The position numbers and the translations under genes are program-made. From a virus: a stretch of 26,985 nt of DNA. The notes below the pieces were generated by a model. That model searched no databases and was not told the origin of the DNA. It saw nothing but the letters and a program-made list of their open reading frames with translations. The stretch covers positions 1 through 26,985 of IMG/VR virus record IMGVR_UViG_3300020442_002583. One strand, written 5' to 3'. Shown piece after piece: positions 1 to 26,985 of the stretch (the first letter of the stretch is position 1; each line of letters opens with the position of its first letter).

Positions 1-14
1 GTAAAAGTTTTCAT
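1..14 (-). CDS. 5' end of an unknown gene leaving the window
   Basis: Only the first codons (Met-Lys-Thr-Phe) are inside the window. The start at 14 is supported by a strong ribosome binding site, GAGGAG, at 21-26 on the minus strand, six bases upstream of the start, and by a promoter at 40-68. Nothing can be said about its function. It is transcribed away from the 93-3823 operon and has its own promoter, so it is probably a separate early gene. Confidence 0.6.
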
Positions 15-39
15 GGTTATCTCCTCATTTGATATAACC

Positions 40-68
40 ATCCTACACTGTTTTTTCGCGTTTGTACA
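40..68 (-). promoter_or_regulatory. Early-type promoter, TGTACA-17-TAGGAT
   Basis: On the minus strand a -35 TGTACA (63-68) is followed by exactly 17 bases and a -10 TAGGAT (40-45). Transcription should start near 33, ahead of the GAGGAG site and the ATG at 14. The same design recurs six more times in the window, which is the main support for it. Confidence 0.65.
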
Positions 69-92
69 TACTTTTGTTTTGTTTAAAATCAA

Positions 93-764
93 TCACTTAT
101 AATTTTTTTTCCAGAGCTCGTAATCTTTAGGTTCATTAATCTCTATACCGTCATCATGTACTCGAACAGTTTTAACCATATCGTTGTTCTGAATCCATCT
201 CATAGCTTCAATTGATTCTATCTTTTCTTCTTCGTATCGTGTAAATGTATTCCAACGTCTTTTTGCTTCTGGAGTATAGCCATGATAACCTAAAGCAAAG
301 TCACCATATGTTAATGCGCTGCGAACAAACCAATGTACAATATTATTTGTTTGAACCATTTTGCAAACTGTAGGATCTGCTTGTCCAGTTGTAGTCATTG
401 GCTTATGCGCCTGAATTACGTAATGATCGTCTAGTGCTTTCTCTATTGCTTTAACTACTGCAATATTAGGATCTGCTGTATCTCCCTGCACATTAATATA
501 TTTGTCGTAGTGTAGTTCATTACCTATTGCAGATAAACAACGATCAGTTCCATCTGTACAATCAGGACTTGTCCATATTACAAAATGTTTAGTAATGACA
601 TCTGCAATCTCTTGACTATCTGTAAGAACATATGTGTCATAACCAAATGTTTGACATATATCAAATACCCTACGAATCAAAGGTCGACCATCCATATCAA
701 TTAAAGGTTTGCCAGGAAATCTTGTTGATTGCATTCTAGCTGGTATTACTATTGCGGTAGACAT
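93..764 (-). CDS. CMP-sugar synthetase (KdsB-like cytidylyltransferase)
   Basis: The 223-residue protein resembles 3-deoxy-manno-octulosonate cytidylyltransferase, which activates Kdo with CTP to CMP-Kdo for lipopolysaccharide. The N-terminal nucleotide-binding signature is clear: IPAR at 7-10 and STRFPGKP at 13-20. TDGTDR at 69-74 and NVQGD at 90-94 match further conserved blocks. It is somewhat shorter than typical bacterial KdsB (about 250). The family also includes acylneuraminate (CMP-sialic acid-type) synthetases, so the exact sugar is not certain. It is the last gene of a minus-strand operon with radical SAM and glycosyltransferase-like genes, and its ATG overlaps the previous stop as TAATG. 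The context suggests supply of an activated acidic sugar for a phage-encoded surface modification. Confidence 0.85.
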   Translation of the reverse strand: MSTAIVIPARMQSTRFPGKPLIDMDGRPLIRRVFDICQTFGYDTYVLTDSQEIADVITKHFVIWTSPDCTDGTDRCLSAIGNELHYDKYINVQGDTADPNIAVVKAIEKALDDHYVIQAHKPMTTTGQADPTVCKMVQTNNIVHWFVRSALTYGDFALGYHGYTPEAKRRWNTFTRYEEEKIESIEAMRWIQNNDMVKTVRVHDDGIEINEPKDYELWKKNYK

Positions 765-1321
765 TAAAATCCTCTTTTCAGTTCAATCCATGTTGTATCA
801 AAATAAGGACACAAAAAAGACCATGAGCAATTAGGTCCTATAAATGTTTCTGCTGATGCTAGTTGTGTAACTTTATATATTAATTCATCTTCAGATTTAA
901 AATTACGTGTATCGCCTAAATCTGTGCCTGTTAAAAATTTAAAAATATTATTTTTTGATTTACTATCAATTCCCTTATCACTGTTTTTTATATCAATAAT
1001 GGAATAAGCTATGGGTAATGCACTTCCTATGTATGGCCATGGTTTAAGATATGTTTTAAATAAATCAAAAAGATCATCTCTTGTAGGATTTCTATAGTAA
1101 TCTTGAAGATCTAAAACATGATCATAATTTTCTTTACGAAAGATTGGCTCACCTTTTACCTCAAAGAAATGTTTATATGCTTCCCACATAATTTTAGCTT
1201 GATCAATATGTGAGCAATATATTATCATATCGTCTTCATGGCCAGAACGCCATGCATGATTCATGTAATTATATTGTCTCCATGTTTTACCTAAAGCATG
1301 GTTTGTTGCAAATTCCATCAT
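764..1321 (-). CDS. Glycosyltransferase-like protein, paralog of next gene
   Basis: No firm family assignment. The C-terminal third contains GDTRNFK, then an ELxxK stretch, then FIGPNCSWSFL. The gene just upstream (1318-1923) has the same series (GDSRNFK ... FIGTENSWSLL), with about half of 35 aligned residues identical by eye, so the two are tandem paralogs. The F-I-G-x-x-x-S-W-S-x-L block resembles the donor-binding motif of GT-B glycosyltransferases such as heptosyltransferases (GT9), in which a Gly-x-x-Ser/Gly loop precedes a helix. At 185 residues it is about half a normal GT-B enzyme, so it would be a single-domain or degenerate form. Two ATG codons lie in tandem; the first overlaps the upstream stop as ATGA. 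Confidence 0.6.
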   Translation of the reverse strand: MMEFATNHALGKTWRQYNYMNHAWRSGHEDDMIIYCSHIDQAKIMWEAYKHFFEVKGEPIFRKENYDHVLDLQDYYRNPTRDDLFDLFKTYLKPWPYIGSALPIAYSIIDIKNSDKGIDSKSKNNIFKFLTGTDLGDTRNFKSEDELIYKVTQLASAETFIGPNCSWSFLCPYFDTTWIELKRGF

Positions 1322-1923
1322 TTTATAACCTCCACTAAAGGATCAATATATGTTCGAACATCATTTATCTTAATACGTTTTAAACTTCTATGTGGCCAAA
1401 ACTGACATAGATGCATACATGGAATATGAAGATCTTTGGCCAACAATGACCATGAGTTTTCTGTACCAATAAATGCTTTACTATTTAAAAGATTTACAAA
1501 TTTGCTATCTAGTTCTTCAGCATTTTTAAAGTTACGAGAATCTCCTATGTTAATCTGATCGTGTAAAAGATCTTCCATCATGTCATGCATAGCATTATCA
1601 ATGCCTTTATATGATGCACCAAAGCTTGCATCTTTTTTATCTTTTATAGCCATAGAATATGAGAACTTATTATTTTGTTTTCTTTCAGTTTTAAGATAAT
1701 CAAAAAAGGGTAGGTTAGGTTTTATATTCCATTCACATTTGCCCTTTTTGATTTTAGCATTTTTTAGAAATTTACTATTGAAATGATTTAAATAAACTTC
1801 TTTATATAACTCCATAGTTTTTATATCGTCACTATATATTACGGCCTCTTCATCTTCTAAAACATCGATAGTAAGGAAGCTCGACCATGTGTTATGCAAT
1901 GCACCACTTGTATTATGGTTCAT
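1318..1923 (-). CDS. Glycosyltransferase-like protein, tandem paralog
   Basis: This 201-residue protein of unknown function shares the C-terminal block GDSRNFK ... FIGTENSWSLLAKDL with its neighbour at 764-1321. The continuation after SWSLLAKDLHIPCMHL follows the order seen in GT9-type enzymes (small loop, helix, 'xP' strand), better than in its paralog. No nucleotide-sugar-binding N-terminal domain is recognisable. It overlaps the SPASM-like gene by 11 bases, so it is in the same operon. The function in sugar transfer is an inference from the motif and the neighbours. Confidence 0.6.
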   Translation of the reverse strand: MNHNTSGALHNTWSSFLTIDVLEDEEAVIYSDDIKTMELYKEVYLNHFNSKFLKNAKIKKGKCEWNIKPNLPFFDYLKTERKQNNKFSYSMAIKDKKDASFGASYKGIDNAMHDMMEDLLHDQINIGDSRNFKNAEELDSKFVNLLNSKAFIGTENSWSLLAKDLHIPCMHLCQFWPHRSLKRIKINDVRTYIDPLVEVIK

Positions 1924-2464
1924 ACCAATCCTCTAAATGTTTATACTTTTCATATTTTTCTTTTATTTCTTCTTTTGTTTTTACATTCCAAAATCCATGA
2001 CGTACACCCTTTTCAAAAATCTCTTTATCTCTTTCATGCAGTTTATCCGATAATCTTTTACTTTCTACATCTTCTGGCGTAAATGCAGCATTAACTCCAG
2101 GTTCTACAGTATCGGATATTTCATTATCGCAGAATAATTGACACATATGAGGCATTGTCTTATATGATTCCCATGACTCTGGTAAATCTTTATTAAACCA
2201 ATCAGATGTAAGAATTTCTTTTAAAGTTTTATGGTTTAAATTATATTGTTCTTTATTGTCTGTATATTTTTTTAACACAGCATTTTCAGCAAAAGCACGA
2301 CCGCCTGGATTATCTGTATGTTTCGTAGCTTCATATAGATATGCAGGATTTCCTAGATAACAACAAGGTAAAACCTGTCCATCTGGATTCACTAATATTT
2401 TCTCATCATTAAGCCAGCGACATATTATATTTGGTTTTTTATCTTTCATACGCGGTTTTTTCAT
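1913..2464 (-). CDS. SPASM-like Fe-S domain protein, partner of radical SAM
   Basis: The 183-residue protein looks like the C-terminal SPASM/twitch part of a radical SAM enzyme standing alone. It has Cys15 in a CRW context, then VNPDGQVLPCC (Cys34, Cys35) and Cys108 with Cys112 in a CxxxC pair. In full-length family members such cysteines hold auxiliary 4Fe-4S clusters after a core radical SAM domain. That core is encoded by the gene directly upstream (2439-3239), overlapping by 26 bases in another frame. The ATG lies inside a run of six A, so the split could be real, programmed frameshifting, or a homopolymer error. It probably works together with the upstream product. Confidence 0.7.
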   Translation of the reverse strand: MKKPRMKDKKPNIICRWLNDEKILVNPDGQVLPCCYLGNPAYLYEATKHTDNPGGRAFAENAVLKKYTDNKEQYNLNHKTLKEILTSDWFNKDLPESWESYKTMPHMCQLFCDNEISDTVEPGVNAAFTPEDVESKRLSDKLHERDKEIFEKGVRHGFWNVKTKEEIKEKYEKYKHLEDWYEP

Positions 2465-3239
2465 CTTGCTGTCCAGTAAGTTTATTATCAGTAATTGTAT
2501 CTAAATTATGTCTGTTGTGTGCATTTTGTGATGCTGTATTAATCCAAGGGTTTTGAATAATTTTATCTAAAGATTTATTTGTAATAGCTTCTAAGACATC
2601 TTCCTCTCCGTCTTCATTTATAAATTCAAACTTATTACTAGTCAAAAATCTATCTGACTTAATTACATGTACATGTTCTGCACCATACATCATACACATA
2701 TCTTTTATATCTTTAACGTGATTTTGATTATGTTTAAAAAGTATAGTAAAGGCTTTTGCTATACCGCCTGCAGACGATAACGCTTCCATATTATCTAATA
2801 CTGTTTGTAGATCTACACCTCTCCTATACTTTTGATGCATCTCATTGTTTATCCCATCTACATCAAAATATACAGTTAATCTTTTACCACAATAATTACC
2901 TAGATCTTCCCACCAAGCTGTAGTTCTCATTCCGCCATTTGTATTAATATGTACTTCTGCTTTTGAATTATCAATTACATATTTTGCAATTTTACCTATA
3001 TCTCTACTCATTATAGGATCTCCCCATGTACCGCATATTTCAAACATGCTCACTCCATCTATCGACTCTGGAGGAAACTGTCTTACAAAATCTTCGAGTG
3101 ACCATTTAACAAGCGGCAGCCATTCAACTTTACCTAATCCATTTGGATCAGTACGATGACACTGAGGACACGAGGCATTACAATACGTTGATAAGTCTAA
3201 CCAGACTTTACATTCTTTTACTAAATCTTTGAATTGCAT
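2439..3239 (-). CDS. Radical SAM protein (core domain)
   Basis: The 266-residue protein has the radical SAM cluster motif CxxxCxxC at Cys20, Cys24 and Cys27, preceded by WLDLSTYC as is usual for SPASM-type enzymes. Further family features are a GDP step in 'TWGDPIMS', a NTNGG strand and the 'FDVDGINNEMHQKYRRG' segment, typical of enzymes that compare a peptide or sugar substrate. It would cleave S-adenosylmethionine to start radical chemistry on an unknown substrate. The auxiliary-cluster domain is the next gene. It sits in an operon with a CMP-sugar synthetase and sulfotransferase-like gene, so a role in sugar or peptide tailoring is plausible but unproven. Confidence 0.85.
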   Translation of the reverse strand: MQFKDLVKECKVWLDLSTYCNASCPQCHRTDPNGLGKVEWLPLVKWSLEDFVRQFPPESIDGVSMFEICGTWGDPIMSRDIGKIAKYVIDNSKAEVHINTNGGMRTTAWWEDLGNYCGKRLTVYFDVDGINNEMHQKYRRGVDLQTVLDNMEALSSAGGIAKAFTILFKHNQNHVKDIKDMCMMYGAEHVHVIKSDRFLTSNKFEFINEDGEEDVLEAITNKSLDKIIQNPWINTASQNAHNRHNLDTITDNKLTGQQDEKTAYER

Positions 3240-3823
3240 ATTTTTTCTAAATACTCTATTGTTTTTTCTGGCTCTTCTAAATATTTTAATTTAGATTGGA
3301 ATGAATCAAAAATTTTATGTTTCCATTTGTCTTCTCTTTTTATAACTTCATCGAATGAAGTTTTATAATCATATCTTGTCCATTGATTTAATAGTTTTAA
3401 TTGAAATAATATACCACTACTACATTTCAATACAAAAGAATATGGAACTTTAATATTATCAAAATGTGATAATACATCAGTTTTAGTTGTTTTACCTGGT
3501 CTTATATTCCACCAAGTTTCTCCAGCTTCACGCTCTTCTAGTTCAGCTAATGAATTTTTGTATAGTGGTATTATATTAGATAACATATGATCTACTAAAT
3601 CATTTCTTGGAAAAAGAATATGAACTTCACAAGAATCTAATAATGGAAAGTAAAAGTCAGGATACATAAAAAATTTATCTAATCTTACTTTTACAACAGA
3701 TTTATTAGGAACAATCATTTGTTCCCCTAAATTTTTAATCTTTCTTTCAATTGCTATATGATGCTGATAAAATGTAGAAGCACATCTAGCAACGGTCAAA
3801 ATTAAAACATTATCTGATTTCAC
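3221..3823 (-). CDS. Sulfotransferase-like protein
   Basis: The 200-residue protein opens with ILTVARCASTFYQ (8-20), which matches in layout the 5'-phosphosulfate loop of PAPS-dependent sulfotransferases ('xxRSGSTxL'). It then has ILFPRNDLVDHMLSN (69-83), resembling the 3'-phosphate motif 'RxPxDxxxSxxxx'. The fit is partial, so sulfotransferase-like is the safe wording. The start is GTG at 3823, with AAGGA seven bases upstream; the nearby ATG is out of frame and stops at once. It is the first gene of the operon that starts at the minus-strand late promoter 3847-3854, and it overlaps the radical SAM gene by 19 bases. Confidence 0.6.
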   Translation of the reverse strand: MKSDNVLILTVARCASTFYQHHIAIERKIKNLGEQMIVPNKSVVKVRLDKFFMYPDFYFPLLDSCEVHILFPRNDLVDHMLSNIIPLYKNSLAELEEREAGETWWNIRPGKTTKTDVLSHFDNIKVPYSFVLKCSSGILFQLKLLNQWTRYDYKTSFDEVIKREDKWKHKIFDSFQSKLKYLEEPEKTIEYLEKICNSKI

Positions 3824-3846
3824 AATTTCATCCTTAAATTATACTT

Positions 3847-3858
3847 TATTTATAAATA
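3847..3858. promoter_or_regulatory. Palindromic two-way late promoter
   Basis: The 12 bases TATTTATAAATA are a perfect palindrome. They contain the T4 late-promoter box TATAAATA on the plus strand (3851-3858) and again on the minus strand (3847-3854). The plus copy points to the gene at 3889 and the minus copy to the gene at 3823, the only divergent gene pair in the window. In T4 this box is read by the phage sigma factor gp55 with no -35 element; use by a gp55-like factor here is inferred. Confidence 0.8.
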
Positions 3859-3888
3859 CCAATGGAACAGGAAAACGAGGACGTCAAG

Positions 3889-4371
3889 ATGATCGATCCG
3901 GTAACAGCTATCGCTGGTGCTACGGCAGCATACAATGGTCTGAAGAAGGCTATTGCTGTTGGTAAGGATTTGCACGATATGGGATCTACCCTAAATCAAT
4001 GGGCAGGTGCTATGTCGGATTTAGACTTTGCTCATAGGCAGGCTGAAAACCCACCTATGTTCAAAAAAGTATTTGGTGCAAGTCAAATTGAGCAAAACGC
4101 CTTAGAGACATGGGGACATAAACAAAAAGCAAAAGAGATGAGAGAAGAATTAAGATCTCATATTAGTTTATTTTATGGTCCTTCTGCTTGGGACGAGATA
4201 GTTAATATTGAAGCGCAAATGCGTAAACAACGAAAAGAAGCAATATATAAAGCTGCAGAACGTAAGCAACTAATTTTAGAATGGATTGTTGGAACCATAG
4301 TAGTAGCACTAGGAACTGGTGCAATGATTGGAATAATCTATCTTATTGGTAAAGCAAACGGATCTTGGTAA
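3889..4371 (+). CDS. Membrane-anchored phage protein, unknown function
   Basis: The protein of 160 residues begins MIDPVTAIAGATAAYN and ends with one strong membrane segment (about the last 30 residues, rich in Ile, Val and Gly). The middle is a charged helical region likely to form a coiled coil. I recall similar proteins in marine T4-like and T7-like phages, annotated only as hypothetical. An upstream ATG at 3862 is in frame, but it lacks a ribosome binding site and lies at the expected transcription start of the late promoter. The ATG at 3889 has GAGG eight bases upstream, so I chose it. It leads a plus-strand late operon of eight genes. Confidence 0.75.
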   Translation: MIDPVTAIAGATAAYNGLKKAIAVGKDLHDMGSTLNQWAGAMSDLDFAHRQAENPPMFKKVFGASQIEQNALETWGHKQKAKEMREELRSHISLFYGPSAWDEIVNIEAQMRKQRKEAIYKAAERKQLILEWIVGTIVVALGTGAMIGIIYLIGKANGSW

Positions 4372-4382
4372 AGGAGAATTAA

Positions 4383-4781
4383 ATGGCCGCTGGTAAAAGA
4401 CTACCTCCTGGATCTCAATGGGAACATTTAGATCGTGACGGTGATGGAATTATAACTGATGAAGAGATTGCAATGGAAGAGAGAATGATTGAACTCGCAG
4501 ATATGCGAAGTGATATGGAAAATGAAGATAAGAAACAAGACGCACAGAGAAACATGGCATGGTTTGCATTATTCGGAATGCTACTCTATCCTTTCTCGGT
4601 TGTACTAGCAATATGGTTGGGACTTACACAAGCCGGTTCTATTCTAGGTGATATGGCCGCAGTTTACTTTGTATCGGTCGCAGCTATTGTTGCAGCGTTT
4701 TATGGTAAGGAGGCTATTACTGCTCAGAAGAAAAACAGCATCAGTGCGTCATCTTCTAAGAAAGTGGTAGACGAAAGATAA
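4383..4781 (+). CDS. EF-hand protein with two membrane segments
   Basis: The 132-residue protein has one canonical EF-hand calcium loop near its start: Asp17, Asp19, Asp21, Gly22, Ile24 and Glu28 fill the expected positions. A charged linker follows, then two membrane segments at about 57-80 and 84-104, and a short basic tail. AAGGAG lies just before the ATG. The layout (soluble calcium-binding head, two-helix anchor, late operon) would suit a regulated membrane protein; a holin-like role is possible but there is no direct evidence. It overlaps the next ATG by one base. Confidence 0.75.
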   Translation: MAAGKRLPPGSQWEHLDRDGDGIITDEEIAMEERMIELADMRSDMENEDKKQDAQRNMAWFALFGMLLYPFSVVLAIWLGLTQAGSILGDMAAVYFVSVAAIVAAFYGKEAITAQKKNSISASSSKKVVDER

Positions 4782-4993
4782 TGTTTAGTAAAAAATGTAA
4801 ATTACATTTAGAGGAAGTAGGCGAAACCCGTTGGCAGCATTTCAAACATGCGATGTGGGTTTCATGGCAATTAGAGAAAGCAGCATATGCAGTTTTCTTT
4901 CATGCCTTTGCTCCTCGTTGGTTTACTCATTATGGTAGTAACCAGTGTAAGAAAGTGTTAGAGAGTCGAAATGTCAGAAGCGAAGATAAGTGA
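4781..4993 (+). CDS. Small protein resembling DUF6356
   Basis: This 70-residue protein has the pattern HLEEVGETRWQHFKHA, followed by a mildly hydrophobic helix and AFAPRWFTHYGS. That order (HL..G...H...A, helix, H..xP..F...S) is what I remember of the small DUF6356 proteins of proteobacteria and marine phages. The assignment is from memory, not a search. It is an amphipathic or membrane-associated protein of unknown role. It is translationally linked at both ends, sharing one base with the previous stop and overlapping the next gene by 23 bases. Confidence 0.65.
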   Translation: MFSKKCKLHLEEVGETRWQHFKHAMWVSWQLEKAAYAVFFHAFAPRWFTHYGSNQCKKVLESRNVRSEDK

Positions 4994-5372
4994 AGATACA
5001 GTAATTGCAACACCACTACGGAATATCATAACTATTATTGGAGCCGTAGCCATAGGAACTTGGGCATACTTTGGTGTTATTGAAAGACTAAATCAGATTG
5101 AAACCAACATTACGTTGATGAACACCGATTTAGAAAAGAATACAGAATTTAGAATCAAATGGCCACGTGGTGAAATGGGAAGTTTACCGGCAGATAGTGA
5201 ACAGTTTATGTTAATTGAACACTTGTCAGGTCAATTAGATAAAATGATTATGGATATAGAAAGTGGTAATGCTCCTTACGATCAGCAGCAAAAACTTACT
5301 CTAGATTTTTACGAAAAGCGTATAAGTAAACTGGAAGAAAGAATTGATGCGATAAAAAACGGAGGACATTAG
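4971..5372 (+). CDS. Single-span membrane protein with coiled coil
   Basis: The 133-residue protein has one membrane segment at about residues 17-37 (IITIIGAVAIGTWAYFGV). A long charged region follows, with heptad-like spacing at both ends (ERLNQIETNITLM and EKRISKLEERIDAIK). No enzyme motif is seen. Its structure suggests an inner-membrane anchor with a helical domain on one side. Its place among three other membrane proteins in a late operon fits a role in lysis, envelope change or assembly at the membrane, but that is inference. Confidence 0.7.
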   Translation: MSEAKISEDTVIATPLRNIITIIGAVAIGTWAYFGVIERLNQIETNITLMNTDLEKNTEFRIKWPRGEMGSLPADSEQFMLIEHLSGQLDKMIMDIESGNAPYDQQQKLTLDFYEKRISKLEERIDAIKNGGH

Positions 5373-5374
5373 AA

Positions 5375-5590
5375 ATGTTTGAGATATTTAAAGGGTTTGT
5401 ATTATTCTTATTTGTTGATGGTACACCTATAGAATATACTCCAAAGGAATCATTATCAGATTGCCTAAAGACAAAAAGAGAAATAGCAAGAAATGTTGGT
5501 GAAGCTGGTAGATATTCTTGTGCACAAGGTGAAGTAAAGATGCAAGAAATCAATGGTAAAAAATTACCAGTTGGATTAGTAGAAAAATGA
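5375..5590 (+). CDS. Small exported protein with a cysteine pair
   Basis: The 71-residue protein starts with a hydrophobic stretch (FKGFVLFLFV) that may act as a signal peptide or anchor. It has two cysteines, in LSDCLKTKRE and GRYSCAQGE. The same arrangement (hydrophobic start, acidic-C-hydrophobic helix, then a second cysteine 15-30 residues on) recurs in four minus-strand genes at 6542-8159. The two cysteines probably form a disulfide outside the cytoplasm. Its stop overlaps the next start as ATGA. Confidence 0.6.
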   Translation: MFEIFKGFVLFLFVDGTPIEYTPKESLSDCLKTKREIARNVGEAGRYSCAQGEVKMQEINGKKLPVGLVEK

Positions 5591-5868
5591 TTCAGGTTAC
5601 TGACAGCGCTAAAGAGTATCTAAAAAAAGTAGGTAAGCCAAACGTATCACTTGCTGTTAAAGGTGGTGGATGTGCAGGCTTTCAATATGAATGGGGAGTC
5701 ACTGATGCAGAACCCACAGTTGAAAATCTATGGTTAGATCCTATGGCAGAAATGTTTATCTTCGGATGCACAATTGATTATGTTGAGGAATTGGGTGGAT
5801 CTTTTTTAAAGGTAATTAACCCTAATGCAACAGCAAGTTGTGGATGCGGAGAGAGTTTCGGTGTTTAA
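5587..5868 (+). CDS. A-type iron-sulfur carrier (IscA/ErpA family)
   Basis: The 93-residue protein has the three conserved cysteines of A-type carriers: Cys29 in GGGCAGFQYEW, and Cys85 and Cys87 in ASCGCGESF. The YVEELGGSFLKVINPN strand before the last pair also fits, where most family members have SFxxxNPN. Length is normal but slightly short (usual about 105-120). Such proteins receive and deliver Fe-S clusters to target enzymes. Here it may help mature the phage radical SAM proteins or replace a host carrier late in infection, as it sits in the plus-strand late operon. Which of IscA, ErpA or SufA it is closest to cannot be told by eye. Confidence 0.9.
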   Translation: MIQVTDSAKEYLKKVGKPNVSLAVKGGGCAGFQYEWGVTDAEPTVENLWLDPMAEMFIFGCTIDYVEELGGSFLKVINPNATASCGCGESFGV

Positions 5869-6106
5869 AAAAACAAGAGAGAAGTTTAAAAAAAGATTAA
5901 AAGAGTTATGGAATGTCGATAGCATCATAGATCTTATGGTGGATTTTTTACTCTTAGTCTTTGATGTTATCTACTCACCAATTCTTATTATTGTTAGATT
6001 GATTCGTCATTTCTTTAACGAATGGATTGTCAATACAGTTAAACGTTTTTTAAAGTGGTTTGCTCATAAGATATTGAGAATACCAGAAGTAAAGAAAGTA
6101 AAATAA
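5861..6106 (+). CDS. Small basic membrane protein
   Basis: The 81-residue protein (from the GTG start) has a highly basic N-terminus, a long hydrophobic stretch of about 30 residues (SIIDLMVDFLLLVFDVIYSP and on) with a few acidic residues inside, then a second amphipathic basic part. An ATG at 5825 is also in frame but would overlap the IscA gene by 44 bases. The GTG at 5861 has GGAGAG seven bases upstream, so I prefer it. A role as a holin or membrane-disturbing peptide is possible from shape and size alone. The next gene follows with a one-base overlap. Confidence 0.6.
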   Translation: MFKKTREKFKKRLKELWNVDSIIDLMVDFLLLVFDVIYSPILIIVRLIRHFFNEWIVNTVKRFLKWFAHKILRIPEVKKVK

Positions 6107-6576
6107 TGTACGAATACAGAGCAACAGTATTAAGAGTCGTAGATGGTGATACAGTAGATGTAGATATAGATCTTGGCTTTGGCATATGGATGAAACGAGA
6201 ACGAGTAAGAATGATGGGTATCGATACACCTGAATCACGTACTCGAGATAAAGTAGAGAAAGCTTTTGGTCTTGCAGCTAAAGAAAGACTACGAGAACTT
6301 TTACCTGTAGGTTCTAGTACAGTACTTAAAACTGAGATCGATAAAAAAGGTGAAGACGCAAAGGGTAAGTTCGGAAGAATCCTCGGAGACTTCTATGTGT
6401 ACCATGCTAAGAAAGATGCAACAGTCAAAGCTACTTCAATTCTTATTGAAGAAGGTCATGGTGTAGAATACCACGGCCAATCAAAAGAAGAAGTACATGA
6501 AGCACATCTTGAAAATAGAAAACTTTTAATTAATGCTGGAATTATAGACCCAGAGATTTTAAATCCTGATCAGTAG
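6106..6576 (+). CDS. Thermonuclease-family nuclease (SNase-like)
   Basis: The 156-residue protein matches the staphylococcal nuclease fold, a calcium-dependent phosphodiesterase for DNA and RNA. The catalytic set is present: DGDT at 13-16 (metal-binding Asp15), Arg35, Asp40 and Glu43 in RVRMMGIDTPE, and Arg91 in GKFGRILG. There is no clear signal peptide, so it probably acts in the cytoplasm, for example in degrading host DNA, or is packaged. Its 3' end overlaps a convergent minus-strand gene (6542-6763) by 35 bases. It closes the plus-strand late operon. Confidence 0.9.
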   Translation: MYEYRATVLRVVDGDTVDVDIDLGFGIWMKRERVRMMGIDTPESRTRDKVEKAFGLAAKERLRELLPVGSSTVLKTEIDKKGEDAKGKFGRILGDFYVYHAKKDATVKATSILIEEGHGVEYHGQSKEEVHEAHLENRKLLINAGIIDPEILNPDQ

Positions 6577-6763
6577 TCCACTCATAACATTGATAGTGAA
6601 CAACGGTAAAACCGTTTCTTTCGAAGGCAACTATTCCTTCGGCTACGCTAGATAAGCATATCTCTAAATTAGCATAAAGTGTTGGATTTGCCATACCTTT
6701 ACAATCTGGTACTACGGTATCTGGATTGCAAACAAGTAAAAGTGCAGTAAATAGTGTATTCAT
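6542..6763 (-). CDS. Small exported cysteine-pair protein
   Basis: The 73-residue protein starts with a short hydrophobic segment (NTLFTALLLV) followed by cysteines. The pattern shared with its neighbours is LEICLSSVAEGI, then VVHYQCYEW: an acidic-x-Cys helix and a second cysteine. Two more cysteines near the start (Cys12 and Cys21) are special to this member. It is likely exported and disulfide-bonded. No known family is recognised. It ends inside the 3' end of the convergent thermonuclease gene. Confidence 0.6.
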   Translation of the reverse strand: MNTLFTALLLVCNPDTVVPDCKGMANPTLYANLEICLSSVAEGIVAFERNGFTVVHYQCYEWTTDQDLKSLGL

Positions 6764-6766
6764 AGT

Positions 6767-7027
6767 CTATCCTTTATATATGGATTGAAGGTGACTTTCA
6801 AATTGCTCCACTTTTTCTAATCTGTTCGGCCACAAGATATAATCCTTTTCAGGATTCTGTTTTAAATTATTGAGTAAAGGCGTAATTGCATTATATAACT
6901 TGTCAAGTCTTTCTTGAGTCGTAGTCGCTAATTGCTCTGCGTCATTGGCAAGCGCAGCTGTTTGCTGCACTGCTTGCAATTCATCTTCATCAACAGCGGT
7001 AAAGCCAAAATCAAACATGTCTGACAT
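6767..7027 (-). CDS. Conserved T4-like phage protein, unknown function
   Basis: The 86-residue protein begins MSDMFDFGFTAVDEDEL and ends in a helical part with LLNNLKQNPEKDYILWPNR and HLQSIYKG. I recall closely similar proteins in many T4-like cyanophages, annotated as hypothetical. No catalytic motif or membrane segment is visible. It is a mostly helical, acidic, soluble protein. Its ATG shares the base at 7027 with the upstream stop. Confidence 0.75.
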   Translation of the reverse strand: MSDMFDFGFTAVDEDELQAVQQTAALANDAEQLATTTQERLDKLYNAITPLLNNLKQNPEKDYILWPNRLEKVEQFESHLQSIYKG

Positions 7028-7530
7028 TACTTTGCCTGTATACTAATTGTAATTGGTATTTGCGTACCTACATTATAATTATTATATGTGTATGCAGAAC
7101 CGTTAATACCATTCCATGTGAAATAAATTTTATTATTTTTTAGATAACGTTCTGTCTCATAAGATACAACTTGTTGACATTGTCTTTCAGTTTTATATCC
7201 AACAATCTGTTGTCTTGAATTATTCTTATCAGCAGCAATTACACCGCCAAGTACTGCACCTGCTGCAGCTCCGTTATCTTTGTTTGTGATTCCTTTACCT
7301 AACAGACCACCAATAATCATACCTGCTAAAACGTCACCACTTGATGCACCGCCACCTTGTACAGTTCCATATACCGGAACTTCTACATTTTGACAATGTG
7401 TAGTTGGAACAGATACCTCACGATATCCCCAATTAGGTTCTACTTTTGTAATAGTTGCTCTAAATGTTTCTGCCATTGCTGGCGCACATCCGACCACTGC
7501 AATTAATGCTGCTGTTGATAAAAGTTTCAT
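7027..7530 (-). CDS. Exported glycine-zipper protein (17 kDa antigen-like)
   Basis: The 167-residue protein has a signal peptide (MKLLSTAALIAVVGCAPAMA, cut before ETF). Its core is a glycine-zipper 2TM domain rich in Gly and Ala (AGMIIGGLLGKG, AAAGAVLGGVIAADK), the type found in the rickettsial 17 kDa surface antigen and bacterial outer-membrane lipoproteins. Cysteines in a 'CQNVEVPVYG' and 'RQCQQVVSYE' context are also usual in the family. I moved the start to the ATG at 7530, which has GGAGG just upstream; the frame opens earlier only with a TTG. It looks like a captured host envelope gene. In a phage it could act on the host envelope during or before lysis. Confidence 0.8.
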   Translation of the reverse strand: MKLLSTAALIAVVGCAPAMAETFRATITKVEPNWGYREVSVPTTHCQNVEVPVYGTVQGGGASSGDVLAGMIIGGLLGKGITNKDNGAAAGAVLGGVIAADKNNSRQQIVGYKTERQCQQVVSYETERYLKNNKIYFTWNGINGSAYTYNNYNVGTQIPITISIQAK

Positions 7531-7531
7531 G

Positions 7532-7717
7532 TTATCCTCCTTGCCTTTCAATCATAATACAGTCCATAGTCTCACTCGGCGTAGACACTAAGATCCTTGC
7601 CTTTTTTAATTCTCTTAAACAATCTTCTTTTTTACTAAACGTATCGAGATGATAATAACTCATTGTACTCGTTGTTTCACCGACACTCATCTGTAACCAT
7701 ACTAGTAACCAAATCAT
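7532..7717 (-). CDS. Small exported cysteine-pair protein
   Basis: A 61-residue protein from the ATG at 7717, chosen because AGGAG lies seven bases upstream; a longer in-frame form would overlap the previous gene. It starts with a signal-like segment (MIWLLVWLQMSVGE). The shared pair follows: SKKEDCLRELKKA and then SETMDCIMIE. It belongs to the set of look-alike exported proteins at 6542-8159. The start overlaps the upstream stop as ATGA. Confidence 0.6.
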   Translation of the reverse strand: MIWLLVWLQMSVGETTSTMSYYHLDTFSKKEDCLRELKKARILVSTPSETMDCIMIERQGG

Positions 7718-7914
7718 GCTGAATCTCCTATTTGCACACAAATTGCTTGAGTGCCTACGTCGAAATAGCCTGATCTTCCGCTTAACGCCTTACCTAGTTC
7801 TTCTCTTGCTTCGAAGCACTCATACATATTACTGTATTTATGCCCGTTACCAGATGCATTTATAGCAGATACTACTGCACCACCATTAATAAAGATATAA
7901 ACAAGAACCCACAT
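7714..7914 (-). CDS. Small exported cysteine-pair protein
   Basis: The 66-residue protein has an N-terminal hydrophobic stretch (WVLVYIFINGGAVVSAI), then SNMYECFEAREELG and TQAICVQIG, the two-cysteine pattern shared with the adjacent genes. Likely exported with one disulfide; no known family. It shares its start base with the stop of the upstream gene (7914). Confidence 0.6.
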   Translation of the reverse strand: MWVLVYIFINGGAVVSAINASGNGHKYSNMYECFEAREELGKALSGRSGYFDVGTQAICVQIGDSA

Positions 7915-8159
7915 TAAACAGCTTCTTGCTCTAAAATATACCTATTTATTTTTGTCTCTGGTGCACAAAACACATTATTAATCATTCTAATGCCAAATAC
8001 TTCAACTAATTTTCCTGCTAAGGCAGGAGTCTGTGTTGGATCATTAACAAACATTCTGCATTCTTGCTGGTTTTTAAAATATGGATCAGTAAAAATATAG
8101 AAATCGGTGGAGTCATCACCGGGTAAAAATTCCATAATTACTACTATCATCCATTTCAT
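7914..8159 (-). CDS. Small exported cysteine-pair protein
   Basis: The 81-residue protein starts hydrophobic (MKWMIVVIMEFLPG), then has KNQQECRMFVND and NNVFCAPET. It is the longest of the cysteine-pair group here, with a more divergent middle. The start overlaps the stop of the 51-residue gene before it as ATGA. Export and a disulfide are inferred from the pattern. Confidence 0.6.
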   Translation of the reverse strand: MKWMIVVIMEFLPGDDSTDFYIFTDPYFKNQQECRMFVNDPTQTPALAGKLVEVFGIRMINNVFCAPETKINRYILEQEAV

Positions 8160-8311
8160 TCTTTTAATTCTTTCCTAAGTTCAGCGCCTTCAAAGTTTTC
8201 CATAGAAAGATACTTAGCAAGTACAGGATTATTTGGATCTAATCTCTTTACTTCCTTTGCAAGACTATAAATCATCTCATAGTCCATTTTAGTTTTTATA
8301 TGCTTACCCAT
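8156..8311 (-). CDS. Short charged protein, 51 residues
   Basis: This small gene encodes MGKHIKTKMDYEMIYSLAKE followed by VKRLDPNNPVLAKYL and an acidic-basic end (ELRKELKE). Its ATG overlaps the preceding stop as TAATG at 8311, and its TGA overlaps the next ATG at 8156-8159, so it fits perfectly between its neighbours. A cytoplasmic helical protein of unknown function. Confidence 0.65.
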   Translation of the reverse strand: MGKHIKTKMDYEMIYSLAKEVKRLDPNNPVLAKYLSMENFEGAELRKELKE

Positions 8312-8688
8312 TAGTTACGCCTCATCTGCGAAATTTCCTCAGCTTCATCTCTTGAGAAGACCGGGACCATGTTTGACTTGTGCGTCGTTGCGATGCCCAA
8401 TAATCTTCTCTCGCCTGAATAAACCTGTCTTTCTTTTGGTGCGGTACTTCCTCCTGGAATAGTATCACTAGTACGCACACTTGATATGTCAGTGCGATAA
8501 TTAGGGATATTACGAAGAACGACACCAGCATTCTTTTCTTTCTTCTCCTTTAACTGCGTATCACTTACGCCCATCTTAGTAAGCCACTTTTCATGTGCAG
8601 CTTGCTTTGCTTTCCAGCCTGGCTTCTTTTTGCCTTTGCGCTTCTTAGTACTTATAGTGGACATACCACGAACTAAATGCATTGTCAT
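8311..8688 (-). CDS. Basic phage protein of unknown function
   Basis: The 125-residue protein has a very basic N-terminal part (TKKRKGKKKPGWKAKQAAH) and a conserved-looking end, ERRLLGIATTHKSNMVPVFS followed by an acidic stretch and a terminal MRRN. I recall the 'LLGIAT.HKSN.VPVF' ending in unnamed proteins of many marine phages, including podoviruses. The basic start may bind nucleic acid. There is no known catalytic motif. A TAGGAT ribosome site precedes the ATG. Confidence 0.75.
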   Translation of the reverse strand: MTMHLVRGMSTISTKKRKGKKKPGWKAKQAAHEKWLTKMGVSDTQLKEKKEKNAGVVLRNIPNYRTDISSVRTSDTIPGGSTAPKERQVYSGERRLLGIATTHKSNMVPVFSRDEAEEISQMRRN

Positions 8689-8692
8689 GATA

Positions 8693-8851
8693 TTATCCTA
8701 CTCCCATCGTTATCTGTTCACCTGAGCGAATATACCATTCACCGTGTTGTCGGCGACATGCTCTATGAAATATGTAGTCGGCTTGCTCATGTGTCAAGCC
8801 TTCCCAACGTTCTTTGCTTTTATTGACGAACCTTATTTCAACCCAATACAT
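8693..8851 (-). CDS. Short protein, 52 residues
   Basis: A small gene encoding MYWVEIRFVNKSKERWEGLT then HEQADYIFHRACRRQHGEWY and a short tail. Its start overlaps the preceding stop as TAATG at 8851 and the next gene begins four bases after its stop, so it is in the operon. The alternation of aromatic and charged residues suggests a small compact fold. No family recognised. Confidence 0.6.
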   Translation of the reverse strand: MYWVEIRFVNKSKERWEGLTHEQADYIFHRACRRQHGEWYIRSGEQITMGVG

Positions 8852-9144
8852 TATGCTACCTCATAACCAAGAATTTCTAGTGTAAAAACCGGACCACAAT
8901 CTTTGTTGAAAGCAACAACTAACTGCTCACGTGGTTCAGTATCCATTTCGTGAACAAGTGTAGCAAGTGCTTCTGCGTCTGATTGCTTAAACAATTCCAT
9001 TGCAGTTTGGAAACCTTCTAGATCTTCGTGATAAAGATTTTTCATATCTTCTTCAGCTTCTACAAAGTAGCTGAATGTACGGTCACAAAGTGTCTTTACT
9101 TCGTTTAGTGGGTTATTCCAAAAAGCTTTAGCTGAATTTGTCAT
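8851..9144 (-). CDS. Acidic helical protein, unknown function
   Basis: The 97-residue protein is acidic and mostly helical (for example FVEAEEDMKNLYHEDLEGF), with a C-terminal CGPVFTLEILGYEVA strand. No family is recognised. AGGAG lies eight bases before the ATG, and an early-type promoter lies at 9170-9198. It starts the run of small minus-strand genes down to 6542, which may therefore be read both early from this promoter and late from 9489-9496. Confidence 0.7.
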   Translation of the reverse strand: MTNSAKAFWNNPLNEVKTLCDRTFSYFVEAEEDMKNLYHEDLEGFQTAMELFKQSDAEALATLVHEMDTEPREQLVVAFNKDCGPVFTLEILGYEVA

Positions 9145-9169
9145 ATTGTAATCTCCTCTTTATATGACC

Positions 9170-9198
9170 TTTATATCACATTAAAAAGGGTTTGTACA
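9170..9198 (-). promoter_or_regulatory. Early-type promoter, TGTACA-17-TATAAA
   Basis: A minus-strand -35 TGTACA (9193-9198), 17 bases and -10 TATAAA (9170-9175) lie upstream of the gene starting at 9144. Both this site and the one at 40-68 continue after the -35 as AAC. The rest of 9145-9239 is A/T-rich and contains no gene or convincing terminator. Confidence 0.65.
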
Positions 9199-9239
9199 TA
9201 AAAAAATGCGGTTTTAGCTAAAAAAAGTTTTATTACAGA

Positions 9240-9458
9240 TCAATCACTTAGTCCGAACCCGAGGAATTTTTTTCTTTTAGATCTTCTTGACGCATTTTCC
9301 ATAGCATCCACTCGTAGTATCTCTCCGGTTCTGGATTGTTCCGGTCCATTTTTGGCGGCTCCGGATCTTCTTGTTTTGTCATGTAACTTTGTCCATCCTA
9401 TAATATCTGTAATATGGTCGCAAGGATCGTCAGGCAACTGCCTCTCCTCTTCGTCCAT
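9240..9458 (-). CDS. Small acidic-to-basic protein under late promoter
   Basis: A 72-residue protein from the ATG at 9458, preceded by AGGA at the right distance. The frame also opens at 9485, but that start falls at the expected transcription start of the late promoter at 9489-9496. The N-terminal half looks protein-like (DEEERQLPDDPCDHITDI), while the C-terminal half is Arg/Lys/Ser-rich and less convincing. A second frame across that half encodes a plausible 44-residue protein (9248-9382). One of the two frames, or both, may be used. Confidence 0.5.
   Translation of the reverse strand: MDEEERQLPDDPCDHITDIIGWTKLHDKTRRSGAAKNGPEQSRTGEILRVDAMENASRRSKRKKFLGFGLSD
9248..9382 (-). CDS. Possible overlapping 44-residue protein
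   Basis: In another minus-strand frame inside 9240-9458 an ATG opens a reading frame starting MTKQEDPEPPKMDRNNPEPE, with YYEWMLWKMRQEDL after it. The composition (acidic, PEPE repeats, aromatic helix) looks more like a real protein than the Arg-rich reading of the same bases. There is only a weak ribosome site, so it may be coupled to the longer frame. It could also mean that a frameshift joins the first half of 9240-9458 to this frame. Confidence 0.4.
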   Translation of the reverse strand: MTKQEDPEPPKMDRNNPEPERYYEWMLWKMRQEDLKEKNSSGSD

Positions 9459-9487
9459 ATAGAATCCTGTTGTTGTTAAACTCACTA

Positions 9488-9904
9488 TTATTTATAGAAT
9501 TTTTCATATAAATCGCGTTCTAAATTGTGAGCTTCTATTTCCCATGGTTTATCATCATATGCCATATCCCATGGATATTCAGTCTTCTCATATACAATAA
9601 CATCACCAGTTGGTTGTGTCATTTTATTTGTAGCATACTGATATACATGTACCATTTCGTGAAGTACAGTGGATATTAATTCTTTACGAGCTTGACTAGT
9701 ATCAACTCTTATTGTATACTCTCGATCATCTTCATCAAGTACATCGCCATGTACTCCTTCTTTTTTACGAAGATTTTTTACAAAGTGTACAGTAACAGAA
9801 AGTTTGCGATGACGTGGCATAAGCTCGTTCTTTGCAAACCACAAGGCAGATTCAACTTCTTCTTGAATTGCCTTTTTAACATGTCCGTAATAATCAATAA
9901 TCAT
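9488..9904 (-). CDS. SprT-like zinc metalloprotease
   Basis: The 138-residue protein has the zinc motif HEMVH at 82-86, preceded by a helix (ELISTVL) and followed after about 35 residues by WEIEAHNLE, whose glutamate or histidine can supply the third ligand. This layout fits small SprT/Wss1-type or related phage metallopeptidases. SprT-like proteins often act on DNA-bound proteins, but the phage substrate is unknown. The -10 of its promoter ends only six bases before the ATG and there is no ribosome site, suggesting a leaderless message. It overlaps the late promoter of the next gene at its stop codon. Confidence 0.75.
   Translation of the reverse strand: MIIDYYGHVKKAIQEEVESALWFAKNELMPRHRKLSVTVHFVKNLRKKEGVHGDVLDEDDREYTIRVDTSQARKELISTVLHEMVHVYQYATNKMTQPTGDVIVYEKTEYPWDMAYDDKPWEIEAHNLERDLYEKFYK
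9489..9496 (-). promoter_or_regulatory. T4-type late promoter box TATAAATA
   Basis: An exact TATAAATA is on the minus strand, overlapping the stop codon of the SprT-like gene and lying about 31 bases ahead of the ATG at 9458. Together with 3847-3858 these are the only exact copies I found in the window. It would switch the small-protein block (9458 down to 6542) on late. Confidence 0.65.
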
Positions 9905-9910
9905 AAAATG

Positions 9911-9939
9911 ATTCTAACACAAAACAAATCAAATGTACA
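9911..9939 (-). promoter_or_regulatory. Early-type promoter, TGTACA-17-TAGAAT, leaderless
   Basis: A minus-strand -35 TGTACA (9934-9939), 17 bases and -10 TAGAAT (9911-9916). Only six bases separate the -10 from the ATG at 9904, so transcription should begin at or next to the start codon. A second TGTACA lies at 9947-9952. The -35 side overlaps the stop of the upstream gene. Confidence 0.65.
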
Positions 9940-9942
9940 CAG

Positions 9943-10542
9943 TTAATGTACACGAACTTCAACATTTTTTGGTAAAGTTATTTTTGCTTTATCGTGTGTA
10001 TGGTGTACAACAAACTGAATATTAGGAAACTCATGAAAAATACCTTCAGTGATTGGTCTCCAGTTTTCGGCTAATCTGTGTGTATTACTATGATCTCGAT
10101 TTGACATTAATACAAGATCAGTTGTGCTTACAAGATTAAAATCAAATATAGAATCAAATCCGTACATATGAATCTCATCACAATTTAATTTATTTGCAAG
10201 ATAGTGTGTTGCCATGTGTCCACAATTAAAATCTGTATAATTAGCTGCATATTTTGGTAGTACTAAATAAAAGTCTTTTATATGTGGAGCAAACTTCATA
10301 TAGAAATCAGGTTTCATTTCAGTATATCTTTTTGGCCTTGCTCCCATAACCCAATCATAGGCACGTAAATCAACTGAACCTTCATGCATGGCTTTACACA
10401 TTTTAAAATCAACAATAGCCGTTGCATATACGTTCTGAATCCCTGTAACCGGAGGAAGATTACAAGTCATAATAATACCTTTTGCAGGTTTATATAAACG
10501 ATGGCCATCGCCATTTCCAACTAAATGCGCTACTTTACTCAT
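9943..10542 (-). CDS. Possible sugar-transfer protein of marine phages
   Basis: The 199-residue protein starts VAHLVGNGDGHRLYK, a glycine-rich loop after a strand as in nucleotide-sugar enzymes, and has CDEIHMYGFDSIFDFN in the middle. The GNG...GFD layout recalls the DUF115/MAF and sialyltransferase-like group, where 'GxGPS' and 'GFD' elements occur; I regard this as a hint only. I recall similar unnamed proteins in T4-like marine phages. It overlaps the GT8-like gene upstream by eight bases, at the downstream end of the glycan cassette, which supports a sugar-related role. Confidence 0.6.
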   Translation of the reverse strand: MSKVAHLVGNGDGHRLYKPAKGIIMTCNLPPVTGIQNVYATAIVDFKMCKAMHEGSVDLRAYDWVMGARPKRYTEMKPDFYMKFAPHIKDFYLVLPKYAANYTDFNCGHMATHYLANKLNCDEIHMYGFDSIFDFNLVSTTDLVLMSNRDHSNTHRLAENWRPITEGIFHEFPNIQFVVHHTHDKAKITLPKNVEVRVH

Positions 10543-11185
10543 TCATCAAACTCCGAATATGGTCTTTTCCTTTTTGTCCTGTCCAGTGATTAATAACAGC
10601 ATCTGGTACCTTTGGTCCCTCAATATGTTGCAATCTTAACACATTCCATTTATTTTCTATTTCATTTATATACATCATTTGTTGTAGAGGATCCATCATC
10701 TCATGTAATGTTTCTTGATCCCCTCTTGACGGCTTTTGTTTTATTCTATCGCACCATTTATTTAAAATATCTGGCTTACCTTGAAATGCTACAACTCCAC
10801 TGTTATACATTGTAGTTTTAAATCTTTTTGACCATGGTCTATCAACAACCATACTAATTTTAGTAGGAACTGTCATAGAGAAAATAGGAGATACATCACC
10901 TAATATTTCACAATCTGTATCGATCCATATTGTATTTTTAAATGGAGAATTCATCATAGCAAATGGTTTGAGAAACCATGCATGTGGAGTTTCAACTCTC
11001 ATATCACCCATTGAATCAACATTGCTTTCAAGCCATGTTAACATTTTTTCTGTCATACCAAAATCTACAATTGATAAATGAGTATCATTATGCTTCTTAT
11101 AGTTTTCTATAAACCAAGGTAATAACCATTCTGTGTTAGCGTCAGAACCTGTCAATACAGCTTTATTTAGATTTGGTTCAGACAT
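10535..11185 (-). CDS. GT-A glycosyltransferase (GT8-like)
   Basis: The 216-residue protein has the metal and sugar-nucleotide motif DxD in IWIDTDCEI (Asp89, Asp91). It also has a YNSGVVAFQ strand and INHWTGQKGKDHIR near its end, all as in the GT8-type GT-A fold. It would transfer a sugar from a UDP- or similar donor to an unknown acceptor in the cytoplasm. It is shorter than many GT8 enzymes (about 300). It overlaps both neighbours by eight bases. Confidence 0.8.
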   Translation of the reverse strand: MSEPNLNKAVLTGSDANTEWLLPWFIENYKKHNDTHLSIVDFGMTEKMLTWLESNVDSMGDMRVETPHAWFLKPFAMMNSPFKNTIWIDTDCEILGDVSPIFSMTVPTKISMVVDRPWSKRFKTTMYNSGVVAFQGKPDILNKWCDRIKQKPSRGDQETLHEMMDPLQQMMYINEIENKWNVLRLQHIEGPKVPDAVINHWTGQKGKDHIRSLMNE

Positions 11186-11840
11186 TTACAATCTCATATT
11201 TTTCATTAAAATTATGCTTAGCCTTACATCCCATTTCACTTTGAATAGTAGTAAAACTGTCTTGTGCTTCGACAGGCCAAGGATAATGTTCTTGTAAGAA
11301 TGGAAAGGTTTTAATATTTAAAAAGACATCTGTCGGTCTTGCTTCCATTCTTGCCTGATCAATTAACATTTGAGCCGCTTCAGGCTTTACTCTGTATGCA
11401 TGAGCTCCAGGAAAATATGTTTTAGATTGTAGAGGAACAACACCAAAAGACGATGGAACATTAAATTTTCCGTATGATGGAGCACCAAATGAAACAACTC
11501 CCTTAAAATTAATATCAGATGGAACATTGTTGACACACACTGCGTCATGTTCAAATATCGTAACTGGAACATTCTCTTCTACCGAGTATTTCCATAAACT
11601 AAAATGCGAAAGAAAGGCAGCAATACAATTAGGAGTACGAGAATATACCTCATTCATATGAGTTACATTAATGCCTTCTTTTTCTATTTGTTCAGGAAGA
11701 TAAGCATTCGGAACAGTAGCTCGCCATCTTTCAATAATTATTCCTCCAGTACTTAATCCAGATCGTACGCAACGGTCTGCTGCAGCTTCTGACTTTTTAT
11801 TACCAAAGATTGTAATTACATAATTTTCAGGAATAATCAT
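11178..11840 (-). CDS. Glycosyltransferase family 25-like protein (copy 1)
   Basis: The 220-residue protein has the family 25 landmarks: a YVITIFGNK start, FLSHFSLWK at 76-84 and a strand ending EHDAV (Glu97-His98-Asp99) at the usual metal-binding position, where most members have EDD. Family 25 enzymes add galactose or glucose to lipopolysaccharide or, in eukaryotes, to collagen. The neighbouring gene 11837-12526 is a paralog with the same motifs, and the two overlap by four bases. The EHD variant is shared by both, so it is not a chance change. Confidence 0.8.
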   Translation of the reverse strand: MIIPENYVITIFGNKKSEAAADRCVRSGLSTGGIIIERWRATVPNAYLPEQIEKEGINVTHMNEVYSRTPNCIAAFLSHFSLWKYSVEENVPVTIFEHDAVCVNNVPSDINFKGVVSFGAPSYGKFNVPSSFGVVPLQSKTYFPGAHAYRVKPEAAQMLIDQARMEARPTDVFLNIKTFPFLQEHYPWPVEAQDSFTTIQSEMGCKAKHNFNEKYEIVNV

Positions 11841-12526
11841 AATGTTGTTGTTGAGGGAAGACCCTGTACCCTTGTATAATATTTTTTTGTTACACCTAGA
11901 AAGCTAAAGTTTTGATAACAAAGTAAAGCATCATTTGGCCAAGCACCAATTTCTTTTACTTTTTGTATTATCTTCTTTGCTGCGAATGGTTTAATTATAT
12001 ATGCTGAGTTTCCGGCTAATCCTTGTGGAACTTCCATATTATCTATTTGAGGAATAGGTTGAATTGGCCAACGGCTTTCACAGATCAATGTATGAAAGAC
12101 ATGAGACTTACGTGTCGCACCACGTGGATCATTGATTCCTATGACTCCATGATTTGTTGGTAACATTGTATCATAATCTAGCTTATTTGTAAATACAGCA
12201 TCGTGCTCTAAAACTAAGATAGGTTCTTCAAGTGCCATTTTCCATAAATTATAGTGACTCATGAAACAGCCGACTCGCTTTCGCTTGTCGGCCGTTTTGT
12301 ATGGTGATAAATGTAAACCTGTTGCAAGATCTATCTTTGGAGTATTCCAAGGATAAGACCACTTTAATCCTTCTTTGGCTAAGTTGTCCCAAGCATTTTC
12401 TGGTCTTATAGCTCTAAATGATTGTACAACAAAATCATTTCCTACAGCATGAGATGACCTAATACATTCGGCTGCTCCTGCTTCTGATACGGTGTTACCG
12501 TCAAGAGTTATAACAAATGCCTTCAT
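11837..12526 (-). CDS. Glycosyltransferase family 25-like protein (copy 2)
   Basis: The 229-residue protein starts FVITLDGN and has GCFMSHYNLWK at 86-96, then LVLEHDAVF with Glu107-His108-Asp109. This copy is closer to textbook family 25 than its neighbour. The N-terminal part repeats the order SEAGAAECIRSS ... FRAIRPEN, matching SEAAADRCVRSG ... WRATVPNA in copy 1. The two are probable tandem duplicates acting on related acceptors. The ATG overlaps the methyltransferase stop by four bases. Confidence 0.85.
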   Translation of the reverse strand: MKAFVITLDGNTVSEAGAAECIRSSHAVGNDFVVQSFRAIRPENAWDNLAKEGLKWSYPWNTPKIDLATGLHLSPYKTADKRKRVGCFMSHYNLWKMALEEPILVLEHDAVFTNKLDYDTMLPTNHGVIGINDPRGATRKSHVFHTLICESRWPIQPIPQIDNMEVPQGLAGNSAYIIKPFAAKKIIQKVKEIGAWPNDALLCYQNFSFLGVTKKYYTRVQGLPSTTTL

Positions 12527-13149
12527 TTTCTTAACTCTATAATATAGCTATCTGGCTCTCCTGTAAGCTTGCGATTATCGTGCCTAATAATCTTCATTTT
12601 TGATTTTTCAATCTCTGCTAGGAACATATTATTTTCTAACGCGTTATATCTATCCGGATGTCTAAGCAACCATGGATGTTTGAGTTCTTCTAGCGACATA
12701 GATTCAAGAGGAAAAACGTCTTCAATAAAAAACGTACCGCCTTCTTTTAAGAAGATTGACAAATATCTAAATGTCATTTTATTAGCTAATGGCGTATGCA
12801 TACCATCATCAATAATAAAGTCAAACTTTACATCTCCAAACTTTTGCATAAGTTGAGTTTTGACTGATGGTTCAATACTACTTGCTTTTAAAAAATGTGT
12901 ACGATCTTTTTTATAACAATTCAGATCTTCTGCTTTTGTTCGAGTAAAAATATCTAATCCGTAGAGATTGGCTTTAGGCAAATATTCATGAAAGGCTTCA
13001 GTACTATGACCATTAAATACTCCAACTTCTAGAATATTAATTTCTTTGTCTTTAAATTTTTCAAAGACCGGTTCATAGATACGATCATATTGATGCTTTT
13101 GAGTTTTATCACATCCGTATTTGTTGAATAGATTTCCTAATTCACCCAT
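12523..13149 (-). CDS. SAM-dependent methyltransferase
   Basis: The 208-residue class I methyltransferase has motif I LEVGVFNGHST (40-50), the acidic motif II around YGLDIF, the FDFIIDDGMHT motif and GGTFFIEDV. The YGCDKTQKHQYDRIYEP start and IDDGMHT resemble the TylF/CmcI group, which often O-methylates sugars. In a cassette with glycosyltransferases and a sulfotransferase, O-methylation of a sugar is a sensible inference. It overlaps both neighbours by a few bases. Confidence 0.85.
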   Translation of the reverse strand: MGELGNLFNKYGCDKTQKHQYDRIYEPVFEKFKDKEINILEVGVFNGHSTEAFHEYLPKANLYGLDIFTRTKAEDLNCYKKDRTHFLKASSIEPSVKTQLMQKFGDVKFDFIIDDGMHTPLANKMTFRYLSIFLKEGGTFFIEDVFPLESMSLEELKHPWLLRHPDRYNALENNMFLAEIEKSKMKIIRHDNRKLTGEPDSYIIELRK

Positions 13150-13840
13150 AAGTTAATCTCCAATAATTTTTAGTTGGACCGGTATCGAAGTCATATCCCC
13201 ACATTTCAATATCATCTTTATACCAATCGGCAATAATCTGACGTGACTTATCGTTGTACATATCCATGTAAGTTCCTGGATTCAAAGCAGTTACATTTCG
13301 TGCACGAGACATTTGTACTAATCCAAAATATTCTTTGAGATCTTCGTTTAAGTTCTCAAATCTAATTATATCACATTTCAGAGTACCATTTTCATCACAT
13401 ACATGATCTGTCGCAGGATACCAACCACGTACAGCACGATGCCACATAAAATCATGACTTCCCCATTTATGTCGTTCTTCTAGAAAGGCATCAAAGCTCG
13501 AAACGTCTGCATATGATGGGTCCATTTTCTTTTCAACTTCAATAACTTTCTTTGCAAAAAAGTAACGACTAACGACCCTATCCCAAGGATTACGAACCAC
13601 AGCAAAAGCACGAAAACGGCCTGTATAATCTGGGTGAAGGTCTCTCCATCTAGCATGTTCAATTCCATGATGATCTCCTGTCAATGCCATTGTATCTAAT
13701 AGTTGTTGAGTATATTCTTTACTCTTATGTGTATTTGAACCATTAACTAATATTTTTTCTTTTAAGAAAACACTGTGTCGTATTGTCATTCCAGCATTCT
13801 TTGGAATATGCACAAATATTTTTCTATTATCAACCAACAT
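13142..13840 (-). CDS. Carbohydrate sulfotransferase (Sulfotransfer_2 type)
   Basis: The 232-residue protein has both PAPS-binding motifs: FVHIPKNAGMTI at 9-20 (5'-phosphosulfate loop) and VVRNPWDRVVSRY at 81-93 (3'-phosphate loop with Arg83 and Ser91). IIRFENLNEDL is also typical. Such enzymes move sulfate from PAPS to sugar hydroxyls. It is the clearest of two sulfotransferase-like proteins in the window; the other (3221-3823) lies in the separate sugar operon. The target is probably the glycan made by the neighbouring glycosyltransferases. Confidence 0.9.
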   Translation of the reverse strand: MLVDNRKIFVHIPKNAGMTIRHSVFLKEKILVNGSNTHKSKEYTQQLLDTMALTGDHHGIEHARWRDLHPDYTGRFRAFAVVRNPWDRVVSRYFFAKKVIEVEKKMDPSYADVSSFDAFLEERHKWGSHDFMWHRAVRGWYPATDHVCDENGTLKCDIIRFENLNEDLKEYFGLVQMSRARNVTALNPGTYMDMYNDKSRQIIADWYKDDIEMWGYDFDTGPTKNYWRLTYG

Positions 13841-14630
13841 ATTTCATAAGCTCCTCTACATTTTCACCACGTGCAGGAAGTTTATCTTTCAAAAAGAAGT
13901 GTACAAAATTACACTCTGGGATTCTATCCATTTCGATTCCAGTAAATAAACCGTTCCAATGATATGTCAGATTTTTTACACTCATTTTACTTTCTTTTAC
14001 GAAAACATTGAGAAGAGTTTGATCAGTTGACCATTTCCAATTTCCCATTCCATCAATGAATGCTTTAAATTCTGGTCGCATTAAAAATTGCATAGGCGTT
14101 TGGCCTTTGAGATATTCTTGAAAACCTGTATTTAACACCATCATTCCCATGTTATAGAAGTTAGCGCCACCAGGATGTTTCCAATCAAATAACTTATTAA
14201 GTGGATTCATACCATATTGCATACGTGTATAGTTTGCAATCTTACGAGTGTATGCTTCAGTTGTTGGCATTTCTCGTTCTAGTACTCCACCAAAATCATA
14301 TTCCGCCGGCACTTTATCAAAAATATTAGGAGCACCTGGACGAATCCAAATGTCAGCATCAATAATTGCAACCTGATCTTTAGTCTTTAAATACGTAAAG
14401 GCGTTTTCCTTCTCAAAAATTGGAAGGAAACCACCGTGTTTTTCATATGACTCTTTACTACGATTAGTAGCAAAGACATCAGGTTTAATTTTTAGGATTG
14501 GTTGTTTTTGCACAACATGTTCTATGTTGTGAGCTTTACAATAATCTTTTACAGATTCTACGCAGTGATCATAAAGTCGCGACCTTTTTCCCACGTATAC
14601 CTGATATATGACTCTTTTCTTCATATCCAT
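13830..14630 (-). CDS. GT-A glycosyltransferase
   Basis: The 266-residue protein has AIIDADIWIRP, with the DxD pair Asp91/Asp93, then a region ending in NMGMMVLNTGF and a STDQTLLNVF helix that resembles the GT8/GT-A acceptor region. CNFVHFFLKDK near the end matches the C-terminal histidine that completes the metal site. It would act on an NDP-sugar in the cytoplasm. An in-frame ATG lies two codons later. Its first 62 bases overlap the end of the short gene 14569-14829. Confidence 0.75.
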   Translation of the reverse strand: MDMKKRVIYQVYVGKRSRLYDHCVESVKDYCKAHNIEHVVQKQPILKIKPDVFATNRSKESYEKHGGFLPIFEKENAFTYLKTKDQVAIIDADIWIRPGAPNIFDKVPAEYDFGGVLEREMPTTEAYTRKIANYTRMQYGMNPLNKLFDWKHPGGANFYNMGMMVLNTGFQEYLKGQTPMQFLMRPEFKAFIDGMGNWKWSTDQTLLNVFVKESKMSVKNLTYHWNGLFTGIEMDRIPECNFVHFFLKDKLPARGENVEELMKYVG

Positions 14631-14829
14631 ATTCTTCTAAAATAATATCAGCAATTTCAATCGCACGCTTGTATCGTGTTCTAAGTCGATTAGAACCTTT
14701 ACCATTACCTTTAAACCATATAAGACTATCTATACAACCATTCTTATACTCTTCTGGAATGCGATAGCGTCTAATTATTTCTTCATATTCGGTACGTAAG
14801 CTAAGCAGATTCGCCAGTGATATACTCAT
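14569..14829 (-). CDS. Small helical protein, unknown function
   Basis: An 86-residue protein starting MSISLANLLSLRTEYEEI. The frame is open further upstream, but AAGGA lies five bases before the ATG at 14829 and a longer product would overlap the HAD gene. It has a Cys-containing helical middle (EEYKNGCIDSLIWFKGNG) and a basic Arg-rich helix. No family is recognised. It overlaps the genes on both sides (28 and 62 bases). Confidence 0.6.
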   Translation of the reverse strand: MSISLANLLSLRTEYEEIIRRYRIPEEYKNGCIDSLIWFKGNGKGSNRLRTRYKRAIEIADIILEEYGYEEKSHISGIRGKKVATL

Positions 14830-15403
14830 AGATGTCCTTCCATCTTGCAAAGGTTGGGAATGTAGTATTGTGCATATTATGCGCATGCTCAACCATAATT
14901 GATTCAAGACCAAGATCGTTACCGAGCTCAGCATTTTGAAATTTATCTTCGATCCAGATAAGACCGGTATCTCGATATGGTTCTAGAACCTCATCTTTAT
15001 CTGCACCAGTATCACAAAATATGAATTTAGTAAAAGCAGTATCGCCAAATAACTTTTTAGTATTTTGAATACGAAGCTTTTGAGCATGTTCGTTATTTGA
15101 AAGAGCAGTTATCATATGAAATGTATAACCATGTTTACGATGTAGAAGATCTACATAATACATTGCATCTCGAAGAGGTGGTAAGAAACCCATAGCAGCG
15201 GATTCATTGAAACGCCTAACAAGCATTTTCTTGTCAAAATGACTTAAGTCGTAACGATCACCCATATCATAATGTTCTTGACCGTCTTCAACGATCTCAT
15301 ATCCTTGAGATTGCATCCAGACATTCATAGCATATTCCCAATTCATGAGAACGCCATCACAGTCAGTTAAGATTATTTTATCTAAATTATTTAAGTCTTT
15401 CAT
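14801..15403 (-). CDS. HAD-type phosphatase, possible 5'(3')-nucleotidase
   Basis: The 200-residue protein has the HAD motifs: DCDGVLMNW (Asp14 and Asp16) in motif I, MITALSNN in motif II and LIWIEDKFQNA in motif IV, with a cap between. DxDGV with a short cap fits 5'(3')-deoxyribonucleotidase-type enzymes that remove phosphate from nucleotides; other small phosphates are possible. I chose the ATG at 15403 because AAGGA precedes it and because the promoter -10 (15424-15429) overlaps the region where the longer frame starts. It is an early-type gene with its own promoter. Confidence 0.85.
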   Translation of the reverse strand: MKDLNNLDKIILTDCDGVLMNWEYAMNVWMQSQGYEIVEDGQEHYDMGDRYDLSHFDKKMLVRRFNESAAMGFLPPLRDAMYYVDLLHRKHGYTFHMITALSNNEHAQKLRIQNTKKLFGDTAFTKFIFCDTGADKDEVLEPYRDTGLIWIEDKFQNAELGNDLGLESIMVEHAHNMHNTTFPTFARWKDIYEYITGESA

Positions 15404-15423
15404 ATAATTTCCTTTCATATTGT

Positions 15424-15452
15424 ATACTACCACATTTTTAATGGAATGTACA
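15424..15452 (-). promoter_or_regulatory. Early-type promoter, TGTACA-17-TAGTAT
   Basis: A minus-strand -35 TGTACA (15447-15452), 17 bases and -10 TAGTAT (15424-15429). Transcription would start near 15417, leaving a short leader with AAGGA before the ATG at 15403. It rules out the upstream GTG at 15433 as the start of the HAD gene. Confidence 0.65.
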
Positions 15453-15461
15453 TAGGAAAAA

Positions 15462-16139
15462 TTATATTACTCTTTGTCTGTTTCTTTTATGATACAGCTC
15501 AATAGTTTCGTGAAGCTTGTCTGTCCAATTATCACGATGCTCTTTATATGTGAGAGCTCTACCATTATCAACATCCATAATGATTACAAGGTTAGGCATA
15601 GCCATACCAGTACGTTCTTCCCACATAATAGAATATGCACAAGCTTGAATAAAGTAATGATCAAGCATAGATTTCTTTTTAGGGAATCGAGAGGTTTTAA
15701 AATCGACAATACTGTTTACATTATCAAACATACAAGCACAATCACATGTGCCAGCTAATTTAAGATGATCACTATATAATGGAACTTCTTGATCGTAAAT
15801 AATATTCATACGCTTTTCAAGAATAGGTTTCATATTAGTTAGACTTTGCATGACATGTGGTAACACGCCTTCTGCATAATCAGGATCATTAAGTAGATAT
15901 TTTTCTATAAGAGTATGAACCGCAGTGCCACGAGTTGCAGCTTTGTGTCCTATCTTGTTGGCTTCTTCTTCGCCGACCTTAGCTCGCCATTTAGCAATCT
16001 TATCTTCGTTAAGAATAGAGGTTACAGTTGTAACGCTAGGATATGCCACACCTTCTGGAGTGACATACCTGCGTTTCTCGCCATCTTCTCTTTCTAGAGT
16101 TTCATAGCCTAAGTCAATTTTTTCATGTATATAATTCAT
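15462..16139 (-). CDS. PD-(D/E)XK nuclease (RecB/Cas4-like)
   Basis: The 225-residue protein has the PD-(D/E)XK core: a helix with ATRGTAVHTLIEKYL, then Glu118 (QEVPLYS), Gly130-x-x-Asp133 (AGTCDCA), Asp146-Phe-Lys148 (VDFKTSRF) and a Gln165-x-x-x-Tyr helix. This fits phage exonucleases related to RecB and Cas4. It would degrade or process DNA ends during replication or recombination. The promoter -10 ends six bases before the ATG and there is no ribosome site, so a leaderless message is likely. Confidence 0.85.
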   Translation of the reverse strand: MNYIHEKIDLGYETLEREDGEKRRYVTPEGVAYPSVTTVTSILNEDKIAKWRAKVGEEEANKIGHKAATRGTAVHTLIEKYLLNDPDYAEGVLPHVMQSLTNMKPILEKRMNIIYDQEVPLYSDHLKLAGTCDCACMFDNVNSIVDFKTSRFPKKKSMLDHYFIQACAYSIMWEERTGMAMPNLVIIMDVDNGRALTYKEHRDNWTDKLHETIELYHKRNRQRVI

Positions 16140-16145
16140 AATTAC

Positions 16146-16174
16146 ATTCTAACACGAATTAACGTGTTTGTACA
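16146..16174 (-). promoter_or_regulatory. Early-type promoter, TGTACA-17-TAGAAT, leaderless
   Basis: A minus-strand -35 TGTACA (16169-16174), 17 bases and -10 TAGAAT (16146-16151), ending six bases before the ATG at 16139. The layout copies the one at 9911-9939 exactly, including AACTG before the -35 region. An 18-base inverted repeat fills the space between the two boxes. Confidence 0.7.
16151..16168. promoter_or_regulatory. Operator-like inverted repeat in promoter spacer
   Basis: AACACG and CGTGTT, separated by six A/T bases, form a perfect inverted repeat lying exactly between the -35 and -10 boxes. A dimeric repressor bound here would block polymerase. No other promoter in the window has the same repeat. 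Confidence 0.5.
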
Positions 16175-16182
16175 CAGTTAAT

Positions 16183-16650
16183 TTACATTAATTCAAAATG
16201 AGGTCCATCAATAAATGGTCGACGGCCTTGTGATCGACGTAAATCTACATAAGCCATCATAGCATCTTCAGCCGTACCTTCGTATGTACGAATATCGCCT
16301 TCAGACCAAGCTGCGCCCCATTTAACAGCAACACCTAATTCTTCGGCAGCTGCTTTAAATGCATCAGCAATATCGTCATATACATTAATTTCCCATACAA
16401 CATCTGAACCGTCATATGCCACAACATCAACAGCATGTGAATAACCAGAATCTTGAATAAGATGTTTTGATTTCATAGTTTGAGATCTGCCTGATGCTAC
16501 AAGCTTCTCTTGCTCTTCAACAGTACGAACACCGTATGTAACGCCGAAATCTACTTTAGTTAATTCAATTGCACGTTCTACTACGGCGACCATATCTGGA
16601 TGTACTCCTTCGAGTTTACCTTTTGATCGATTTGATAGTTTAAATGCCAT
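16183..16650 (-). CDS. Endolysin, M15 L-Ala-D-Glu peptidase
   Basis: The 155-residue protein matches phage M15 peptidoglycan endopeptidases that cut the L-Ala-D-Glu bond of cell-wall stem peptides. It has NRSKGKLEGVHPDM, FGVTYGVRTVEEQ, the zinc-ligand region KSKHLIQDSGYSHAVDVVAY (His63, Asp75) and the final PHFEL histidine. Compared with the shortest form of this site, five residues are inserted between the His and Asp ligands, a variant also known in the family. There is no signal peptide, so a holin or pinholin is needed. AGGAGG sits five bases before the ATG, one of the best ribosome sites here. The spanins are at 21784-22480. Confidence 0.9.
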   Translation of the reverse strand: MAFKLSNRSKGKLEGVHPDMVAVVERAIELTKVDFGVTYGVRTVEEQEKLVASGRSQTMKSKHLIQDSGYSHAVDVVAYDGSDVVWEINVYDDIADAFKAAAEELGVAVKWGAAWSEGDIRTYEGTAEDAMMAYVDLRRSQGRRPFIDGPHFELM

Positions 16651-16659
16651 ATGTTCCTC

Positions 16660-17355
16660 CTATAGGTTTAGCATTTCTTTTGTCATAATATAGTCTCTAA
16701 CAAAATCAGATCGGACAATATCTTCCCATCTAAAATTGATTATATCAAAGTTTTTTAATTGTTCAACAATAGACAAGAATCTATATATTCCTTGTTTATC
16801 GTCATCATATTTAAAATCTGTCTGTAGATGATCTCCTGAAAATATAATACGAGAATCTCTACCAACTCTTGTAATAACAGAATCTAATTCGTGAAAATTA
16901 AGATTCTGCATTTCATCAACAAGAATCACAGCGTTATCTACTGTAACACCTCTAATAAAAGATGTTGATTCAAATTGAATTTTATTCGAAGATATAGCTT
17001 TACTCCAAGATCCTTTATCGCCAAATAAATCACATGCGATAGCTTTGTACGGAGTAATATAAGCTTCTTCTTTTTCTACTTTAGTACCAGGCAAATATCC
17101 CATATCTCTTGTAGGTACCATAGATCTTACAATAATCAACCTATCTTGTAAACTATTAGGATCTAAAACAGCTTCTAAACCAAGATACATTCCGACAAAA
17201 GTTTTACCAGTTCCTGCAGATCCTGCTAGTACTAAATTAAAATCATCATCCCATGCTTCAAAAGCTTTATTTTGGTTTTCGGTTAATGGTTCATACTCTA
17301 ACAAATCATCTAGACGAACCGTCATAGAATTGTTCGGTTGCTTATTCCGTTTCAT
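16660..17355 (-). CDS. phoH: PhoH-like ATPase
   Basis: The 231-residue protein has Walker A GSAGTGKT at 45-52 and Walker B VILVDEMQN, with SGDHLQTDF downstream as in PhoH/SF1-type ATPases. PhoH-like genes are very common in marine myoviruses and serve as a marker gene. In bacteria phoH is linked to phosphate starvation, but the phage role is unknown; RNA-related ATPase activity has been proposed. The start overlaps the stop of the FmdB-like gene as ATGA. Confidence 0.92.
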   Translation of the reverse strand: MKRNKQPNNSMTVRLDDLLEYEPLTENQNKAFEAWDDDFNLVLAGSAGTGKTFVGMYLGLEAVLDPNSLQDRLIIVRSMVPTRDMGYLPGTKVEKEEAYITPYKAIACDLFGDKGSWSKAISSNKIQFESTSFIRGVTVDNAVILVDEMQNLNFHELDSVITRVGRDSRIIFSGDHLQTDFKYDDDKQGIYRFLSIVEQLKNFDIINFRWEDIVRSDFVRDYIMTKEMLNL

Positions 17356-17588
17356 ATGTTAACTGTATTCCCCTTACCAGCACCCTTTTTAATTCTTTTT
17401 AAATTTTCTTTCCAACCATCGTCGGTTTTACTTAAAGTTCCACCGGTAGATTCAACTATTTTAGGAGCAGATGGAACTAGTTTTAATTTATATTCAAGTA
17501 ACATATCTTGTAACTCTTCCCATTTACAATTAACTTCCCATGTTTTTGTAGACTTGGGATCATCTTTTTTGACGGTATATATTGGCAT
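17352..17588 (-). CDS. FmdB-like small phage protein without zinc cysteines
   Basis: The 78-residue protein starts MPIYTVKK, like FmdB-type zinc-ribbon proteins (MPIYEY.C..CG). It ends ...TDDGWKENLKRIKKGAGKG, matching the end of FmdB-like proteins of T4-like cyanophages as I remember them. The zinc cysteines are not there: only one Cys is seen, in VNCKWEELQ. So it is a degenerate member or a separate family. Its function is unknown. It has no clear TGTACA-type promoter. Confidence 0.65.
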   Translation of the reverse strand: MPIYTVKKDDPKSTKTWEVNCKWEELQDMLLEYKLKLVPSAPKIVESTGGTLSKTDDGWKENLKRIKKGAGKGNTVNI

Positions 17589-17616
17589 GACTATCTCTCG
17601 TTTATAGTAATATATA

Positions 17617-18180
17617 TTAAGCTGCTACCTTAAACCACTCAGGTATTTGTCGACGTGTCCAAACCATTTTAAATCGATCTTGCTTTGTTTGGTAATATTC
17701 TTGATAAGATCTTACAGGTTCACCTTCATGAATACATTGTGGTTCATGTGTCATTGCAAGAGCGAATGGTGTTAGCTTCTCACTGTAATTAATATTACGC
17801 GGAGCATCTCGTAATACATCTGTCAACAGAGTTTCTGTACTGTGAGTTTTACCATAGCGAAACCGATATTCGATACATAAAGCTTTCCAGTGATGATAAT
17901 GCCATATGTAATTAGCAACAGATTGCATAGTCCATACAGTACATGGATGACCCATATGCACGGCTTTGTATAAGGTATTTTCCATATTATGATTTGGATG
18001 TACCCAATATTTTACCATGCGTTTGCCGGATTTTGAAGGACGTTTTGTTTCCTCACCGTCAAGCATACGATGAGCTGTTGATAACATTTGAGCCGACTCG
18101 ACGATCATTTTTACAACATGCTTGTCACATTGTAATTGAGCAGCTACGATTGGATCTGTGTCTAGGATGAAAATATTCAT
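17617..18180 (-). CDS. Conserved T4-like phage protein, unknown function
   Basis: The 187-residue protein starts MNIFILDTDPIVAAQLQCDK and continues HVVKMIVESAQMLSTAHR. This opening is widely conserved in marine phages as I recall, always without a named function. Many His, Trp and Cys residues (HYHHWKALC, MGHPCTVW) may form a metal or active site. A GAGGGGG ribosome site precedes the ATG, and a promoter with a palindrome at its start point lies upstream. Regulated, early expression suggests a host-takeover or nucleotide role. Confidence 0.8.
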   Translation of the reverse strand: MNIFILDTDPIVAAQLQCDKHVVKMIVESAQMLSTAHRMLDGEETKRPSKSGKRMVKYWVHPNHNMENTLYKAVHMGHPCTVWTMQSVANYIWHYHHWKALCIEYRFRYGKTHSTETLLTDVLRDAPRNINYSEKLTPFALAMTHEPQCIHEGEPVRSYQEYYQTKQDRFKMVWTRRQIPEWFKVAA

Positions 18181-18196
18181 GTATACTATCCCCCTC

Positions 18197-18214
18197 TAAA
18201 GTAATGATACTTTA
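18197..18214. promoter_or_regulatory. Operator-like inverted repeat at a transcription start
   Basis: TAAAGTA and TACTTTA, four bases apart, form a perfect inverted repeat immediately next to, and sharing one base with, the -10 box at 18214-18219. It covers the expected transcription start of the gene at 18180. It could be an operator or a hairpin at the 5' end of the message. Confidence 0.45.
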
Positions 18215-18242
18215 TTATACCACGACTTAGGGGGGAAGTACA
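18214..18242 (-). promoter_or_regulatory. Early-type promoter, TGTACT-17-TATAAT
   Basis: A minus-strand -35 TGTACT (18237-18242), 17 bases and a perfect -10 TATAAT (18214-18219). The spacer holds AAGTCGTGGT, which is found again in the promoter of the ribonucleotide reductase gene. It is the best-matching -10 in the series. Confidence 0.7.
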
Positions 18243-18254
18243 CTCCTTTTTTTA

Positions 18255-18407
18255 CTATGAAGCTTCTTTTATACGATTATCCAGATATTTTCGCTTAGCC
18301 AGAATTTTTTGCATTAGTAAGATCTTGCCTTTCTTTTCAAGTTTTTGGGCATATTCTTGGAGTTCAAGCGAATCTTGTTTAAGACGTTCTAGCTGATTTT
18401 CTGACAT
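18255..18407 (-). CDS. Short coiled-coil protein, 50 residues
   Basis: A small gene encoding MSENQLERLKQDSLELQEYA and a further run of basic and hydrophobic residues with heptad spacing, consistent with one long helix or coiled coil. GGAG lies nine bases before the ATG. The reading frame ends at a TAG. It fills most of the space between its neighbours, leaving short A/T-rich gaps. No family recognised. Confidence 0.55.
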   Translation of the reverse strand: MSENQLERLKQDSLELQEYAQKLEKKGKILLMQKILAKRKYLDNRIKEAS

Positions 18408-18452
18408 GTATAAGTGTCTCCTTAAAAGTAAAATAAGTCACATAATCATAAT

Positions 18453-18869
18453 CTAATCCTGCAATAATCCAGGAAATGCTTCCTCGATTACCGGCCTCGA
18501 AATGCCGTCTAATTTCTTTTTATTAATCATTGACACAACAAGTTTAGCGTCATCCGGATGTATACCTTCTAGAATCTCAAATAAAATTCTTTCACGTTTA
18601 TATGAAGGCATTTCATCACCTGGACCTCCAACAACAAAATTGATAAATCTCTTGTGTTCCTTGAGAAGGTTTGTCGGCGCATTATGCTCTTGATTGGGAG
18701 TGTAAGGCGGATCGCCTTCAGGAAAGTTAAATTTCACCGTGGAATCATAAGATCCACGCAGAATATCTTTTAAAGCCCAAGATTCATTTTCCTGCAATTC
18801 TTTAACTTTGTCTTCTTTATTACGTCGATTCTTAGTACGACGAATCACTTCATAAACTGGTCTTACCAT
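18453..18869 (-). CDS. Conserved T4-like phage protein (DUF6433-like)
   Basis: A 138-residue protein from the ATG at 18869, chosen for its GAGG ribosome site; a longer frame would overlap the next gene. It starts MVRPVYEVIRRTKNRRNKED and has ESWALKDILRGSYDSTVKF, PPYTPNQEHNAPTNLL and VIEEAFPGLLQ at the end. These blocks match a protein conserved in T4-like cyanophages, which I recall as DUF6433; that number is from memory. The function is unknown. It lies downstream of the ribonucleotide reductase group. Confidence 0.7.
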   Translation of the reverse strand: MVRPVYEVIRRTKNRRNKEDKVKELQENESWALKDILRGSYDSTVKFNFPEGDPPYTPNQEHNAPTNLLKEHKRFINFVVGGPGDEMPSYKRERILFEILEGIHPDDAKLVVSMINKKKLDGISRPVIEEAFPGLLQD

Positions 18870-18885
18870 ATTAACCTCATCTATA

Positions 18886-19281
18886 TTATATATGCTTGGA
18901 ATGTATCTTACATCCAATAAATTCATTATAAAATTCATCAGATAATAATACATCATATTGGAATTGAAGTTTTGCTTCGTAATAAGAGCATTCGCCCTTT
19001 GATTTACAAAGTCTTAGTATTTCTCTTTTGTAATTATTTTTACCTTTTGATTCAACTAAAGTTTGCACTTCTTTGTTTGAACCATAATATGTACGCCAAT
19101 CAGATTCGACTCTTGTGCGTACTCTACGTTTACGTGATTTAGTTATAGGCAAAATTTTTGGCTTCCAGAAAAACTTCTTGCCAATATATTTTTTTCCTGT
19201 ATCTAACTCAGTTATCATATAAACAAACCCCTGAAATTCATCAGGGGTTTCGTTAAATTCTTTATCATTATAAACCCACAT
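18886..19281 (-). CDS. GIY-YIG nuclease-like protein
   Basis: The 131-residue protein has the GIY-YIG core: GFVYMI (18-23) in the GIY strand, KKYIGKKFFW (30-39) for YIG, Arg63 in ESDWRTYYGS and Glu102 in YYEAKLQF, matching the catalytic Arg and Glu of the fold. Similar free-standing proteins occur in T4-like phages, some of them homing endonucleases (Seg type). It lies beside the ribonucleotide reductase gene, a common homing target, but there is no intron or interrupted gene here. A strong hairpin (19225-19250) overlaps its codons 11-19. Confidence 0.7.
   Translation of the reverse strand: MWVYNDKEFNETPDEFQGFVYMITELDTGKKYIGKKFFWKPKILPITKSRKRRVRTRVESDWRTYYGSNKEVQTLVESKGKNNYKREILRLCKSKGECSYYEAKLQFQYDVLLSDEFYNEFIGCKIHSKHI
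19225..19250. terminator. Strong hairpin inside GIY-YIG gene, terminator-like
   Basis: AAACCCCTGA and its exact complement form a 10-base-pair stem around a six-base loop. On the minus strand the stem is followed by GTTTATAT, which is U-rich in RNA, so it could end or attenuate transcription from the ribonucleotide reductase genes. On the plus strand it is followed by TTTCGTTAAATT. It lies within coding sequence. Confidence 0.45.
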
Positions 19282-19285
19282 AGGG

Positions 19286-19438
19286 TTATATATCTATGTA
19301 TTCGTCCGAGTCTAATTCAAGCGCATTGTTCTCTTCACCGCAAAAAGGACAATACTCAACAACCATATCCGTTTCACAATATATTTCTACTTCAACATCG
19401 CAATAATGGCATTCGACTACAAAATGTTTTTCTTTCAT
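19286..19438 (-). CDS. Small zinc-ribbon protein, 50 residues
   Basis: The protein starts MKEKHFVVECHYCDVEVEIY and continues to EYCPFCGEENN, with an acidic tail ending LDSDEYIDI. CxxC ... CPFCG is a clear four-cysteine zinc ribbon. Its ATG overlaps the stop of the ribonucleotide reductase gene as TAATG, so the two are co-translated. A role as a partner or regulator of that enzyme, or as a general nucleic-acid or protein adaptor, is possible but open. Confidence 0.7.
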   Translation of the reverse strand: MKEKHFVVECHYCDVEVEIYCETDMVVEYCPFCGEENNALELDSDEYIDI

Positions 19439-21654
19439 TAAAAGTCAATCTCGCAAGCTCCACCTGCACAAGCTGCCGCACCTAATGTATCAACATCAGT
19501 ATACTTCTTTTCGGTCAGGTCATGTTCCCAACTGATATCCTTGAAATTAGCATTAATCTTATTCCACTTATGTAACAAATAAGAATCCTTCAAACAATAC
19601 TCAGTTTCTTTTAAATTGCCATCTAGATAATTATTTGCAAAGTTGTTGAACCTACGAATCCAGTCTTTCTTTAATGCAGTTTGTGTAGACTCAACTGATA
19701 GGTCTTCACCCATACCTTGAGCCGTAGAACAAGCATTCCAAAGATTATCAAATGCATTGAGTGCATCAACAACTAAGCCACTTGCAAAGATGGCAGCTGT
19801 TCCGTATTTATCAACCATAGTATTTGCATCAATAACGCCAGTGTTTGGAGCTTGATTAAAGTCTTTGTCACCCATTGCAGATAAGAATGAAATACCAGCA
19901 AAGCTACGACGATTCTTAAATACATAGCTTTCAACTTCATCCCAATCTTTTACGATAATAGTATTTGACACGTTATGACGAATACCTTTATCAGCACATA
20001 GCTCTTCGTTTGTACCAGCATTTACCCAATGTTCTTGAGCTAGTTTAACTTTTTCAAGATGGTCTACGCCAATCAATTCATCTTTGAGCATTGATCCTTC
20101 TTTTGGTAAGATAGGAAATGAAACAACTACGTCTGTTCCGCCTGCTGACCAAACTGATTCTTCAACCATATGAGGATTTGTTTTTTGTATAGCCTGAGTC
20201 ACCTCAGATTCTTTATTCATTTGAACATTACGTATGTACATATTAGAATGCTCAGCGTGAATACCACTAGCAGTTTGCAATAGAACCGAAGCATTACCGC
20301 TTGGCTTGACACAAGTCGTTCTAGCCGCTGCATTGATTCCAATAACTTCTGCAACTTCTCTGTTGACTTGTCTGACAATGTTTGCCCCTTCCTCAAGTAT
20401 TTCTGCATTAAATAAAATATCTGGATTATTCATCCAACCAGTGATCGATACTCCAAGTAAAGCTTCACGATCAAAAATATCTTTAGTTGTATCTGGTAAG
20501 AATTTAAAATCAGTGTATCCTGCCTGAAGCGTACCTAAGATCGCACCAGCGCGGCAGGCAAGAAAGAAATCTTCTTTAGTTACACATTTACCACCATTAA
20601 TCTCTGTAAGATTACATCCCTGCCATCCAGACTTACCGTCTATTTGTGGGAACATTCCTATCTCAACACATGGATTAGTTGTATGTTCTGTTGATTCTAC
20701 AAATACAAAACCAGGTTCACCAAACTCTTTTACCTTAGTCATGATATTACTAAATTGTTCTTCTGTAGTTTCATCACGTACGATTACAGCTGAGTTGTTT
20801 GATCGTCCACGTTGTGGATTATCGACAAACCAATTACCTGTTTTAGCTGACATCATTTCTTCATCGTTTGGTGAGAAGAGACATATGGTTGCTGAACGAC
20901 GAACACCACCAGATAAAACAGCATCAGCTTCATGCATACAAATATCATATACATTAATTGGACGTAGAGCAACAGATTCTTTTGTATCGATCACAATGTC
21001 TTGTAATAGATGTTCAATCTTATCGAGAGCACGACGTAGTCCATCAGGTCCTGGTGCTTTAAATCCACCAGAGATTTTAGATCCTTTTGGTCGAATGTTT
21101 GATAAATCAAAATAGACTCTGCGACCAGCGTAATCTGGATATTTACCACCATCTACAAAATATGATGACATAAGAACATCAACCGCAGTTGCCCATCCTT
21201 CAATATCATCTGTTACTGTATGTGTTTTTGCTGGTTTATTTCTAGCTATAACTTTAGGTAGTTTTGCAACATGGTGTTCTTGAACAGAAAATCCTGCACC
21301 GGCACCACATAATAAAATATAGAAAATCTCACCAAAGAATGCTGGACGATCAGCATAAGAAGATGTACAGTTGTACATTCTCATTTGGTGTTTTAGCAAC
21401 TGTTCTCCACCGAACTGAAGGGCACGTTGTGCTCCTAAAACTCGTTGCTCTTTATAGGCTTGCCTAGCTTCTTCTAAATAAGACTTTAATCCGTTTTCTT
21501 TTTCTTTATATTGATTCGCGTGCATTTCGATTACGCGATCTACAGCTTCCTCCCATGTTTCGTATCTTTCATTGTTATCGTTAAAGCGTGAGTAACTATC
21601 GTAGAATTTCGTTTCGGACAAAAGTCTACGTGTGTCAACAGAAGCTGTTGCCAT
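19438..21654 (-). CDS. nrdJ: Class II (B12-dependent) ribonucleotide reductase
   Basis: The 738-residue protein resembles adenosylcobalamin-dependent ribonucleoside-triphosphate reductase, which makes deoxynucleotides without oxygen. The likely active-site set is visible: Cys96 in RMYNCTSSY, Cys329 and Glu331 in TTNPCVEIG, and Cys347 in GWQGCNLTE. The C-terminal redox pair is Cys729 and Cys734 (AACAGGACEIDF). VLSGGVRRSATICLFS is the conserved substrate-loop region. The length fits the monomeric class II type. A ribosome site AAGGA precedes the ATG at 21654. It has its own promoter, with a repeat pair upstream resembling NrdR boxes, and is followed by a zinc ribbon and a GIY-YIG gene. The enzyme would depend on cobalamin from the host or sea. 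Confidence 0.92.
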   Translation of the reverse strand: MATASVDTRRLLSETKFYDSYSRFNDNNERYETWEEAVDRVIEMHANQYKEKENGLKSYLEEARQAYKEQRVLGAQRALQFGGEQLLKHQMRMYNCTSSYADRPAFFGEIFYILLCGAGAGFSVQEHHVAKLPKVIARNKPAKTHTVTDDIEGWATAVDVLMSSYFVDGGKYPDYAGRRVYFDLSNIRPKGSKISGGFKAPGPDGLRRALDKIEHLLQDIVIDTKESVALRPINVYDICMHEADAVLSGGVRRSATICLFSPNDEEMMSAKTGNWFVDNPQRGRSNNSAVIVRDETTEEQFSNIMTKVKEFGEPGFVFVESTEHTTNPCVEIGMFPQIDGKSGWQGCNLTEINGGKCVTKEDFFLACRAGAILGTLQAGYTDFKFLPDTTKDIFDREALLGVSITGWMNNPDILFNAEILEEGANIVRQVNREVAEVIGINAAARTTCVKPSGNASVLLQTASGIHAEHSNMYIRNVQMNKESEVTQAIQKTNPHMVEESVWSAGGTDVVVSFPILPKEGSMLKDELIGVDHLEKVKLAQEHWVNAGTNEELCADKGIRHNVSNTIIVKDWDEVESYVFKNRRSFAGISFLSAMGDKDFNQAPNTGVIDANTMVDKYGTAAIFASGLVVDALNAFDNLWNACSTAQGMGEDLSVESTQTALKKDWIRRFNNFANNYLDGNLKETEYCLKDSYLLHKWNKINANFKDISWEHDLTEKKYTDVDTLGAAACAGGACEIDF

Positions 21655-21692
21655 TGCAATTTCCTTTATATAAATGATTTTCCTTATGTGGT

Positions 21693-21721
21693 ATTATATA
21701 TCAAAACCACGACTTTGTAAA
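21693..21721 (-). promoter_or_regulatory. Early-type promoter of nrdJ, TTTACA-17-TATAAT
   Basis: A minus-strand -35 TTTACA (21716-21721), 17 bases and a perfect -10 TATAAT (21693-21698) lie about 40 bases before the nrdJ start. The 10 bases AAGTCGTGGT (21706-21715) next to the -35 also occur in the promoter at 18214-18242. Confidence 0.65.
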
Positions 21722-21764
21722 TAGCAATATATGCCATATTTCAACTAAATATAGCAATATATTG
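21721..21764. repeat. Direct repeat pair resembling NrdR boxes
   Basis: ATAGCAATATAT occurs at 21721-21732 and again at 21751-21762, exactly 30 bases apart, just upstream of the nrdJ -35. The second copy holds CAATATATTG (21755-21764), which matches the core of the NrdR box (C-A/T-ATATAT-A/T-G). The first has CAATATATGC (21725-21734), with two mismatches. Flanking bases do not match well. The remainder of 21655-21783 is A/T-rich with no gene. Confidence 0.45.
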
Positions 21765-21783
21765 TAAAAAGAATTAAATTTTT

Positions 21784-22152
21784 TTATTCACCGATTTGTT
21801 GAATTTGTGTTTCATAATACGCAATAATCTCTTTTTGTTGAAGGATGTATCTGCGTATATCGGCTATTCCCATTGATAGATTCTCATAGCCTTTTGGCGT
21901 AATAGCCATGAAGGCGGCAACACCACCGGCTTCTTTTATTCTTACTATAGATTCTTCTAGGTTATCTTCATTGATAACAAACCATTCAACGTCAGGCATA
22001 TCAACAGGTTTTGGTGGAGCCTGTAAAGGAATGGTTGGGTAAATGTATTCTTTCTCAGTTACTACTATCGGTTCCGTCGTCTTCGCGCAACTCGTCAGTA
22101 ATAGAAGGAGAGGTATCAGATAAAATATTTTGTATGAGTCGGTCCACACCAC
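21784..22152 (-). CDS. Outer-membrane lipoprotein spanin (Rz1-like)
   Basis: The 122-residue protein starts with a lipoprotein signal whose lipobox is LTSC (Cys22), then a Pro-rich stretch (PTIPLQAPPKPVDMP) and a helical end. It is encoded in another frame overlapping the last 98 bases of the Rz-like gene, the standard arrangement of o-spanins. Spanin pairs fuse inner and outer membrane at the end of lysis. The frame starts with GTG at 22152. It is longer than most o-spanins (about 60-100), the extra part being a C-terminal helical region. The host must be Gram-negative. Confidence 0.8.
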   Translation of the reverse strand: MVWTDSYKIFYLIPLLLLLTSCAKTTEPIVVTEKEYIYPTIPLQAPPKPVDMPDVEWFVINEDNLEESIVRIKEAGGVAAFMAITPKGYENLSMGIADIRRYILQQKEIIAYYETQIQQIGE

Positions 22153-22480
22153 GATTAATCCTCCGCTCGAGATCTGCCGGATCTTCGAGAGCTTCTCTTG
22201 TTATATCAATTTGACTAAATCTTTTTCTAAGCCTATCAAGTCCGGCCTCTGACTTTTGTAATGATTCCTGTAGGTCTTTAATCATTAGAGCATTATTACT
22301 AGCTTGATTTTCTAATTCAACCACAGTTTTTTCTAATGTTTCAGCCGCACCTTGTAAAACAATATTATTTTCTCTTAACCTTGCTTTCTCAGCTTCTGAG
22401 GTTTCATAATACCAATATGCTGTATAACCTATACCACTAAAAGTAGCAACTAAAAACAAAAACAAATAAATTCTAAGCAT
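22055..22480 (-). CDS. Inner-membrane spanin (Rz-like)
   Basis: The 141-residue protein has one N-terminal membrane segment (about residues 4-22) and then a long charged coiled coil (EKARLRENNIVLQ ... LEKTVVELENQASN ... LQKSEAGLDRLRKRF), the form of an i-spanin. The lipoprotein partner is encoded inside its 3' end in another frame. Its start overlaps the next gene upstream by eight bases. It is far from the endolysin (16183-16650), so lysis genes are not in one cassette here. Confidence 0.8.
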   Translation of the reverse strand: MLRIYLFLFLVATFSGIGYTAYWYYETSEAEKARLRENNIVLQGAAETLEKTVVELENQASNNALMIKDLQESLQKSEAGLDRLRKRFSQIDITREALEDPADLERRINRGVDRLIQNILSDTSPSITDELREDDGTDSSN

Positions 22481-23015
22481 CTGAGTCTAAATAATTTCTA
22501 AATCTTTTTAATACTTTTGGATCTCTATCTTTTCTTCTACGTCTATCTATAACGACTGTACCAGAAGGATTATCTCCAGCACCTACAACAGACGCAGTAG
22601 TAGTTCCTCCTGCCATTTCTTGAGCCTTCTTAATGGCATCTTGAGTGGGTGCACCTTTCTCACCCTTCTTTCTCATTCTTTCTCCACGTCGACGTTTAGC
22701 CCAGATGTTTGCCCACAATCCTGCTTCGTTCATTTCTTTTGTTTTCTTTTTCATGGCGTTTATAAACTTTCTATAGACTGCCGCGGCTCCAGTTTTACCC
22801 ATCACTCTAGCTCGTTGTTCCATTGCTATCGCAGCTTGTATCTGGTGTGCATGCTTTTTACCAGAGTTTTTTATTTTAGCAACAGATGCTTTAGCATCAT
22901 CAACTGTGGCAAACTTTAAACCGTGTATTGTTCCCTTTGGATTCTCATCTGTATATAAGTCACTATGTTTTTTAGAATTAGCCGGTTGACCTTTTTTTCT
23001 AGGTATTCTTTTCAC
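22473..23015 (-). CDS. Basic phage protein with DUF5872-like region
   Basis: The 180-residue protein has KHSDLYTDENPKGTIHGLKF and then HAHQIQAAIAMEQRARVMGK, matching a domain I recall as DUF5872 in marine phages. A second motif follows: LWANIWAKRRRGERMRKKGE with KGAPTQDAI. Both motifs appear as movable blocks in several virion or assembly proteins of marine phages. It is strongly basic, so contact with DNA or the inner head is possible. The start is GTG at 23015, overlapping the previous stop as GTGA. Confidence 0.7.
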   Translation of the reverse strand: MKRIPRKKGQPANSKKHSDLYTDENPKGTIHGLKFATVDDAKASVAKIKNSGKKHAHQIQAAIAMEQRARVMGKTGAAAVYRKFINAMKKKTKEMNEAGLWANIWAKRRRGERMRKKGEKGAPTQDAIKKAQEMAGGTTTASVVGAGDNPSGTVVIDRRRRKDRDPKVLKRFRNYLDSDA

Positions 23016-23578
23016 TTGACTAATTCCATTGATGATATATGAATTTTTTGATTTGTATTCATATGAATAGCTTCGTAAATATCAATACCATAGATATCGC
23101 CTATAGGATAACTATTTTCTTCTATTCTTACTTGATCTTTAGCTCTTACTATATCTTCATATGTTGTACTTAGCATTTTATCACTTTGTAGTCTATAAAT
23201 CCCTGGTGATAACATTTTATCTTCGCATACAAACCATTTATTTTCTGTTAGCATAAACTCTTTAGAATTTAATCCTAATTGTTCCATAATCTTTTCAATA
23301 GATTTATTAGATAAGTTTCCATCTTCTTTAATTAAATAAAGTGCGGAAGCGTATGAACCTATTTTTCCACCTGGTATTAGCTTCTTAATATTATATACAA
23401 GTCTGTGAAAAGGAGTGTATACATCTTTTTCTTCTGCTGTTTTTGCCTTACGAAGCTTTTTACCTTTCTCATCAATAATTCCTAGACGATATGCGTCTGT
23501 CTTCTCAAAAGGAGTTACTAACAACTTGAGAAACCTAAATGTATATACTAGATCGGCTGCTCTCTTAATAACACCCAT
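23012..23578 (-). CDS. Conserved T4-like phage protein, unknown function
   Basis: The 188-residue protein starts MGVIKRAADLVYTFRFLKLL and continues VTPFEKTDAYRLGIIDE. I recall this opening in T4-like cyanophage proteins annotated as hypothetical or structural, beside a relative of the next gene. The C-terminal half is a strand-rich domain. No motif of known function. It shares its start base with the stop of the upstream gene at 23578. Confidence 0.75.
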   Translation of the reverse strand: MGVIKRAADLVYTFRFLKLLVTPFEKTDAYRLGIIDEKGKKLRKAKTAEEKDVYTPFHRLVYNIKKLIPGGKIGSYASALYLIKEDGNLSNKSIEKIMEQLGLNSKEFMLTENKWFVCEDKMLSPGIYRLQSDKMLSTTYEDIVRAKDQVRIEENSYPIGDIYGIDIYEAIHMNTNQKIHISSMELVK

Positions 23579-23943
23579 TATATTTTCCTTAACGTTTCTA
23601 CTACTAAGCTATCCATTTCATATTGTGTATATTGAGTATTTTCAATATATCGTAAAAATATTAGAAACGGTTTTATCACAGGCCAATGCCTTTCATCTAA
23701 CTTTAATTCTAATATTCTACATCCTGCTTCAATACCAAACATATTAAATATGACAATAAGATGATTCAGTATCAATCTTTCGGATAATTCACCAGTAGAC
23801 AAATAACGATTTACTAATCTTTTAATATATTTAAATCTTTTCAGATCTTCGTAAAAATCCTCTGAACTTGCGGTCAGAGGATTATGATAGTTTTGAGCCG
23901 CATATAAAAGCAAATTGCTTTCGGTTACATTATCAAATTTCAT
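23578..23943 (-). CDS. Conserved T4-like phage protein, helical
   Basis: The 121-residue protein has LLLYAAQNYHNPLT, DFYEDLKRFKYIKRLVNRYL, ERLILNHLIVIFNMFG and ends VVETLRKI. These blocks closely match, from memory, a protein present in most T4-like cyanophages and possibly catalogued as DUF7207. It is all-helical and soluble, and always beside the gene now at 23012-23578. Its function is unknown; a structural or assembly role is suggested by its neighbours. A strong hairpin lies within codons 21-30. Confidence 0.75.
   Translation of the reverse strand: MKFDNVTESNLLLYAAQNYHNPLTASSEDFYEDLKRFKYIKRLVNRYLSTGELSERLILNHLIVIFNMFGIEAGCRILELKLDERHWPVIKPFLIFLRYIENTQYTQYEMDSLVVETLRKI
23856..23883. terminator. 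Strong hairpin inside 23578-23943, terminator-like
   Basis: AATCCTCTGA and its exact complement form a 10-base-pair stem with an eight-base loop. On the minus strand the stem is followed directly by a run of T (GGATTTTTAC), the form of an intrinsic terminator. It sits in coding sequence near the 5' end of the gene. Confidence 0.45.
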
Positions 23944-23973
23944 TGTACTTCCAATAATAAGATTTAAACTTAT

Positions 23974-24330
23974 TTATTCGTCGTCAATGATCTCTTCTAA
24001 TTCCTCAATAAGAGTTTCTTTATTCTTTCTGCGGTCTAACTCAACCCCCATGGTTCTACCATGAGCTTCAAGTTCTATTTTAGTCATATCCTCTAAGCTT
24101 TTATGATTTGCTGGAGCTTCATTGAGTTGCACAGGTTTAGGAGGAGGTGCAACTTCTTCTTTTGCAGGTTTTACCGGTCTGCTTGATACAGTTTCAGTTA
24201 CTCCCATGTATGAGTCAATTTGCTCCTGGCTCATGCTTTGTGATTTCAATAATTCATTAGTACGTGGATCCCTCCAACCATTAGGTGTTGGGATAGCATT
24301 TTTTGCCCAGCTTGGTGGTTTCATTGTCAT
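23974..24330 (-). CDS. Proline-rich protein with SAP/Rho-N-like end
   Basis: The 118-residue protein starts MTMKPPSWAKNAIPTPNGWR and has a Pro/Lys-rich linker (EEVAPPPKPVQLNEAP). It ends with LEDMTKIELEAHGRTMGVEL, followed by DRRKNKETLIEELEE, a helix-extended loop-helix of the SAP or Rho N-terminal type, often nucleic-acid binding. The ending is common in unnamed virion-associated proteins of marine myoviruses. Its ATG overlaps the upstream stop as ATGA. Confidence 0.7.
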   Translation of the reverse strand: MTMKPPSWAKNAIPTPNGWRDPRTNELLKSQSMSQEQIDSYMGVTETVSSRPVKPAKEEVAPPPKPVQLNEAPANHKSLEDMTKIELEAHGRTMGVELDRRKNKETLIEELEEIIDDE

Positions 24331-25172
24331 TTTGTTACTGCTCCTTTCACTGGATTTACTATGGCTTTATCGCCTTTCATGTTATCATTGCCCCTAGCTT
24401 TCATTGCTGGAGCGGAATCAGTTGCTTTCTTCACATCATCGCCGGAAGCTTCTGGATTATCTTTTACTTCAGGCTTATGATCAGCCTTCATCTTTTTTGC
24501 TGTTGGAGAATCTTTAGAATCCATCTCTTCAGGAGCTGTAGCACCTGCAGTATGAGATTTCTTTTCCATGATACGAGCGTATACAGGCCAGCGAGTAGAT
24601 TCAGTTTTTTCCATAGGTGCATCACCTTTACCCTTTTCAGTTTCAGGTTCTTGACGTGGTTTTACTTCAGACTTCTCACCTTTTTTCTTTTTATTACGAA
24701 GGCCTTTAAAATCAGCAGCATCGATGTCACCATCTTTATCATGATCAAGCTTATGTTGACCACCTTTCAACTCTTCATTCATGTGATAGCCTTTATTATC
24801 ACAATGGTTACATCCTTTGCCTTCGCATTTAGGACATTCCATTTTGCCTTCTTTGTGCATCATTTCTTTTGCACATTTTCTAACTTGCTCAGCTGAACAC
24901 CCGTAGGCTTCTGCAGCTTTTCTATATGAACAACTAGAATCTTTCATATACATCTTAGCAGCTTTAATAACATTAGAGTGATAAGATTCATATGCTTCTT
25001 GGTTCATCTTCTTTGCTAAAGACGGAGGCATAGGTTTTAAAGATACCTGATCTTTTGGCTTTGCAGTACGTCTAGCTTTGTCTAAAGCTTTCTGTTTATC
25101 TTTCTGCGTTAATATTTTTTCTTGGACCTGTTGTAGCGCAAGGCCCATATTTTTAATGTCTTGTGTTTTCAT
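24327..25172 (-). CDS. Multi-motif protein: helix-turn-helix, zinc, EF-hand
   Basis: A 281-residue protein from the ATG at 25172, which has AAGGA seven bases upstream; a start at 25193 would sit in the previous gene. In order it has a basic N-terminus, a putative helix-turn-helix (about 80-105), a DnaJ-type zinc half-motif CPKCEGKGCNHC (Cys113, 116, 121, 124), and an EF-hand loop DHDKDGDIDAAD (143-154). A long charged tail follows with RWPVYARIMEKKSHTAGAT, a block seen in marine phage structural or scaffold proteins. The mix of small modules suggests a scaffold or virion protein; no enzyme motif is present. Confidence 0.7.
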   Translation of the reverse strand: MKTQDIKNMGLALQQVQEKILTQKDKQKALDKARRTAKPKDQVSLKPMPPSLAKKMNQEAYESYHSNVIKAAKMYMKDSSCSYRKAAEAYGCSAEQVRKCAKEMMHKEGKMECPKCEGKGCNHCDNKGYHMNEELKGGQHKLDHDKDGDIDAADFKGLRNKKKKGEKSEVKPRQEPETEKGKGDAPMEKTESTRWPVYARIMEKKSHTAGATAPEEMDSKDSPTAKKMKADHKPEVKDNPEASGDDVKKATDSAPAMKARGNDNMKGDKAIVNPVKGAVTK

Positions 25173-25183
25173 TTTCGTTTCCT

Positions 25184-25495
25184 TTACATCCACATTTGGG
25201 CTGCGATTGATCCGGCTGCAGCTATAATAGCTACCCAGAATAGTTTATTAATTATACCAACAGTGTGAGCATTTTGTCTCACTTGCTCCTCAATATTATC
25301 AAGCTTCTCACTAAATCGATTCATTCTCTCCCAACCACTATCTTGTACCTGTTTGATACTAGCTATTTTCTCTTCAGCACGAGCTAAAGAAATCATCGCT
25401 TCAGTAAGGTTGTCGAGTTTCTCCTCGATTCTATCTAGTCTAGCATTAGTCGTCATTTGTAAATCCGGTGTTAATTCTAGAGAAGGTTTCATCAT
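25184..25495 (-). CDS. Coiled-coil protein with C-terminal membrane anchor
   Basis: The 103-residue protein has a long heptad-like region (LDRIEEKLDNLTEAM ... FSEKLDNIEEQVRQN) and ends with one membrane segment (LFWVAIIAAAGSIAAQMWM). This coil-then-anchor layout resembles XhlA-type or tail-anchored phage proteins. A holin-associated or virion-anchoring role is possible, but there is no specific motif. It lies directly after the stop of the upstream gene. Confidence 0.7.
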   Translation of the reverse strand: MMKPSLELTPDLQMTTNARLDRIEEKLDNLTEAMISLARAEEKIASIKQVQDSGWERMNRFSEKLDNIEEQVRQNAHTVGIINKLFWVAIIAAAGSIAAQMWM

Positions 25496-25798
25496 CTAAC
25501 AATTCCATCTACGTCTAGCCTGCCTTAATCTACTATTAGGATCCTTTGCTGCCTTAGGAAACTTCTTCATTTGACCTGCACTTCTTGCACAGAATGATTT
25601 ACGCCTATTGGCTGCCTTTGATCCTTTCTTCAGTTTACTCGGCTTTGTTGTTACCGCAGTTTGTAGTTTACTTCCTGGATTTGCTCTTCTAAAAGCATCA
25701 ACTCCTTTTTGTGTCATACCTGCACCCTTATCGGTTGCACGGAAATGACCCTTTGAGTCTTTCTCCAAGAATGTTTTAAATCTATCCACCGAACTCAT
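25496..25798 (-). CDS. Basic phage protein (DUF6321-like)
   Basis: The 100-residue protein has GMTQKGVDAFRRANPGSKLQ then TAVTTKPSKLKKGSKAANRR and KSFCARSAGQMK, ending RRWNC. This series is very common in marine phages and, as I recall, is named DUF6321. Two cysteines (KSFCAR and the final one) are conserved. It is a basic protein probably in the virion or packaged DNA. It overlaps the gene upstream by 17 bases. Confidence 0.75.
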   Translation of the reverse strand: MSSVDRFKTFLEKDSKGHFRATDKGAGMTQKGVDAFRRANPGSKLQTAVTTKPSKLKKGSKAANRRKSFCARSAGQMKKFPKAAKDPNSRLRQARRRWNC

Positions 25799-26159
25799 GC
25801 CCCGCTACTCGTTTCATCTGGCGATTAAACTCGGCCTGATCTGGTTTAGATTTATATAATTTAATAGAAATCTCAGGTCTATCTTTACCCTTGATTCTCC
25901 AGTTATAACCTTTTGCTTTATGCTCAGGCTTTGTTGTCTTTACAACTCTACGTTTATATCCGGCTGCCCATGATTCTGAGCCTTCATCCATTTTATCTTT
26001 TGCATCAAGATATGCAGCTATTGCCATCTTTCTACGTTTTTCTGGTGACTTACCTTTAAACTGAGGAGCTTTTGATTTTTTAAAGTCTTTGACGTAATCA
26101 CCTGCGTCATGCTTTTTAGGATCAAGCTTCTCTGATATAAACTCTTTAAACTTTATCAT
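25782..26159 (-). CDS. Modular virion-associated protein
   Basis: The 125-residue protein starts MIKFKEFISEKLDPKK, the short leader seen on many T4-like virion proteins, then DAGDYVKDFKKSKAPQFKGK and SPEKRRKMAIAAYLDAKD. It ends with YKSKPDQAEFNRQMKRVAGH. All three blocks appear in different combinations in marine phage proteins of unknown role. It is basic and helical. Its start overlaps the previous stop as ATGA. Confidence 0.65.
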   Translation of the reverse strand: MIKFKEFISEKLDPKKHDAGDYVKDFKKSKAPQFKGKSPEKRRKMAIAAYLDAKDKMDEGSESWAAGYKRRVVKTTKPEHKAKGYNWRIKGKDRPEISIKLYKSKPDQAEFNRQMKRVAGHEFGG

Positions 26160-26575
26160 GATGACATACCATGTTTCTTTCTAAAATCAGCTAAGTCTTT
26201 GTCAGCAGCTTTACGTCGTGCTGTAGCTTTCTTTGCATCAGCTTCACGGTCAGCTTGTGTTCTACCACTAGCTTTATCCATTTGCTTTAGAAGACGATCT
26301 CTTGCTGGACCTTCAGATACTTCGCTCTTCATATAATCTCTTACTGAATCAATATAGTCCGTAGCTTTTGTTATTTTTGATTGTACCCATTCAGGAAGGT
26401 TATCATTTTCACCTAGCATATTATGTAACTCTTGAGCAGCATCAATCATTGTTTTTAATTGACCTTTAGCCATTCCACCTTCCTGATCATATTCACCAGG
26501 ATCTTTAGCTTCTTCCATAGTTCCAACTTGACTATGTTGATATATTTGTGCTAACTGCTCTCGTGTAGTTGTCAT
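26156..26575 (-). CDS. Modular helical protein with conserved phage block
   Basis: The 139-residue protein contains DPGEYDQEGGMAKGQLKTMI followed by DAAQELHNML and LPEWVQSKITKATDYIDSVR. This block is repeated widely in marine phage head or assembly proteins as a shared module. The C-terminal third is charged and coiled. No enzyme motif. It overlaps both neighbours by four bases. Confidence 0.65.
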   Translation of the reverse strand: MTTTREQLAQIYQHSQVGTMEEAKDPGEYDQEGGMAKGQLKTMIDAAQELHNMLGENDNLPEWVQSKITKATDYIDSVRDYMKSEVSEGPARDRLLKQMDKASGRTQADREADAKKATARRKAADKDLADFRKKHGMSS

Positions 26576-26985
26576 CCTTGCCTTCCAAACAATCTGTTAT
26601 GGTCGATTTTATCCATGGCTTTAGATACACCTTTTACTCTTGCTTGAGCTTTTTTAGTATCTCCGGCTGCTCCCTTTTTTGCTGCATCGTCAGCAGCTTT
26701 ACGTACATATTGACCCATCTTATTATTAGAAAGTTCACTCATCTTCTTACGTCTTTCGCCAGCTTCAGCATCTGCCTTTTTATTACCAGCTTTTTTCAAA
26801 GCATCAAGACCTTTTCTAATTTTATCTTTATCAGGTGACGCAGCTTTATTTAAACCAGTCTTAGTAAGATCTTTCATACTCATTGACAGTTCGTTCATGC
26901 CTTCTTTTGCAGGTACTTTAGCTTTACCAGTTAATTTATCAACAGCAGTAGATGTACCTTTATTGCGATTAATAAATGTCTTAAT
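26572..26985 (-). CDS. Modular basic protein, 5' end outside the window
   Basis: The reading frame is open to the window edge, so at least 137 residues are visible and the start is outside. An internal ATG at 26898 is less likely to be the true start, because the upstream part reads as protein (FINRNKGTSTAVDKLTG ... AKEGMNELSMS). It has SNNKMGQYVRKAADDAAKKG with a following basic stretch, another shared module of marine phage virion proteins. It is basic and helical. Function unknown. Confidence 0.65.
   Translation of the reverse strand: MKTFINRNKGTSTAVDKLTGKAKVPAKEGMNELSMSMKDLTKTGLNKAASPDKDKIRKGLDALKKAGNKKADAEAGERRKKMSELSNNKMGQYVRKAADDAAKKGAAGDTKKAQARVKGVSKAMDKIDHNRLFGRQG

Follow-up and report, generated by a model that had tools for sequence, protein, structure and literature searches.

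The window analysed here, a viral contig of 26,985 bp, carries seven minus-strand sites at which TGTACA or a near variant lies exactly 17 nt ahead of a TATAAT-like word, and it raises two questions: are these sites promoters, and which polymerase would read a -35 word other than the usual TTGACA? The original prediction had described them as promoters of one design, and its description agrees letter for letter with the sequence. Each site lies at its claimed coordinates with a 17-nt spacer, the -35 words are TGTACA (five sites), TGTACT (18214) and TTTACA (21693), and the -10 words read, in site order, TAGGAT, TATAAA, TAGAAT, TAGTAT, TAGAAT, TATAAT and TATAAT. All seven have orthologous sites in other contigs, in which the hexamers and the spacer length are kept and the spacer sequence has diverged, the length being held at times via compensating indels; TGTACA and TTTACA interchange at one and the same promoter between relatives. 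The putative early-type promoters are as follows.

40-68, minus strand: TGTACA-N17-TAGGAT; precedes a gene starting at about 14 (Shine-Dalgarno word GAGGAG) and running off the window; identical -35, -10 and spacing in L132, L175, L162 and L194.
9170-9198, minus strand: TGTACA-N17-TATAAA; precedes a 97-aa gene (8851-9144); kept in L013 and G002.
9911-9939, minus strand: TGTACA-N17-TAGAAT; precedes a SprT-like gene (9488-9904); counterpart in L140, TTTACA version in G004.
15424-15452, minus strand: TGTACA-N17-TAGTAT; precedes gene 14801-15433 (phrog_420), whose likely start is 15418 or 15403; kept in L006, L011 and G011.
16146-16174, minus strand: TGTACA-N17-TAGAAT; precedes an exonuclease gene (15462-16139); kept in L006, L007, L009, L011 and L013.
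18214-18242, minus strand: TGTACT-N17-TATAAT; precedes gene 17617-18180 (phrog_624, DNA-binding protein) and heads the gene run leading to phoH; kept in L006, L007, L010 and L012.
21693-21721, minus strand: TTTACA-N17-TATAAT; precedes the ribonucleotide reductase gene; near relative L007 has TGTACA at the same place.

The window encodes PhoH (phrog_170), a class II ribonucleotide reductase, a phrog_298 exonuclease and an endolysin, as well as a SegE-type GIY-YIG endonuclease and many sugar, sulfate and methyl transferases. Two of these genes recur below.

16660-17355, minus strand: phoH-like gene, the query by which relatives were found.
19438-21654, minus strand: class II (B12-dependent) ribonucleotide reductase.

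Because related contigs, themselves fragments, carry T4 core genes, the window is a fragment of an uncultured T4-like phage; judged by the gp43 of a relative, the nearest isolates are phage C48C1 (51.6%) and cyanophages (~45%). Weak hints, namely endolysin DNA 74% identical to that of Roseobacter phage CRP-345, a reductase 62% identical to that of a Rhizobium phage and one PhoH relative sitting in a Rhodobacteraceae bin, suggest that the host is perhaps an alphaproteobacterium.

Chance or base composition might have produced such sites, given that the genome is AT-rich and that a generic search for sigma70 promoters over the first 20 kb of the window returned no excess (82 sites versus 92 expected); that scan was built around TTGACA, which explains why no excess appeared. 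In a shuffle comparison, TGTACA-N17-TANNAT matched the window 4 times versus 0.19 expected, a count reached in 0 of 100 shuffles, and with the variants of the original prediction admitted the matches rose to 9 versus a shuffle mean of 0.56 (maximum 3 in 300 shuffles). The same variants at spacings of 12-16 and 18-23 nt gave 0-2 matches each. The nine comprise the seven sites before genes and two inside genes, which the original prediction was right to leave off its list.

12165-12193: extra TTTACA match inside a glycosyltransferase gene, where it spells F-T-N-K-L-D-Y-D-T and looks like coding conservation.
17124-17152: extra TTTACA match inside a gene.

The refuting condition of the original prediction, equal frequency of the pattern within genes and ahead of them, did not hold: in 12 clade contigs, 69 of 114 TGTACA sites with 17-nt spacing were intergenic and at most 100 nt from a same-strand gene start, versus 14 of 76 when the spacing was different (odds ratio 6.8, P = 8e-9). 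Given nine matches where 0.56 were expected, one sharp spacing, conservation in orthologs and genome-wide recurrence, an origin by chance or composition is already refuted and retains a negligible probability; on the evidence of the sequence, all seven are genuine promoters built to a single plan.

Relatives use the same design throughout their genomes. Across 80 PhoH relatives, 17 nt is the only distance from TGTACA to TANNAT that forms a peak (66 versus ~7 at most other spacings), and the 17-nt counts for other words are 46 for TTTACA, 23 for TGTACT and only 10 for TTGACA. Some contigs show peaks at 19 and 22 nt, of which the 19-nt peak was taken as a second TANNAT register in TATAATAT. Four long contigs, G015 (167,756 bp), G016 (112,994 bp), G020 (67,696 bp) and G021 (130,182 bp), hold 19, 14, 15 and 20 TGTACA-17-TANNAT sites, respectively, nearly all on the gene strand and preceding gp43, uvsX, gp41, gp45, gp61, nrdA, cobS, gp32 or gp33 and runs of small genes. 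Placement in the clade contigs is thus before early and replication genes rather than late genes. TTGAC at 17 nt occurs only at background in these four and in all clade contigs, which leaves no consensus TTGACA class.

T4 late promoters carry TATAAATA at -10 and have no -35 element. In the long relatives this motif precedes gp13, gp18, gp4 and others, so that, unlike T4 late promoters, the early-type sites are a set apart from the TATAAATA sites, which stand before other genes. The window itself holds two T4-type late promoter words.

9489-9497, minus strand: CTATAAATA, inside the end of gene 9488-9904.
3847-3858, both strands: TATTTATAAATA, between divergent genes 3221-3823 (minus) and 3862-4371 (plus).

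We assembled the full element from a weight matrix of 228 non-redundant sites, in which the invariant hexamer letters were set by the search and the flanks were free. Its consensus is an A-tract, G-T-[G/T]-T-A-C-[A/T], N12, TRTGn and TATAAT. Upstream, the matrix is rich in A between -9 and -4 relative to the hexamer, with G at -1 (58%), followed by T[G69/T31]TAC[A77/T23]; downstream come twelve bases under loose constraint, T[A/G]TG, one free position that is usually G, then TATAAT or TAGAAT, and A. The 17-nt spacing is thus joined to a TATAAT-like -10 with a GT-rich, TGn-type extension. The A-rich segment resembles an UP element (about -40 to -45), with A at 49-69% at -9, -8, -7, -5 and -4 from the hexamer and A/T throughout; at TGTACA sites A reaches 56% versus 34% at a flanking position. 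Among 157 TKTACA sites in clade contigs, 120 are TGTACA and 37 TTTACA, and ~60% have G at -36. The original prediction had drawn attention to TGTACA being a palindrome. This symmetry is incidental: TTTACA freely substitutes for it (21693 in the window versus L007), of 132 sites, 4 extend the symmetry to the 8-bp palindrome GTGTACAC, and no TGTACA is flanked by a -10 in both directions. A palindrome-binding protein was ruled out by the TTTACA replacement and by the missing symmetric extension.

Start codons provide what we take as independent support for promoter function. With gene starts called mechanically, the gap between the -10 and the first ATG of a long frame is bimodal over 369 sites: 55 sites form a sharp peak at 5-7 nt, with none at offsets 2-4 and one at offset 8, and a second, broad peak spans 20-40 nt, mostly with a Shine-Dalgarno-like word. 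The sharp peak coincides with the expected transcription start, so those mRNAs are probably leaderless. This would apply to ~15% of sites, including two in the window, 9911-9939 and 16146-16174, where the ATG of the SprT-like gene and that of the exonuclease gene each lie 6 nt past the -10. At all 26 of 26 T4 sites the ATG lies at 20 nt or more, whereas ~15% of the window-group sites have an ATG at +1.

The closest known counterpart is the early promoter of T4 (Straboviridae), with GTTTAC at -36 to -31, A-rich sequence between -44 and -40, and many G and T residues just ahead of -12; in RB49, RB43 and Aeh1 the favoured base at -33 is G (PMC1524935). T4 early promoters are of the UP/-35/TGn/-10 type, and host sigma70 polymerase reads them at once upon infection (PMC2988021, PMC1524935). 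Our scan of T4 for TTTAC[A/T]-N17-TANNAT recovered 34 sites on the minus strand versus 1 on the plus strand, 91% of them with G at -36 and with a TRTG-rich extended -10. The window-group sites share with these the same parts and positions, the fixed 17-nt spacing, G at -36, TRTGn, the placement before early and replication genes and the reservation of the late motif for late genes, and their TTTACA subset shares the T4 -35 word. They differ in that most have G at -34 (GTGTACA), with A rather than T often next, and in that the -10 of the window's near relatives is TAGAAT.

This difference in the -35 word is systematic. When all 16 dinucleotides at hexamer positions 2-3 of T-nn-AC-W were tabulated at 17-nt spacing, one clear class emerged per lineage: TT in T4 (35), TG in HTVC008M (18), S-PM2 (16), Melnitz (24) and C48C1 (13), and GT in the window's group (e.g. 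23, 14, 15 and 26), with TT second and TG at background. The early promoters of cyanophages, Pelagibacter phage HTVC008M, Methylophilales phage Melnitz and C48C1 thus share the 17-nt spacing, and HTVC008M also has TRTG ahead of the -10; unlike the window's group, HTVC008M, S-PM2, Melnitz and C48C1 have TTGAC as their -35 and TGTAC at background. The table bears out the part of the original prediction that saw a single real promoter class with a -35 preference unlike TTGACA.

Among the phage matches listed, the word is largely confined to T4-like lineages. A scan of a viral contig collection for TGTACA-N12-TGTGKTATAAT yielded 119 loci analysed among the matches listed (the version with an 18-nt spacer gave 44 in all), and T4-like relatives made up 113 of these 119 versus 55 of 120 loci of the TTGACA scan, again among the matches listed (Fisher P = 4e-18). 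On a gp43 tree, 3 changes suffice to explain the TKTACA and TTGAC labels, versus 11.2 in shuffles; C48C1 (TTGAC) is nested inside one large TKTACA clade, and G015 stands apart, near Sinorhizobium phage phiM7. A quick, less resolved uvsW tree gave 5 label changes, 2 of them forced. By these label changes, the dialect is clustered, yet it has switched more than once. Use by host genes was considered for a Rhodobacteraceae MAG (G012) with 96 TKTACA sites versus 53 for a reversed control, and was rejected because the clustered TGTACA sites that were opened lay on mis-binned T4-like phage contigs (gp43, gp41, gp46, gp44), not on host genes.

A phage-borne reader was sought in several forms. T4 middle promoters have a MotA box, TGCTTtA, centred at -30 and depend on AsiA and MotA. 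Like them, the window-group sites place a phage-specific word 5′ of a sigma70 -10; unlike them, the word lies at -35 rather than -30. Profiles for MotA and AsiA (PF09114, PF09010), which would miss strongly diverged MotA- or AsiA-like proteins, matched strongly in T4 and found nothing in the clade contigs, which are fragments and maybe incomplete; nor did GCTT at -30, 11-13 nt before the -10, form a common peak there, whereas T4 peaks at 12 nt (16). With neither genes nor box found in the clade contigs searched, a MotA/AsiA middle promoter was rejected. This fits a report of marine T4-like phages without identifiable middle promoters (PMC9004378). No homologs of Alt, ModA or ModB were found by tblastn, one weak partial match in G023 (E 0.09) being disregarded. 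Two sub-threshold matches to a phage sigma region 4 were rejected: that in G015 was a 47-aa frame inside another gene, and that in G023 covered 22 positions of a 202-aa protein resembling a helix-turn-helix DNA-binding protein. A gene-content comparison for a clade-specific regulator gave no convincing candidate; the shared clade proteins missing from outgroups were mainly MazG-like, dCMP deaminase-like and other metabolic proteins.

With no MotA/AsiA, Mot box, Alt/ModA/ModB, convincing sigma region 4 or clade-specific regulator found, the host polymerase is the simplest account, and we think it likely that the seven sites are T4-type early (pre-replicative) promoters, read by host sigma70 and written in a new -35 dialect. 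The original prediction had suggested an altered host sigma factor or a phage-modified polymerase; either could still be at work, and neither is needed, since the T4 early promoters (GTTTAC) share the layout and are read by host sigma70 (PMC1524935, PMC2988021). Here we infer that the sites act as promoters, that they do so early and which polymerase reads them. Two points weigh against host sigma70 reading: it is not obvious why a TTGACA-preferring host should select GT at positions 2-3 group-wide, and only 4 of the 6 letters of TGTACA fit the -35 consensus of E. coli.

A distinctly smaller probability falls to a phage factor, virion-borne or very early, acting as a MotA-like activator or an Alt-like polymerase modifier, that sets the -35 choice either by altering the region 4 preference or by itself binding GTKTACA at -36 to -30. 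Its best argument is that, among the matches listed, the word is largely confined to T4-like phages, for if host sigma alone set the word, other phages of the same hosts should share it; the at least three label changes on the gp43 tree, which include the distant lineage G015 with the same word, point the same way. Against it count the failed searches for known factors and for a conserved clade-specific regulator, and the fact that the 167 kb of G015 leave no TTGAC class for immediate-early genes. Less probable still is a host housekeeping sigma whose region 4.2 is altered so as to read TKTACA, with the phages following suit. C48C1, nested in the clade by gp43 and using TTGAC, looks as it might after a host switch; the word is, however, almost absent from other phage types among the matches listed, and the contigs span 31-47% GC and several environments. 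In 119 other Pseudomonadota genomes, TGTACA-N14-TGNTATAAT occurred in 0 and TTGACA-N14-TGNTATAAT in 1, both so rare that the sample does not discriminate.

Under the favoured host-sigma70 reading, the phage would place a strong composite promoter ahead of its early and replication genes, one that the host's RNA polymerase, carrying the housekeeping sigma, would recognise directly from the outset of infection, region 4 contacting the -35, region 3 the TGn, region 2 the -10 and alpha-CTD the A-tract. The extended -10 and the A-tract would compensate for a -35 other than TTGACA, and late genes would be served separately by the late motif. The -35 dialects would then be GTTTAC in T4, TTGAC in cyanophages, HTVC008M and Melnitz, and GTGTACA, with GTTTACA as the alternative, in the window's group.

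With the GT word, a single phage superfamily has three -35 dialects, the others being TT in T4 and TG in cyanophages, on an early promoter that is otherwise constant. The three dialects offer a natural experiment on what determines the -35 choice of T4-like early promoters, a choice that in T4 already departs from the host consensus. If a carried factor, in the virion or made immediately, did make host polymerase prefer TGT to TTG/TTT at the -35, which we consider rather unlikely, these phages would own a promoter dialect shared neither by host genes nor by competing phages. The element should also allow early genes and transcription units to be called in abundant uncultured aquatic T4-like phages, where scanners based on TTGACA miss them.

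Across the promoter sites of the window and of related uncultured T4-like phage contigs sharing the TGTACA -35 (the clade contigs), the distance from the -10 to the ATG is bimodal, and in ~15% of sites the ATG lies only 5–7 nt past the -10, a placement seen in none of the T4 early promoters. Two of these sites lie in the window:

9911-9939, minus strand, early-type promoter, ATG 5–7 nt after the -10
16146-16174, minus strand, early-type promoter, ATG 5–7 nt after the -10

Because the start codon follows so closely, early mRNAs from such sites are probably leaderless. The -10 itself also varies by lineage: G occupies position 3 in 57–80% of sites in the window and contigs G002, G006 and G008, and the -10 of the window's close relatives is TAGAAT, not TATAAT, a second, narrower shift of promoter dialect. 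Promoters of the 130-kb contig G021 also share a ATTAATTCGTC-like spacer start, perhaps one more element that this lineage has conserved.

The late promoter word TATTTATAAATA can be read on both strands, and its copy between divergent genes in the window may act as a two-way late promoter. Its positions are:

Window 3847-3858, both strands, between divergent genes
Contig G004, 36644
Contig G015, 123968
T4, 116450

Elsewhere in the window, closely packed cytidylyltransferase, radical SAM, sulfotransferase, methyltransferase and glycosyltransferase-like genes (93-3823 and 10535-14630) possibly serve surface modification. One plus-strand cluster contains:

5587-5868, plus strand, Fe-S_biosyn (IscA-type) gene
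6106-6576, plus strand, nuclease gene

The Rhodobacteraceae MAG Water_Bin34 (G012) is contaminated with phage contigs (L265; C69, C114, C251 and others): its three gp43 genes show that pieces of three or more distinct T4-like phages were binned there. The window's endolysin (16183-16650) shares 73.6% DNA identity with that of Roseobacter phage CRP-345, a 55-kb phage that is unrelated in other respects; this likeness points to gene exchange and gives a weak hint of the host.
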